From Alloprevotella sp. OH1205_COT-284 (GTDB taxonomy: Bacteria; Bacteroidota; Bacteroidia; Bacteroidales; Bacteroidaceae): DNA of 58,023 nucleotides. Each line of letters starts with the position of its first letter. Positions within the stretch are counted from its first letter, which is position 1. The notes under the pieces were generated by a model, which saw only the letters and a list, made by a program, of their open reading frames with translations, made no database searches and was not told the DNA's origin. Shown here in pieces: positions 1 to 58,023 of the stretch. The position numbers and the translations under genes were made by a program. Location: positions 1-58,023 of the forward strand of contig NZ_RQYI01000013.1 in assembly GCF_003859795.1 (NCBI RefSeq), given 5' to 3'.

Positions 1-85
1 TATTCCATTATAGCATTATAAACACCTCCAAAGGTATGAAAAAGAGAGCATTATGCCCCCTTTCAGGAGTACATTTGACCATTAA

Positions 86-361
86 GCCAAGAATTTTTCA
101 AGAGTTTCAAGAAGAGAAAGGCGAAAGGCTGACAAAGGCGATTATGAGTCGCTTTTCATCTGTCGCAACACTTTGAAAAATCGCAAGACCATCTATATTG
201 CCAAAGAATTGCAGGATACATTGGCGGAGATAGTCATGTCTATGAGGAATAGAGATATGACCATCGGTATCTATGTGGAGAACATCATCCTTCACCATCT
301 TGAAACCTACAAAGATGAAATCAACAGATTGGCAGAGATAAAATTCAAGAAGCTATTGTGA
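86..361 (+). pseudogene. DUF3408-type conjugative-transposon protein, 3' remnant
   Basis: The frame from 86 to the TGA at 359-361 reads as the conserved C-terminal half of DUF3408 proteins, small proteins encoded in Bacteroidetes conjugative transposons: a DYESLFI stretch, then KNRKTIYIAKELQ and a final HHLETYKDEINRL. An in-frame TAA at 83-85 precedes it, and there is no ATG before the homology; the first possible start inside is a TTG at 173, within the conserved domain. The usual N-terminal half of the gene is therefore missing or in another frame. I read it as a broken or truncated transfer gene. It marks the left part of the window as the inside of a conjugative element that continues beyond the left edge. 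The family match is from memory of its conserved motifs. Confidence 0.6.
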
Positions 362-844
362 GGCATTTAGCAATGGCTTTTTGTTACTTTTGAGCCGTAT
401 CAACTCGCTGTCAAAAGTAACGAACTGTTTTTCATTGGGGGGCTTTGTCCGCCCGAAGCATAAGAAAGAAAAGGAGCGATCGGCAAATCTGCCGACCGCT
501 TTACTTCATCTGTTCTTCTTGAATGATTATTTTTGATTTTATGCGGATTCCAGAGGAGAGGGAGTTGAGTTTCAACTTTTTCTTTTTCCCTGCTTCTCGC
601 ATATCCGACATTTTCTTATGCGTTTTTCCGTCAGGTCGGTCGTTTTCGTTTCAGTGGAGTAAAAAGGTAGGGCTTAGGACAAACAAGGTTTTACGGCGAG
701 AATACTACCTGCAATGAAATGGAAGTGTGGAGATTGTCGTCTAAACGGCTTGCCGCTCCGACCTTTTTTGTGCGTGAAAGCCCGGAACTACCTTTGCTGC
801 TGACAACGAATAACCGATCCCGACATGATACACGGGCATAAGTG
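362..844. other. Intergenic stretch of the mobile element, no gene seen
   Basis: I see no convincing gene here. The open frames at 523-717 and 741-1082 lack recognisable protein features, and the second runs through the repeated segment described next. A short hairpin around 479-501 (CGGCA/TGCCG arms) is present. Its role is unknown; it could be a weak terminator or part of a transfer-related site. Confidence 0.4.
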
Positions 845-956
845 GAGGATGTGCAGGGGAGAAGCGGAGCGAAAACAAAAAACGCAGTCTTCGGAGATTG
901 CAGTTCATCAAAAGAATGGAATACACAGAAAACAAAAACCGCCCCAACGGACGGTT
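845..956 (-). repeat. Direct repeat copy 1 (left flank of ABC-3C cargo), with terminator
   Basis: This segment matches 6117-6232 in the same orientation over about 110 nt with scattered differences. Shared blocks include CGCAGTCTTCGGAG, TTCATCAAAAGAAT, GAATACAC and CCGCCCCAACGGACGG. At its right end (937-956) it holds an AACCG/CGGTT hairpin. Read on the minus strand, the hairpin is followed by a T-rich run, so it looks like an intrinsic terminator for the cargo operon ending at 1101. A second small hairpin with a TTCG loop (GCAG...TTGC arms) lies around 885-900. Confidence 0.75.
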
Positions 957-1100
957 CATATGATCAAATTGAATATAGTATGAGATGTTTGTTAAAAAGA
1001 AGAAATGTATAAAAAGGTTATACATTTGCATGGCATTCAGAGGCAATAGCCTTATCGTCCATACCTTGGATATGTTCGACACCTTTGGATACTATAATAT

Positions 1101-2129
1101 TTATCCATAGTATAGTTTAATAAAATTCTTTTTCTTCTCATCATCATATCCTTGTTCAATAAAGGCAGACGCATCTAACACCTTAAGTTCAAAATCTGCT
1201 CCTATCTTTATAATGTTTGCCTTTGTTATAGCTTTTCTTTTCGTCGCATTTTGTGTGCATTTAAATATTTCTGGTATTTTTCCTGTTCTATCTTCATATT
1301 CCTTTCGACACACTGGTAATAAGGATGCTACTTCGTCATCTATTGCTAATGATGAAATCAATTCATTTGTATTAATTTCGGCACCATCCTCTTGCAACAT
1401 TTGTGTAATTCTTCGAGACACCTTCGCTAATTTCAAGGATTTTTCAGGCTGTTCTTTACTTACCTTTTGTACTATAAAAGAGCAAAAGTTCGCTATGCTT
1501 TCTGTATATTGAAAATCGGTGATAATATCCTTAACATATAGGAAGTTATTCGACCAATATCTACCATCCTGACGAATAGTTGATGTTTCCACGATTGAAA
1601 TCAAATAACCTTCATCTGACTTGGTGTTAAAAATCAAACAACCCTTATCCAAATGTTTTGTACTCAAGCCTAACTGCGGCTTTATTGAATATTCGCCATT
1701 CTCATAGGATACAGTTAGGAAACTATCTTTAGCTTCTGTTTTGAGAAGCATGAGCGCATCAACAGTTTCATTATTAAGGATACAACCGTCAATGTAGATT
1801 ACATAAAACTCACCATTGGCTATATTAGGGTGTATGCTTTGGTTATAAAGGTGTATAGCAAGATTGTTAGATTGCTTAACTATATCATCTTTATTTTCAA
1901 ATATCTTGTGTACAAATCTATAAGACAGATTTATGTCTAAAGACTCTATTGAATCGAATTGTCTAAAAACATCAAATTTGAATGTGTTTTTTACCAATGT
2001 TGAAATAAAATCAGAAGCAAATGACATATCATCTGCTTTAGAAGCAAATGCTACACCTTCTTCTTTTAACTTATTGCCTACTTTTTGTACAGTGGCTATT
2101 GTAGGGACTCCTAATTTTAAGTTTACCAT
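1101..2129 (-). CDS. NdpA/YejK-like nucleoid-associated protein, fourth gene of ABC-3C cargo
   Basis: The 342-residue product resembles the 37-kDa nucleoid-associated protein family (NdpA/YejK): LAIHLYNQSIHPNIANGEF followed by YVIYIDG and a VDALMLLKTE segment matches the family's conserved core. Characterised NdpA-type proteins bind DNA and are found in the nucleoid. The start codon overlaps the last base of the upstream DUF3732 gene, so the two are translationally coupled and must be read as one operon. An NdpA-like protein is not one of the standard three ABC-3C components, which makes this an accessory or fourth component. It could protect self DNA, sense nucleoid state, or recruit the ATPase; none of these is shown by sequence. 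The terminator at 937-956 lies downstream. Confidence 0.75.
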   Translation of the reverse strand: MVNLKLGVPTIATVQKVGNKLKEEGVAFASKADDMSFASDFISTLVKNTFKFDVFRQFDSIESLDINLSYRFVHKIFENKDDIVKQSNNLAIHLYNQSIHPNIANGEFYVIYIDGCILNNETVDALMLLKTEAKDSFLTVSYENGEYSIKPQLGLSTKHLDKGCLIFNTKSDEGYLISIVETSTIRQDGRYWSNNFLYVKDIITDFQYTESIANFCSFIVQKVSKEQPEKSLKLAKVSRRITQMLQEDGAEINTNELISSLAIDDEVASLLPVCRKEYEDRTGKIPEIFKCTQNATKRKAITKANIIKIGADFELKVLDASAFIEQGYDDEKKKNFIKLYYG

Positions 2130-3994
2130 TATTCGTAGATATATTTAGGAATTAAGCCTCCTTGATCAATTTTAGAGAACTTTGCTGTAGTATGGAAATA
2201 CTCTAAATCCTTCCAATATGATTCATCCGCATGCTCAATTAATATCATCTGAAAACTCCTGTTTTGGTTTCCAATAATCTCTTCCATAAATTCGTTGAGC
2301 AGACGGAAAGCTTTCATAAGTTGTTTCTTATCGTCATTATTTAGCATACTCTTATCTGCATAATAAGGCATACTTGGCTGATCAATAAAAAGAAACGAAC
2401 CAACCTGTTTGGACTTATGGTACATTATAGACTCATGCAACCCCAAAAAGAAACACAAATGCAGGAACATATAGTTTGATTTACTGCCGATATTTCGAAC
2501 AGGATATTCTTCTCCATTTTTTAACAAAGAGATTCTTCTTTCATCATCATCATAACGCATAGTAGAATCTGGATAAGAATCCACGATGCCATTGCTTGAG
2601 TGAAAATATTTATTTATAAAGTGATTCATTTCCTCTTTTACATCATGGGGCAATAAAGAAATGTTCTTCTGCACTATCTTCAAAGATTCTATATCAGAGA
2701 CCATATTTTGTTCTGTACTTGCCTGATACGTATCAACTTTCGGCTTTTTCAAATTTTTTAATTGGTATTTAAGACCTATAGCCCGTTCGAGCCATTTGGG
2801 ATTTGCTATGGTTTTACGAAGATTCGTTAATTGTTTCAGTTCATACTCACATGCCTTGAGTTTTTCCTTTAATTCTTCGTGCCTTTTAGCAAAATCATGC
2901 GGTAAATTAGGCTTTACCTTTCCAGTATCCTTGATTTGTACTAATTGCTTCTCTAACAAATTAAGAAGTTCGATGGTTTCAGGAGATGTTATGACTTCAT
3001 CGATATGCTTCTTTATGTAAATAATAGGACGTAAACTATCTTGAATATTTTTCCCTATGGATTTTTGCTTCTGCATTTCTGCAAATAAAGAGTTATAGAT
3101 ACTTAACTTGTTAATCAATTCATCCCGCTTCTTTTTAAGCGATTCCAACTTCTTTGTATCTTCATCATTCTTTATCAGCTTATTATAGGCACTTAAAGCA
3201 TTATTGATGTAATGTAACATTTTATCTGCAAAGTCACGATCAAAAAAACTATCTGCAGCAACCAGATTAAGACTCAACGCATCATCATAAATTTTAGTGA
3301 GACTAGCCTTGTAATATTCTTCATCGTCTTGAGCTTTTCGATGCTTCATCTGATATTGCTCTAAATCCTTTACAGCTTTTTCAATTTTTGCTGTTATCGC
3401 CTTTGCATCATGATGTTGAATACCATTAACAAGCTCTAAAGCATAATCAAGTAAAGTATCATAACTACGATTAATAAAAAATGCCGTGTCAAAATAAGTG
3501 TTAGCTGATGATATAATATCTTCAGTTAAATAATTAAATGGCAAAAAATGCCTGAAGGACATATTGTACTTTCGATTACCAACTTTAGTTTCATGCTGAG
3601 GAACATAAAACATCCTTGTCAGAATTGTTCTCATCTCACCCACAGAGTGAGTCTGTATGTATGGCATAGGATATTCCTCTTGCTCCTTCCAATACACATC
3701 TTGCGTACCTTGTCCTGAATGAGGTGCCTTCCTCATTAGGATGTAGCTTCTTTCTTCAAGAAATATATTCATTCCATAGTATTCAACATTTTCATTGATA
3801 ATATTCTCAACTATGGTGGGATTATCTGACAATAGGAGGTAATCAATAATATCAAGTATAGAAGACTTACCTGTGGAAGAATCTCCTGTAATAACATTAA
3901 TTCTATTTGGTTCGAACGAGTAGGTTATCGATCTTTCTGTATTTTCTCTAAACCCCTTGAACCACAACTTTATGCTAGCAATATATAGATTCAT
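2129..3994 (-). CDS. DUF3732 ABC-type ATPase of ABC-three-component system
   Basis: The 621-residue protein begins with an ABC/SMC-like N-lobe: strand INVITG followed by a Walker A GDSSTGKS at residues 37-44. A long charged middle (about 195-420) looks like a coiled coil. The C-lobe has IGSKSNYMFLHL in the signature position, a Walker B FLFIDQPS around residue 538, and an H-loop LIEHAD around 588. The D-Q-P after Walker B is what I recall as normal for DUF3732 and differs from the D-E-P of canonical SMC/Rad50 ATPases. DUF3732 proteins are the ATPase component of ABC-3C systems, a class predicted from comparative genomics to act in genomic conflict. It overlaps the middle-component gene by 4 nt upstream and the NdpA-like gene by 1 nt downstream. 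Confidence 0.85.
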   Translation of the reverse strand: MNLYIASIKLWFKGFRENTERSITYSFEPNRINVITGDSSTGKSSILDIIDYLLLSDNPTIVENIINENVEYYGMNIFLEERSYILMRKAPHSGQGTQDVYWKEQEEYPMPYIQTHSVGEMRTILTRMFYVPQHETKVGNRKYNMSFRHFLPFNYLTEDIISSANTYFDTAFFINRSYDTLLDYALELVNGIQHHDAKAITAKIEKAVKDLEQYQMKHRKAQDDEEYYKASLTKIYDDALSLNLVAADSFFDRDFADKMLHYINNALSAYNKLIKNDEDTKKLESLKKKRDELINKLSIYNSLFAEMQKQKSIGKNIQDSLRPIIYIKKHIDEVITSPETIELLNLLEKQLVQIKDTGKVKPNLPHDFAKRHEELKEKLKACEYELKQLTNLRKTIANPKWLERAIGLKYQLKNLKKPKVDTYQASTEQNMVSDIESLKIVQKNISLLPHDVKEEMNHFINKYFHSSNGIVDSYPDSTMRYDDDERRISLLKNGEEYPVRNIGSKSNYMFLHLCFFLGLHESIMYHKSKQVGSFLFIDQPSMPYYADKSMLNNDDKKQLMKAFRLLNEFMEEIIGNQNRSFQMILIEHADESYWKDLEYFHTTAKFSKIDQGGLIPKYIYE

Positions 3995-4419
3995 AATTGT
4001 ACATTCAATTTGTTATAAATTTCTTTGGAAGATAAGTTACAACACATATCCAATAAAACATGAGCATCTTTAATGATTCTGTCTAATCGCTTAGAATGTA
4101 AATTCTCATCAGGAAAGGAATAATCAATTAATTGCACAATATCGTCTGAGATATCGATAACCTTACTTTGCTTGAGAATTACCATAGCATTTATGAAATA
4201 TGGTCCAAAAGAAGCTAATTTACGAGAAATTAATCCTTGGTTACTTATCAAACTAGAAAGTTCTTCAAAATTCTGAGACTTACGGATAATCGCACCCAAC
4301 TTATTATCAATCAGTAAAGTAATCATAAGATAAGATATAGGCATATCCATTTCCCTTCTTCTGAGAAGATGAACTATACATGCCATAATTAATGCTTCAT
4401 TATTGTAAACTCTGTTCAT
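3991..4419 (-). CDS. ABC-3C middle component (small helical protein)
   Basis: This 142-residue protein is mostly helical, with an N-terminal NNEALIMACIVHLL helix. It sits exactly between the DUF3732 ATPase (4-nt ATGA overlap) and the nuclease-like protein (2-nt gap). Position, size and the N-terminal pattern match the winged-helix-like middle components that link ATPase and effector in ABC-3C systems. I did not recognise catalytic residues. The identification rests mainly on context and the known gene order of these systems, so the exact middle-component subtype is left open. Confidence 0.7.
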   Translation of the reverse strand: MNRVYNNEALIMACIVHLLRRREMDMPISYLMITLLIDNKLGAIIRKSQNFEELSSLISNQGLISRKLASFGPYFINAMVILKQSKVIDISDDIVQLIDYSFPDENLHSKRLDRIIKDAHVLLDMCCNLSSKEIYNKLNVQL

Positions 4420-4421
4420 TA

Positions 4422-5681
4422 TTACTTGAATTTATTTTTCCAATCACGATGCCAACCTATCAATGGTAAATCAGAAATTATTTCAGTTGCTGAATTTGAA
4501 TAATAATAAATACATCCTTCACTTAATTGATTTCCTAAAGGAGTGTCAGATACAAAAAACAGCTTATCTCTCATATCATCAACAGTACAACATCCTGCCT
4601 GACATAATTCATCATCTGTAGACATTTGTGTAATATTGCGATGCTTTTTATTATAACAATTATCCCAAGCAGACAGAACATCATTGGTCAAATTCTTCAC
4701 ATCTTCACTTATCAAAGTATTATCATTACAAAGTTCATGAAAATTATTATTAAAACGTAACCAGCTTAATGTTAAACGAGATATTCTGTCTAGCTCATTT
4801 TCCTTAACGTAACATACTGAAAAAAGTTGCTTCATAAACAATAATTCACGAAAATCGCCATTAAATTCATCGATAGAACAGTCTCTAAAATGAATTGCCT
4901 TACGACCAATATCAAGTATGCTTTGATATCGTTCTGTGAAAATAGAGCCGTTATATGATACTGGGGTTCTATTAATAATATTAACTATAGAATCATCTCT
5001 TAATGATCTCATAAGATGATTATATACCCAATCAATACGATTGTGGTTTAAACCAAAGCGATTACTCATGATTCGTTTTATATCTTCTTTCAAGACATCA
5101 GAAGTTTTCGAAATAGAGATCCGAGAACAAAACTCCTTCAGATAATCCTTATTGAGCAGATCACTGATTATTTGTGAAACATTTAAGTGATTATTTACCG
5201 ATTTATCAGATTTTATTTTGCTCTTTTCTGTTCTTTCAGATTCTTTTATAGTAACAAAGGCTGATTTTAAATCCTCGACCGAATGAGTATTATGAAAAGC
5301 CTCAATTGCTTCAACAAATTTATTTTTGGAGATTGCTTTGTTTGTTATCAATTGAAACTTTGTATTTTCTAAAATGTCTGGTTGTTCTTCAATAAATTTC
5401 ATCCAAATGGAAATAGTTTTCCACAAATCAGTATCCCGATTGCTTAAATTAATCGTTTCTCCTTTTGGATTTTTACAGATACTATGTTTTATTTGATATA
5501 GGGTTATACCCTCCTTCGTTTGTGCATCAACATCATCACGTAATTCAAAGCTAATAGTTGCATCATCATCGTTTTCTTTTAATAGCATTAGCACAAAGTA
5601 ATCCCATTGATATTCAAAGGCTACAAAAATATCTGCAGCCGAACGTTTGCTTTGTTCTTTAGATGGTGTTATTACGCTCAT
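4422..5681 (-). CDS. ABC-3C effector with DUF4297/Cap4-like PD-(D/E)XK nuclease domain
   Basis: The 419-residue protein opens with an EYQWDYFVLMLL helix. A restriction-fold core follows: SFELRDDVD around E46/D49/D50, then LYQIKH with Q63 and K65. This spacing (helix, E/D-D strand, Q-x-K strand) is that of DUF4297/Cap4-type dsDNA endonucleases. The remaining ~330 residues form a helical C-terminal region of the kind that contacts the other ABC-3C subunits. It is the first of the tightly packed structural genes after the regulator and is strongly A+T-rich, unlike the chromosome to the right. Nuclease activity is inferred from the fold signature only. A Cap4 role in a cyclic-nucleotide system is unlikely because no nucleotidyltransferase gene is nearby. 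Confidence 0.75.
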   Translation of the reverse strand: MSVITPSKEQSKRSAADIFVAFEYQWDYFVLMLLKENDDDATISFELRDDVDAQTKEGITLYQIKHSICKNPKGETINLSNRDTDLWKTISIWMKFIEEQPDILENTKFQLITNKAISKNKFVEAIEAFHNTHSVEDLKSAFVTIKESERTEKSKIKSDKSVNNHLNVSQIISDLLNKDYLKEFCSRISISKTSDVLKEDIKRIMSNRFGLNHNRIDWVYNHLMRSLRDDSIVNIINRTPVSYNGSIFTERYQSILDIGRKAIHFRDCSIDEFNGDFRELLFMKQLFSVCYVKENELDRISRLTLSWLRFNNNFHELCNDNTLISEDVKNLTNDVLSAWDNCYNKKHRNITQMSTDDELCQAGCCTVDDMRDKLFFVSDTPLGNQLSEGCIYYYSNSATEIISDLPLIGWHRDWKNKFK

Positions 5682-5719
5682 ATGAATTCAATTACAATAA
5701 TATCAATTACTATCAGTTT

Positions 5720-5932
5720 TTAATCTTTGTTGCCACCGTTAATAAGTTGGCGAGGGTCTATGTTCAAAAGTTCTGCAATTCTAACAAGCATATCAAGCGA
5801 GGGTTGCATCTTGTTGGAGCACCATCGCGAAACGGTTGCTTCATTTTTACCAACTTGTTCCGCTAGCCATTTTCCTGTTTTACCATTCTCAACTAACACA
5901 ACTTTTAGCCTATTTATTTTTTGAAATTCCAT
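5720..5932 (-). CDS. XRE-family helix-turn-helix regulator of the cargo operon
   Basis: A 70-residue protein with one HTH_3/XRE domain: WLAEQVGKNEATVSRWCSN is the helix-turn-helix, followed by PSLDMLVRIAELLNID. I start it at the ATG at 5932; the frame extends upstream only to a TTG at 5953. A TAnnTTTG box on the minus strand (TAACTTTG, 5977-5984) lies about 45 nt upstream, so this gene probably leads the operon. Small XRE genes upstream of restriction-like or conflict systems usually repress or time expression of the toxic genes. Here that role is inferred from position. Confidence 0.8.
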   Translation of the reverse strand: MEFQKINRLKVVLVENGKTGKWLAEQVGKNEATVSRWCSNKMQPSLDMLVRIAELLNIDPRQLINGGNKD

Positions 5933-5976
5933 ACGCTTTGATTCGTCTTTCAATTATAACAACTTGACTTATTTTG

Positions 5977-5984
5977 CAAAGTTA
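5977..5984 (-). promoter_or_regulatory. Candidate -7 box for the ABC-3C operon
   Basis: On the minus strand the sequence reads TAACTTTG, matching the Bacteroidetes -7 consensus TAnnTTTG. No clear TTTG at the -33 position was seen. It lies upstream of the XRE gene and would drive the whole cargo operon. Confidence 0.5.
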
Positions 5985-6116
5985 GTGATAATATATGAAA
6001 ATACCGCATTGATTCCCAGAAAAATACAGTATAGCATTTATTGTCCCAATGATTTTCGTTCGCCCGGCTCCGAAACTTTCTTTTCTGAAGTGAACAACAC
6101 CTAATTTCTATCTAAT

Positions 6117-6232
6117 GAAGGATGTGCCGGGAGAGAAACAGGGCGAGAACAAAAACGCAGTCTTCGGAGGCTGCATTTCATCAAAAGAATAGAATACACG
6201 GAAAAGAAAAAGCCGCCCCAACGGACGGCTTT
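6117..6232 (-). repeat. Direct repeat copy 2 (right flank of ABC-3C cargo), with terminator
   Basis: Second copy of the segment at 845-956, same orientation. Its terminator hairpin (6209-6232) has arms AAAGCCG and CGGCTTT; on the minus strand it is followed by TTTTTCTTTT. Compared with copy 1, a G inserted in one arm is matched by a C inserted in the other, so the base pairing is kept. It lies just downstream of the integrase and could end its transcription. The two copies bracket the cargo operon exactly. Confidence 0.75.
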
Positions 6233-6276
6233 ACGAAAATAACTCGGAGAAAATTCTTTTTTCTCACGATATACTC

Positions 6277-7470
6277 TTATCTTTGCAACAAACAAAGTGG
6301 TTCTTTGAAATTGAAATGGCAAAACAAGGTAGAGTATAGAAGCTCACTGGTTTCCTTATCGTTACCTCCCTTTATTGACAAACAATATAATCTGTTGATT
6401 ATTTGTTTTTTATAAAATTCTCTATGCTTTCCAACGTGCCACGTAATCTCTTTTTCGATACCGCAGAATCCGATGATTTTCTTGATGTTTTTGCAAGCGG
6501 TCATATACGTCGGAACGGGCAGAAGCAGGTTGTCATTTGCCATACCATCGTATTTCTCGATAATCTGCTTCGGAATATCCAAAAGCATGATGTTGGATTC
6601 CACGCCCGTCTTTTGTCGCTTGGTCATAATCCAGAGTTTACCGTCAAAGGAAGTCTGAAGGTTGTCTTTGGTCAGGTTCTTCATATCGGTAAAGGACAAC
6701 CCCGTAAAACAGCAGAAAACGTACAAATCCCGAACTAACTCCATTGATTTACGCCTGAACTTCAAATCCAACAGCCTGCGGATTTCATCCTTGGTCAGAT
6801 AGTCCCTGTCGGTACTCTCGGCGGATATACTGTAATCTACGAACGGGTCACGGACTATCCAGCCGTGATTCTGGGCAATGGTAATCATACGGCGCAGGGG
6901 CATCATGTAAATCCATACCGTATTGTTACAGCATTTCTTTTCGGTGCGCAGGAAGATGTCAAAGTCGGTAATGAAAGCCGGAGTGAGTTCTTTCAAAGCA
7001 ATGTCACTGACACGGTAACGGTTCTTGATGAACTCCTCCAAATGCTTATAGACCGTGCAATACTTGTGGTAGGTGGATGGGCATCGCAAGCCTGCATCGA
7101 CCTGTTTGAAAAAGTCCTCATTGTGCTGGGCAAAGACTTTCAGCAGGGTTTCGTGCCGCATCTCCAAACCCAAGAAAGCGTTCTTCACTTTCTCGGCAGT
7201 GACATAGTTATCCCGCTCGGCTATCTCCTTGTATTTGGCATTGATGCCGACACGTATCTTGTCCAAGAAACGGTTGGTTTCCAAGGCCACGGTACTTTTG
7301 CCCGAAGCGCGGTTGCTCTTGATGTCCCACAAGTCGGGATGAATGTCGCATTTGCAACTGAACTGGGCTATCGTACCGTCAATGGTGATACGGCACATCA
7401 CGGGAACGGAACCGTTCTTCTTGGGGGCGTTCTTTTTGAGGTAGAACAGAACCTTAAACGTACTACGCAT
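6277..7470 (-). pseudogene. CTnDOT-type tyrosine integrase, 3' end replaced
   Basis: The 397-residue frame has the N-terminal arm-binding and SAM-like domains of Bacteroidales conjugative-transposon integrases (MRSTFKVLFYLKKN..., CPSTYHKY) and the first part of the catalytic domain (FTGLSFTDMKNLT, then the TKRQKTG lysine loop). At the box II position it reads ITWHVGKH around residues 343-349, where the family has ITWHxARHTFAT. After that the sequence becomes unrelated, low-complexity coding up to the stop. The second-box arginine is lysine, and the following helices with the catalytic tyrosine are absent. The protein should therefore be unable to recombine. Homologous coding spans about 6424-7470; the DNA from 6277 to about 6423 comes from something else. 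TAGTTTTG at 7493-7500 on the minus strand could be its -7 box. Confidence 0.75.
6278..6285 (+). promoter_or_regulatory. Candidate plus-strand -7 box with orphan leader
   Basis: TATCTTTG fits TAnnTTTG. Downstream an ATG at 6316 opens only seven codons (MAKQGRV) before a TAG. This looks like the start of a gene whose body was lost, next to the point where the integrase homology breaks off (about 6424). Alternatively it is a chance match. Confidence 0.3.
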
Positions 7471-7593
7471 AACTCTGACTTTTTACGGTTTACAAAACTA
7501 TTCATTGTCAGGTTATTTGTTGCTATGCAAAACATTGTCGTGCAATGGTAAAGAAACAATTCGCAATTTATTTGCCTATTTCTTTTCATCGAC

Positions 7594-7603
7594 GTACCTT
7601 TGC
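7594..7603 (+). other. Candidate CTnDOT-type attachment core / element-chromosome junction
   Basis: GTACCTTTGC matches exactly the GTAnnTTTGC core that CTnDOT-family elements use for integration. It lies about 120 nt beyond the integrase start, where an end of such an element is expected, and where A+T-rich DNA gives way to core-like DNA. It also overlaps a near-ideal Bacteroidetes promoter: TTTG at 7571-7574, 20 nt, then TACCTTTG at 7595-7602, pointing out of the element. Because GTAnnTTTGC overlaps the ordinary -7 box, the match alone is not proof. Confidence 0.55.
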
Positions 7604-7881
7604 AGGAGGTAATCCCCGAAGTTCAGGTCGGATTTTGCACTGTTCGTTACCGCTTTTCCCAATCCTCACTTGCAAAGGAGCTGGTAATGTTTTGGTAACG
7701 TTGCTCTGTCCGAAGTTGGTATAACCCCGTCTTTTCGAGGTTTTGCGTCGAAAGGCTCAAAAAACAGAACCGACTGACTCACAAATCATTCACGCTATTT
7801 CGCCTTTTCTTGAACCTTGGGGATAGATTTTTCAATAAAAAAATAAAAAGTGTAACCTTCGTTCTATCGACAAAAGGAGAT
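7604..7881. other. Intergenic stretch right of the element junction
   Basis: No gene is seen between the candidate junction and the structured repeat at 7882. The outward-facing promoter at 7571-7602 would transcribe into it. Confidence 0.4.
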
Positions 7882-8419
7882 GACGGGAGCGAATGGGAAG
7901 AAAGCTTCACGGCATGGGAGCTAAAAAAAACGGGCTCTGAGGTAGGCATTTCTACCTCTGAGGCCGTGAACGCGGCGACCGTCGGAGCGGGAAAAGCCAT
8001 GCCTCCTCGCGCGCACGCGCGTATACCTTGTTATTGCATTTTGCCTTCACTGCCTTCGCAAAAAGAGATAACGATCTGTAAGTCAAAATGATATTGGCGA
8101 AGGCAAGTGAAGGCAAAACGAAAATGGGTTTTGCAATCGACTGAAATACACGCTGTTGTGGCGCATTTTTGCCTTCACCGCCCCCGAAAGGGGCAGTTTT
8201 CGCGCGGAAGAGGCGGAAGGAGGTGAAGGCAAAAGGGATTTTTGCCTTCACCGTAGAAGTATTGATTTTCAATAAGTTGAAATCTCCGAAGAACGTTTGC
8301 CTTCACTTGCCTTCGCAAGAAACGCGCTGACAATCAAAGAGAAAAGGCCTTTTGCGAAGGCAAAACGGCAAAAACAAAAAAACAGGGTGGAAAAACGCCC
8401 GAAAGAGGCGGTTTCATCG
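7882..8419 (+). repeat. Structured intergenic element, copy A (about 538 nt)
   Basis: Nearly the same sequence occurs inverted at 19194-19731 and, shorter and more diverged, at 37336-37820. It contains, in order: two 21-nt-period units (7918-7959); an alternating purine-pyrimidine tract CGCGCGCACGCGCGTATAC (8008-8026); a long hairpin with TTTTGCCTTCAC...GTGAAGGCAAAA arms (8039-8117); arm 1 TTTTGCCTTCACC (8166-8178), arm 2 GGTGAAGGCAAAA (8222-8234) and arm 3 TTTTGCCTTCACC (8240-8252), where arm 2 can pair with either neighbour; and a TTGCCTTCGCAA/TTGCGAAGGCAA hairpin (about 8307-8363). Overlapping open frames are not conserved as proteins between copies. No transposase is present, so if mobile it is non-autonomous. 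Confidence 0.85.
7918..7959 (+). repeat. 21-nt-period repeat, locus 1 (two units)
   Basis: Two consecutive 21-nt units (7918-7938 and 7939-7959). Each begins GAG(C/G)TA and ends with a CTCT, and the second holds a GAGGTAG...CTACCTC inverted pair. The same period and motif recur at five other intergenic loci in the window. Confidence 0.7.
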
Positions 8420-8624
8420 GAGAGGGGGAGAGAGCGGCAGAGGAGGGAGCGACACACAAGGGCGACGGCGACGCGAAACGAAGGGCACGTGTCGAAAGCC
8501 CGGAGCGGCAGGAGGGCTGCGCGAACCGACCACGCTTTCGGAGGTTGCTGCCCGCAGCGCGACAAAACAAGGGGGAGGTCTGTTTTTTAGGGCGAAGAAA
8601 CGAGGAGGGCTTCGCGGTTTTTCG

Positions 8625-8632
8625 TATCTTTG
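8625..8632 (+). promoter_or_regulatory. Candidate -7 box for the DUF389 gene
   Basis: TATCTTTG fits TAnnTTTG and lies 60 nt before the chosen ATG at 8692. No good TTTG was seen at the -33 position. Confidence 0.45.
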
Positions 8633-8691
8633 GAGGCGAAAACGGCGTTTTTTCGTCTCGCCACCTCACATCAATTCCAAAAACACGCATC

Positions 8692-10041
8692 ATGTCTCAA
8701 AATTTCAGTGCCATTTTTCGCATCGTCAAAGGCTACTTCAACGTCATGCACGAAAAAGAAGACGAGCAAGCCATCATCGACAATATCCGCGCCGGCATCA
8801 ATTTTCGCGGTGCCAACTCGTGGGTGCTTATTTTTGCCATTTTTATCGCTTCGCTCGGTCTGAACGTCAATTCCACGGCGGTGATCATCGGTGCGATGCT
8901 GATTTCTCCGCTAATGGGGCCGATCATCGGCATCGGGCTATCGGTGGGGATCAACGACCTCGAACTGCTCAAACACTCCTATCGCAACCTCGGCGCGGCC
9001 ACGATCATCAGTGTGCTCACGGCCACGCTCTACTTCCTGATCACTCCGCTCGACGAGGCGCAATCCGAACTCCTCGCCCGCACCTCGCCCACGATCTACG
9101 ACGTGCTGATTGCACTGTGTGGCGGGGCGGCCGGCTTTTTGGCCATGGCCACCAAGGCCAAAGGGAGCAACGTCATTCCCGGCGTGGCAATCGCCACGGC
9201 ACTGATGCCGCCGCTCTGCACCGCGGGCTACGGTCTGGCCATGGGCAACTGGGCGTATTTTCTGGGAGCGTTCTACCTCTTTTTTATCAACACCGTGTTC
9301 ATTTGTCTGGCCACGATCGTGGGGGTGAGAATGATGAATTTCAGCTATCGGCAGGCCATCGACACGGAGCGGTTCAAAAAGGTGCGTAAATACATTATTG
9401 CCATTGTCATCGTGACGATGGTGCCGGCGGTTTATTTCACCTCCGGCATCGTGCGCGACAGCTTCCGCAACAACAACGTGCGCAAATTCGTCAATGCCGA
9501 ACTGGCGGGAACGGGCACACACATTCTTTCGACCTCTCTCGACACGCGCGAACGTGTGCTCAACGTCGTGGCCGTGGGGCGCGAAATCACCTCGGCGGCA
9601 CAGCGCGCGGCCGAAGAGCGGCTCGAACGCTACAACCTCAAAGGCTATCGACTGCTCCTCATTCAGGGAACGCAGTCGGACAGTTTGCTGACGCAAAAGA
9701 CACAAATCGGAACGCCCACCCTCTCGACCGACAAAAAACACATTGCCGAACAGGCCGCGCGAATCCGACAGCTCGAAGCGCGCCTCGAACCCTTTGAACG
9801 CCACCAGAACCTCTCGGGCGAAGTGGCTTTGGAACTGCAACCGCTCTTCCCTTCCGTGGCCTCGCTGGCCTTGATGCCCATGACCGAAGCACGCACCGAC
9901 ACGGCCGTACAAAAAACACAAACCGTGGCCATCGTGCGCCTCGCTCCAAACCAAACGCTCTCAACGACGGAGCGCGAACGCTTGAAAAAATGGCTCGCCA
10001 CGCGCACAAAAGGCAAAGACATACGTCTCATTTTACAATAA
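8692..10041 (+). CDS. DUF389-family inner-membrane protein
   Basis: A 449-residue protein of the DUF389 (TIGR00341-like) family, function unknown. The N-terminal half has about six hydrophobic segments and the family's characteristic runs NSTAVIIGAMLISPLMGPI and GVAIATALMPPLCTAGYG. The C-terminal ~200 residues are soluble and charged. The open frame extends upstream to 8545, but that part is the low-complexity tail of the structured repeat region, and the conserved protein begins MSQNFSAIFRIVKGYF at 8692. The next gene starts 35 nt downstream on the same strand. The family is often proposed to be involved in transport, but no substrate is known. Confidence 0.85.
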   Translation: MSQNFSAIFRIVKGYFNVMHEKEDEQAIIDNIRAGINFRGANSWVLIFAIFIASLGLNVNSTAVIIGAMLISPLMGPIIGIGLSVGINDLELLKHSYRNLGAATIISVLTATLYFLITPLDEAQSELLARTSPTIYDVLIALCGGAAGFLAMATKAKGSNVIPGVAIATALMPPLCTAGYGLAMGNWAYFLGAFYLFFINTVFICLATIVGVRMMNFSYRQAIDTERFKKVRKYIIAIVIVTMVPAVYFTSGIVRDSFRNNNVRKFVNAELAGTGTHILSTSLDTRERVLNVVAVGREITSAAQRAAEERLERYNLKGYRLLLIQGTQSDSLLTQKTQIGTPTLSTDKKHIAEQAARIRQLEARLEPFERHQNLSGEVALELQPLFPSVASLALMPMTEARTDTAVQKTQTVAIVRLAPNQTLSTTERERLKKWLATRTKGKDIRLILQ

Positions 10042-10076
10042 AAAACCACTTCGTTCTTCTCGCTCCGACACACGAC

Positions 10077-11330
10077 ATGAACATTGCCATTGTCGGCGGC
10101 GGTGCCGCCGGTTTCTTTCTTGCCATTCGCGTCAAAGAGCTTTTGCCCTCGGCGCGCGTCATCGTCTTCGAACGAAGCGGCGGCGTTTTGTCGAAAGTGC
10201 GCATCAGCGGCGGCGGACGGTGCAACCTGACCCACTCGTTTGCCCACGTCAGCGACCTCTCGCAGGTCTATCCGCGCGGTGCGCGCCTGCTCAAACGCCT
10301 TTTTCGCAGTTTTGACCACCGCGCGGCCTATGCGTGGTTTGAAGCTCATGGGGTGCCGCTCGTCACGCAAGAGGACGGGTGCGTTTTTCCCCGATCGCAA
10401 AGCTCGGAGAGCGTCATCTTTTGCCTCACGCACCATGCCCGAATGCTGGGCGTGGAGGTGTGTACGGGGGTGAAGGTGAAGGAGGTGTTTCGCAGCGGAA
10501 ACGGTTTCCGCCTCGACACCTTGTCGGCCGACTGCCCCGCGGCATCGGAGACTTTCGACGCCGTCGCCCTCACCACGGGCGGAGCTCCACGGGGCGAAGG
10601 ACACGACTTTCTCGCCCGTCTCGGCCATGAGATCGAACCGCCCTGCCCCTCTCTCTTCACGTTCAACATTGACCACAAGCCGCTCACCGCGCTGACAGGC
10701 ATCGTCGCGGAAAAGGCACAGACGGCATTTGCAGGCACCAAATTTCGCACCGATGGGGCACTGCTCATCACCCATTGGGGCGTGAGCGGACCGGCCGTGC
10801 TCAAACTCTCCGCACACGCCGCGCGCTACCTTTGCGAACACAACTATCGCGCACCGCTGCTGATTTCGTGGAGCGGCACGAACAACGCCGAAAACGTTGC
10901 CGCCGAACTGGCCGCCCTGCAACGGTCGGCCGGCAGCCGCCTTGTGGGGAACGTGCGCCCGGAATATCTGCAAACGCGCCTGTGGCACTACCTGCTCTCG
11001 CGCGCCGAACTCTCGCCCGAAAAGCGATGGAGCGAAGTGGGGCGCAAGAGCCTCAACCGACTGGCCAACGTGCTCACGGCCGACACCTATGCCATGGTCG
11101 GGCGCGGCACGTATAAGGACGAATTTGTCACCTGCGGCGGCGTGAGCCTTTCGTCGGTCGATGCCTCGACGTTGGAAAGCCGTTCGGTGCCGGGATTGTT
11201 CTTTGCCGGCGAGATATTGGACATCGACGGCGTCACGGGAGGCTTCAATCTCACGGCGGCTTGGACAACCGCACATACCGCCGCCGAGGGCATCGCCCGA
11301 CGCCTTTCCGCCCCGAACGACGGCCGATGA
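10077..11330 (+). CDS. NAD(P)/FAD-dependent oxidoreductase, YhiN/HI0933-like
   Basis: A 417-residue flavoprotein of the HI0933/YhiN family. It shows the N-terminal dinucleotide fold IAIVGGGAAGFF, the family motif ISGGGRCNLTH (about residues 42-52), and the C-terminal FAD-closing motif FFAGEILDIDGVTGGFNLTAAW. The start is set at ATG 10077, immediately before the Rossmann strand. Members are predicted flavin-dependent oxidoreductases or dehydrogenases of unknown substrate. It may be co-transcribed with the DUF389 gene upstream (35 nt apart). A strong terminator follows at 11466-11511. Confidence 0.85.
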   Translation: MNIAIVGGGAAGFFLAIRVKELLPSARVIVFERSGGVLSKVRISGGGRCNLTHSFAHVSDLSQVYPRGARLLKRLFRSFDHRAAYAWFEAHGVPLVTQEDGCVFPRSQSSESVIFCLTHHARMLGVEVCTGVKVKEVFRSGNGFRLDTLSADCPAASETFDAVALTTGGAPRGEGHDFLARLGHEIEPPCPSLFTFNIDHKPLTALTGIVAEKAQTAFAGTKFRTDGALLITHWGVSGPAVLKLSAHAARYLCEHNYRAPLLISWSGTNNAENVAAELAALQRSAGSRLVGNVRPEYLQTRLWHYLLSRAELSPEKRWSEVGRKSLNRLANVLTADTYAMVGRGTYKDEFVTCGGVSLSSVDASTLESRSVPGLFFAGEILDIDGVTGGFNLTAAWTTAHTAAEGIARRLSAPNDGR

Positions 11331-11465
11331 CAGCCGAACTTATTGACCGCCCAAACGGTTTGGAAGCGACCGTAAACCCACACATCTGCCCCAACACCGA
11401 ATGTGAAGAGACGGCTATCCGTATCGGCCGACGCGACACAACCGGCCGCCCCACATTTTGCGAAC

Positions 11466-11511
11466 GACAAAACCCACATCCGACAGCTTGACTGCGAATG
11501 TGGGTTTTGTC
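11466..11511. terminator. Bidirectional terminator between convergent genes
   Basis: Arms GACAAAACCCACAT and ATGTGGGTTTTGTC pair perfectly over 14 bp around an 18-nt loop. T- and A-rich ends on both sides suit termination of both the flavoprotein gene (+) and pepT (-), which converge here. Confidence 0.8.
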
Positions 11512-11582
11512 GCGATTTGACGATTTGACGCAGTGCGCAAAACCGCCGACGCAACGCGCGAGAGGGCTCGACACCGAAGGCA

Positions 11583-12806
11583 TCAACGCCGGGCGGTGAG
11601 CCGCACGATGTGTACGATGACTTCGGAGGCTTTCTCCAAATTGGGGATAGGGAGAAATTCGTGAGCACCGTGGAAGTTGAGGCCGCCGGCAAAGATATTG
11701 GGGCAAGGCAACCCCATGAAAGAGAGCTGTGCGCCGTCGGTGCCGCCGCGAATGGGTTTGACAATCGGACGGATGCCGACCTCCTCCATGGCCTGACGGG
11801 CAATATCGACGATGTGCATCATCGGCTCCACCTTTTCGCGCATGTTGCGGTATTGATCGGTGAGGGTCAGCCGAAGCGTTTCGGCACCATATTTGATGTT
11901 CATGCCCTGCACCAAACCTCTGAGCATGGCCTTTCGGTCTTCAAAACGTTGGCGGTCGTGGTCGCGAATGATGTAGCTGACGGTGGCACGCTCCACCCCG
12001 CCCTCAATGCCGGTGAGGTGGAAGAAGCCTTCGTAGCCCTCGGTTTCTTCGGGCACTTCCTGCTGCGGCATCTTTTGCACCAATTCGGTGGCCACGCGGG
12101 CGGCATTGATCATTTTATCTTTGGCATAGCCGGGATGAACACTCACACCGGTGATTTCGATTTTGGCGGAGGCGGCGTTGAAATTCTCGTATTCGAGTTC
12201 TCCACGCTCGCTGCCGTCCATGGTGTATGCCCATTCGCAGCCGAATTTTTCGACATCAAACTTGTGTGCCCCAAGGCCGATCTCTTCGTCGGGATTGAAG
12301 CCGACACGCACCTTTCCGTGAGGTATTTCGGGATGCGCGATGAGATATTCCATGGCCGTGACGATCTCGGCGATGCCGGCCTTGTCGTCGGCACCGAGCA
12401 AGGTGTGTCCGTCGGTGACGATGATGTCTTCGCCGACATGGTCGAGGAGTTCGGGAAACTTGGCCACTGTGCTCACGATGCCGGTTTGGGCGTCGAGCAC
12501 GATGTCGGTGCCGTCGTAATTGCGCACGATGCGGGGTTTCACACCGGCACCCGATGCGTCGGGGCTGGTGTCGATGTGGGCTATGAAACCAATCGTGGGC
12601 ACGGGGTTATCGACATTGGCGGGCAAGGTGGCATAGACGTAGCCATGAGCATCCATTTCGACTTCGCTCATGCCGATGGATCGGAGTTCTTCGACAAGAT
12701 ATTCGGCCAAACGAAACTGCTTTTCGGTACTGGGGGTCGTGCCGGTGCTGTCGTCGCTTTGGGTGTCGAAACTGACATATTTAAGAAAACGTTCTACAAT
12801 GGTCAT
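11583..12806 (-). CDS. pepT: Peptidase T (tripeptide aminopeptidase)
   Basis: The 407-residue product has the usual length of PepT, a cytosolic M20-family di-zinc enzyme that removes the N-terminal residue from tripeptides. The metal-binding and catalytic motifs are all visible: [42 protein letters not shown] and near the end [11 protein letters not shown] place the start at the ATG at 12806 ([11 protein letters not shown]), which matches the family's N-terminus; the frame upstream is non-homologous. It is single-gene between a terminator downstream and the GH2 terminator hairpin upstream. Confidence 0.95.
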
Positions 12807-12845
12807 AAAGGAAAAAAGATTTTCTGAAAAATTAGAGAGATAGAG

Positions 12846-12886
12846 AAACGATCGGCGCAAGGATGAGGACAACGCGCCGACCGTTT
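12846..12886 (-). terminator. Hairpin after the GH2 gene
   Basis: Arms AAACGATCGGCGC and GCGCCGACCGTTT pair with one mismatch around a 15-nt loop, directly after the GH2 stop and before pepT. The T-run on the minus strand is modest. Confidence 0.55.
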
Positions 12887-12901
12887 AGATTAGAAAATGC
12901 T

Positions 12902-15900
12902 CTACTTCACCCACGTTTTGCGCCCATCGATCACATAAATTCCGCTGTGGCGAGGAGTATCGACACGACGGCCGGTGAGATCGAAGACGACGGAAGACGA
13001 GGGTGCGGAAGACTGCGGAAGACGAGGAGCCGACGTGGCGACATCTTTCACGGGAGAGAAGCGCAAAATGTAGGAGTACTCGCCTTCGGAGGGACAGCGA
13101 TACTGCTCTATGGTGCGGACGTTGCCACACGAACCGTTGCCGACGCCTCTCTGATAGTAGTCGAAATGAACGTGAACACCGGCCGAGGGGGTGAGATCGT
13201 AGGGGTGAAGCACCGTCTTTTTGAATTGTCGGTCGGCGTAGTGGAGGGCGGAGAAAGACACCTGCCCTTGGGTTTCCACCTTCCAACCGTTGCCGTTGGC
13301 ATCGAAGAGGGTCAGCTCTCTCAAATCCTCACGTCCGCCACAGGTTTGGGGGTGGGCATAGGGCGTGAACATTTCGGCAACGGTCGTTTCGTAGCGTCCG
13401 AGACGGCTGCCGGTCTTGCGATCCACATAGTTCTCCCAAGGGCCTCTGGCATAGTAGTGTAGGTTGGTCAGCGGTTGCGCGAAATACATGCCGATACCCA
13501 AACGAAGCAGATTTTTGGCCGTAGGGGAAAACTCGGCTTTGAGGTCTACGGTTTCGTCGGCATAAATGGTGTAGATAAGTTTTGTCTGTACGACCGAGCC
13601 GTAGATAATGTCGATGACTTGTGCGCTTTTTCCGTCGTCGGCAAGCGAGTAGGTCACATTGTGGAAGAGCGATCCGATTTCGGGTCTGAGATTGACATCG
13701 TTTTCGATCCAGCGGAAATTGTCGTAGGTCGGTACGCCCATTCCTTTGCACACGGCGGTGCCGTCGAGTTGCCAAAACTGCATGCCCTGCATCTTATTGA
13801 ACATCAAAACCTGCCGGGGAGTGATGACGGAGAAATCGTTGCCGTCGGTTTCCACCTTGACCGTTCCTGCCGCGACGGTCACGGGCGAAAGTTCGGCACG
13901 CTCGTGCAAGATCGTTTCAAACGCGGCAACGGCATGTCCGGCTTCCGCCCAAGCGGTGGGTGCGGTGAGCACGACATCGGCTTGCAGCGTGATTTCCTTG
14001 TCTCCCGCCAAAGGCGTGGTGAAAGGTATGGTGAGCGTGGCATACTGCCGAGTGGGAGTGGCGGGAAGAGCAATCGTGCCGCGCTCGGCCACACGGCCGT
14101 CTATCAGCACGCGCCAGTTGAGCGCGAAAGCATCGAGGGTGGTAAAATTGTAGCGATTCATCAGTTTGAGCTGACGCTTTTCGGCATCGTATCGGGTGAA
14201 CTTGACACTCTGATACACCTGCTTCACCTCATTGAGCTTTGCACTCCACGAACGCGAGGCGGTGATGATGCCGTTGCTCATGAAGTTGCCTTGGTGAGGA
14301 CCCGGATAATCGTAGCCCGAACGGAAACGATGGAAACCGGTAGAGGGATCGACAAGATTTTTGTTTTTGATGTCTTGTGCGTCGTAAATACCCTGATCGA
14401 CCCAGTCCCAAATGCAGCCACCGATGCCGCGAGAGGATTCGCTCGTCCACGTGCCGGAGGCATTGGGTTTTCCCTCGATGATGTCCCAGTATTCTTGGAG
14501 GTTACCAATGGCATTGCCCATGGCATGGGCATATTCGCAAATGAAATAGGGGCCATAATTGTTGTACCGGCAACGCTCCTTCACTTCTTCGAGCGTGGGG
14601 TACATGTCGGAGTGCATGTCCGACGAGGCGGCCACATTGTGTCGCGATGCGCCTTCGTAGTGAATGGGTCGGGGATCGAGTCCTCGCACGGCATGGTAGG
14701 CTTCGGTGAAATTGCGTCCGGCGTGGCTCTCGTTGCCCAAGCTCCAAAAGATAACGGAGGGGAAGTTGCGATCGCGCAAAACCATGGTTCGGTTGCGGTA
14801 GACGATAGGGGCACCCCAACTCTCTTTGTCGGAAATGCCGCCGCCGTTTCGGTGATCCTCCCAGTTTTTGTGGCATTCGACGTCGGCCTCATCCATCACA
14901 TACAGTCCGTAGTAGTCGAACATGGCGTTCATTTTAGCCTGTCGCGGATAGTGTGAGGTGCGCACCGTATTGACGTTGGCCTGTTTCATCATGACAATGT
15001 CTTTGAGCATGGTGGACACATCGATGGAGCGACCGTGTACGGGGTGAATGTCTTGCGTATTGACACCGCGGAAAAACACGCGCTGCCCGTTGATGTAGTA
15101 AACATTGCCGCGTTGCTCGATGTTTCGGAAACCGTATTTGGTGCTGAACGCCAAAGTTTCGGGAGCATCGGCCGACGGACGCTGAAACACTTCGATCGTG
15201 TACAACACCGGCGACTCGGCACTCCACAGACGAAGATCGGTCATGGGGAAAGAGAAATTCAGTTTTCCCTCCTTTTCTCCTTCGGCAAAACTCTTGCTCA
15301 ATTCGGCTTTTTGCAGTTCTTCTCCCTCCGGCGAAAGCACACGTATGCCATAAACTCCGTCGACCGCTTTTGCGTCGCGGTTGTCGATGTCGAACTCCAC
15401 TTTCAGCTCTCCGGAACGATATCCGGTCGCACGATTGAGTTCGGCGGTGATATAGTGATCGCGCACGAAAGTGCGAGGTACGCTGACCAAATACACATCG
15501 CGGTGAATACCGCTGAAATGCCACATATCCTGCCCTTCGATGTAGGAAGCATCCGTCCAACGGATGACTTGCACGCTGACATTGTTTTCGCCTTCTCTCA
15601 CATAGGGGGTGATGTCAAATTCCACATCGTTGTTGCCCGGCTCGGTATATCCCACGCTCCGACCATTGACCCACACGTAAGCTCCTGCCGAGAGTCCATC
15701 GAAATGGAGCAGCGTGCGTTCGTTACACCACGCTGAGGATAAAGTGAAATTGCGACGATAGTTGGCTACGGAGTTCCAAAGTCCGCTTTTCATCTGAATA
15801 TAGGGCGGTGCATCGGCAAAGGCATAATCGACGTTGATGTAGTGTGGCACGCCGTAGCCTTTCATTTCCAGACACGAAGGCACGGTGATGGTGTCCATCG

Positions 15901-16663
15901 CCGAAGTATCGTATTGGTCTGCGGAAAAGGCCGAGTCGAGTTGCGCCACGTCTTTTGTCCATTGCAGTTTCCACAAGCCGTTGAGCGATAATATTCTGCT
16001 GGAATTTGGTGTCTGCCACGGATGCTCATACCGCTGTTTGTCGGCGCGCATCTCCTCGGTCGATCCATAGGGGATTTGCCAAGCATGCCCCGGTTCGACA
16101 TTGACGGCAAACACCTTTTCATCCTGCCAAGCAACAGACGGAATAGACGGCTGGTTGGCCGCCGTCAGCGTCCAGTGTGCGGCGTCGCTTTCGCGATCGG
16201 TCAGCACGAGGCGCGAGTAAGCGTCGATTTTGAGAAACTTTCGAGTGTATTTGTTCGATGCGGAAGAGAGGACATACCCCTTTTTCCCATTCAGCGTCTT
16301 TTCCGTGAATTGCACCCATTGGTTGTCGTTATTGTTATCGGTCGTCCACTGCACGGGATGCAATGCAACATTCTGCAATACCAAGTCCACCGACTTTCCC
16401 ACCGCTTGGTTTTCGATCGTGAAAACCTGTTCTTCAATATTTTTGGCATTGAGTTTCCATACTTGTCCAAAATCTCCGAACTTATAAGACTCCACGTAAA
16501 TCGGTGCATTGTTTTGGAAGTTTTGCCTATTGCTCAACACTTTGCCACTTTGCGTATGGAAAAGCACAAAAGTTTTTCCCACGAGATCGGCAACACCTTC
16601 GGCCGTTGCAAACAGCGGGAAAAACAACAGGAAGAGAAGCGCCTCCAACAATCGATGCTTCAT
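12902..16663 (-). CDS. Large secreted GH2 beta-galactosidase with N-terminal lectin-like domain
   Basis: A 1253-residue protein with a signal peptide (about 1-21). A ~150-residue domain follows that looks like a ricin-type or similar beta-trefoil sugar-binding module (FVLFHTQSGKVLSNRQ...). Then comes a full GH2 beta-galactosidase of the LacZ architecture: jelly-roll NSSRILSLNGLWKLQW, the acid/base motif SLGNESHAG near residue 643, the nucleophile motif CEYAHAMGN near 709, and the beta-sandwich C-domain with YARGPWENY and RVG-like ends. The last ~30 residues (VVFDLTGRRVDTP...GIYVIDGRKTWVK) resemble the short C-terminal sorting-like tail of Bacteroidales secreted proteins, suggesting export by the type IX system. 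Divergent to a GH84 gene with a shared promoter region, so a host-glycan role is likely. Confidence 0.9.
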   Translation of the reverse strand: MKHRLLEALLFLLFFPLFATAEGVADLVGKTFVLFHTQSGKVLSNRQNFQNNAPIYVESYKFGDFGQVWKLNAKNIEEQVFTIENQAVGKSVDLVLQNVALHPVQWTTDNNNDNQWVQFTEKTLNGKKGYVLSSASNKYTRKFLKIDAYSRLVLTDRESDAAHWTLTAANQPSIPSVAWQDEKVFAVNVEPGHAWQIPYGSTEEMRADKQRYEHPWQTPNSSRILSLNGLWKLQWTKDVAQLDSAFSADQYDTSAMDTITVPSCLEMKGYGVPHYINVDYAFADAPPYIQMKSGLWNSVANYRRNFTLSSAWCNERTLLHFDGLSAGAYVWVNGRSVGYTEPGNNDVEFDITPYVREGENNVSVQVIRWTDASYIEGQDMWHFSGIHRDVYLVSVPRTFVRDHYITAELNRATGYRSGELKVEFDIDNRDAKAVDGVYGIRVLSPEGEELQKAELSKSFAEGEKEGKLNFSFPMTDLRLWSAESPVLYTIEVFQRPSADAPETLAFSTKYGFRNIEQRGNVYYINGQRVFFRGVNTQDIHPVHGRSIDVSTMLKDIVMMKQANVNTVRTSHYPRQAKMNAMFDYYGLYVMDEADVECHKNWEDHRNGGGISDKESWGAPIVYRNRTMVLRDRNFPSVIFWSLGNESHAGRNFTEAYHAVRGLDPRPIHYEGASRHNVAASSDMHSDMYPTLEEVKERCRYNNYGPYFICEYAHAMGNAIGNLQEYWDIIEGKPNASGTWTSESSRGIGGCIWDWVDQGIYDAQDIKNKNLVDPSTGFHRFRSGYDYPGPHQGNFMSNGIITASRSWSAKLNEVKQVYQSVKFTRYDAEKRQLKLMNRYNFTTLDAFALNWRVLIDGRVAERGTIALPATPTRQYATLTIPFTTPLAGDKEITLQADVVLTAPTAWAEAGHAVAAFETILHERAELSPVTVAAGTVKVETDGNDFSVITPRQVLMFNKMQGMQFWQLDGTAVCKGMGVPTYDNFRWIENDVNLRPEIGSLFHNVTYSLADDGKSAQVIDIIYGSVVQTKLIYTIYADETVDLKAEFSPTAKNLLRLGIGMYFAQPLTNLHYYARGPWENYVDRKTGSRLGRYETTVAEMFTPYAHPQTCGGREDLRELTLFDANGNGWKVETQGQVSFSALHYADRQFKKTVLHPYDLTPSAGVHVHFDYYQRGVGNGSCGNVRTIEQYRCPSEGEYSYILRFSPVKDVATSAPRLPQSSAPSSSVVFDLTGRRVDTPRHSGIYVIDGRKTWVK

Positions 16664-16707
16664 AGAATAATAAGATTAAAAGTTAGTTTTTGCAGATATT
16701 CTGCCTA

Positions 16708-16715
16708 CAAAAATA
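16708..16715 (-). promoter_or_regulatory. Candidate -7 box for the GH2 gene
   Basis: On the minus strand this reads TATTTTTG (TAnnTTTG), 45 nt upstream of the GH2 ATG. No exact TTTG sits 20 nt upstream. Confidence 0.45.
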
Positions 16716-16724
16716 GTCTTTTTT

Positions 16725-16756
16725 TTTGGTTTTTCAAGCGTATTGGCGTATTTTTG
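16725..16756 (+). promoter_or_regulatory. Bacteroidetes-type promoter of the GH84 gene
   Basis: TTTG at 16725-16728, exactly 20 nt, then TATTTTTG at 16749-16756, matching the consensus at both boxes. It lies 29 nt before the GH84 ATG. Confidence 0.75.
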
Positions 16757-16784
16757 CGCTCATCTCTACAAAACGGAAGATCAC

Positions 16785-19043
16785 ATGAAAAAAATGTTTT
16801 TTGCTTCGAGCCTTTTCGCGCTCATGACCTTGGGAGTTTCGGGTCAGGTTTCAAACGTCAATCCCACCCCTCAATCCGTCTCTTCTGCGGGCACTTTTTT
16901 TGATGCACCTCTCCGCTGGCGTGTTGGTTTTGCACGCCGTTTGCTCTCGCCCTCCATCGAATCGGTACTGGCCGAAATGTCTCCAAAGACCGATCCGAAA
17001 GCCGATTTCCACCTCACCATAGGCGTGTCGGGCGACAAAAACATTTCCAAATACCGTAAACTCATCCCCAATCGCAAAGAAGCCTACTATCTGGCCGTCG
17101 GCCCGAAGGGAGCCGTGGTGGCCGGACGCGACGAACGCGGCCTTTACTACGGCCTCCAAACACTCCGCGGAATGATGACCGACGGCAAACTCGAAACCTG
17201 CACGCTCCAAGACTGGCCGGACGTGCCCTTTCGCGGTGCCATTGAGGGTTTCTACGGACAGCCGTGGAGCCACGAGCACCGGCTTCGTCAACTCGACTTC
17301 TACGGTCGCAACAAGATGAACGTCTACATCTACGGCCCCAAAGACGATCCCTATCACCGCGACCGATGGCGGCAGCCTTATCCCGAAAAGGAAGCTCGCC
17401 AAATCCAAGAGCTCAACGAACGTGCCAAACTGCGCAGCGTCAATTTCTATTGGGCGATCCACCCCGGAGTCGACATTAAGTGGAACGAGGAAGACCGCGT
17501 CAATCTCGTCAATAAACTCGAAAAGATGTATGCCCTCGGCATTCGCTCCTTTGCCGTCTTCTTCGACGACATTTGGGGGGAAGGAGCCAAAGGCGAAAAC
17601 CAAGCCGCATTGCTCAATCACATCGACGAGGTGTTTGTCAAAAAACACGGCGACATCGCTCCCCTTCTCCTCTGCCCCACCGAATACAACCGCTCGTGGA
17701 GCAAAGACGACAGCCCCTATCTCGCCGCTTTGGGCAACGGCCTCAACCCCGGCATCGAAGTGATGTGGACAGGCAACACCGTCGTACACACCATCAACAA
17801 AGAGGGCATGGAATGGATCAACCGACGCATCAAGCGCAAAGGCTACATTTGGTTTAACTTCCCCGTAAACGACTTCGTGCGCGACCACCTCCTCCTCGGC
17901 CCCACCTACGGCAACGACCTCGACATCGCCGGCGATCTGAGCGGCTTCGTGTCCAACCCGATGCAATATGCCGAAAGCTCCAAAATCGCACTTTACAGCA
18001 TCGCCGACTACACTTGGAACATGAAACGCTACGACTGGGAGCGTTCGTGGCACCGAGCCATTGCCGACCTGCTCCCCTCCGACTCCGTTGCGCTCAAAAC
18101 CTTTGCCGCCTACAACGAAGACCTCGGCCCGAACGGCCACCGATTCCGTCGCGACGAAAGCCGACACCTCAAACCCCTCCTCGAACGCATCGACAAGCTC
18201 ATTGCCGGACAACCCGACGCCAAAGCCCTTGCCGCCTTGGGCGAAGAGTGCGACCGTTTGGAAGAAGCCTGCGACCTGCTCTTGGTGAACAACGAAAACC
18301 CGTGGCTCATCAACGAAATACGCCCATGGCTCGTGCAAGGCAAACTGATTGCACAATACGGCCGACTGGTTTGCAACGCCGCACAGCCTCTTGCCGTCCA
18401 AGCCCCCTCTGCCGATGAAGACCGCGACGCCCAACGCCTGCGTTTCGAGCGCGCCCACCGACAGGCACGCGCCCTGCGCCGGCAGATGTATGAGAACGAA
18501 GTGGATCAACGACAACTACATGTCTACCAAACCGGCACCAAGCTCGCCACCCTCCGCCTCATGCCGGCTCTCGACCGCCTTTTTGCCAAAGTCACCGAGC
18601 AGCACAACGCAGCTTTCGCCACCAACTTCGAGCCGATTTCGGCCTATATGCCTTTCACGCTCACAGCCACCGTCGAACAGCTCGCCAACCAGCCTCTCAC
18701 GATGCACGACTACGGTAAGCAAATCAAAATCACTCCCTCACACGAAGTCATCAAGTGGGCACCCGGCACACAACTGTCCGTGAAATCCGACCGTCCCTTT
18801 GTATTCACCGGATTGGACTTCAACTTCGGCGTACAAGGCATTGCCAACAAGTTCAAGCTCGAATGCCAACTCGAAGACGGCACGTGGAAAGAGATCTCTC
18901 TGCTCCACAAGAAAAAAGACGACCTCGTCGTTCACACCGGCAACGAATTGGGCGGTCTGAAAGCCACCGCCTTCCGCCTGACCAACATTGCCGGCGAGGA
19001 AGTGCAGTGCTACCTGCGCCACTTCAAGTTCTCGAAACAATAA
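16785..19043 (+). CDS. GH84 beta-N-acetylglucosaminidase (O-GlcNAcase/hyaluronidase type), secreted
   Basis: A 752-residue protein with a signal peptide ending near Gly-Gln (MKKMFFASSLFALMTLGVSGQ). The N-terminal alpha/beta domain (NPTPQSV...) precedes a GH84 catalytic barrel: FRGAIEGFYGQPWSHEHRLRQ, then AVFFDDIWGEG with the catalytic aspartate pair at about D261-D262, and LLCPTEYNRSW. This arrangement follows the Bacteroides thetaiotaomicron GH84 enzyme. The C-terminal part is helical and then a carbohydrate-binding-like beta domain. It should cleave terminal beta-GlcNAc from host glycans in the periplasm or outside. It is transcribed away from the GH2 beta-galactosidase from a strong promoter, and a terminator follows at 19069. 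Confidence 0.92.
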   Translation: MKKMFFASSLFALMTLGVSGQVSNVNPTPQSVSSAGTFFDAPLRWRVGFARRLLSPSIESVLAEMSPKTDPKADFHLTIGVSGDKNISKYRKLIPNRKEAYYLAVGPKGAVVAGRDERGLYYGLQTLRGMMTDGKLETCTLQDWPDVPFRGAIEGFYGQPWSHEHRLRQLDFYGRNKMNVYIYGPKDDPYHRDRWRQPYPEKEARQIQELNERAKLRSVNFYWAIHPGVDIKWNEEDRVNLVNKLEKMYALGIRSFAVFFDDIWGEGAKGENQAALLNHIDEVFVKKHGDIAPLLLCPTEYNRSWSKDDSPYLAALGNGLNPGIEVMWTGNTVVHTINKEGMEWINRRIKRKGYIWFNFPVNDFVRDHLLLGPTYGNDLDIAGDLSGFVSNPMQYAESSKIALYSIADYTWNMKRYDWERSWHRAIADLLPSDSVALKTFAAYNEDLGPNGHRFRRDESRHLKPLLERIDKLIAGQPDAKALAALGEECDRLEEACDLLLVNNENPWLINEIRPWLVQGKLIAQYGRLVCNAAQPLAVQAPSADEDRDAQRLRFERAHRQARALRRQMYENEVDQRQLHVYQTGTKLATLRLMPALDRLFAKVTEQHNAAFATNFEPISAYMPFTLTATVEQLANQPLTMHDYGKQIKITPSHEVIKWAPGTQLSVKSDRPFVFTGLDFNFGVQGIANKFKLECQLEDGTWKEISLLHKKKDDLVVHTGNELGGLKATAFRLTNIAGEEVQCYLRHFKFSKQ

Positions 19044-19068
19044 ACCACGCCTTGCATTTCAACAACAG

Positions 19069-19108
19069 ACACGGCAAAGTCGGAGCCTTCTCCGCACTTT
19101 GCCGTGTC
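19069..19108. terminator. Terminator after the GH84 gene
   Basis: Arms ACACGGCAAAGT and ACTTTGCCGTGT pair over 12 bp around a 16-nt loop, 25 nt past the stop codon. No long T-run follows directly. Confidence 0.7.
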
Positions 19109-19193
19109 TGTCGGTTTATGTTTTCTCCTTCACCGCAAACGCCACGCAGCTCTCCCCATTCGTTCTTCCGGCCGTCGAGCCGTCGCCCCTCCT

Positions 19194-19731
19194 CGATGAA
19201 ACCGCCCTTTTCGGGCGTTTCCCCACCCGTTTTTTTTGTTTTTGCCGTTTTGCCTTCGCAAAAGGACTTTTCTCTTTGATTGTCAGCGCGTTTCTTGCGA
19301 AGGCAAGTGAAGGCAAAACGAAAATGGGTTTTGCAACTTGTTGAAAATCACAGCTACTACGGTGAAGGCAAAAATCCCGTTTGCCTTCACCTCCTTCCGC
19401 CTCTTCCGCTCGAAAACTGCCCCTTTCGGGGGCGGTGAAGGCAAAAAATCGCCGCAATGACGTGAATTTCAGCCGATTGCAAAACCCATTTTCGTTTTGC
19501 CTTCACTTGCCTTCGCCAATATCGTTTTGATTTACAGATCATTGTCTCTTCTTGCGAAGGCAGTGAAAGCAAAATGCAATAACAAGGTATGCGCGCGTGC
19601 GCGCGAAGAAGCATGGTCTTTCCCACTCCGACGGTCGCCGCGCTCACGGGCTCAGAGGTAGGCATTTCTACCTCAGAGGCCGTTTTTTTTAGCTCCCATG
19701 CCGTGACGCATTCCTCTCGTTCGCTCCCGTC
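19194..19731 (-). repeat. Structured intergenic element, copy B (about 538 nt, inverted)
   Basis: Read on the minus strand this matches copy A (7882-8419) end to end with the same apparent length and order of parts: 21-nt units (19654-19695), alternating tract (19587-19605), the nested TTGCCTTCACC/GGTGAAGGCAA arms, and the GCGAAGGCA terminal hairpin. The alternating tract differs by one base from copy A (TATAC versus CATAC), which keeps the purine-pyrimidine alternation. It separates the GH84 gene from hmuY. Confidence 0.85.
19654..19695 (-). repeat. 21-nt-period repeat, locus 2 (two units)
   Basis: Two consecutive 21-nt units on the minus strand (19675-19695 and 19654-19674) at the same place within copy B as locus 1 within copy A. 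Confidence 0.7.
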
Positions 19732-20165
19732 GTCAGCTTTTGCCGACGGGGGCGGACTACGCTGCCTTTCATGTTTTCTTTGAAAAACGGAGCGACAGTT
19801 TTTCATCATCTCCCACTCAAAACGGCCAACAAACTTGCAAAACGGAGAGAAAGAGCGCGACAGACGGTGAAGAGGAACAAGGGAAACTCCGAAATCGCCG
19901 TGAGACTCGCCGTTCTCTGCGATAATCGGAACGCGGAGAAATGGTATGGACGAAAAAACGAGTAACTATTTTTGGGTATTTTCACTCAAAGGGGGTGAGC
20001 AAAAAGAAGTGTCACGTCGCTTTCCGGGGAGAAAAATCATCTTATCAGGCGATTGTGCAGTTTGAACGAAACCAATAATTTTGCACTCGGTTTTCGACTT
20101 GTCTGCACATGGGCAAAAACAGGCGGAAAGCATATGTTTCATTTTTCAAATCAAATCATCTTCTT
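19732..20165. other. Upstream region of the haem locus
   Basis: No gene seen. It holds the hmuY promoter candidate at 20076-20083 and a leader of about 75 nt. No Fur box could be recognised by eye. Confidence 0.4.
20076..20083 (+). promoter_or_regulatory. Candidate -7 box for hmuY
   Basis: TAATTTTG fits TAnnTTTG, 83 nt before the hmuY ATG. At the -33 position (20052-20055) the sequence is ATTG rather than TTTG. Confidence 0.5.
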
Positions 20166-20831
20166 ATGAAATTTTATTCTTATCTCCTCGTCGGTCTTTT
20201 GACACTCGGTTTCACGGCTTGCGACAATTCTGACAATGCAGAACCGGTGTTCACCGAAAAAACGGTAGAACTCAAAAGCATTGATGCTTCCAATTACAGC
20301 AACTGGGTGTATGTCAATCTCGAAACGGGAGAACAAGAAACGCATCGCGACTTCACGCCTTGGTTCTACATCGATCCCACTACGAAAGAACGCAAGGAAA
20401 TTGCCGCCCAAGGTTCGCCGGCCGATGTGAAAATCAAATGGCATGTGGCTTTCCGTCGCGAACTTGTCAAGACCAACGGCGGATCGGCCATTGCCACTCA
20501 GTCTACTTCGCTTGATGAGGTGGACGTGAAGAAAGTGCAGGGCAACTTCATGGCCGACGCCGTGGAAACCAAAAAGCCGCTCATGATCGACATGACGCAA
20601 ATGATGAAAGGCATCGTGATGTTCTCGCAAGAAGACATGCGCAACCCCGTGCTCACGGGCTGGATCGTGAAAAAAGGACGCCCCATGGTCGATCTGACTT
20701 ACACGCCCACAAACCTCGTTTACGTGCTTCGCACGAAAGACAACCAACTGTTCAAACTGCAAATCACAGACTTCACCAACGCCAAGGGCGACAAGGGATA
20801 TATCACCTTAAAGGCCGTGAGGGTCAAATAA
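20166..20831 (+). CDS. hmuY: HmuY-family haem-binding lipoprotein (haemophore)
   Basis: A 221-residue lipoprotein: signal peptide with lipobox FTAC (Cys19), then the HmuY fold signature NYSNWVYVNLETGE (about 43-56). P. gingivalis HmuY captures haem from host haemoproteins and passes it to the TonB receptor HmuR. The start is the ATG at 20166; the upstream extension lacks a signal peptide. The mature protein has only two histidines (about 60 and 93), and none in the C-terminal half, where P. gingivalis HmuY has its two haem-ligating histidines. Instead it has a methionine cluster LMIDMTQMMKG (about M140, M143, M146, M147). This resembles the methionine-liganded HmuY homologues described in Tannerella and Prevotella. 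First gene of hmuYRSTUV. Confidence 0.88.
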   Translation: MKFYSYLLVGLLTLGFTACDNSDNAEPVFTEKTVELKSIDASNYSNWVYVNLETGEQETHRDFTPWFYIDPTTKERKEIAAQGSPADVKIKWHVAFRRELVKTNGGSAIATQSTSLDEVDVKKVQGNFMADAVETKKPLMIDMTQMMKGIVMFSQEDMRNPVLTGWIVKKGRPMVDLTYTPTNLVYVLRTKDNQLFKLQITDFTNAKGDKGYITLKAVRVK

Positions 20832-20862
20832 ATGATACGATGCAATTCGTGAAAACGGCATT

Positions 20863-20898
20863 CAGACAGATTGCTCCCAACCGGGTGCAATCTGTCTG
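20863..20898 (+). terminator. Hairpin between hmuY and hmuR (partial terminator or mRNA stabiliser)
   Basis: Arms CAGACAGATTGC and GCAATCTGTCTG pair perfectly over 12 bp, and the loop can add a CCC/GGG helix. There is no good T-run, so read-through is likely. This would allow much hmuY-only transcript plus some full operon message, as known for P. gingivalis hmuY. Confidence 0.65.
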
Positions 20899-20958
20899 TT
20901 GCTAATCGTTTCTTGGAATGGGTTTTGAAATTTGCCCCTTCCCCAATTTTCTCGATAT

Positions 20959-23250
20959 ATGTACACAGCTTCTTACGAAGAGAACGGATGCTTCTTTTCA
21001 TCGCATTTTCAGTTGCGCCGGTTCGATCTGTTGCTTTCGTCGTGCCTGCTGGCCTTTCTCATGGCGTGGTTTCCGGCAGAGGTGCGTGCCGCCGATGAAG
21101 CAGAGCCCGACCGCTACGTGGTGCGCGGTGTGGTGCACGACGAGCGCAACCAACCCATGATTGGTGCACTGGTGGCCATTGTCGGCACCCATGCCGTGGC
21201 CGAAACCGACCATCGCGGGGAGTTCAGATTGAGTCTGAGAGAAAGCGGCAAACGTCGGCTCAAAGTGAGCTACGTCGGCTACACTCCGCAAACGATCGAC
21301 ATCAACGTCGGATCCGGAAAGGAGATTTCCGTCGGCCTTATTCCCTCTTTGCAGGAGATTGGAGAGGCCGTCGTGACGGGGGCACGCACCGAGCGACCGC
21401 TCAAAGACATGCCCGTCATCACCCGCGTCATCTCGCGTGCGGAAATCGACCGCGTCAATCCGCTCGACATGCAGGGTTTGTTGCAATATACCCTGCCGGG
21501 CATACAGTTTCGCTACAATTCGATGAGCCAGACCTCGACCATGACCTATCAGGGCATGAACAGCAAAATGGTGGTGTTTCTCATCGACGGCGAGCGCATC
21601 AGCGGAGAAAGCAGCGACCACAACATCGACTACAACCGAATCAACATCGACGAGATTGAACGCATCGAAGTGGTGCGCGGAGCGGCATCGACCCTCTATG
21701 ACAGCAATGCGCAGGGCGGTGTGATCAACATCATCACCAAAAAAGCCACGCGCCCCATCACTCTCAACATCAACACCAGATATGCCGGAAGCAATGGCGA
21801 GAAATATGGCATTTCCTTCGGCATGAAGAGAGATCGTTGGGACACGCGCACCACAATAGGGCATCGCCATCGCAAAACATTCTATGCCCGAGACGATCGC
21901 CCGTACAGCTACGAGAAAATTGCCGAAGACGGAACCGTCACCTATGAAACGGACTCCGCGCTGATGGTCGTGCCGCTCTACGGCTACAACGTGTGGGACG
22001 CGTCGCAACGATTCACCTATCACTTCAACGACCGCCTCTCGGCCGAACTGAAAGCCGGCTACTACAACAACGTGCGCCCGCAGCGGCCGGGACGAAAAAA
22101 CTATGAGCGATACGAAGATCTCACGCTGAGCGGACGGGTGAAATATCTCTTTCGCTCCGACCGCCTGCTCGACTTCTCGTTCATTGCCGACAGCTACGCG
22201 AAACGCGACATCTATCCGGCCATTCCGCTCACCGAAACACCCTATCGCAACAGACAGCAGACGGCACGCCTGAACTACACCGGCACCTTCGGCACGCACA
22301 CCCTCAGCTTGGGAGGAGAGATCAGACACGAACACCTCAAACACTACATGCTCAAAGACGGCGGTTCGGAAACGGCCTACATCGGTTCGGTCTACGTGCA
22401 GGAGGATTGGAAAGTGTGCCCCTTCCTTCAATTAGTGGCCGGCGTGCGAGCCGACAAAGCGCAGGACTATGCGCCGCATCTCACGCCGAAAGTATCGCTG
22501 CTCTATCGGCCGGTGCAAGGCGTCACACTCCGCACCAACTACTCTCACGGCTATCGACCGCCCACGTTGAAAGAGAGGTTTCAAGAGTTCAACATGGCCA
22601 ACATCATGTATATCCTCGGCAATCCCGACCTCCGTCCCGAAACGAGCCGGCAGCTCTCCGGTTCGCTCGAACTCGAACACGGCAGAACTCATTTCACCCT
22701 CTCGGCCTACCACAACCGCTACCACAACTACATCGGCTATGCCTACAAAGGCAGCGATGCCCTGCAATACATCAACACCGACGACCGCAAGACCACGGGA
22801 GTGGAAATCTCGTTGCGTCATCGCCCGGTGAAAGAGATGCTCCTGATGGCGACCTACAATTTCGTCAATGACTACAACGAGCGCAACGGTCGCAACGTCT
22901 CCACCATTCGCCCCCATGCCGTCACCTTTTGCGCCTCTTATCGTCGGAAGATCAACAAAGACATCGTTGGCAACGTGGCCTTCAACGGACATTGGGGAGC
23001 GCGGTTTGCCACCTACTACTACGACAGCAGCAAAAAGATCTACGAAAAATCCACCTACGACGGACGCACGCACTGCTCCTTGCAGTGCAGTGCACAGATG
23101 CCGCGACGCGGCCTCACGCTCGGCTTCATGATCGACAACCTCTTCGACTATCGCGACAAGGCCACCACGGCTCTGGTGCAGTTGCCCGACGCCGGCCGCT
23201 CCTTTGTGCTGACACTAAAAATCGGCATTGCCGAACTGCTCGACTGGTAG
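20959..23250 (+). CDS. hmuR: HmuR-type TonB-dependent outer-membrane haem receptor
   Basis: A 763-residue outer-membrane receptor. After a long N-terminus and hydrophobic signal (LLLSSCLLAFLMAWFPAEVRA) comes a carboxypeptidase-regulatory-like domain (YVVRGVVHDERNQPMIGALV, about 55-130), the plug domain (VVTGARTERPLKDMPV... IEVVRGAASTLYDSNAQGGVINIITKK), and a 22-strand-type barrel. The haem-receptor FRAP/NPNL-like region is visible as GYRPPTLKERF and GNPDLRPE. It should take haem from HmuY and import it using TonB energy; a tonB gene lies at 29728. The start is the first ATG (20959) that keeps the signal segment. Confidence 0.9.
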   Translation: MYTASYEENGCFFSSHFQLRRFDLLLSSCLLAFLMAWFPAEVRAADEAEPDRYVVRGVVHDERNQPMIGALVAIVGTHAVAETDHRGEFRLSLRESGKRRLKVSYVGYTPQTIDINVGSGKEISVGLIPSLQEIGEAVVTGARTERPLKDMPVITRVISRAEIDRVNPLDMQGLLQYTLPGIQFRYNSMSQTSTMTYQGMNSKMVVFLIDGERISGESSDHNIDYNRINIDEIERIEVVRGAASTLYDSNAQGGVINIITKKATRPITLNINTRYAGSNGEKYGISFGMKRDRWDTRTTIGHRHRKTFYARDDRPYSYEKIAEDGTVTYETDSALMVVPLYGYNVWDASQRFTYHFNDRLSAELKAGYYNNVRPQRPGRKNYERYEDLTLSGRVKYLFRSDRLLDFSFIADSYAKRDIYPAIPLTETPYRNRQQTARLNYTGTFGTHTLSLGGEIRHEHLKHYMLKDGGSETAYIGSVYVQEDWKVCPFLQLVAGVRADKAQDYAPHLTPKVSLLYRPVQGVTLRTNYSHGYRPPTLKERFQEFNMANIMYILGNPDLRPETSRQLSGSLELEHGRTHFTLSAYHNRYHNYIGYAYKGSDALQYINTDDRKTTGVEISLRHRPVKEMLLMATYNFVNDYNERNGRNVSTIRPHAVTFCASYRRKINKDIVGNVAFNGHWGARFATYYYDSSKKIYEKSTYDGRTHCSLQCSAQMPRRGLTLGFMIDNLFDYRDKATTALVQLPDAGRSFVLTLKIGIAELLDW

Positions 23251-23301
23251 TGCAGCCGGATCCGTCACGTTTCATTGCATCTACATTTTTCGAATCATAA
23301 T

Positions 23302-26300
23302 ATGGACAAGAACAAAATCAAAAAAATCATAGCCATCGGCCTGTCGGTTCTCTTCGTGGCCGTGGCCGCCACCTTCGTTTGGCGAACATGGATGGGTACG
23401 ACACGAGTGGCGTTCGTAAACTTTCAGACGCTCACCCTCGGACACATAGCCAAAGCCAACGACAACGGATTTATCAGCGTCGAAGGCGTCAATGCCGACA
23501 ACATCGAAGACATCGGCAAGTACGACATGGTCTTCATCAACGCCATGGGGCTGCGCATCACCGAAGCCCAACGCGCCAAGGTGCAAGATTTGGCCGACAA
23601 CGGACTGCCCATCATGGCCGTCATGGTGACCAATCCGGCCAACGGCATCGTTTCGATCGACACGGCACATGTCAATAAACTCGGTGCCTATCTCTCCAAC
23701 GGAGGCCGCGAGAACTATCGCAACCTGTTGCGCTACGTGCGCAAATACATCGACGGCAAATGGATCAAAGCCACCGAACCGTCGCCTGCCGTAGAACGCA
23801 TCAACAGCTTGCTCTATCACATCGACCCTCAAAAGCCGGACGATGAGGAGTTGGGCTTCAACTCCGTCAAGGACTATGAGGCCTTTTTGCGGCGCGTCGG
23901 TTTGTGGAAAGACAAAGCGGCACGCATCGTCGTGACGGGCATGATGGGACAGCCGGCCGAATTGGTGGCCGAATTGGAGAAACAAAACAACGTCTACCAC
24001 GTAGACAATCTCCACTTGTTCATCAAAGGCGGACACATCGACAGCATTCGCCCCTCGGCCATCGTCAATATGGCACACGGGCGCATGGGCGACGGCATCG
24101 TGGCCTACTTGGAACGGCAAAACATTCCGCTCTTCTCGCCCATCAACACCCAATCGCAAGTGGAAAATTGGGAAAAAAATCCGATGGGACTCTCCGGAGG
24201 CTATCTCTCGCAAACGGTGGCCATGCCCGAACTGGACGGCGCATTGCTGCCCTATGCCGTATTCGGCCACCAAAAGGACAAAGAGGGATTACTGCAAGTC
24301 TTCGCCATGCCTCAAAGAGTGAGAGATTTCGTCAAGACCATCAATCAATATGTCGGTCTGAAATCCAAACCCAACAAAGACAAACGCATTGCCATTTTCT
24401 ACCTCAAAGGCCCCGGACAAAGCTCGCTCGTGGCACAAGGCATGGAAGTTGTGCCCTCGCTCTACAATCTGCTCAAAGCCCTCAAAGCCGACGGCTACAA
24501 GGTGGACAATCTGCCGGCCTCCCACAAAGAGCTGGAACGCATGATCCAAACGCAGGGAGCCGTGCTCGGCACTTATGCCAAAGGGGCTTTCGACGAGTTT
24601 ATGAAAAAGGGCAAACCCGAACTCATCACCCGCGCGCAATATGAAGAATGGGTGAGCCGCTCGCTCCGTCCCGAAAAATACAAAGAAGTGGTGGCCGCAT
24701 CGGGAGAGTTTCCCGGAGAATATCTGGCCACGGCCGACGGTCGTTTGGGCGTGCCCCGCTTGCAATTCGGCAACGTCGTGTTGCTGCCGCAGATGATGTC
24801 CGGATCGGGCAGCGATCATTTCAAGATCGTACACGGCACCGACGCCGCACCGCCCCACGTCTACATCGCTTCGTACCTGTGGACGCAATTCGGATTTGGC
24901 GCAGACGCCCTCATTCACTTCGGCACACACGGCAGTTTGGAGTTCACCCCTCGCAAACAAGTCGCCCTCAGCTCGCTCGATTGGAGCGACCGTTTGGTCG
25001 GCACGCTGCCCCACTTCTATCTGTACAGCATCGCCAACGTCGGCGAGGGCATCATCGCCAAGCGTCGCTCCTATGCCGCCCTGCAAAGCTACCTCACGCC
25101 GCCTTTCCTCGAAAGCAATCTTCGCAATGCCTATCGCGAGCTCGACAAGAGCATTCATCAATACAACGCATTGCAGCTCAGCATCACTCCCTCCGACGAC
25201 CCGAAGGGTAAAAAGCAAGCCGCCCGCAACGAGGCCGCACTCCGCAAAGCCGCTCTCGACATAAAACGAGCGGCCGTGAAAATGGGCGTTCATCGCGACT
25301 TGGGACTCGACAGCGTGCTCTCGCGCCCTTATTCGGAAGACGACATTGCACGCTTGGAAACTTTCGCCGAAGAAATCGCCAACGAAAAAATCACGGGACA
25401 GCCCTATGTACTCGGAGTGGCCTACGATGCACACCACATTTCCGGCAGTGTCCACGCCATGGCGGCCGACCCCATAGCTTACAGCCTCTTGGCACTCGAC
25501 AAACTGCGCAAGCGTGCCACCGTGGATTCCGAGAAACACAGTTCGGTCTTCACCACACGCTATCTCAATCCGGCCAAAGCCTTGGTAGGAAGGCTCTTGG
25601 CTAATCCCGCACTGGCCACCGACGAACTCATCTGCGCCACCGCCCACCTCACACCGGCCGAACTGCAACGCGCTCGCGACACCTATGAAGAAATGACGCG
25701 ACCTGCCGGAGGCATGATGGCCGCCATGATGGCACAAGCCGCGGCCTCCAAAGCCCAATCGGGCAAGGGGCAACAAAAAGCGAACGACAAAAAGCCCTCG
25801 GCGGCCATGATGGCGATGATGAAAACGGCAAAAGCCCTCGGTATGAAGCCTCCTCACGGACATGGCGATGCCGAAGCCGCCGCTCAAAAACCGACCGACA
25901 AACAGTCTGCACCCAAAGGCCACCCCAAAGGCATGCAGGCCGACAAAAAGAAAAACGGCATGCCGCAGATGAGCATGCCCAAGCCCCGAACATTCACTCG
26001 CGAAGAAAAGACCTTTGCCTATGCCGTAATGGAAGTGGAACGCACCATTAAAAACGTGAACCGCTACGCCAACGACTTGAAGCAAAGTCCGACATTGGAA
26101 ATCCAAGCCGTTCTCAATTCGCTTCGCGGAGGCTACACTTCGCCCTCGCCCGGCGGCGACCCCGTGGCCAATCCCAACAGCCTCCCCTCGGGTCGCAACA
26201 TGTATGCCATCAACGCCGAGGCCACTCCCTCGGAGGCCGCTTGGGAAAAAGGCAAACAGTTGGCCAAAAACACCCTCGACCTCTATCGCCGCCGCCACAA

Positions 26301-27684
26301 CGACAGCCTCCCCCGCAAAGTGAGCTACACGTTTTGGAGCAGCGAGTTCATCGAAACCGAGGGTGCCACCATCGCCCAAGCCCTCTACATGCTCGGCGTA
26401 GAGCCGATTCGCGATGCATTCGGACGGGTGAACGATTTGCGCCTCATCCCCTCCAAAGAACTGGGGCGTCCGCGCATCGACGTTGTGGTGCAAACCTCCG
26501 GACAGCTGCGCGATTTGGCCGCTTCCCGACTCTTCCTTCTTCAACGCGCCGTAGAAATGGCCGCAGCTGCCAAAGGCGACGACTTCACCAACGAGGTGGC
26601 CGAAGGCGTTGTCGAAAGCGAACGCGCGCTCATCGACCGCGGAGTGTCGCCCAAGGTGGCACGAGAGATCGCCGCACGCCGTGTGTTTGGCGGAGTAAAC
26701 GGCAACTACGGCACCGGCATTCAAGGCATGGTCATGGCCTCCGACAAATGGAGCACCGAGCAGGAAATTGCCGAGGTCTATCTCAACAACATGAACGCCT
26801 ACTACGGCGACCAAAAGAAGTGGGAAGAGGTGCAGCAACATGCCTTTGCCGCCGCTCTCACGCGCACCGACGTCGTGATACAACCGCGCCAAAACAACAC
26901 ATGGGGAGCTTTGAGCCTCGACCACGTCTTTGAGTTCATGGGCGGCATGAACCTGAGCGTGCGAAACATCACGGGCAAAGACCCCGACGCCTACCTCAGC
27001 GACTATCGCAACCGCAACAGGGTGCGCATGCAGGAGGTGAAAGAGGCGATCGGCGTGGAAAGCCGCACCACAATCTTCAACCCCACCTACATCCGCGAAC
27101 AGATGAAGGGCGAAGCCGGTGCGGCAGGAGGATTTGAAGAGTTTGTGCGCAACACCTTCGGGTGGGAGGTGATGAAACCCAATGCCATTGACAACGAACT
27201 TTGGGACGAGATCTACAACGTCTACGTGGCCGACAAGTTCGACCTCGGCATGAGGAAATATTTTGAACAAAAAAATCCCGCCGCCCTGCAAGGCATCACC
27301 GCCATCATGCTCGAAAGCGTTCGCAAAGGCATGTGGAAAGCCAATGCCACGCAAGTGGCCGAACTGGCCAAACTCCACACCGAACTGATTGCCGACCACA
27401 AAGCCGCCTGCACCGGATTTGTGTGCAACAATGCCGCTTTGCGCAAGTTCATCAGCCAAAAGGTGGATGCCGCCACGGCGCAGACTTACCAAAAACAAAT
27501 TGACGCCGCCATCGAAAGTCGGGACAAAAACGGCACCGTGCTCAAAAAAGAAGAGCAGTCGTCCATGTCGGCCGAAACACGCACCAACCTCGTCAGCGGC
27601 ATCGCCGTCGGTATTGCCGTGATCGTGTTGCTCGTCGCCTTGGTGATTTTCGTGCGTCGCCGCCGTCGCAACCTCAACGATTGA
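23302..27684 (+). CDS. hmuS: HmuS, CobN-like chelatase-family protein of haem uptake
   Basis: A 1460-residue protein homologous to the large cobaltochelatase/magnesium-chelatase subunit (CobN/BchH), as in HmuS of Porphyromonas and Bacteroides. An N-terminal membrane anchor (about 8-25) and a C-terminal one (about 1430-1450, followed by RRRRRNLND) place the body in the periplasm. CobN-type segments include SGSDHFKIVHGTDAAPPHVY, ALIHFGTHGSLEFTPRKQ and the C-terminal NTWGALSLDHVFEFMGG. HmuS has been proposed, and recently reported in Bacteroides, to remove iron from haem in reverse of chelatase chemistry. A Met/Ala/Lys/His-rich low-complexity insertion lies at about residues 802-896 (25705-25990). 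No CobS/CobT-like ATPase partners are nearby; the ExbB-like HmuU may energise it. Confidence 0.9.
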   Translation: MDKNKIKKIIAIGLSVLFVAVAATFVWRTWMGTTRVAFVNFQTLTLGHIAKANDNGFISVEGVNADNIEDIGKYDMVFINAMGLRITEAQRAKVQDLADNGLPIMAVMVTNPANGIVSIDTAHVNKLGAYLSNGGRENYRNLLRYVRKYIDGKWIKATEPSPAVERINSLLYHIDPQKPDDEELGFNSVKDYEAFLRRVGLWKDKAARIVVTGMMGQPAELVAELEKQNNVYHVDNLHLFIKGGHIDSIRPSAIVNMAHGRMGDGIVAYLERQNIPLFSPINTQSQVENWEKNPMGLSGGYLSQTVAMPELDGALLPYAVFGHQKDKEGLLQVFAMPQRVRDFVKTINQYVGLKSKPNKDKRIAIFYLKGPGQSSLVAQGMEVVPSLYNLLKALKADGYKVDNLPASHKELERMIQTQGAVLGTYAKGAFDEFMKKGKPELITRAQYEEWVSRSLRPEKYKEVVAASGEFPGEYLATADGRLGVPRLQFGNVVLLPQMMSGSGSDHFKIVHGTDAAPPHVYIASYLWTQFGFGADALIHFGTHGSLEFTPRKQVALSSLDWSDRLVGTLPHFYLYSIANVGEGIIAKRRSYAALQSYLTPPFLESNLRNAYRELDKSIHQYNALQLSITPSDDPKGKKQAARNEAALRKAALDIKRAAVKMGVHRDLGLDSVLSRPYSEDDIARLETFAEEIANEKITGQPYVLGVAYDAHHISGSVHAMAADPIAYSLLALDKLRKRATVDSEKHSSVFTTRYLNPAKALVGRLLANPALATDELICATAHLTPAELQRARDTYEEMTRPAGGMMAAMMAQAAASKAQSGKGQQKANDKKPSAAMMAMMKTAKALGMKPPHGHGDAEAAAQKPTDKQSAPKGHPKGMQADKKKNGMPQMSMPKPRTFTREEKTFAYAVMEVERTIKNVNRYANDLKQSPTLEIQAVLNSLRGGYTSPSPGGDPVANPNSLPSGRNMYAINAEATPSEAAWEKGKQLAKNTLDLYRRRHNDSLPRKVSYTFWSSEFIETEGATIAQALYMLGVEPIRDAFGRVNDLRLIPSKELGRPRIDVVVQTSGQLRDLAASRLFLLQRAVEMAAAAKGDDFTNEVAEGVVESERALIDRGVSPKVAREIAARRVFGGVNGNYGTGIQGMVMASDKWSTEQEIAEVYLNNMNAYYGDQKKWEEVQQHAFAAALTRTDVVIQPRQNNTWGALSLDHVFEFMGGMNLSVRNITGKDPDAYLSDYRNRNRVRMQEVKEAIGVESRTTIFNPTYIREQMKGEAGAAGGFEEFVRNTFGWEVMKPNAIDNELWDEIYNVYVADKFDLGMRKYFEQKNPAALQGITAIMLESVRKGMWKANATQVAELAKLHTELIADHKAACTGFVCNNAALRKFISQKVDAATAQTYQKQIDAAIESRDKNGTVLKKEEQSSMSAETRTNLVSGIAVGIAVIVLLVALVIFVRRRRRNLND

Positions 27685-27687
27685 TCC

Positions 27688-28383
27688 ATGGAAATCATCG
27701 TTTCTTGCCTAATGTTGGTGGTGAGTTTGAGCTTCGTGTTCAAACTCACCCTTGCACGGCCGCTCGTCGGAGCGGTCACCGTCCTTCTCGCCGTGCTCTT
27801 CACGGGCTTGGCATGGCCATGGGCTGCGGAACAGTCGAAAACGCAAATCTCGGCATGGCTCTCAGACGCATCGCTAATGACTGACCTGAGTGTCATCCTC
27901 AGTTTCGACGTGGCGACCTTGTTGCTGTTTTGCCGGCTTTCCGTTGCCCACAAAGCCCGATCGCCCCGTGCGCGCAGACTGCGGCAGGTGCTCGAATGCT
28001 ACCCCGGACTGCTCATTTTCCCCGTGTTGTTCAGCCTTCTCGTCACCCTCATTTTCTCCCTCCCCGGCATGGATTTCGCCCTGACCGCATGGGGGCTTGC
28101 CGCCACATTGGGCGTTGCCATTCCGGGAGCGGCATGGCTGTTCGTTCGCCTGCTGCCCGAACGAGAGCTGCGGTTGGAAGTGCTCTTCATCCTCAACGTG
28201 ATGACAGCCCTTCTCGGCATTGTAGGCACGGTCAATGGACGCACCGCCGTAGAGGCCGAAAGCAGTGTAAACCACATGGCCTTGGCCGGCGTCGTCGCAC
28301 TCACCCTCCTCTTTGCCCTCATCGGCTATGTGCATTGGCGCATTCTCAACCGTAAGAACAAGCGTTTCACCCCTCGACACTAA
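27688..28383 (+). CDS. hmuT: HmuT-like integral membrane protein
   Basis: A 231-residue protein with about six hydrophobic segments and no catalytic motifs that I recognise. It starts 3 nt after the hmuS stop. Position between the CobN-like and ExbB-like genes matches hmuT of the P. gingivalis hmuYRSTUV operon, whose product is an integral membrane protein of unknown function. It should sit in the inner membrane with HmuU and HmuV. The name is given by synteny. Confidence 0.7.
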   Translation: MEIIVSCLMLVVSLSFVFKLTLARPLVGAVTVLLAVLFTGLAWPWAAEQSKTQISAWLSDASLMTDLSVILSFDVATLLLFCRLSVAHKARSPRARRLRQVLECYPGLLIFPVLFSLLVTLIFSLPGMDFALTAWGLAATLGVAIPGAAWLFVRLLPERELRLEVLFILNVMTALLGIVGTVNGRTAVEAESSVNHMALAGVVALTLLFALIGYVHWRILNRKNKRFTPRH

Positions 28384-28407
28384 ACCCTTTTCCTTTAATT
28401 TTTCCCC

Positions 28408-29007
28408 ATGACTTATATTTCCGACATCCTCTTTTGGATCAGCACCGGCCTTTTGGTGCCTGTCATCGTTTTGCTCATTCTGCTCTTCCTGCGCGCCCTG
28501 CTTTTGGTCGGCGGCAGTTTCGGGCAATATCTCACTTATCGCAAGGCAGAGGTTCAACTCCGCGACTCGCTCAACACGCTCACCGCCGAATCGATCTCCA
28601 CGCTCGCCGAACGCCTGCCGCGCAACATGGGACTCGCCACCCCCTATTATGCCGACCTGTTGGCCGCCCAAAACGACGAGATACGCTGCGAACGCATCAT
28701 CTCGCAATTTGAAATCGCTGCCGACGCCGATCTCGCCACGCCACGCACCTTGGCCAAAATGGGGCCTGTGTTGGGATTGATGGGCACACTCATCCCCATG
28801 GGGCCCGCCCTTGTCGGACTCTCCACGGGCGACATCGCCACCATGGCCTACAACATGCAGGTGGCTTTTGCCACCACCGTCGTCGGCCTCGTTGTCGGAT
28901 CGGTGGGCACGTTGGGCTTACAATTCAAAAAACGCTGGTATACCCAAGATCTCTCCAATTTGGAATATATTGCCGCATTGCTCACCGCCAAAAACTCCGA
29001 CCGATGA
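28408..29007 (+). CDS. hmuU: HmuU, MotA/TolQ/ExbB-family proton-channel protein
   Basis: A 199-residue protein with an N-terminal membrane helix, a cytoplasmic loop, and two more helices around LATPRTLAKMGPVLGLMGTLIPMGPAL and MAYNMQVAFATTVVGLVVGSVG. This is the TolQ/ExbB pattern, with the G-P-x-x-G-L-M-G-T-L-I-P motif clear. In the hmu locus it probably forms an energising channel for HmuS. It overlaps hmuV by 4 nt (ATGA), so the two are translationally coupled. Confidence 0.88.
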   Translation: MTYISDILFWISTGLLVPVIVLLILLFLRALLLVGGSFGQYLTYRKAEVQLRDSLNTLTAESISTLAERLPRNMGLATPYYADLLAAQNDEIRCERIISQFEIAADADLATPRTLAKMGPVLGLMGTLIPMGPALVGLSTGDIATMAYNMQVAFATTVVGLVVGSVGTLGLQFKKRWYTQDLSNLEYIAALLTAKNSDR

Positions 29008-29339
29008 AACGCCGACGCCGATTGTTGAATACCTCCTCCGACAATGCCGACATCATGGGCACCGTAGCCAATCTCTTCGACGTGGCCATGGTCTTCGCCG
29101 TGGCACTCATGGTGGCATTGGTGAGCCGCTACAACATGACCGAAATGTTGAGCACCGAAAACTTCACGATGGTCAAAAATCCCGGAAAGGAAAACATGGA
29201 GATCATCACCAAAGAGGGTGAAAAAATCAATCGCTACACCCCCAGCGAAGACCAATCGAAAAGCGACGGAACGAAAGGAAAAAAAGTGGGCATCGCCTAC
29301 GAGCTTGAAAACGGCGAAATCATCTACGTTCCCGAATAA
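29004..29339 (+). CDS. hmuV: HmuV, DUF2149 small membrane protein
   Basis: A 111-residue protein with one membrane helix (about 25-42, LFDVAMVFAVALMVALVSRY) after a basic N-terminus. A periplasmic tail ends in KVGIAYELENGEIIYVPE, the DUF2149 signature. The size and topology are those of ExbD/TolR-like partners of ExbB proteins, and coupling to hmuU supports that role. It is the last gene of the hmu operon, with a strong terminator downstream. Confidence 0.82.
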   Translation: MKRRRRLLNTSSDNADIMGTVANLFDVAMVFAVALMVALVSRYNMTEMLSTENFTMVKNPGKENMEIITKEGEKINRYTPSEDQSKSDGTKGKKVGIAYELENGEIIYVPE

Positions 29340-29405
29340 ATGCTCCGTTCCGCTCCCTTGCCCCGAGGGAGAACCGACCCATTCCCGCGCTTTCTGCTCA
29401 TGGCA

Positions 29406-29445
29406 ATCCCCTCCTTTTGTCACAACCGCAACAAAAGGAGGGGAT
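29406..29445 (+). terminator. Terminator of the hmu operon
   Basis: Arms ATCCCCTCCTTTTGT and ACAAAAGGAGGGGAT pair perfectly over 15 bp around a 10-nt loop and are followed by CGTATTTTTT. It lies 66 nt after hmuV. Confidence 0.85.
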
Positions 29446-29527
29446 CGTATTTTTTAGCCAACGGCAGGCGGAAGATCGAGAAACGACAGTGCGCCACACC
29501 ACCTCGAAGCCGGAGAAAACTACATTG

Positions 29528-29590
29528 GAGCTAAAAATTTCTGCCTCTGAACTAAAAATTTCTACCTCTGAGGTAATGAAATCCATCTCC
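29528..29590 (+). repeat. 21-nt-period repeat, locus 3
   Basis: Units at 29528-29548 and 29549-29569 (GAGCTAAAAATTTCTGCC... and GAACTAAAAATTTCTACC...), then a diverged third beginning GAGGTAATG. It lies between the convergent hmu operon and tonB and is not part of a long structured element. Confidence 0.7.
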
Positions 29591-29727
29591 TATCCGCACG
29601 AAAAAACGGCTCAAACGGCGGTTTCATCGTCCACGCGGCTATGCCGCCCTTCGAGTGCGGCTCGTCAATGGCTCAAAGCACGAGGGGCGACAGTCGCCAC
29701 CGCCGTTCGGCGACACAGCCTCTCGGC

Positions 29728-30525
29728 TCATTGCAGGTGAAAGGAAACGGGAATGGTGACTTTCACCGGTGTGGGCAATCCCCCTTTTCGTCCCGGCTTC
29801 CACTTCGGCATGCGCCTCACGGCATTGACCACCGATCTGTCGAGCGAAGTGTCGATCGGCTTAATCATTTCGATGTCCGAAATCGTACCGTCGATGCCCA
29901 CTACAAAGGCCACTTCGGCATAGCCCTCCACTTTGCGCCGCTGCGCACTGCCCGAATAATAAACATTCTCGTCGAGAAACCGCATCAGCGCCTGTATGCC
30001 TCCGGGAAACATGGGCATTTCCTCCACCACCTCCGTGGCCGTGAGCTGCACTCCCTCTACGGGCAAATCAAGTTGGTCGGCATTGTGATGAGGGTCGGCA
30101 TCCACAAGGTGCTCTCGTTCGATGGCTCGAAGATCGTCGGGACCGTCGATGCCCATCGGCACGGCGATCGTTTTTCGATTCACCACTTCGGGCGCGGCCA
30201 TGGATGCTCCGGGCGTGGTTTCCACTCTCGCGGCGCGCCGACCGGCCGAAATACGTTTGATCTCAAAGCCTTTTTCGGTGGGCATGGGTTTGAGTTTCAC
30301 CACGTTTTCCAATTCCACCACCACTTCCTTGACCGCACGATGATAGAAATAGCCCAAAGTGACCAAGATGCCGACCAATCCCAAAAACATCGTGCCGAGA
30401 ATGATCGCCACCAAACGATAGCGACGCCCGGCCTCTTTGCGGAGGACGTAGGCGCCGTAGGCTTTGTTGCGACCCTCGAAAACGAGTTCGCACCATTCTT
30501 TCGATAATAAAGGAAAACGACTCAC
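29728..30525 (-). CDS. tonB: TonB energy-transducing protein
   Basis: A 265-residue protein with the Bacteroidetes TonB N-terminus WCELVFEGRNKAYGAYVLR, a membrane helix (LVAIILGTMFLGLVGILVTLGYF), a linker, and the C-terminal TonB domain: MPMFPGGIQALMRFLDENV, GYAEVAFVVGIDGTISD, and VVNAVRRMPKWKPGRKGGLPTPVKVTIPVSF. No ATG lies close upstream of the conserved start. A GTG at 30525 (VSRFPLLSKEWCELV) is the most sensible start; the open frame reaching 30696 runs across the porQ promoter. It converges with the hmu operon and could energise HmuR. Confidence 0.85.
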   Translation of the reverse strand: MSRFPLLSKEWCELVFEGRNKAYGAYVLRKEAGRRYRLVAIILGTMFLGLVGILVTLGYFYHRAVKEVVVELENVVKLKPMPTEKGFEIKRISAGRRAARVETTPGASMAAPEVVNRKTIAVPMGIDGPDDLRAIEREHLVDADPHHNADQLDLPVEGVQLTATEVVEEMPMFPGGIQALMRFLDENVYYSGSAQRRKVEGYAEVAFVVGIDGTISDIEMIKPIDTSLDRSVVNAVRRMPKWKPGRKGGLPTPVKVTIPVSFHLQ

Positions 30526-30682
30526 GTTGTTGTTGAATGGTAGTCCGGTTTCGGAACAGAAACGAGGCTTCGCCCCACAAAGGGAAGCACACGTCGAAAA
30601 GGGCAAGACAAAATGCCCGAAAGCTCTGCGTTTATACGTTGATTTTCGGGGCAAAATTACGCCCAAAATATAAAATAAGTAG

Positions 30683-30690
30683 TACCTTTG
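30683..30690 (+). promoter_or_regulatory. Candidate -7 box for porQ
   Basis: TACCTTTG fits TAnnTTTG and lies 21 nt before the porQ ATG. No TTTG was found at -33. Confidence 0.5.
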
Positions 30691-30711
30691 TCCCACTATT
30701 TTATCCGTATA

Positions 30712-31689
30712 ATGAAAAAAACGCTAATTACCCTCCTCTTTTTCATGACCCTTTCCACCCTTTGGGGACAAGAGAGCACCTCGGCCTACGGCATTCTGAA
30801 ACTTCCCGTTTCGGCTCATGCCACCGCCTTGGGCGGCGAAAACCTATCGGGACTTGATGCCGATCCGGGCACCGTGCTCCACAACCCCGCGCTGTTGGGC
30901 AACGTGACCCACAACACGCTGGGGCTGTCGTTCATGTCTTATGCCGACGAGGGGAAATGGATGGGAGCGCAATATGTGCGTGCTTTCGGCGAACGCCACA
31001 CCGGAGCCGTCTTTGCCCAATACATGGGCTATGGCGACATGATTGAAACCGACGCCGAAGGGCACACGCTCGGCATGTTTTCGCCCAAAGACATCGTCGC
31101 CGGAGTGGGCTACGGCTATTTGCTCACCGATCGCTGGTCGGGAGGTGCCAATCTCAAAGCGGCCTACTCCTCGATAGGCATGTATGACGCGGCGGCACTG
31201 GTCATTGATCTGGGTTTGAACTACTACGACGAAGACAACGACATCAGCCTCTCGTTTGCCGCACGAAATCTCGGCGCGCAAATCAAAAGCTACGCCGGAC
31301 GCACCGAAACCGTGGCACACTCCTTACAGATCGGATACAGCAAAGGGCTCGAACACATGCCCCTGCGCATCCACCTCACCCTGACCGACCTCACACGTTG
31401 GAACAAGCGGCACTACTACCTGTCCGGCGATCGGCCAATGGGCTTCGGCCGCCTCGCGCTCAACCACTTGGTCGTGGGAGCCGATTGGTTGCTGTCGAAC
31501 GCCGTGACCCTCTCGGCAGGCTACAATTTCCGCCGGGGCTACGAACTGAAAGCCGCCGGACTGTCGCATGCCGCCGGGTTGTCGTTGGGAGCGGGATTGA
31601 CGCTCTCGAAAATGAAGTTCAACCTCGCTTGGGCACAATACCACAAATCGCAATCGGCTCTGATCGGCACGTTGGCCTACACCTTTTAG
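30712..31689 (+). CDS. porQ: Type IX secretion system protein PorQ
   Basis: A 325-residue outer-membrane beta-barrel protein of the PorV/PorQ (FadL-like) family. It has a signal peptide ending TLWGQ, then YGILKLPVSAHATALGGENLSGLDADPGTVLHNPALL, which is the family's N-terminal signature. The rest is regular amphipathic strands ending in an aromatic residue (LAYTF). PorQ is one of the outer-membrane components of the type IX secretion system that exports proteins with C-terminal signals. The tail of the GH2 enzyme at 12902 is a possible client. Two short genes downstream (ispH, mnmA) follow on the same strand. Confidence 0.85.
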   Translation: MKKTLITLLFFMTLSTLWGQESTSAYGILKLPVSAHATALGGENLSGLDADPGTVLHNPALLGNVTHNTLGLSFMSYADEGKWMGAQYVRAFGERHTGAVFAQYMGYGDMIETDAEGHTLGMFSPKDIVAGVGYGYLLTDRWSGGANLKAAYSSIGMYDAAALVIDLGLNYYDEDNDISLSFAARNLGAQIKSYAGRTETVAHSLQIGYSKGLEHMPLRIHLTLTDLTRWNKRHYYLSGDRPMGFGRLALNHLVVGADWLLSNAVTLSAGYNFRRGYELKAAGLSHAAGLSLGAGLTLSKMKFNLAWAQYHKSQSALIGTLAYTF

Positions 31690-31743
31690 CCCCCGACACT
31701 CCTACACGAGCCGCCCCCTCATTCATTTTCCACAACTCTCCCC

Positions 31744-32616
31744 ATGCTCAACATAGAAATCGACGAAGGATCGGGCTTCTGCTTCGGCGTGACCACCGCC
31801 ATACGCAAAGCCGAAGAGGAGTTGGCCTCGCGCGAACCTTTGGCCTGTTTGGGCGACATCGTCCACAACGGCCGCGAATGCGACCGCCTGCGCGAACGCG
31901 GTCTGAAAACGATAGACCACGAAACCTTCCGACACCTCAAAAACACCAGAGTGCTGCTCCGTGCCCACGGCGAGCCACCCTCCACCTATGCCCTCGCCAA
32001 ACGCAACAACATCACCCTCATCGACGCCACCTGCCCCGTGGTGCTCAACCTGCAACGGCGCATCAAAAAGGTATATGACGAAAAAGAAAATCCGCAAATC
32101 GTCATCTACGGCAAACACGGACACGCCGAGGTGCTCGGCCTCGTCGGGCAGACCAACGGCGAGGCAATCGTCGTTTCCGACATCGAAGAGATAGACAAAA
32201 TCGACCTCACGCGAAACACCTATCTGTTTTCGCAAACCACCAAGCCGCTCGAAGGCTTTCAAGCCCTCATCGACTACCTCCGAACCCACATCCAACCACC
32301 GGCCGAGTTTCACTATTTCGACACCATCTGTCGCAGCGTGTCCAACCGCCTGCCCGGTGTGCAAGCGTTTGCACGCCGCCACGACGTGGTGCTGTTCGTC
32401 TGCGGTTTGAAGAGCAGCAACGGTCGCGTACTCTTTGAAGCCTGTCAGCAAGTCAATCCCAACACCCATCTCGTGGACGACCCGGCAATGCTCCGCCCCG
32501 AATGGTTCGCAACGGCCGAGAGCGTCGGCATCTGCGGCGCCACTTCCACTCCCAAATGGCTCATGGAGCGATGCGCAGAGCAGGTGCGCGCCTTTGAACT
32601 TTCCGGCAAGGGCTGA
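31744..32616 (+). CDS. ispH: 4-hydroxy-3-methylbut-2-enyl diphosphate reductase
   Basis: A 290-residue IspH, the last enzyme of the MEP isoprenoid pathway, a [4Fe-4S] reductase producing IPP and DMAPP. The three cluster cysteines are visible: GFCFGV (C13), DATCPVV (about C97) and [10 protein letters not shown] (about C195). The active-site motifs HGEPPS, SQTTK and SSNGRVLFE are also present. It is 54 nt after porQ. A polyprenyl synthase that would use its product lies two genes downstream. Confidence 0.95.
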
Positions 32617-32720
32617 ACATCGCACTCTCCGCTCCCCTCCCTCCCAAACGGCAAGCATCCGCCTCGGAAACGGCAAAACGCCCGCCCCTCCTTTTCTCAC
32701 CCCACCAAGCCCCTTTTCTC

Positions 32721-33833
32721 ATGAACATAGCCCTCCTTCTCTCCGGCGGCGTAGACAGTGCCGTAGCCACACACCTGCTCATGGAGCGAGGTCTGCGCCC
32801 CGATCTTTTCTACATCAAAATCGGCATGGACGGCGACGAAGACCTCACCTGCACCGCAGAGGAAGATCTCGAAATCTGTCAGGCCGTGGCACACCGCTAC
32901 GGTCTGCCGCTCCAAACCATAGATTTGCAAAAAGAATACTGGGATCGCGTCGTCAGCTACACGATGGAGCACGTGCGCCGCGGACTCACGCCCAACCCCG
33001 ACGTGATGTGCAACCGCCTCGTCAAGTTTGGAGCGTTCGAAGAGAAAGTCGGACATCAATACGACCGCATCTGCACCGGCCACTACGCCCGCTGCATTCG
33101 CGACAACGAGGTGTTTTGCGACAGTCGTGCGTCCGAAACTTTCGACCTCTCCTCCCACCACGTATGGCTCGGCACCGCCCCCGATCCGGTGAAAGACCAA
33201 ACCGATTTTCTCGCACAGCTCGACAGCCGGCAGGTGGAGAAAATTATGCTCCCCTTGGGCGGACTGAAAAAGGACGAAGTTCGCCAAATCGCCCTCGACA
33301 ACCGCCTCGCACCGGCACGCCGCAAAGACTCTCAGGGCATCTGCTTTTTGGGAAAAATCAACTACAACGACTTCGTGCGCCGCTTTTTGGGCGAGCGCAA
33401 AGGCGATGTCCTCGAAATCGAAACAGGCAAAAAAATCGGCGAGCACAACGGCTACTGGTTCCACACCATCGGTCAGCGCAAAGGGCTCGGACTGGGCGGC
33501 GGCCCGTGGTTCGTGGTCAAAAAAGACTTGAACGAAAACATCCTCTACGTCTCCCACGGCTACGACAACCTCCTGCAATACGGCCGCTCCTTCAACCTCG
33601 CCGGTTTCCACTTCATCACGGGCGATCCGTGGCCGAAGGAAGGCACGTTCGACATCACCTTCAAGGTGCGCCACACCGACCGCCGGCGCGTGGGCACCCT
33701 CACTCGCACCGCCGACAACACCTTTCACATCGACGGCCGCGACCCCATTCAAGGCATCGCCCCCGGCCAGTTCGGCGTGGTCTACTCTCCCGACGGCCGC
33801 GTCTGCATCGGATCGGGCGAAATCAGTCTGTAA
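32721..33833 (+). CDS. mnmA: tRNA 2-thiouridine(34) synthase MnmA
   Basis: A 370-residue PP-loop enzyme that thiolates U34 of Lys, Glu and Gln tRNAs. It shows the ATP-binding SGGVDSAVA near the N-terminus, the catalytic cysteine in NPDVMCNR (about C96), the second cysteine in DSQGICFLG (about C207), and the tRNA-contacting C-terminal region with [13 protein letters not shown] and GQFGVVY. Length is normal for the family. Many Bacteroidetes carry two mnmA paralogues, so a second copy elsewhere in the genome is possible. Confidence 0.95.
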
Positions 33834-33868
33834 GCTCCACTTCTTTTATCCCCTCAAAACTCCACCCC

Positions 33869-34816
33869 ATGCTCTCAAAAATAGAAACCGCCATTCGCCG
33901 ACTAAATCTGCCCTCGCAACCCGAAGGACTTTACGAACCGATAGAATATGTGCTCTCAATGGGCGGAAAGCGGTTGCGCCCCATGCTGCTGCTCACGGCC
34001 TACTCGCTCTATCGCCCCGACTGCGAACGGGTGATGAACGCCGCCATCGGCATTGAGACCTATCACAACCACACCCTCCTGCACGACGACCTGATGGACA
34101 ATGCCGACGTGCGCAGAGGCATGGCGACGGTACACAAAAAATGGAACGACAACACCGCCATTCTCTCCGGCGACACCATGCTGCTGATCGCCTATCGCCT
34201 CATCAACTCCGTCGCCGCCCCACGAACGGGCGAAGCCTTGGAGCTCTTCACCGAAAGTGCCATCAAGATTTGCGAAGGACAGCAATACGACGTGAACTTT
34301 GAAACCCGAAGCGACGTGAGCGAAGCGGAATACATCGAGATGATCCGCCTCAAAACCTCTGTTCTCCTCGGCTGTGCCGCCAAAATGGGCGGTCTGCTGG
34401 CCGACGCTCCCGCCGCCGACTGCGAAACGCTCTATGCCTTCGCCGAAAAAGTGGGGCTTGCCTTCCAACTCCAAGACGACTACCTCGACACCTTCGGCGA
34501 CCCGGCCGTGTTTGGAAAGAAGATCGGCGGCGACATCCTTTGCGGCAAGAAAACGTTTCTCGTTCATGCCGCCGTCGCACGCATGAATGTGTCGGAAAGA
34601 GATGAGTTGCTCACTCTTCTCAACCGCACCGACCTGCCGGCCGAAGAGAAGATAGCACGCGTCACGGCCATCTATCGCCAACACCAAGTGCCGGCCGCCT
34701 GCGAGGCGCGCATCGCCGCTCTCTTTGAAGAAGCCGAAAAAACACTGTCCGCCCTCAGCGTCGATGCCGCTCCCTTGTGGAAATATGCCGAAACACTGAT
34801 GAAACGAGAGAAATAG
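33869..34816 (+). CDS. Polyprenyl diphosphate synthase (short-chain type)
   Basis: A 315-residue trans-isoprenyl diphosphate synthase. The first aspartate-rich motif is LLHDDLMDNAD and the second QLQDDYLDTFGD, with GGKRLRPML before the first, all typical of farnesyl/geranylgeranyl diphosphate synthases. Exact chain length cannot be read with certainty. The ATG at 33869 follows mnmA by 35 nt, and tatD starts 2 nt after its stop, so it belongs to an ispH-mnmA-polyprenyl synthase-tatD series. Confidence 0.93.
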   Translation: MLSKIETAIRRLNLPSQPEGLYEPIEYVLSMGGKRLRPMLLLTAYSLYRPDCERVMNAAIGIETYHNHTLLHDDLMDNADVRRGMATVHKKWNDNTAILSGDTMLLIAYRLINSVAAPRTGEALELFTESAIKICEGQQYDVNFETRSDVSEAEYIEMIRLKTSVLLGCAAKMGGLLADAPAADCETLYAFAEKVGLAFQLQDDYLDTFGDPAVFGKKIGGDILCGKKTFLVHAAVARMNVSERDELLTLLNRTDLPAEEKIARVTAIYRQHQVPAACEARIAALFEEAEKTLSALSVDAAPLWKYAETLMKREK

Positions 34817-34818
34817 GC

Positions 34819-35598
34819 ATGATTTTCATCGACACCCACACACACCTCTACGCCGAGGAGTTCGACGAAGACCGCGCCGAGATGCTTGCGCGCGCCACGG
34901 CCGCCGGAGCGGAAATCCTGCTCCTGCCCAACATCGACGCCAACAGCGTGGGGCCGATGTTGGCCATGTGCGACGAGTGGCCGCAGCTCTGTCGCCCCAT
35001 GCTCGGACTGCACCCCACCGAACTGCCGCCCGACCCCACGCCCCTGCTCGACCAAATGGAGATGATGCTCTCCGTCAAGGGCAATCCCTATGTGGCGGTG
35101 GGCGAAGTGGGAGTGGATCTCTATTGGGACGCATCGCGCCGCGAAGAGCAAATGGCCGCGTTCAAACGGCAGGCCGGGTGGAGCATCCGCTTCGACAAGC
35201 CGCTCGTGATACACAACCGGTCGGCACACGCCGAAATCATAGAGGTGCTCACCCCTCTGAAAAGCCAACTGAAAGGCGGCATTTTCCACTGCTTCGGCGG
35301 CAGTGCGCGCGAGGCCGCGGAACTGCTGGATTTCGAGGGTTTCATGCTCGGCATCGGCGGCGTGGTCACGTTTAAGAAAAGTACGCTTCCGGCCGTGCTC
35401 GAAACCACCGTTCCGCTCTCGCGCATTGTGCTCGAAACCGACGCCCCCTATCTCACGCCACACCCTCATCGGGGCAAGCGCAACGAACCGGCACATCTGC
35501 CTCTCGTCATCGCCAAACTGGCAGAAATCTACCAAACCTCGCCCGAACACATCGCCGCCGTCACCACCGACAACGCCCGACGTCTCTTTCGCCTCTGA
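34819..35598 (+). CDS. tatD: TatD-family metal-dependent hydrolase
   Basis: A 259-residue TIM-barrel protein with the metal motif FIDTHTHLY at the N-terminus, GEVGVDLYWD in the middle, then IHNRSAHAE, FHCFGGS and LETDAPYLTP. TatD proteins are DNases/phosphodiesterases implicated in DNA repair and degradation. The start at 34819 is 2 nt after the upstream stop, and the next gene starts 3 nt after its stop, which supports co-transcription. Confidence 0.92.
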   Translation: MIFIDTHTHLYAEEFDEDRAEMLARATAAGAEILLLPNIDANSVGPMLAMCDEWPQLCRPMLGLHPTELPPDPTPLLDQMEMMLSVKGNPYVAVGEVGVDLYWDASRREEQMAAFKRQAGWSIRFDKPLVIHNRSAHAEIIEVLTPLKSQLKGGIFHCFGGSAREAAELLDFEGFMLGIGGVVTFKKSTLPAVLETTVPLSRIVLETDAPYLTPHPHRGKRNEPAHLPLVIAKLAEIYQTSPEHIAAVTTDNARRLFRL

Positions 35599-35601
35599 CC
35601 C

Positions 35602-35976
35602 ATGTCCTATCTCGACCATTTCAGCCCCGACCGCGTAGCGCGCATCCACATCGAAGTGCTCCGCCTCTTGCAGGTCGAACGCCTCTATCGCGACGCCGAC
35701 ACCACCGCGCGCCGCTTGGCCGAAATCATCGGTTGCGACCACCGTGCCATCAGTGCCGCCGTGTCGCTCTCGACGGGCGGCAACTTCTCCACGCTGCTTG
35801 CCAAAATACGCATACAAGAGGCCTGCCGTCTTTTGCGCGACGAGAAGTACGCCTCTCACAACCTCGAAGAAATCGGTCTGCTCTGCGGCTTTTCGTCGCG
35901 CCAATCCTTCTACAACGCATTTTCAAAAATCATGGGCGGCACACCCCGACAATATCGACAACGCCATGCTTCCTGA
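35602..35976 (+). CDS. Small AraC-type helix-turn-helix protein
   Basis: A 124-residue protein consisting of little more than an AraC/XylS DNA-binding domain: TARRLAEIIGCDHRAISAAV, then LAKIRIQEACRLLRD, and HNLEEIGLLCGFSSRQSFYNAFSKIMGGTPRQYRQ. No separate sensor domain is visible. Its last 11 nt overlap the start of the cysteine desulfidase-like gene, so it is coupled to it and probably regulates it or a cotranscribed function. Effector unknown. Confidence 0.8.
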   Translation: MSYLDHFSPDRVARIHIEVLRLLQVERLYRDADTTARRLAEIIGCDHRAISAAVSLSTGGNFSTLLAKIRIQEACRLLRDEKYASHNLEEIGLLCGFSSRQSFYNAFSKIMGGTPRQYRQRHAS

Positions 35977-37297
35977 CCACCTTCGCCAAGACATTCTCGC
36001 CCTCGTTCGGCAACAAGTGGTGCCGGCCATAGGCTGCACCGAACCCATCTGTGTGGCACTGGCCACGGCGCGCGCCACCGAACGCCTCGGCACACTCCCT
36101 GCCCGAATCAAAGCCCGCCTCAGCCCCAACATTCTCAAAAATGCTATGGGCGTCGGCATCCCCGGCACCGGCATGGTCGGCCTGCCCATCGCCATTGCCC
36201 TCGGCGCATTGGTCGGACGCTCGGCCTACGGACTCGAAGTGTTGCGCGACTCCACACCCGCCGACGTCGAGGCCGGAAAACGCTTCATCGACGAAGGACG
36301 CATCGCCATCGCCCTTGCCCACGACACGACCGAAAAACTATACGTCGAAGTCACCGTCAGCGACGAAACGGGGCGTGAAGAACGCGCCACCATTGCTCGC
36401 GAACACACCAAATTCGTGGACTGCGACTCGTCTTTCGGCACGGAGCCACCCTCGGAAAACTGCCCCCTCACCCCCCACGTTTCCGACGCCGGCAGCGGCG
36501 GCAACGAGCAACAGAGCCACGACAGCGACATCGGCGCACGGCTCAACCTCCGCATGGTCTACGACTTTGCCACCACCTCGCCCATCGAAGAATTGGCATT
36601 CATCAACGAGGCCGGCACGATCAACATGCAGGCCTCAGCCCTCTCCCTCAAAGGCAACTACGGCCACAGCCTCGGCAAAGTGCTGACCCGCCCCTTGGGG
36701 CGCGGCATCATGGGCGACAACATCTTCTCACACATCCTCTCGGCCACCTCCTCGGCCTGCGATGCGCGCATGGCCGGCGCAATGATCCCCGTGATGTCCA
36801 ATTCGGGCAGCGGCAATCAGGGCATCTGCGCCACCAATCCCGTCATGGTCTTCGCCGGCGAAAACCACAACACAGACGAAGAACTGACGCGCGCCCTCAT
36901 GCTTTCGCACCTCACCGCCATCTACATCAAGCAGCACCTCGGCACTCTCTCCGCCCTTTGCGGCTGCGTCGTGGCCTCCACAGGCAGTGCCTGCGGCATC
37001 ACTCTGCTTATGGGCGGCAACTACGACCATGTGGCGGCGGCGGTGAAAAACATGATCGCCAACCTCACCGGCATGATTTGCGACGGCGCAAAGCCCTCTT
37101 GCGCGCTCAAACTGACATCGGGCGTTTCGACGGCCGTCCTCTCGGCCATGCTGGCCATGCAGGGCGAGTGCGTATCGTCGGTGGAAGGCATCATCGATGA
37201 CTGCGTGGACAAGAGCATACGCAACCTTGCCGAAATCGGCAAAAACGCCATGAACGAAACTGACCGAAAAGTACTCGACATCATGACAAGCAAATAA
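35966..37297 (+). CDS. L-cysteine desulfidase / UPF0597 (YhaM, CyuA) family protein
   Basis: A 443-residue protein of the serine-dehydratase-alpha/UPF0597 family, related to CyuA (YhaM) and archaeal L-cysteine desulfidase, which release sulfide and ammonia from cysteine. The N-terminus has PAIGCTEPICVALATA, with the characteristic GCTEP cysteine. The C-terminal half has MSNSGSGNQGICATNPV, CGCVVASTGSACGITLLMGG and GMICDGAKPSCALKL, giving conserved cysteines suited to an iron-sulfur cluster. A ~25-residue Gly/Ser/Asn-rich stretch near 165-195 is unusual. I start it at ATG 35966; the open frame upstream lies inside the regulator gene. Substrate (cysteine versus serine) is not certain. Confidence 0.85.
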   Translation: MLPDHLRQDILALVRQQVVPAIGCTEPICVALATARATERLGTLPARIKARLSPNILKNAMGVGIPGTGMVGLPIAIALGALVGRSAYGLEVLRDSTPADVEAGKRFIDEGRIAIALAHDTTEKLYVEVTVSDETGREERATIAREHTKFVDCDSSFGTEPPSENCPLTPHVSDAGSGGNEQQSHDSDIGARLNLRMVYDFATTSPIEELAFINEAGTINMQASALSLKGNYGHSLGKVLTRPLGRGIMGDNIFSHILSATSSACDARMAGAMIPVMSNSGSGNQGICATNPVMVFAGENHNTDEELTRALMLSHLTAIYIKQHLGTLSALCGCVVASTGSACGITLLMGGNYDHVAAAVKNMIANLTGMICDGAKPSCALKLTSGVSTAVLSAMLAMQGECVSSVEGIIDDCVDKSIRNLAEIGKNAMNETDRKVLDIMTSK

Positions 37298-37324
37298 ACC
37301 CGCCGCCGAGCTGAAACTACATGG

Positions 37325-37387
37325 GAAGAAGAAATTGCTACGCCTTAGGTAGAAAATTCGGCCTCTGAGGTAGGCGTTTCTACCTCA
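37325..37387 (+). repeat. 21-nt-period repeat, locus 4 (three units)
   Basis: Units at 37325-37345 (diverged), 37346-37366 and 37367-37387, the last with GAGGTAG...CTACCTC arms. It forms the left part of copy C. Confidence 0.65.
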
Positions 37388-37820
37388 GAGGCCGTGAGCG
37401 CGGCGACCGTCGGAGCGGGAGAAAATGGGCTTTCTCGCGCGCACGCGCGTGTACCTTGTTATTGCATTTTGCCTTCACTGCCTCCGCAAAAAGAGATAAC
37501 CGACTGTAAGTCAAAACAATATTAGCGAAGGCAAGTGAAGGCAAAACGAAAATCCAGTTTGCAATCGAATGAAAATCACGGAGTTGCGGCTCATTTTTGC
37601 TTTCACCGCCCTCGAAAGGGGCTGTTTTCGCGCGGAAGAGGTGAAAGGAGGTGAAGGCAAGAGGGGGCTTTTGCCTTCACCGTAGAAGTTATGATTTTCA
37701 ACAAGTTGCGATATTCCCAAAAAGTTTGCCTTCACTTGCCTTCGCAAGAAACGCATTGAAAATCAATGGAAAAAGAGCTTTTGCGAAGGCAAAACGGTAA
37801 AACAACAAAACCGGGGTGAA
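37336..37820 (+). repeat. Structured intergenic element, copy C (about 485 nt)
   Basis: The third and most diverged copy, plus orientation. It keeps the 21-nt units (37346-37387), the alternating tract CGCGCGCACGCGCGTGTAC (37436-37454), the TTGCCTTCAC/GTGAAGGCAA arms and the terminal TTGCCTTCGCAA/TTGCGAAGGC hairpin. In one arm a C-to-T change turns a G-C pair into a G-U pair, so the helix survives. Its right end stops just before the -33 box of the lnb promoter. Confidence 0.82.
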
Positions 37821-37822
37821 AA

Positions 37823-37854
37823 TTTGGGGTTTCGCCCAATAGTCAGTATCTTTG
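37823..37854 (+). promoter_or_regulatory. Bacteroidetes-type promoter of lnb
   Basis: TTTG at 37823-37826, 20 nt, then TATCTTTG at 37847-37854; both boxes match the consensus. It lies 20 nt before the ATG. The sequence GTATCTTTGC (37846-37855) also equals the CTnDOT core target. Confidence 0.8.
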
Positions 37855-37873
37855 CCAAGCAATATTGTAGACC

Positions 37874-39217
37874 ATGAAATTCGTGTTTCGCCTGCTTTGG
37901 TTATGGTTGCTGCTGCCTGCTTTGGCAACAGCCCAACGTTCGTATACCCTGATCGGAGCGGATGAAACGGCCGACTCGATGCGTGTGAGCCTGCTCACCT
38001 GTGCACCCGGCCACAAGATATGGCGGCTCTACGGACACACCGCCGTGCGTATCGACAACCCGAAGGAACACAAAAACGACCGGGTCTACAACTATGGGCT
38101 GTTCTCTTTCGGCAAGCCCGACTTCTTGGTGAAATTCATTTTCGGACTCACCGATTACAGCATGGGCAGAGAGAGCACCGCGCTCTTCCTCTCGACCTAT
38201 CTGAACGACGACATGCCCGTCACCCAACAAGTGTTGAACCTCACGCGCCAACAAGCCGAACACCTGCAAGGGGAGCTGGACGCCGTGTTGAACGACAATG
38301 GGTTTGAACGCAAGACCATTGTGACGGAAAGACTCGACGGAACGCCCGACACGCTCGTGGCCGATGTTCCGCATTGGCACTACCGCTACAATTTTCTCTA
38401 CGACAACTGCACGACAAGAGCCGTGGAAGCCATTGTGAGAGCCGTGGAGAGCACGGGAGAAAAGATCATCTACCCCTCGCTCGAAATAAGCAGGCAGACC
38501 GTCACGCAGCGCGAGATGATACACGAGTTTACGGCCGGCAGCCCTTGGAACGAACTGGGGCAAGACTTTCTGCTCGGCCCCGAAGTAGACCGGCGACACT
38601 CGATACGGCAGATGACGACGCTCAACTTCCTGCCCGTCTACGCACAAAATTTCTTTGCCGGCGCGCTCATCAAAGGGCGTGACGGACGGACGAGATCCCT
38701 TGTGAGCGAAACCGAACCGCTGTTGCCTTTCGTGGGCAAGAACCGTGCGGAAAGTCGGTCGCTGTCGCCATCGGTCGTGTTTTGGACGCTGTCGGGCTTG
38801 GTCGTGCTGCTCACCCTCGGCGACTTGCGTTCGAGAAAGAAAAGCCCGATCACCCGGCGGGCATGGCGGATTTGGACAAATGCTTTCGACACGGTTTTCT
38901 TTATCGGCATGGGACTGGTGGGAATGCTGCTGTCGTTCATGGTCATTTGGAGCCAACATCCCGCCGTGGGTACCAACTGGTTGCTCACCATTTGTCACCC
39001 CCTCCTGCTCCTCCACGCGGCTCTCCGCCCCCTCATTCGCCGGCGGTGGCAGCGCGATCCGGGCGCATTGCTCATGGCGGCGGGAGCGGCACTGTATTTT
39101 ATGGCACTCTTCGGCGGCTGGCAGCATTTTCCGAGTTCTGCCACCGCTTTGGCATTGATTTTGCTCATACGGAGTTTGGCATCGTTTTTCACCACCGGCC
39201 GCGAAGCACGCGCCTGA
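37874..39217 (+). CDS. lnb: Lnb/DUF4105-family lipoprotein N-acyltransferase
   Basis: A 447-residue membrane protein with a signal peptide (ends LATAQ), then the DUF4105 domain now named for Lnb: YGHTAVRI with its histidine near residue 56, and YNFLYDNCTTRAVEAI with its cysteine near 178. About four membrane helices follow in the C-terminal third (VVFWTLSGLVVLLTL onwards). Lnb has been reported as the lipoprotein N-acyltransferase of Bacteroides, replacing Lnt. The His and Cys seen here fit the proposed thiol catalysis. It would acylate lipoproteins such as HmuY. Family assignment is strong; the activity is by homology. Confidence 0.75.
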   Translation: MKFVFRLLWLWLLLPALATAQRSYTLIGADETADSMRVSLLTCAPGHKIWRLYGHTAVRIDNPKEHKNDRVYNYGLFSFGKPDFLVKFIFGLTDYSMGRESTALFLSTYLNDDMPVTQQVLNLTRQQAEHLQGELDAVLNDNGFERKTIVTERLDGTPDTLVADVPHWHYRYNFLYDNCTTRAVEAIVRAVESTGEKIIYPSLEISRQTVTQREMIHEFTAGSPWNELGQDFLLGPEVDRRHSIRQMTTLNFLPVYAQNFFAGALIKGRDGRTRSLVSETEPLLPFVGKNRAESRSLSPSVVFWTLSGLVVLLTLGDLRSRKKSPITRRAWRIWTNAFDTVFFIGMGLVGMLLSFMVIWSQHPAVGTNWLLTICHPLLLLHAALRPLIRRRWQRDPGALLMAAGAALYFMALFGGWQHFPSSATALALILLIRSLASFFTTGREARA

Positions 39218-39286
39218 ACGACCGCGCCGACACTCCCCACAGCTACCACCGCAACAAGTTTTTGGCACACAAAGTTTTAAGCACGC

Positions 39287-40888
39287 ATGACGCATAAACA
39301 CAACCTTCTTCTCTCCCTCATCACCGTGATGAGCATTTTGGCTTCGACAGAGGCCAAAGGGGCGCGCACGTCGGAGAGCGAACGAGAGGGCGGCGTGCCG
39401 AGATTGGTGGTAAACATTCTGATCGACCAGCTCCGAACGGACTATCTCGAAGCCTTCGCACCGCTCTACGGCGTCGACGGCCTGCAACGGCTGCTCAACG
39501 AAGGGCGCGTCTACACACAGGCCGAATATCCGCTTGCCCACCCCGATCGGGCGTCGGCAGCAGCCACCGTCGCCACCGGCACTTCGGCGGCCGACCACGG
39601 CATCGTGGCGTGGAGATGGATGAACCGCGAAACGCTCCGCCCCATGGTGAGCGTGCAGGACTTCAACGTCAGAGGCCGCTACACGGTGGAGCGGTTTTCA
39701 CCACGCTGGCTCAACGTCAGTACCATCGGCGACGAACTCAAAGTGGCCACTTCGGGCAAGGCACAGGTCGTGGCAATTGCTCCCGACGCCGACGCCGCCA
39801 TTTTCTCGGCCGGACATGCCGCCGACCAAGTCATCTGGCTCGACGACAACACCGGCAACTGGGCTTCGTCCTCCTACTACGGCGACTTCCCAAAATGGGC
39901 GGAGCATCGCAACGTGTATCAGAACATTGAGGTGCGGCTGAAAACCAAAGTTTGGCAACCGCTCAACGAACAGGTGGGCAGCTTCTCCTATTTTCTCACG
40001 GGAAAACACCACAAATCTTTCTCCCATGACTTTCGCGGCAACGACCGCTTCCGCTCGTTCAAAACATCGGCACTGGTCAACGACGAAGTGACGGCCGCCG
40101 CCATAGCCGCCCTCCACGGCACTTCGATCGGACAAGACCTCACCACCGACTACCTCTCCGTCACCCTCTATGCCGGCACGCACCGACACCGGCCGGCCTC
40201 CGAATGTGCACTCGAACTGCAAGACACCTACGCCCGCCTCGACCGCGCCATAGCCCAAATCGTGGCGATGACGGAGCAAAAAGTGGGACGCGGCAATGCC
40301 TTGTTTGCCGTGACCTCCACCGGTTACACCGACGAGGAAACGCCCGATCTCTCCCGATACCGCATCCCCACCGGCACGTTCGACATGCGCCGCGCCACCG
40401 GATTGCTGGGCATGTATCTCGTGGCCGTCTACGGACAAGGCGACTACATCGAAGCCACCTACGGCAACCAAATCTATTTCAACCACCGCCTGCTCGAAGA
40501 ACGACAAATCAACGTGTCGGAACTGCAAGCCCGCGCACAAGACTTCCTGCTCCAACTCGCCGGCGTGAAAGACGTTTACACCGCCCACCGACTGCTGCAA
40601 GGGGCGTGGACGCCGGGCATATCACGCATCAGAGGAGGCTTCCACCAACAACGATCGGGCGACATCACCCTGCAAATCATGCCGGGCTGGCGCATCGTCG
40701 ACACCGACCACCAACAGACGAAAACGGCCGGCGAGTCGTTTATGGCGTTCCCCATCATTCTCTATGGTGCCGGCATCGAACGCAGCGTCATCACCACGCC
40801 CGTCACCGTAGACTGCATTGCTCCGACCCTCTCGAAAGCCATGCGCATCAGGGCACCGAATGCTTGCGGAAAAGCCCCACTCATCTGA
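39287..40888 (+). CDS. Alkaline-phosphatase-superfamily exported protein
   Basis: A 533-residue protein with a signal peptide and the fold of the PafA/nucleotide-pyrophosphatase branch: VVNILIDQLRTDYLEAFAPLYGVDGLQRLLNEGRVYTQAEYPLAHPDRASAAATVATGTSAADHGIVAW. The first metal aspartate (ILIDQ) is present. The usual nucleophile position seems to read S in DRASAAA rather than a clear Thr, and I could not find the typical later D-H metal motifs (for example the D-H-G pair). It may therefore be a catalytically altered member. Nothing in the neighbourhood fixes the substrate. secA follows 86 nt downstream. Confidence 0.7.
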   Translation: MTHKHNLLLSLITVMSILASTEAKGARTSESEREGGVPRLVVNILIDQLRTDYLEAFAPLYGVDGLQRLLNEGRVYTQAEYPLAHPDRASAAATVATGTSAADHGIVAWRWMNRETLRPMVSVQDFNVRGRYTVERFSPRWLNVSTIGDELKVATSGKAQVVAIAPDADAAIFSAGHAADQVIWLDDNTGNWASSSYYGDFPKWAEHRNVYQNIEVRLKTKVWQPLNEQVGSFSYFLTGKHHKSFSHDFRGNDRFRSFKTSALVNDEVTAAAIAALHGTSIGQDLTTDYLSVTLYAGTHRHRPASECALELQDTYARLDRAIAQIVAMTEQKVGRGNALFAVTSTGYTDEETPDLSRYRIPTGTFDMRRATGLLGMYLVAVYGQGDYIEATYGNQIYFNHRLLEERQINVSELQARAQDFLLQLAGVKDVYTAHRLLQGAWTPGISRIRGGFHQQRSGDITLQIMPGWRIVDTDHQQTKTAGESFMAFPIILYGAGIERSVITTPVTVDCIAPTLSKAMRIRAPNACGKAPLI

Positions 40889-40974
40889 CCGCACCCTCCA
40901 ACGGTGCATTTCCACGTCGCACCACTCACGCGACAGCCAACAAGCATTCACCACCTTAGAAACAAAACAACCAA

Positions 40975-43900
40975 ATGGATATCAATAAATTTCTCTCCAA
41001 AATCTTCGGCAGCAAAGCCAACCGCGACATGAAAGAAATTCAGCCGTGGGTGGAAAAGATCAAAGCCGCACATCTCGACATTCAAACGCTCGACAACAAC
41101 GCCCTGCGTGCCAAAACACGCGAACTGCAACAAAATATTCAAAATTCGGCCGCAGAACTGAACGAGAAAATCGCCGAGCTGAAAAACAAGATCGAGGAGA
41201 CGCCCATCGAAGATCGCGCAATCATCTTCAACCAAATCGACAAACTCGAAAAAGAAGTGCTCGAACGCATGGACGTGGCACTCGAAGAGGCATTGCCCGA
41301 AGCCTTCGCCATTGTCAAGGAAACGGCCCGCCGATTTACCGAAAACGAAACGCTCCTCGTCGATGCCACCGACTACGACCGCGAACTGGCCGTGACGAAA
41401 GACTTTGTCGAAATATCGGAAGACGGCGAGCATGCCATCTACCACAACCACTGGACGGCAGGCGGAAACGACCTGAAATGGGAAATGATCCACTACGACG
41501 TGCAGTTGTTTGGCGGCGTGGTGCTCACACAAGGCAAAATCGCCGAAATGGCCACCGGTGAGGGAAAAACCCTTGTCGCCACCTGCCCCGTGTTTCTGCG
41601 CGCCCTCGCCGGACGCGGCGTACACGTCGTCACCGTCAATGACTACCTCGCCAAACGCGACTCCGAATGGATGGGACCGCTCTACCAATTCCACGGTCTG
41701 AGCGTGGACTGCATCGACAAACATCAGCCCAACAGCGAAGCGCGCCGACGGGCATACAACGCCGACATCACCTTCGGAACGAACAACGAGTTCGGATTCG
41801 ACTACCTGCGCGACAACATGGCCATGAAGCCCGCCGACCTCGTGCAGCGAAAACACTACTACGCCATCGTCGACGAGGTGGACTCCGTATTGATCGACGA
41901 TGCCAGAACGCCGCTCATCATATCGGGTCCCGTGGAAAAGGGCGAAGACCAAATGTATGAGCAATACCAACCGCTTGTGGAAAGACTCGTGGCCGTTCAA
42001 AGAAAATATGCCACCGAGCAACTCACCGAAGCCAAACGCCTCATCGCAAGCAACAACAAGGAAGATCAGGAGAAAGGCTATCTCGCCCTCTACCGCTCCC
42101 ACAAAGCCTTGCCCAAAAACGGCCCGCTCATCAAGTTTCTCTCCGAACCCGGCATCAAAGCCGGCATGCTCAAAACGGAAGAGATCTACATGGAGAACAA
42201 CAACCGACGCATGCCCGAAGCCGTCGAACCGCTCTATTTCGTAGTGGACGAAAAGCAGCGTTCGTGCGACCTCACCGACAAAGGAACGGCGTGGTTGGCC
42301 AACGAGGTGAAAAACGACGAACTCTTCGTGTTGCCCGACATTGCCGGACAGCTCTCGGCACTCGAAGCACAAAAACTGCCCGACGAAGAGCGAGTGGCGA
42401 AAAAAGACGAACTGCTCTCCGAATATGCCATCAAGGCCGATCGCGTGCATACCTTGCAACAGCTGCTCAAAGCCTACTCCATGTTCACCCTCAACGACGA
42501 CTACGTCATACAAGACGGACAGGTGAAAATCGTAGACGAATCCACGGGACGCATCATGGAAGGCCGCCGTTGGAGCGACGGGCTGCACCAAGCCGTGGAA
42601 GCCAAAGAACACGTCAAGGTCGAAGCCGCCACGCAAACCTTTGCCACCATCACGCTCCAAAACTACTTCCGCATGTACCACAAGCTGGCCGGCATGACCG
42701 GTACGGCCATCACCGAAGCCGGAGAGTTTTGGAATATCTACAAGCTCGACGTGGTGGAAATACCCACCAACCGCCCCATCCAGCGCAACGACATGAACGA
42801 CCGCGTCTACAAGACGCAACGCGAAAAATATAACGCCGTCATCGAGGAGATCGTAAAGATGCGCAACGCCGGACGCCCCACCCTCGTGGGAACCAGCTCG
42901 GTGGAAATCTCCGAGTTGCTCAGCCGACTGCTCGACCTGCGTCGCATCCCCCACCAAGTGCTCAACGCCAAACTCCACCAAAAGGAGGCCGACATCGTGG
43001 CCATGGCCGGACAGAGCACACCGGGCAAAATCGTCGAAACCGACGAATACGGCGAAAAGATCGAACGCGAAGGCCTCTTGGGAGCCGTGACCATTGCCAC
43101 CAACATGGCCGGACGCGGAACAGACATCAAGCTCTCCGAAGAGGTGCGTGCCGCCGGCGGTTTGGCCATCATCGGCACCGAACGCCACGACAGTCGCCGC
43201 GTCGATCGTCAGCTCCGCGGTCGTGCCGGCCGTCAGGGCGATGTGGGCAGCTCCGTGTTCTACGTTTCGCTCGAAGACAAACTCATGCGTCTCTTTGCCT
43301 CCGAACGCATCGCCTCCATGATGGACAAACTCGGCTTCAAAGACGGCGAAATGATCGAGTCGGGCATGATCAACAAGAGCATCGAACGCGCACAGAAGAA
43401 GGTGGAAGAAAACAACTTCGGCACACGCAAACATCTCTTGGAGTATGACGACGTGATGAACAAACAGCGCACCGTCATCTACGAAAAGCGACGTCACGCC
43501 CTCATGGGAGAACGCATCGGCATGGACATTTCCAACATGATCTGGGATCGTGTCATCGACATCATCGACCATTGCGACTATCCCGGCTGTGTAGACAGAT
43601 TTATCGAAATCTTTGCCATGCAGGTGCCCTTCACCGAGGAGGAATACAACTCCGCCAAGCGTGAAGACCTTTACGAACAGGCTTTCGACGCCGCCATCAC
43701 CACCTTCCGCCGCAAAACGGAAGCGATGCGCGAAGTGGCCGTGCCCGTGATCAAACAGGTGTACGAGACGCAAAGCGAACAGTTTGACAACATTCTCGTG
43801 CCCATCACCGACGGCAAACTCGTGTTCAACATCCGCGTCAGTCTGAAAGAGGCTTACGAAACGGAATGCCGCAACGTGGTGCGAGAGTTTGAGAAAACCA

Positions 43901-44364
43901 TTCTCCTCCACAACATCGACGACTCTTGGAAAGAAAATCTCCGCCTGCTCGACGAGTTGAAACACTCCGTGCGCAACGTGTCGTACGAACAGAAAGATCC
44001 GCTCGTGGTCTTCAAGATCGAAAGCGTGAAGCTCTTCGACGACATGGTGAACGACATCAACAACAACTCCGTGGCCACGCTGATGCGCGCTCGCATTCCC
44101 GTGGCCGCACCCGAAGAGGTGCAACAGGCCGCGCCCGAACCCGACCAACAAACGCGCTACACCGAGTCGAAACAAGAACTCGACAGCGCGGGCAACAGCA
44201 TCGACGGCGGCGACAGCGACATGGCGGCGGCAGCGCAACAAGACACGCACAGCCGACAGCCCCAACAGCCCATTGTGAAAAACAAACTTCCCAATCGCAA
44301 CGACCCTTGTCCGTGTGGTTCGGGCAAGAAGTTCAAGCAATGTCACGGCAAAGGCATCGTCTGA
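40975..44364 (+). CDS. secA: Preprotein translocase ATPase SecA
   Basis: A 1129-residue SecA, long like other Bacteroidetes SecA proteins because of extra segments in the N-terminal ATPase region. Seen: [23 protein letters not shown] (Walker A near 193), [34 protein letters not shown] (Walker B), the second ATPase lobe with [11 protein letters not shown] and [17 protein letters not shown], the helical wing, and a C-terminal zinc motif [14 protein letters not shown]. It drives protein export through SecYEG. It is followed by a strong terminator. Confidence 0.97.
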
Positions 44365-44446
44365 TCCGAAGCCTCCGCCCGCGGCCATTCAAGTCTCATT
44401 GAGTAAACATTGCCTCTCATGAGAATCCGACACACACCACATCCGA

Positions 44447-44487
44447 AAAGGTCTTGGTTTGCGTTCCACACGCAGGCCGAGACCTTT
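44447..44487 (+). terminator. Terminator of secA
   Basis: Arms AAAGGTCT and AGACCTTT flank an inner TGCGT/ACGCA helix with a TCCAC loop; a TTTTTG run follows. It separates secA from serC. Confidence 0.8.
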
Positions 44488-44560
44488 TTGGCATTTTCGG
44501 CCGGACTTCTCCGTTTCATACGTTATCCTTTTTTCTATCACTCAAAAAACACACGCCACC

Positions 44561-45634
44561 ATGAAAAAGTACAATTTTGGCGCAGGCCCCTCCATTCTTC
44601 CCCAACAAGTCATTAAAGCCACCGTCGAAGCCTGCACCGACTTCGACGGCCTCGGCCTTTCGCTCATGGAAATCAGTCACCGCACCAAGAATTTCCAAGC
44701 CGTCATCGACGAAGCCGTCGCTCTTGTCAAAGAGCTGCTCAACGTGCCCGAAGGTTACAGCGTTCTCTTCTTGGGCGGCGGTGCTTCGACCCAATTCTGC
44801 TACGTCCCCTTCAATCTCATGGAGAAAAAGGCGGCCTATCTCAACACCGGCGTCTGGGCGAAAAAAGCCCTGAAAGAAGCCAAACTCTTCGGCGAAGCGG
44901 TGGAAGTGGCTTCGAGTGCGGACGCCAACTACTCCTACATACCCAAAGGCTACGACATCCCGACCGATGCCGACTACTTCCACATCACGACCAACAACAC
45001 CATCTACGGCACCGAACTGCATACCGACATCGACAGCCCCGTGCCCGTCGTGGCCGACATGTCGAGCGATATATTTTCGCGCGTCATCGATGTAAAGAAA
45101 TATGCCCTCATCTACGGCGGTGCGCAGAAAAATCTGTCGATGGCCGGTGTCACTTTCGTTATCGTCCGCAACGACATTCTCGGCAAAGTGAGCCGTCCGC
45201 TCCCTACGATGATCGACTACCGCACACACATCGACAAGGGCAGCATGTTCAACACACCTCCCGTCGTGCCCATCTACACCTGCCTGCAAACTCTCCGCTG
45301 GATTAAGGAAAACGGCGGTGTTCCGGCGATGGAAAAATTGGCTCGCGAGCGTGCCCGGCTGCTTTACGACGAAATCGACCGCAACCCCTTCTTCCGCGGC
45401 ACCGTCACCGACAAGGCCGACCGCAGCTACATGAACATCTGCTTCGTCATGGCCGACGACAAACAAGAACTCGAAACCGAATTTCTCGAATTTGCCACCT
45501 CGCGCGGCATGCACGGCATCAAGGGACACCGCAGCGTGGGCGGTTTCCGCGCTTCGACCTACAACGCCATGCCCGTTGAGGGCGTCGAGGCACTCGTCGC
45601 AACGATGCAGGAGTTTGAACGCCTCCACTCCTAA
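44561..45634 (+). CDS. serC: Phosphoserine aminotransferase
   Basis: A 357-residue PLP enzyme that converts 3-phosphohydroxypyruvate and glutamate to phosphoserine. It begins [16 protein letters not shown], has [16 protein letters not shown], the PLP lysine in [12 protein letters not shown], and the C-terminal [18 protein letters not shown]. The start is the ATG at 44561; the frame upstream covers the secA terminator. First gene of serC-serA-DUF1015. Confidence 0.95.
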
Positions 45635-45826
45635 CGCCACACTGCCCTTCTCCGCGCCGCTTGCGGTTGTCGGGGAGGGGCAACGGCCGACCGCCGCCTT
45701 CATTGAGACGTTTCGCCCCACGCCCTCGTCTTTCCACCCACATTTCGGTTGCCGCGCTCCCCATTCCGCCCCACGGCGCGACCGACGGAGCCGACATTTC
45801 CTCTCCTAACATCGTCACCTCACGCC

Positions 45827-46747
45827 ATGAAAATACTCATTGCCACCGAGAAACCCTTTGCCAAAGTTGCCGTGAACGGCATCAGAAAAATCATCGAAGA
45901 AGCCGGCCACGAATTCGCCCTTCTCGAACACTACACCGAAAAATCCCAACTTCTCCAAGCCGTGGCCGATGTCCATGCCCTCATCGTCCGCAGCGACATC
46001 ATCGACGCCGAAGTTTTCGCCGCCGCGCCCCACCTGCAAATCGTCGTGCGCGCCGGTGCCGGCTATGACAACATCGACCTCGCAACGGCCACCGCCCGCA
46101 ACGTGGTGGTGATGAACACCCCCGGACAGAATGCCAATGCCGTGGCCGAACTCGTTTTCGGCCTGCTGCTCTACAACGCCCGAAAGCATTTCGACGGCAA
46201 GTCGGGCTATGAACTGAAAGGCAAACACATCGGCATCCTCGCCTACGGCAACGTGGGCAAAAACGTGGCACGCATCGCCAAAGGCATGGGCATGGAAGTG
46301 TCGGCCTACGATTTTTTCAACCGCATTGAGCTTATCGAAGCCGACGGCGTTTATGCCCACCACAATCGCTACGACCTCGTGGCCAAATGCGACATTGTGA
46401 GCCTGCACATACCCGCCACCCCCGAAACGGTGAAAAGCGTAAACCGGGAGATGCTCGAACTCATGAAACCCGGTGCCATTCTCGTCAACACCGCCCGTAA
46501 GGAAATCATCGACGAGCCGGAGCTGCTCGCCCTCTTCAAAGAGCGCACCGATCTGACCTACATCACCGACATTCGTCCCGACCTGCACGATCAATTTGTC
46601 GAAGCACTCGGCGACCGCTACTTCGCACCGCCCAAAAAGATGGGTGCCCAAACGGCCGAAGCCAACATCAATGCCGGCCTTGCCGCAGCCCGACAAATCA
46701 CGGCATTCTTTGCCACGGGTTGCACCACCTTTCAAGTAAACAAATAG
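45827..46747 (+). CDS. serA: D-3-phosphoglycerate dehydrogenase (short type)
   Basis: A 306-residue D-isomer 2-hydroxyacid dehydrogenase. It has the substrate-domain motif VVRAGAGYDNIDL, a Rossmann fold with ILAYGNVGKNVA, LHIPATPETVKSVN, and NTARKEIIDEPEL. It lacks the C-terminal ACT/ASB domains of long SerA, so serine feedback through ACT is unlikely. Placed between serC and DUF1015, it should be the phosphoglycerate dehydrogenase of the serine pathway. Confidence 0.9.
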   Translation: MKILIATEKPFAKVAVNGIRKIIEEAGHEFALLEHYTEKSQLLQAVADVHALIVRSDIIDAEVFAAAPHLQIVVRAGAGYDNIDLATATARNVVVMNTPGQNANAVAELVFGLLLYNARKHFDGKSGYELKGKHIGILAYGNVGKNVARIAKGMGMEVSAYDFFNRIELIEADGVYAHHNRYDLVAKCDIVSLHIPATPETVKSVNREMLELMKPGAILVNTARKEIIDEPELLALFKERTDLTYITDIRPDLHDQFVEALGDRYFAPPKKMGAQTAEANINAGLAAARQITAFFATGCTTFQVNK

Positions 46748-46750
46748 TTT

Positions 46751-46803
46751 GCCGAGCCATTGTCGCGTTCTCTTTCTCTGCGAAGGAGAACGACCGGCTC
46801 GGC
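46751..46803 (+). promoter_or_regulatory. Long hairpin between serA and the DUF1015 gene
   Basis: Outer arms GCCGAGCC/GGCTCGGC enclose inner arms GTTCTC/GAGAAC. No T-run follows, so it may be a processing or stabilising structure, or a weak terminator, inside the serC operon. Confidence 0.55.
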
Positions 46804-46837
46804 CGTATGCTTTCACACACACCTTAAATCTACGACC

Positions 46838-48085
46838 ATGCCCCGCATCAAACCCTTCCGCGGCATTCGGCCGCCCCGGCACCTCGTTGCCGCCATCGCC
46901 TCTCAACCCTACGACGTGCTCAACTCCGAAGAAGCCCGCCTCGAAGCCGGCGACAACGAGAAGTCGCTCTATCACATCATCAAGCCCGAAATCAATTTTC
47001 CCCCCGGCACTTCCGAATACGACGAACGCGTCTATGCCTCCGCGCGCGAGCAGCTGCAACATTTCCTCAAAGAGGGCTGGCTCGTGCAAGACGACACCGA
47101 GCGATACTATCTCTACGCGCAAACCATGAACCGCAAGACGCAATACGGCATCATCGTCTGCGCGCACGTGGACGACTACAAAGACGGCCTCATCAAAAAG
47201 CACGAACTCACCCGCCGCGCCAAAGAAGACGACCGCATGCGCCACATCAACGCCACCGACGCCCACATCGGTCCGGCCTTTCTGGCCTATCGCCACAACC
47301 CCACCCTGCTCGCCCTCATCGAGCGCATAGCCGCCGGTGTGCCCGAATACGACTTCATCGCCGCGCCCGACGGTTTCGGCCACAAACTTTGGCTCATCGA
47401 CAGCCCCGAAGACATCGACACCGTCACCCACGAATTTGCCGCCATGCCCTGCCTCTACATCGCCGACGGACACCACCGCAGTGCCGCCGCCGCACGCGTG
47501 GGTTTGGAGCGTGCCGCCGCCAATCCCCACAACACCGGCCGCGAAGAATACAACTACTACATGGCCGTCTGCTTCCCGGCCGAGCAACTCACCATTCTCG
47601 ACTACAACCGCGTCATCGCCGACCTCAACGGACTCACGCCGAAGGAGTTTCTCGACATGCTCAACGACAACTTCCTCGTCGAGGAGCGCGGCACGACACC
47701 CTTCCGCCCCTCTCGTCCGCATCAGTTTTCGCTCTATCTCGAAGGCCTTTGGTACAGCCTCGACGCCCGTCCCGGCACCTACGACCCGACCGATCCCATC
47801 GGCGACTTGGACGTAGACATTTCTTCGCGCCTCATTCTCGACGAAATCCTCGGCATCGGCGATCTCCGCACCTCCGACCGCATTGATTTCGTGGGAGGTC
47901 TGCGCGGTCTTGAAGAGTTGAAACGCCGCGTGGACAGCGGCGAGATGAAAGCCGCCCTTGCCCTCTATCCCGTTTCGATGGAGCAGGTGATGCGCATTGC
48001 CGACACCGACAACATCATGCCGCCCAAGGCCACGTGGTTTGAGCCGAAACTCCGCTCCGGCATCGTCATTCACGCCATTGAGTGA
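46838..48085 (+). CDS. DUF1015-family protein of the serine locus
   Basis: A 415-residue DUF1015 protein (MPRIKPFRGIRPP..., PYDVLNSEEARLEA, YADGHHRSAAAARV). Function unknown; it is very often found next to serC and serA, as here. The motif ADGHHR (about residues 208-213) resembles the GHHR-type motif of ParB/Srx-fold proteins, some of which are free-serine kinases (SerK, SbnI). This suggests, as inference only, a role in phosphoserine or serine turnover. The start is at ATG 46838 after the hairpin. Confidence 0.85.
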   Translation: MPRIKPFRGIRPPRHLVAAIASQPYDVLNSEEARLEAGDNEKSLYHIIKPEINFPPGTSEYDERVYASAREQLQHFLKEGWLVQDDTERYYLYAQTMNRKTQYGIIVCAHVDDYKDGLIKKHELTRRAKEDDRMRHINATDAHIGPAFLAYRHNPTLLALIERIAAGVPEYDFIAAPDGFGHKLWLIDSPEDIDTVTHEFAAMPCLYIADGHHRSAAAARVGLERAAANPHNTGREEYNYYMAVCFPAEQLTILDYNRVIADLNGLTPKEFLDMLNDNFLVEERGTTPFRPSRPHQFSLYLEGLWYSLDARPGTYDPTDPIGDLDVDISSRLILDEILGIGDLRTSDRIDFVGGLRGLEELKRRVDSGEMKAALALYPVSMEQVMRIADTDNIMPPKATWFEPKLRSGIVIHAIE

Positions 48086-48122
48086 GCCGCGCCGCAGTCT
48101 TCTCCCAAACGCGATTGCACAA

Positions 48123-48164
48123 AAAGGCCATGATCCACGCTGATTGCCGTGAATCATGGCCTTT
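48123..48164 (+). terminator. Terminator of the serC operon
   Basis: Arms AAAGGCCATGAT and ATCATGGCCTTT (12 bp) with an inner CACG/CGTG helix. It lies 37 nt after the DUF1015 stop; the T-run is short (CTTTCTC). Confidence 0.75.
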
Positions 48165-48259
48165 CTCGTCGGCGGAGAAACACCGCGGGCGGCCGAAGCC
48201 GCGACGCTCAACAAGGGAGGCGGGGAGGGAATGCCGCCCGGTTTCGACTCGTCAGAGGA

Positions 48260-48430
48260 CTATTCGTTGCTCCATTTATCTCCGAAATCTTCCAACTTGT
48301 TGGTATAGATTTCTTCCTCGCGGTCTACTTTTTGCGATGAACGGCCGTCCATCGTAAGACTGCCATTCATCAGTCCTTCGGCTTGAAAGAAAATCACTTG
48401 TACCTGTGGGGCGAAATACGTTTTTTTCAT
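48260..48430 (-). CDS. 56-residue peptide of Bacteroidales MKK-type small protein family
   Basis: The peptide starts MKKTYFAPQVQVIFFQAEGLMNGS and ends with an acidic tail (EDFGDKWSNE). Short proteins with an MKK(T/S)Y...P...V.V......LM..S start are common in Prevotella-like genomes, usually unannotated as to function. I chose the ATG at 48430 because this motif starts there; the longer frame to 48610 has no such support. No signal cleavage site or membrane helix is clear. It could encode a secreted peptide or pheromone-like precursor, but that is only an idea. Confidence 0.6.
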   Translation of the reverse strand: MKKTYFAPQVQVIFFQAEGLMNGSLTMDGRSSQKVDREEEIYTNKLEDFGDKWSNE

Positions 48431-48579
48431 TGAGTTTGAAGTATGTTGTTTATTCTTTTTGTATCGGTATTCTTTTCTCCGCCGCGGTTCGAATCGTTTC
48501 CCGGTTGTTGTTTCGTTCCGTCCGAAAACCACGCCGTCGTGCGGCGTCGTTGCCCCTTTCCGGTCGGTGACAGGCCTTA

Positions 48580-49563
48580 TCAAACGGGCACAACGTAGGT
48601 TTCGATGCAAGAGAAGCGGTCGTTGCCGCAGGGGCGGATGTCGGCAAATTTTGTGAGTGCCGGAAGCATCACGGTTTCACCGGCGCGCAAAGTCGTTTCG
48701 TTGCCGCGATCGTCGATGACTTGTGCCGTTCCCTCGAAAGCCACGAGAATGACAAACGAGTCGATCTCGCCATAGTCGGCGCGAAGGGGGCGCGTGAGGT
48801 GGTAGAGCGAGGTGGTAAACTGCGGATGCCGTTCCAACTCGATCCGCTTGTTTTCTGTCGGCTCATAAGCGGTGCGATGATCGCTTCGGGTCGAAAAGTT
48901 CAGTGCTTCACGGGCTTGTTCGACGTGCAATTCGCGCTTTCGCCCGTCGGCATCGATGCGATCGAAGTCGTAGACGCGATAGGTCAGATCGCTCGACTGC
49001 TGAATTTCGATGATGAAATTTCCTCGCCCGATGCTGTGAATTTGTCCTGCCGGTATGAAGAAGCAATCGCCCGGCCGGGTTTCGTAGTGTGCCAAGGCCT
49101 CGGTGATGCGCCCTTCGGCCATGAGGTTGTCGTAGTCTTGCGGTGTGAGGGCGCGGTTGAAACCGCAGTAGAGGTCTGCACCGGGGTGGGTTTGGACGAC
49201 ATACCACATTTCGGTCTTTCCGTAGGGTTTTCCGGCCACACGCTGTGCCATTTCGTCGTCGGGATGCACTTGTATGGAGAGCGCACGATCGGCACTGATG
49301 AATTTGACGAGGAGCGGAAATTCCTTTCCGTAGCGGCGCAGGTTTTCGGTGCCGACAAAGTCCGCTCCATACTGTTCGATGAGTTGCCGGAGTGTTTTTC
49401 CGGCGTCGTCGCCCTCGGCCACGGGCGTTTCGTCGCCCGGCACTCCCGACACCTCCCAGCTTTCGCCGACATATTGAGGTTGAGAGAGTTGTTTGAGTGC
49501 GACGATGTCGCGACCGCCCCAAAGCGGAGTTTTGAGGACGGGAGTGAATTTGAGTGGGTTCAT
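48580..49563 (-). CDS. manA: Mannose-6-phosphate isomerase, class I
   Basis: A 327-residue type I phosphomannose isomerase (cupin fold) that links fructose-6-phosphate and mannose-6-phosphate. Metal ligands are visible: SIQVHPDDEMA, GKTEMWYV, and FFIPAGQIHSIGRGNFIIEIQQSSDLTYRVYD. The start MNPLKFTPVLKTPLWGGRD is the family's typical beginning. A minus-strand -7 box TATCTTTG lies at 49602-49609. Confidence 0.94.
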   Translation of the reverse strand: MNPLKFTPVLKTPLWGGRDIVALKQLSQPQYVGESWEVSGVPGDETPVAEGDDAGKTLRQLIEQYGADFVGTENLRRYGKEFPLLVKFISADRALSIQVHPDDEMAQRVAGKPYGKTEMWYVVQTHPGADLYCGFNRALTPQDYDNLMAEGRITEALAHYETRPGDCFFIPAGQIHSIGRGNFIIEIQQSSDLTYRVYDFDRIDADGRKRELHVEQAREALNFSTRSDHRTAYEPTENKRIELERHPQFTTSLYHLTRPLRADYGEIDSFVILVAFEGTAQVIDDRGNETTLRAGETVMLPALTKFADIRPCGNDRFSCIETYVVPV

Positions 49564-49601
49564 AGTTTAGGACAAGCCGATCTTAGGGCGGCCTGCGAGG
49601 A

Positions 49602-49609
49602 CAAAGATA
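49602..49609 (-). promoter_or_regulatory. Candidate -7 box for manA
   Basis: Minus-strand TATCTTTG, 38 nt before the manA ATG; no exact TTTG at -33. Confidence 0.5.
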
Positions 49610-49689
49610 CGTTTTTCCGACGACAATGGTATGATTTTTAGTTGCTTTTGTCAAAAAATCGATATTTCGGACGGGATTTTGCAGACAAG

Positions 49690-49749
49690 GAGTAAAAAAA
49701 AACTACCTAACGAGTAGGATTTTCTACCTAACGAGTAGAAATTTCTACT
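49690..49749 (+). repeat. 21-nt-period repeat, locus 5
   Basis: Two full units (49708-49728, 49729-49749) of the form TAACGAGTAG + A/T-rich + CTACC/T, preceded by a partial unit. The end can fold back (AACGAGTAG with CTACTCGTT). It lies in the 303-nt gap between manA and ddh, where no gene is seen. Confidence 0.75.
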
Positions 49750-49866
49750 CGTTACCTTTTTTCGTTTTCCTCCTTTCTTGTTTTTTTCGCCACACGGGCG
49801 GTGTTTCCGAGCCGGTGTTTCCGCCGCGGCCGCCCCTTTTGCACGGAGCGGCCGCGGGGCACGGAT

Positions 49867-50769
49867 TTACACGAGGCGGTCGATGTGTTGCTCCCGATCG
49901 CCGGGGAGATAGTCGATGACGGGAATTTCGATCATGGTGTAGGCACCGGGCTGCTGCTTCATCGAGGCGCGTGCCACGTTGATGAGCACCTGCGCGGTGA
50001 GGGCGGGGTTGTTGATGCGCATATTGAACTCGAAGAGTTGGTTGTGCGTTTTGCCCGACACGCCCTTGCGCGTGAGGTTCACACCGTGTCCTACGTCGTT
50101 GAGTTCATCGACCGATGCGACTTGCCTGACGTGGGTTTCGTCGTTCACGAAATAGGGGTCGGCCTTGATGGCGGCTTCCACGGTTTTGAAATCGGCACCT
50201 TCTTCCAGCTCCACATAGACCATGCGACGATGAATGCTTGTGCCGAGGGGAATGGTCATGGAGAGCGCGTCGCGCACTCCTTCGATGGCGCGCACCGCCA
50301 CGGAGTGCCCCATGGAGCGGCCGGGGCCGAAGTTGGTGTAGGTCACGCCCTGCGGCGCAAGACTCTCGACGAGGGTGCGCACGACGGAGTCCGAACCGGG
50401 ATCCCAGCCTGCGGCAATCACGCTGACCGCACCGTGGCGTTTGGCCTCGGCGTCGAGGCTGCGGCGGAGGGCTACGATTTGCGAATGGATGTCGAAAGAA
50501 TCGACCGTGTTGATGCCCAACGACAAACAGCGTTTGGCATAGGTCTCGACGGAGCGGGTGGGGGTGGCGAGAACGGCCACGTCCACATCGTTCAGCTCGG
50601 CGATGTCGCTCACCACGGCATAGGGGGCAAGCTCGGCAGGACGAGCGGCCGAAACGCTGCGGCGCACGATACCGGCACACTCCATGTCGGGAGCGGCTTC
50701 GATGGCTTCGAGTGCAAATTTTCCGATATTGCCATAACCCACGATGGCGACACGAATTTTCTTTTCCAT
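49867..50769 (-). CDS. ddh: meso-Diaminopimelate dehydrogenase
   Basis: A 300-residue NADP-dependent dehydrogenase that makes meso-diaminopimelate in one step. It has the Rossmann motif [17 protein letters not shown], then [25 protein letters not shown], and [17 protein letters not shown]. Length is as usual. The ATG at 50769 starts the Rossmann strand. It lies downstream of a sodium:solute symporter gene on the same strand (132 nt). Confidence 0.95.
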
Positions 50770-50901
50770 AAGTTTGGGAAGTGTTGAATGAGGATAGAGA
50801 AACGGGGTCGATGCCTCACGATCCGCAGTGTGACGTCGAGTTTCGGAAACAAATGTAGAAAAACGTCGCAAAACTTCGGTATCGTCTTGCGCTTTTTCCT
50901 T

Positions 50902-52365
50902 TTATTTTTTTTCGAGAGGCGATGTTTTTCTTCTTTCGGTTCGCAAAAGCCACAATCCCAAGGCCGTCAGTGCGCCGTTGAACAAGAGGAGTTCGTAGCC
51001 GAAGCGGTAGCCCCACCACACGGGGGCGAAGCGGTCGAGCAGGAAGCAAAGGAGCGGAGCGGCCATGCAGACCGCCGGCACAAAACGATCGCGCACGGCC
51101 GACGAGGAGAAAAGTCCGTAGGCATAGAGGCCGAGCAAGGGGCCATAGGTGTAGGAGGCAAGAACGTAGATGGCGTGGATGACGTTGCCGCTTCCGATGG
51201 CATCAAAGGCGAGGATGCACACATAGCAAACGACCACGACGGCAAGGTGTACGCGGCGGCGAAGATGCGTGTCGTCTTCGCGCCCGAAAAGGTCAATACA
51301 CGTGCTCGTGGTCAAGGCCGTTACCGCGCCGTCGGCGGCCGAGAAGGCGGCGGCAATGATGCCGACGCCGAAAGGCAACACCGCCCATGCTCCCAAATGC
51401 CCTTCGGCAACGAGCATCGGTAGCAGCTCGTCGCCTTTGAGAGGAGGGGCGATGCCGTCGAGCCGACAAACGTGGTGCAGCAAAATGCCGAGACCGAGAA
51501 ACAAGGCGTTGATCGGCAAAAAGGCCGCGCCATAGGCACACATGTCTTTTTGTGCCGAGCGCAGATCCCGACAGGTGAGGTTTTTCTGCATCATATCCTG
51601 ATCCAAACCCGTCATGACCACCACGATGAATATGCCGCTCAAAAACTGTCGCCAAAAAGCCTGCGGGCTCGCCATGTCCCACTCAAAAAGGCGACACATG
51701 GGGTCGGCCGCCACCATGCCCCACGCCTCGCCGACCGACACGTCGAGCCGCACCAACACCACGGCGATGATGCCCAACAAGGCCAAGACGAGGGCGAGGG
51801 TCTGAATGACATCGGTGTAGAGCAGGCCGGCCTGCCCCGTGCGGCGCGTGTAGAGCCAGATGAACAGCAGGTTGAGCCCGATGGTGAGCCAAAAGGGAAT
51901 GCCGAGCGGAGCGGCGATGAAGGCATGGAGCACGAGCGTGGCCAAATAGAGGCGCACCGTGGCGCCGGAAAGTTTGCTGATCAGAAAGAAGAGGGCGCCG
52001 GTGCGGTGGGAGATGCGGCCGAAACGCAGACGGAGATAGGTGTAAATACTCGTCAGCCGCAACCGATAGTAAACAGGCAAGAGCACAAAAGCCACCGCCA
52101 AATATCCGAAAAAGAAGCCGAGGCACATTTGCAGATAGGTCATGCCCGTCGTGGCGACCCAACCGGGCACGCTGACAAACGACACGCCCGAAATGCTCCC
52201 TGCCACCATGCCCACCGCCACCAACGGCCATGGGGCGCGACGGTGGGCACGATAGAAGGCGTCGTTGTTTGTGGAATGGCGACGGCACGCCACCAGACGC
52301 GCCACAAAAAGCAGCAAAAAAAAGTAGGCCGCAAGACCGGCCGACAGCAAGAGGGGAATGTTCAT
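50902..52365 (-). CDS. Sodium:solute symporter (SSS) family transporter
   Basis: A 487-residue inner-membrane protein with about 13 hydrophobic segments and SSS features (WPLVAVGMVAGSISGVSFVSVPGWVATTGMTY, then YTDVIQTLALV and GLDQDMMQKNLTCR). The start is set at ATG 52365 (MNIPLLLSAG); an upstream ATG in frame at 52404 gives an extra 13 residues. Substrate cannot be told from sequence. It lies between DUF4435 (57 nt upstream) and ddh. Confidence 0.88.
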   Translation of the reverse strand: MNIPLLLSAGLAAYFFLLLFVARLVACRRHSTNNDAFYRAHRRAPWPLVAVGMVAGSISGVSFVSVPGWVATTGMTYLQMCLGFFFGYLAVAFVLLPVYYRLRLTSIYTYLRLRFGRISHRTGALFFLISKLSGATVRLYLATLVLHAFIAAPLGIPFWLTIGLNLLFIWLYTRRTGQAGLLYTDVIQTLALVLALLGIIAVVLVRLDVSVGEAWGMVAADPMCRLFEWDMASPQAFWRQFLSGIFIVVVMTGLDQDMMQKNLTCRDLRSAQKDMCAYGAAFLPINALFLGLGILLHHVCRLDGIAPPLKGDELLPMLVAEGHLGAWAVLPFGVGIIAAAFSAADGAVTALTTSTCIDLFGREDDTHLRRRVHLAVVVVCYVCILAFDAIGSGNVIHAIYVLASYTYGPLLGLYAYGLFSSSAVRDRFVPAVCMAAPLLCFLLDRFAPVWWGYRFGYELLLFNGALTALGLWLLRTERRKTSPLEKK

Positions 52366-52422
52366 GAGCAAAGAAAAATAGAGCCGCCCCAAGATCGCAA
52401 ACACACCATGCGCAACAACCGA

Positions 52423-53418
52423 TCAGTCCTCCGAAGAGGAAGCCGGCGCAACAAGGGCGCGCGCACGCTCGACAATGGCCTTAAACTGCGGAGCGCGGTG
52501 GTAGGCCGTGTGTTTGCGTATCATTTCGTCGTAGGGGGCGATGGAGTTTTGATAGGCCGCCAGCTCGTTTTGCTTCTGCACACCGTGGCGGGCAAGACGA
52601 GAGATTTCGCGCTCGCGGTCGCGCCGCAAGGCATCGCAAACGGTGGAGAGGAGCGGACTGACCACAAGGTCGAACAGATCATGACCGCGCATGTAAAGAT
52701 AGGCCGTTGAGGGCGTCACGCCGAGCGAAAGAATGTCGTCGCGCAGCGGCTTGTAGGTGGCGCGCCCTTGGGGGAAATGGTGTTGCAGCCAGTTGATTTT
52801 TTTATTGACCCGATGGCGGAGCTGATCGAGCGTGATCTCGGGGTGCGCGAAGTTGATGCGCCGCAATTCGACAAGGTGTGCAAAATCGGAAAGGGAGAAC
52901 TGCGAAAACACACCATATTTATAAGCCCACACATTCCACACGAGCAGCGGAAAAACAATTTCGGAAAATTGTGCCAAAAAGCTCTCGAAGTCGAAAAGTT
53001 GTTTGTCGTTGAGCACGGCCATGACGCAGACTTGTTGAAGCGTGGGGGCGTAGCATTGCAAGTTTTCGATGGAATACACCCCCGTGTGCAAAACGTAGGG
53101 GGAAGTGCAGACGGTGTGGCTCGTGGGCGTCGCACCTTGCATGAGATAGTCGTAATCGGCATCGACACAGGCGATCATGTCGGGGCCGAGCCGATTGGAG
53201 AGGGCTATCTTTTTGCCCCGGCCGAGGGAGTCGCGCGAAGGGAGAATGACCTCAAAGCCCACCTCGTCGGTTTCGACTTCTGAAAGCAAATCGTTCCAAA
53301 AAAAAATGTCGTCGTAGCTCTCCACATAGACCACGATCTTGCGCCGTGCGCGACGCCCCTGCAACCGGTTGGCGGCAGAGATGTAGGCCGAATTCAGACG
53401 TGTGGAGAGTTTTTGCAT
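52423..53418 (-). CDS. DUF4435 protein with TOPRIM-like nuclease domain
   Basis: A 331-residue DUF4435 protein. The N-terminal part shows a TOPRIM pattern: VVYVESYDDIFFW with Glu near residue 33, and MIACVDADYDYL with the D-x-D near 85-87. DUF4435 is also the domain of AriB, the TOPRIM effector of the PARIS defence system, whose partner is an ABC-type ATPase. Here an ABC-type ATPase gene lies 101 nt upstream on the same strand. The proteins may form an OLD-like split ATPase-TOPRIM pair. Whether it is defence or housekeeping cannot be decided from sequence alone. Confidence 0.8.
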   Translation of the reverse strand: MQKLSTRLNSAYISAANRLQGRRARRKIVVYVESYDDIFFWNDLLSEVETDEVGFEVILPSRDSLGRGKKIALSNRLGPDMIACVDADYDYLMQGATPTSHTVCTSPYVLHTGVYSIENLQCYAPTLQQVCVMAVLNDKQLFDFESFLAQFSEIVFPLLVWNVWAYKYGVFSQFSLSDFAHLVELRRINFAHPEITLDQLRHRVNKKINWLQHHFPQGRATYKPLRDDILSLGVTPSTAYLYMRGHDLFDLVVSPLLSTVCDALRRDREREISRLARHGVQKQNELAAYQNSIAPYDEMIRKHTAYHRAPQFKAIVERARALVAPASSSED

Positions 53419-53519
53419 AAGTCAAGGGGCTTTGTATGGAAGTGCAAGGACGTTGCATGAAATATGCCGAGCGATGCGCGACGGCGGGCAGTTTTTTCAC
53501 GAGGCGGAGGGGCGGTGTC

Positions 53520-54347
53520 TCAGATCGTGATTTCGGAAACCTCCGTCACGGCATCTTCCCATCCGTCCATGATGACGGCCGGCGAGTGGGTGGTGAGAAT
53601 GATTTGGGCATTGGGGTTCAGGCGGCGCACCATGGAGATGAGCCGTTTTTGCCAATCGAAATGCAAACTCACCTCCGGTTCGTCCATAAACAAGACGTAG
53701 GGCAGATGGTCTTGGGTCAGAGCGGTGAGCAGAATGATGAGCATCTGCTTTTCGCCCGACGAGAGGACGTAGGGCGAGAGCGGCTCGTCATATTGATAGA
53801 AGCGCAATTCGTTGCTCTCGCGATCAATGTGCTTTCCGGTTTCCGAGAAGAGATCGTCCACCAAGTCCCAAAAGAGATTTTTGGCTTCGGAGGCTTCGGC
53901 AGCACGCTCCCTGACGGCAGGATCTCCGTTGGTAAGCAAGGCTATCATGCGGTTGCCCACATTGACTTGATAGTCGAGATAGCGTCGTTGGAGTTGGTAG
54001 AGCTGCCAATCAAGCTCGGTGGCGACGGCTGCATCTCCCAAGGAACCGAGCCGCTCGGCGACGATGGTGCGGCTGTCGAAAGAGCGAATGATGTCGTAGC
54101 GGATGCAGTCGGCATCGGAGGGCGAGAAATCGACCTCCACTCCCAAGCGCGCACCGGCGCGAATGGCTCCGGTCGGTGCCAGTCCGCTGATGTGCTGCAC
54201 CATGCGGTCGAGTATGGTGCTCTTGCCGGCACCGTTTTTTCCGCTCAACACGTTCACGCCCGGCTGCAAGTGCCACACGATGTGCTTGTGACCGCTCCAA
54301 AGGCTTTTGATCTCGATTTTAGAAATGTAGTCGGCATACTTAGGCAT
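53520..54347 (-). CDS. ABC-type AAA ATPase paired with DUF4435
   Basis: A 275-residue ATPase of the OLD/RecF-like ABC class. It has Walker A GKNGAGKST near residue 37, signature LSSGEKQML near 188, Walker B YVLFMDEPEVSLH near 211, and the H-loop ILTTHSPAVI near 239. The coiled-coil insertion is short, so it is a compact ATPase. I start it at the ATG at 54347, because a minus-strand -7 box (TAACTTTG) at 54371-54378 would leave the upstream in-frame ATG (54371) inside the promoter. It is the first gene of the minus-strand series ATPase, DUF4435, symporter, ddh. Confidence 0.85.
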   Translation of the reverse strand: MPKYADYISKIEIKSLWSGHKHIVWHLQPGVNVLSGKNGAGKSTILDRMVQHISGLAPTGAIRAGARLGVEVDFSPSDADCIRYDIIRSFDSRTIVAERLGSLGDAAVATELDWQLYQLQRRYLDYQVNVGNRMIALLTNGDPAVRERAAEASEAKNLFWDLVDDLFSETGKHIDRESNELRFYQYDEPLSPYVLSSGEKQMLIILLTALTQDHLPYVLFMDEPEVSLHFDWQKRLISMVRRLNPNAQIILTTHSPAVIMDGWEDAVTEVSEITI

Positions 54348-54370
54348 GGCGCAAAGAGTTTTGTTTGCCA

Positions 54371-54378
54371 CAAAGTTA
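54371..54378 (-). promoter_or_regulatory. Candidate -7 box for the ATPase-DUF4435 pair
   Basis: Minus-strand TAACTTTG (TAnnTTTG) 24 nt before the ATG at 54347. No TTTG at -33. Confidence 0.5.
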
Positions 54379-54580
54379 AATAAAAAAGAGGAGAACGGCT
54401 CTTTTTTGTCGCGAAAAAGCCGAAAAGCATCGTTTTTAACGTCCGAATGCCTCCGACGGCCGCCTGCCCTTTGGGGAGAGTGCCTCTCCGCACGACGGAC
54501 GGCAGCGAGAGCGAAGCACCCGAAAACTGCGTTTTACGCTTTCTTTGGATTTCAAAAAGCCGTATGCTCCGACAAATGCG

Positions 54581-54588
54581 TATCTTTG
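54581..54588 (+). promoter_or_regulatory. Candidate -7 box for the beta-barrel gene
   Basis: TATCTTTG fits TAnnTTTG, 62 nt before the ATG at 54650. The surrounding GTATCTTTGC (54580-54589) equals the CTnDOT core target. Confidence 0.5.
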
Positions 54589-54649
54589 CCCTCGCGACTT
54601 TCCGCAGGAGACAGTTTGCTCTCCCACCCTCTCCACACAGCATAGACCC

Positions 54650-57600
54650 ATGAACATCAAACTCTTCTTCTTACTCTCTTTTTTTCTTGCCGCTTTGGGG
54701 TTGGACGCCCAAAGCCTCACGATTGCCGGATCGGTTGCCGATGCCCAAAACGGGCGTCCCATCGAAATGGCCACCGTTCGTCTGCTGCTCCTGCCCGACA
54801 GTACGCTTGCAGACGGCACTTCGACCGACAGCCTCGGCCGTTTTTTTCTGACGGGCAAACAAGGCGGCCGCCACTTGTTGAAGATCAACTACGTGGGCTT
54901 CGAACCGGTTGAAAAAGTACTCCGCCTTTCTGCCGACACCGACACGACGCGCGTGGGAGAGATCAGACTCTCGGGCAACGACATTGCCCTCGGCACGGCC
55001 GTGGTCACGGCCACCGTTGCACGTGTCGAACAACGAGAAGACACCACCGTGTTCAATGCGGCCGCCTTCCGCACGCCCGAAGGCAGCACCTTGGAGGCAT
55101 TGGTCAAACAACTGCCCGGCGCGGAAGTGAGTGAGGACGGAACGATCAAGGTGAACGGGAAGACGGTCAAAGAGTTTCTCGTAAACGGCAAAGACTTCTT
55201 CAAAGGCGACACGAAAGTGGTGATGAAAAATCTGCCCACACGCCTTGTTTCAAAGGTGAAGACCTACGACAAAAAGAGCGATTATGCCGAGCAAACGGGC
55301 ATTGACGACGGCGAGGAATCCTTCGTGATCGACATCGCCACCAAGCGCGAACTCAATCAGAGCTTCGTGTCGAACATCGATCTCGGCGGAGGCCGGGATT
55401 ATCGCCAAACGGGGGTGTATTCGGGCAAGGCCTTCGGGTCGCACTTCACCGACAACAGCCGCATCAGCTTCCTGGCCTCTCACAACAACGTGGGCGACAA
55501 CAGTTTCGGGGCACCGCGCGGCATGCGTTTCGGCGGCAGCGGCAACGGCATCACCGCTTCCACCATGGTCGGCACGGACTTCTCGTGGGACAACGGCCGA
55601 AAGAAAAACACTCGCAACTTTTTTGAAGTGGGCGGACACTTTCTTTTTCACCGCTCCGACAACGACACCGAAACCATCTCGACGAGCGAAACATTTCTCA
55701 CCTCGTCGGCGCGAAAGCGAAGCTTCGCCAACTCCCACCGATGGAGCGGTACGCTCAACCGATCCATTGACACGCGCCTGCGCTTGAAATGGAATCCCGA
55801 CACGCTGACGAGCCTGTCGTTCCGCCCGGGCTTCAACTGGAAACGCTCCAACACGAGCACACTCTCTCGAACGGCCACTTTCGACCAAAACCCCTTCGAG
55901 CGATATGGGCTCGACGAAACGGATGAAATTCTCGACCGTGCATTTCGACACGCTCCCATCAACGGACACATTGAGACGGAAGACGATTTCTTGGTCAATC
56001 TGAACCGACGCCACCGCCTCAGACAAAGCTCTTCGCACAACATCAACGGACGCCTCGAAATCACACGCCGACATGGCAGCAAAGGCGGACGCAACATTTC
56101 GTTACAGGCACAGGGAGGATATAGTGAAAACGAATCGTTTGCCTACTCGGAAGCCGACATCCACACTCGTAACACCACGCTCCCTCCCTCAGCCCCCGGC
56201 CTCTCCGTGCTGAAAACCAACAGCACACACCAATTCACACTAAACGATGCCACCACGTGGAATTACCGCGTGGGAGGAAGCTACGTCGAGCCGATTGCCG
56301 GAAAACTCCTTGCCGAGTTTCGCTACAACTACGAACACCGCTTCAACGACTCCAACCTCTCGCTCTACAATCTCCACAGTCTGCGCGGCTACAACACCCT
56401 TGCCGACTTCTTGGCCGACCACCCCCAGTATGCCGGCATCGGCCACCTGTATCGCCCCGGAGCCGGAAGCCTCATCTCTTGGATGGATCCGGCTCAACTG
56501 CTCTCCCTGCTCAATGCCGACGACCTGCAAGCCGCTTTGCGCGACGACCAAAACTCGCAATACGCCACCTATCACTACCACACCCACAACGCACAAATCC
56601 GTCTGCGCTTCAACAACCAAAAGCTCAACCTCAATGTCGGTTTGAACTTTCAGCCCGAACGCACACGCCTTCAATACGAACGGCCGCTCGTCGGAGCGAT
56701 CGACACCGTGCGCACCGTGTCCAACCTCTCGCCACAAGTCAGACTGCGCTACAATTTCTCGAAGACGCGCCGATTCGTCCTCAACTACCGCGGTTCGTCG
56801 AGCGAACCGTCGATGACCAACCTGCTCAACATCGTGGACAGCTCCGACCCACTCAACATTTCGGTGGGCAATCCCGGTTTGAAACCCTCTTGGAACGATG
56901 CTTTGCGCGCCAACTACAACGACTACGACCCCGAAACGCAACGCGGCATCATGGCACACCTCACCTTCAACCAAACTCGAAACGCCATCACCACGCTCCT
57001 CGTTTACGACACCGCCACCGGACGCCGCTTCACCCGACCCGAAAACATCTCCGGACAACACAATGCCTCGGCCGGACTGACTTTCAACACACCTCTCGAC
57101 CGCGAAAAAATCTTCAATCTCTCCACTTCGTCCAACGCCTCCCATCATCGTTCCGTGGCCTACGTTTCGACCGCCGCCACCCCCATAGCCTCAGGACAGA
57201 CGCCCGATTTGACGGAAATCAATCGGCTCTTTGCCAACATCGCCGCCGAGCGCAACATCAGCCGAGCCACCACCCTCTCCGAACGTATCGATCTGTCTTA
57301 TCGGCAACCGCTGTGGGACGTTTCGCTCAACGGAGCGGTAAACTATCAACACGCCCGCTCATCGCTGCAACCGCTCAACAATCTCGACACATGGAGCTTC
57401 TCCTACGGCGCAGCGGCCAACATCAATCTCGACAACGGCCTGAGCCTTTCCACCGATTTGCGCATGAACTCGCGCCGCGGTTTCGCCTCCTCGGCCATGA
57501 ACACCGACGAACTGCTCTGGAACGCACAACTCTCCAAATCTTTTTTGGCCGACCGATCGCTCACGATGAGTCTGCGATTCTACGACCTGCTGCGCCAACA

Positions 57601-57850
57601 AAGCAACATCTCGCGCAACATCGACGCCACCATGCGCACCGACGCTTGGCACAACGGCATCCATGCCTATGTCATGCTCCACTTGATCTATAAGATCAAC
57701 ATCTTCGGTGGATCGAAAGGAGCCAAACACCCCGACAATCGCAAGGACAACGACGACCGACGCCCCCCTCGCTTCGAGCGGCATCCCGGCACGTCTTCCG
57801 GCGGTGCGTTTCGCCCAAGCCAATATTCCGGCATACGTTCCGACTTCTGA
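54650..57850 (+). CDS. Outer-membrane beta-barrel protein, TonB-receptor-like with regulatory-like domain
   Basis: A 1066-residue outer-membrane protein: signal peptide (ends LGLDAQ), a carboxypeptidase-regulatory-like beta-sandwich (LTIAGSVADAQNGRPIEMATV, about 23-105), a plug-like domain (AFRTPEGSTLEALVKQLPGAEVSEDGTIKVNGKTVKEFLVNGKDFF), and a large barrel. The C-terminal ~45 residues are polar, charged and Gly/Pro-rich after the last predicted strand (GIHAYVMLHLIYKINIFGG). This is the outer-membrane beta-barrel family of Bacteroidetes related to TonB receptors. Substrate unknown; no partner SusD gene is adjacent. A 21-nt tandem array starts 47 nt downstream. Confidence 0.88.
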   Translation: MNIKLFFLLSFFLAALGLDAQSLTIAGSVADAQNGRPIEMATVRLLLLPDSTLADGTSTDSLGRFFLTGKQGGRHLLKINYVGFEPVEKVLRLSADTDTTRVGEIRLSGNDIALGTAVVTATVARVEQREDTTVFNAAAFRTPEGSTLEALVKQLPGAEVSEDGTIKVNGKTVKEFLVNGKDFFKGDTKVVMKNLPTRLVSKVKTYDKKSDYAEQTGIDDGEESFVIDIATKRELNQSFVSNIDLGGGRDYRQTGVYSGKAFGSHFTDNSRISFLASHNNVGDNSFGAPRGMRFGGSGNGITASTMVGTDFSWDNGRKKNTRNFFEVGGHFLFHRSDNDTETISTSETFLTSSARKRSFANSHRWSGTLNRSIDTRLRLKWNPDTLTSLSFRPGFNWKRSNTSTLSRTATFDQNPFERYGLDETDEILDRAFRHAPINGHIETEDDFLVNLNRRHRLRQSSSHNINGRLEITRRHGSKGGRNISLQAQGGYSENESFAYSEADIHTRNTTLPPSAPGLSVLKTNSTHQFTLNDATTWNYRVGGSYVEPIAGKLLAEFRYNYEHRFNDSNLSLYNLHSLRGYNTLADFLADHPQYAGIGHLYRPGAGSLISWMDPAQLLSLLNADDLQAALRDDQNSQYATYHYHTHNAQIRLRFNNQKLNLNVGLNFQPERTRLQYERPLVGAIDTVRTVSNLSPQVRLRYNFSKTRRFVLNYRGSSSEPSMTNLLNIVDSSDPLNISVGNPGLKPSWNDALRANYNDYDPETQRGIMAHLTFNQTRNAITTLLVYDTATGRRFTRPENISGQHNASAGLTFNTPLDREKIFNLSTSSNASHHRSVAYVSTAATPIASGQTPDLTEINRLFANIAAERNISRATTLSERIDLSYRQPLWDVSLNGAVNYQHARSSLQPLNNLDTWSFSYGAAANINLDNGLSLSTDLRMNSRRGFASSAMNTDELLWNAQLSKSFLADRSLTMSLRFYDLLRQQSNISRNIDATMRTDAWHNGIHAYVMLHLIYKINIFGGSKGAKHPDNRKDNDDRRPPRFERHPGTSSGGAFRPSQYSGIRSDF

Positions 57851-57896
57851 CGCAACGCGGTGCGAAAACATCGTTTCCCATCCCCCAAAAAACAAG

Positions 57897-58023
57897 TAAC
57901 GAGTAGAAAATTCTAAGCAACGAGTAGAAAATTCTAAGCAACGAGTAGAAAATTCTAAGTAACGAGTAGAAAATTCTAAGTAACGAGTAGAAAATTCTAA
58001 GTAACGAGTAGAAAATTCTAAGT
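57897..58023 (+). repeat. 21-nt tandem repeat array, locus 6, continues beyond the window
   Basis: Six complete 21-nt units (57897-58022), nearly identical, with only a T/C change at the first base of units 2 and 3, and the array runs off the right edge. The core is CGAGTAGAAAATTCTAAG and contains a TAGAA/TTCTA inverted pair. No spacers occur, so it is not a CRISPR array. Confidence 0.9.

Follow-up and report, generated by a model that had tools for sequence, protein, structure and literature searches.

The window analysed here (58,023 bp, contig C5 of genome G000, which comprises 2,305,284 bases in 93 contigs) contains three copies of a long element. Copy A (7882-8419, forward strand) lies between integrase and DUF389 genes, copy B (19194-19731, reverse strand) between GH84 and HmuY genes, and copy C (37336-37820, forward strand) between serine dehydratase and Lnb genes. 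When copy A was used as BLASTN query, copy B was matched at 89% over 557 bp and copy C at 86% over 476 bp, and the three intergenic copies named in a preliminary description of this DNA were confirmed. For one protein encoded in the window, the best relative was located on NZ_JACSUD010000001.1 (Alloprevotella sp. Lung230), which gives the genus as Alloprevotella. The region adjoining copy A (741-7470) encodes a Cap4-like nuclease, DUF3732, a 37-kD nucleoid-associated protein domain and a tyrosine integrase and looks like an integrated defence island; no Pfam match was obtained at 741-1082 or 3991-4419.

Read on the forward strand, copy A begins with a left outer block (7882..8005) with GAGGTAG...CTACCTC repeats, a block which alignment of the three copies showed to be common to copy B. 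This is followed by the alternating purine-pyrimidine tract CTCGCGCGCACGCGCG (8006..8021), a dyad core that holds (C/T)TTC(A/G)C boxes in both inverted and direct orientation (8039..8379; 284.8 bits against profile R1, described below, and 129.6 bits on the opposite strand) and a right end (8380..8419) terminating in CGCCCGAAAGAGGCGGTTTCATCG. On the reverse strand, sequence and alignment placed the right end of copy B at 19194..19233, its core at 19234..19574 (R1, 279.9 bits), its alternating tract at 19591..19607 and its left outer block at 19608..19731. Copy C, on the forward strand, has a left outer block (37336..37433) shared in part with A and B, an alternating tract (37434..37449) and a core (37467..37805; R1, 269.5 bits, model positions 2-340), and lacks the canonical right end.

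A BLASTN search with copy A scored 40 of 115 candidates. Profile R1 (343 positions), built from 30 copies and then run against G000, identified 65 places, of which 59 were full length, two were in two pieces and four were partial (three of these at contig ends); five weaker matches (E 2.5e-4 to 0.2) were left out of this count. The earlier impression of conservation far above chance was therefore borne out on the scale of the genome. On G000:C29 (7-122 and 1505-1786), about 1.4 kb separates a fragment of the element at a contig end from parB.

All 59 full-length copies also matched R1 on the opposite strand (73-147 bits), which indicates that the element is a quasi-palindrome. In an alignment of the 50 of these 59 copies that lay in fetched stretches, 154 of the 342 core columns were at least 90% conserved and 110 were less than 60% conserved, and 119 of 185 conserved columns agreed with their reverse complement. 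The profile match was 338-344 bp long in 49 copies and 351 bp in one. The conserved blocks repeat the motif (C/T)TTC(A/G)C in inverted and direct orientation, linked to TTTTGC or GCAAAA, and the core of about 342 bp lies beside the alternating tract: with the copies oriented, an alternating run of at least 12 was found to the left in 50/50 and to the right in 1/50, while GGTTTCA(C/T)CG was present on the right side in 32/50. The cores align throughout at 67-70% identity, as they might in a repeat family. Copies less than 22 kb apart were 0.700 alike, against 0.675 for copies on different contigs (p 0.13), and those farther apart on one contig were 0.703 alike (p 0.0004 against the same 0.675); we therefore rejected the idea that neighbouring copies are more alike, but some regional likeness exists.

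The preliminary description had also reported internal hairpins and had offered an array of RNA structures as one interpretation. Inverted copies of one short motif are indeed numerous, and an RNAalifold consensus fold contained 9 of 53 pairs with at least one change on both sides. However, the covariation term contributed just -0.77 of -59.24 kcal/mol, and the local stems showed no double change in 1500 cells over the 50 copies. One long-range outer stem showed 9 double changes in 400 cells, without significant association, and no mapped stem pair showed association in the 50 copies (Fisher p >= 0.187). With no Rfam match at the gathering threshold in the window, a structured RNA family is scarcely credible as an explanation, and the hairpins stand as inverted motifs rather than as stems kept by compensatory change.

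The occurrence of the element was then determined in 58 genomes of the genus using a pattern for its arms, each of which has two direct boxes separated by about 9-10 bp. The arm pattern matched 35 times in G000, 79 in G033, 74 in G062 and 99 in G064, and once in each of three further genomes, with no match for the reversed control. Across the order (393 genomes of 207 genera, with G000 the sole member of its genus) the same pattern, which would miss other arm versions, was multi-copy in G000 alone and matched once or twice in 15 other genomes. A pattern for the outer tract added G005 (31 matches, control 4); the highest count among the other 53 genus genomes was 5, in a measure that counts overlapping matches more than once and gives control counts of up to 8 in carriers. 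At the four G005 loci inspected, CTTCCAC boxes replace CTTCAC in the same frame. The architecture is thus found in five of the 58 genomes (G000, G033, G062, G064 and G005), in four more than the one first described, and in four arm versions, one each for G000, G064 and G005 and one shared by G033 and G062. Apart from this shared version, arms agree within a species and differ between species. Two G064 elements (G064:C8:26300-27400 and C8:82400-83500; L094, L090) have common inverted flanking DNA by eye and perhaps represent a segmental duplication carrying an element.

By DnaA identity to G000, taken as a list and not as a tree, G064 stands at 58%, G005 at 53% and G033 and G062 at 49%. Non-carriers interleave with these, some ranking above carriers in score (G022, 57%). 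The architecture was found in only five of 58 genomes, which are scattered in this ranking, and so seems dispensable for the genus, barring versions that escaped the search.

Genes were called with a home-made finder, which gave both neighbours for 183 of the 192 elements present in the stretches. None of these 183 was overlapped by a called gene over more than half its length, and we rejected a coding element on this basis; the earlier statement that the copies lie only between genes holds well beyond the window. Reciprocal best hits between G033 and G062 show that the orthologue flanks a G062 element for 48/59 element-flanking G033 genes and 20/261 other genes (Fisher 3e-30), which we counted in favour of the docking-site reading given below. 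The corresponding counts were 16/43 vs 4/73 for G000/G033, 11/27 vs 6/50 for G000/G062, 11/48 vs 7/85 for G064/G033, 9/29 vs 9/64 for G064/G062 and 12/22 vs 11/36 for G000/G064, the stretches of G064 and most of those of G000 being short and element-centred, which biases these counts. Placement between genes, and the preference for the same flanking genes even at the 64% median identity of G000 and G033, would suit operators or insulators of a regulon, whose protein controls the neighbouring genes and not the chromosome. On the other hand, convergent-gene intervals hold 51/183 elements but make up 160/1496 of all adjacent gene pairs (a control that counts pairs inside operons), and regulon operators leave the minimum spacing described below unexplained. 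We regard this explanation as improbable.

Both flanks were concordant for 16/43 elements between G033 and G062 and for 1/52 between G000 and G033, and for none in the other pairs. Of 44 G062 sites, 27 were the same in G033, 4 empty and 13 unknown; of 43 G033 sites, 25 were the same in G062, 4 empty and 14 unknown. One site scored as empty in each direction was the same element (G033 1313333 and G062 C14:439010), and six loci are filled in one species and empty in the other. At all six, the interval in the other species was shorter (e.g. 266 vs 1030 bp) and no arm was seen by eye. The check for empty sites that the preliminary description had proposed thus gave shorter intervals whose flanks are too diverged to define a junction.

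The proteins of G033 and G062 have a median identity of 94%, and 20 listed orthologous element pairs were compared between them. Arms were identical at 803/840 sites, or at 782/798 after removal of one pair with a single detected G062 arm; in another pair they were identical at 33/42 only. Identity fell to 638/800 in the next 20 bp, 911/1200 in the outer-tract zone, 3178/5071 in the interiors and 4687/8000 in the flanks. Arms at orthologous places thus stay 96-98% identical where interiors and flanks are about 60% identical, in elements that were detected via their arms, so that decayed ones may be missed. A scan of G033 allowing two mismatches gave 79 exact arms and five that differed at two positions, but no arm with a single mismatch. 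The 208-bp type was compared in 29 G033/G062 elements: G033 paralogues averaged 56% identity in their interiors, vs 52% when shuffled (best pair 85%), and interiors of orthologues reached up to 95%. With paralogue interiors near random and orthologues this alike, whole-copy conversion does not explain the identical arms in G033 and G062; near-random paralogue interiors do not hold for G000.

The neighbouring elements at G033:C6:1204341 and 1215804 have interiors 85% alike, far above other paralogues, and are a possible recent duplication. Solitary arms had been considered as autoregulatory sites; the two candidates inspected, at G033 1464844 and 1298788, are full elements with a variant left arm, and the idea was rejected.

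In three of the genomes, elements also keep apart from one another. In G000 the minimum of 40 intervals was 9,070 bp; none of the 33 intervals on 11 contigs of known length was below 8.9 kb (12.6 expected), and the observed minimum was never attained in 20,000 simulations. The minimum was 11,463 bp in G033 (42 intervals, P 0.00035) and 9,702 bp in G062 (36 intervals among the elements in the sample, 0/5000 simulations). In G064 the minimum of 46 intervals was 2,679 bp, and 6/38 intervals on contigs of known length were below 8.9 kb vs 11.8 expected (P 0.012). The spacing rule is thus kept in G000, G033 and G062 and broken in G064. The origin-centred half of G033 contains 35 of its 43 elements (p 4e-5, for sites that are not independent), with the origin placed at about 1.70 Mb and the terminus at about 0.32 Mb from the GC skew of 60 stretches judged by eye; the skew is irregular at 2.0-2.5 Mb, and dnaA, at 1.08 Mb, is distant from the skew origin.

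The main rival to the reading given below is a non-autonomous, MITE-like mobile element, as the preliminary description had suggested, whose arms would be ends bound by a transposase, as in Mu or Tn7, and whose minimum spacing would reflect target immunity. Mu and Tn7 ends carry several transposase boxes each, in inverted arrangement, and exclude further insertion over kilobases. The inverted arms with paired direct boxes (found in G033, G062 and G064, the G000 core being a dyad with two differing outer ends), the exclusion on a kilobase scale, the patchy occurrence across species, the six filled and empty loci and the alignable G000 cores are all in keeping with such an element. The search for target-site duplications proposed earlier, however, revealed none above shuffled flanks in G033, G064 or G062 (n = 40, 33 and 35, respectively), with the boundary assumed from the alternating tract. 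Unlike Mu and Tn7, the elements have no coding interior, and in G033, where both arms were detected in 40 of 43 elements, the distance between them was 137-694 bp, so that no longer copy bearing the same ends was seen. The near-random paralogue interiors of G033 and G062 and the retention of arms after interiors had diverged also argue against it. Plasmid and phage searches with copy A gave no match, and we rejected a phage or plasmid origin; single pattern matches in six viral contigs were taken as chance. On balance we consider a mobile element less likely than docking sites. The patchy occurrence and the alignable G000 cores make it probable that the elements spread in the past, perhaps through mobility coupled to kilobase-scale exclusion.

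Porphyromonas gingivalis belongs to the same order of bacteria. BrickBuilt and other MITEs of that species, as presented in the available part of PMC4596501, are likewise intergenic, multi-copy, species-restricted and non-coding, with inverted ends. In the same description, BrickBuilt contains tandem repeats of 23 nt, its 12-nt ends resemble GAGACCTTTGCA and match IS elements, and three of four complete copies are bordered by duplications of 2-4 nt or more; the Alloprevotella elements differ from this description in having other ends, no duplication found and a minimum spacing. As far as its available part goes, PMC5771137, like PMC4596501, concerns a different Porphyromonas element. No account of the present family was found in the literature searched, in which coverage of subscription journals was slight, and within that range the remark that no described family has this sequence stands.

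A REP/BIME/REPIN-type element moved by a RAYT transposase would also present a conserved inverted arm pair around a variable interior in many intergenic copies, and the outer tracts of G033, the genome covered by this comparison, exceed shuffles that keep purine-pyrimidine order in self-complementarity (stems of 6.0 vs 4.8 bp). According to the available parts of PMC3116915 and PMC2817692, such elements are extragenic, occur in many copies and inverted pairs and, as BIMEs, bind several proteins. In contrast to that picture, the Alloprevotella arms are by eye direct repeats and not hairpins, the elements measure 140-690 bp and in three genomes keep a distance of 9 kb or more, and their arm sequence varies with the species. 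No RAYT-like protein emerged when 1663 predicted proteins of the partial genomes were roughly scanned for motifs, and we consider this origin very improbable.

Of the interpretations offered in the preliminary description, a chromosome-organisation site fits best. A DNA-binding protein that acts chromosome-wide fits the short conserved arms, the stable and intergenic places, the minimum spacing kept by three of four genomes and the arm sequences, which are consistent within a species and differ between species; our tentative preference, based on comparison of sequences, is that the elements are docking sites for a putative protein that organises the chromosome. They would be cis-acting, non-coding assembly sites for a sequence-specific protein; the two arms of each element oppose across the dyad, and bound protein could pair them, closing a small loop. 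Under supercoiling, the alternating GC tracts that lie outside the arms may melt, become Z-DNA or form a cruciform, and the intergenic elements, which in three of the four genomes keep a distance of 9-11 kb or more, would mark boundaries of the chromosome or anchor it. The recurrence of this design in a few related species, with another recognition sequence, hints at an undescribed mode of chromosome organisation in bacteria. More guardedly, we propose a possible class of site that organises the chromosome: nucleoprotein anchors that are long, two-armed and dyad-symmetric, flanked by tracts prone to Z-DNA or cruciform formation, placed between genes no closer than about 10 kb, and perhaps rewritten in arm specificity across the genome in each lineage together with the putative protein.

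Several observations bear on the docking-site reading from the geometry of the element. The best period of arm-arm distances was 10.45 bp in G062 (35 distances, R 0.76), which we counted in its favour; in G033 (40 distances) it was 11.3 (R 0.75, against 0.61 at 10.35) and in G064 (33 distances) 8.7, both of which we counted against it. With merged length classes, a period of 10.4-10.5 bp gave p 0.004-0.04 in G062, 0.10-0.42 in G033, 0.009-0.15 in these two together and 0.09-0.14 in G064; a period of 5.25 bp, corresponding to two phases half a turn apart, gave p 0.0065 in G064. Placement of the arms on one face of the DNA is suggestive at most. Alternating runs of at least 12 were present on the two sides of 36 and 38 of 40 elements in G033, 33 and 35 of 35 in G062 and 25 and 24 of 33 in G064 (shuffled, 1-2%), and these tracts may be read either as Z-DNA or as cruciform. 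The one-sided tract and alignable core of G000, the spacing exception of G064, the small number of carriers and their scattering by DnaA identity, and the lack of an extra ParB_N protein (see below) were also counted against docking sites.

Sites of the nucleoid-occlusion proteins SlmA and Noc are short and single, unlike the long, two-armed elements found here. The likeness lies in tens of dispersed putative protein sites that are denser near the origin (PMC4117426, in its available part, for SlmA), and in G033, the genome examined for it, the corresponding origin-side enrichment and terminus depletion were seen. Each of the five carriers encodes exactly one ParB_N protein, as do most non-carriers; no additional one was found that could be a ParB/Noc paralogue acting as the binder, and we set this candidate aside. 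Bacterial chromosomes are thought to divide into topological domains of about 10 kb, and to our knowledge sequence-defined domain boundaries are hardly known. A conserved, widely spaced set of elements makes it testable whether a bacterium sets domain boundaries by DNA sequence. If the binder exists, the coordinated change between species of about 80-130 arms (43 to 65 elements with two arms each) would be a natural example of a regulator that evolved together with all of its sites.

A second repeat, CTCTGAGGTAG / CTACCTC, was observed beside the elements, at 7934-7967 in the window and in the flanks of many G000 and G064 elements. In the flanks of G033 and G062, repeats of the TCC(C/G)AC(G/A)TTTTT type take its place, and this second flanking repeat is possibly another binding array.
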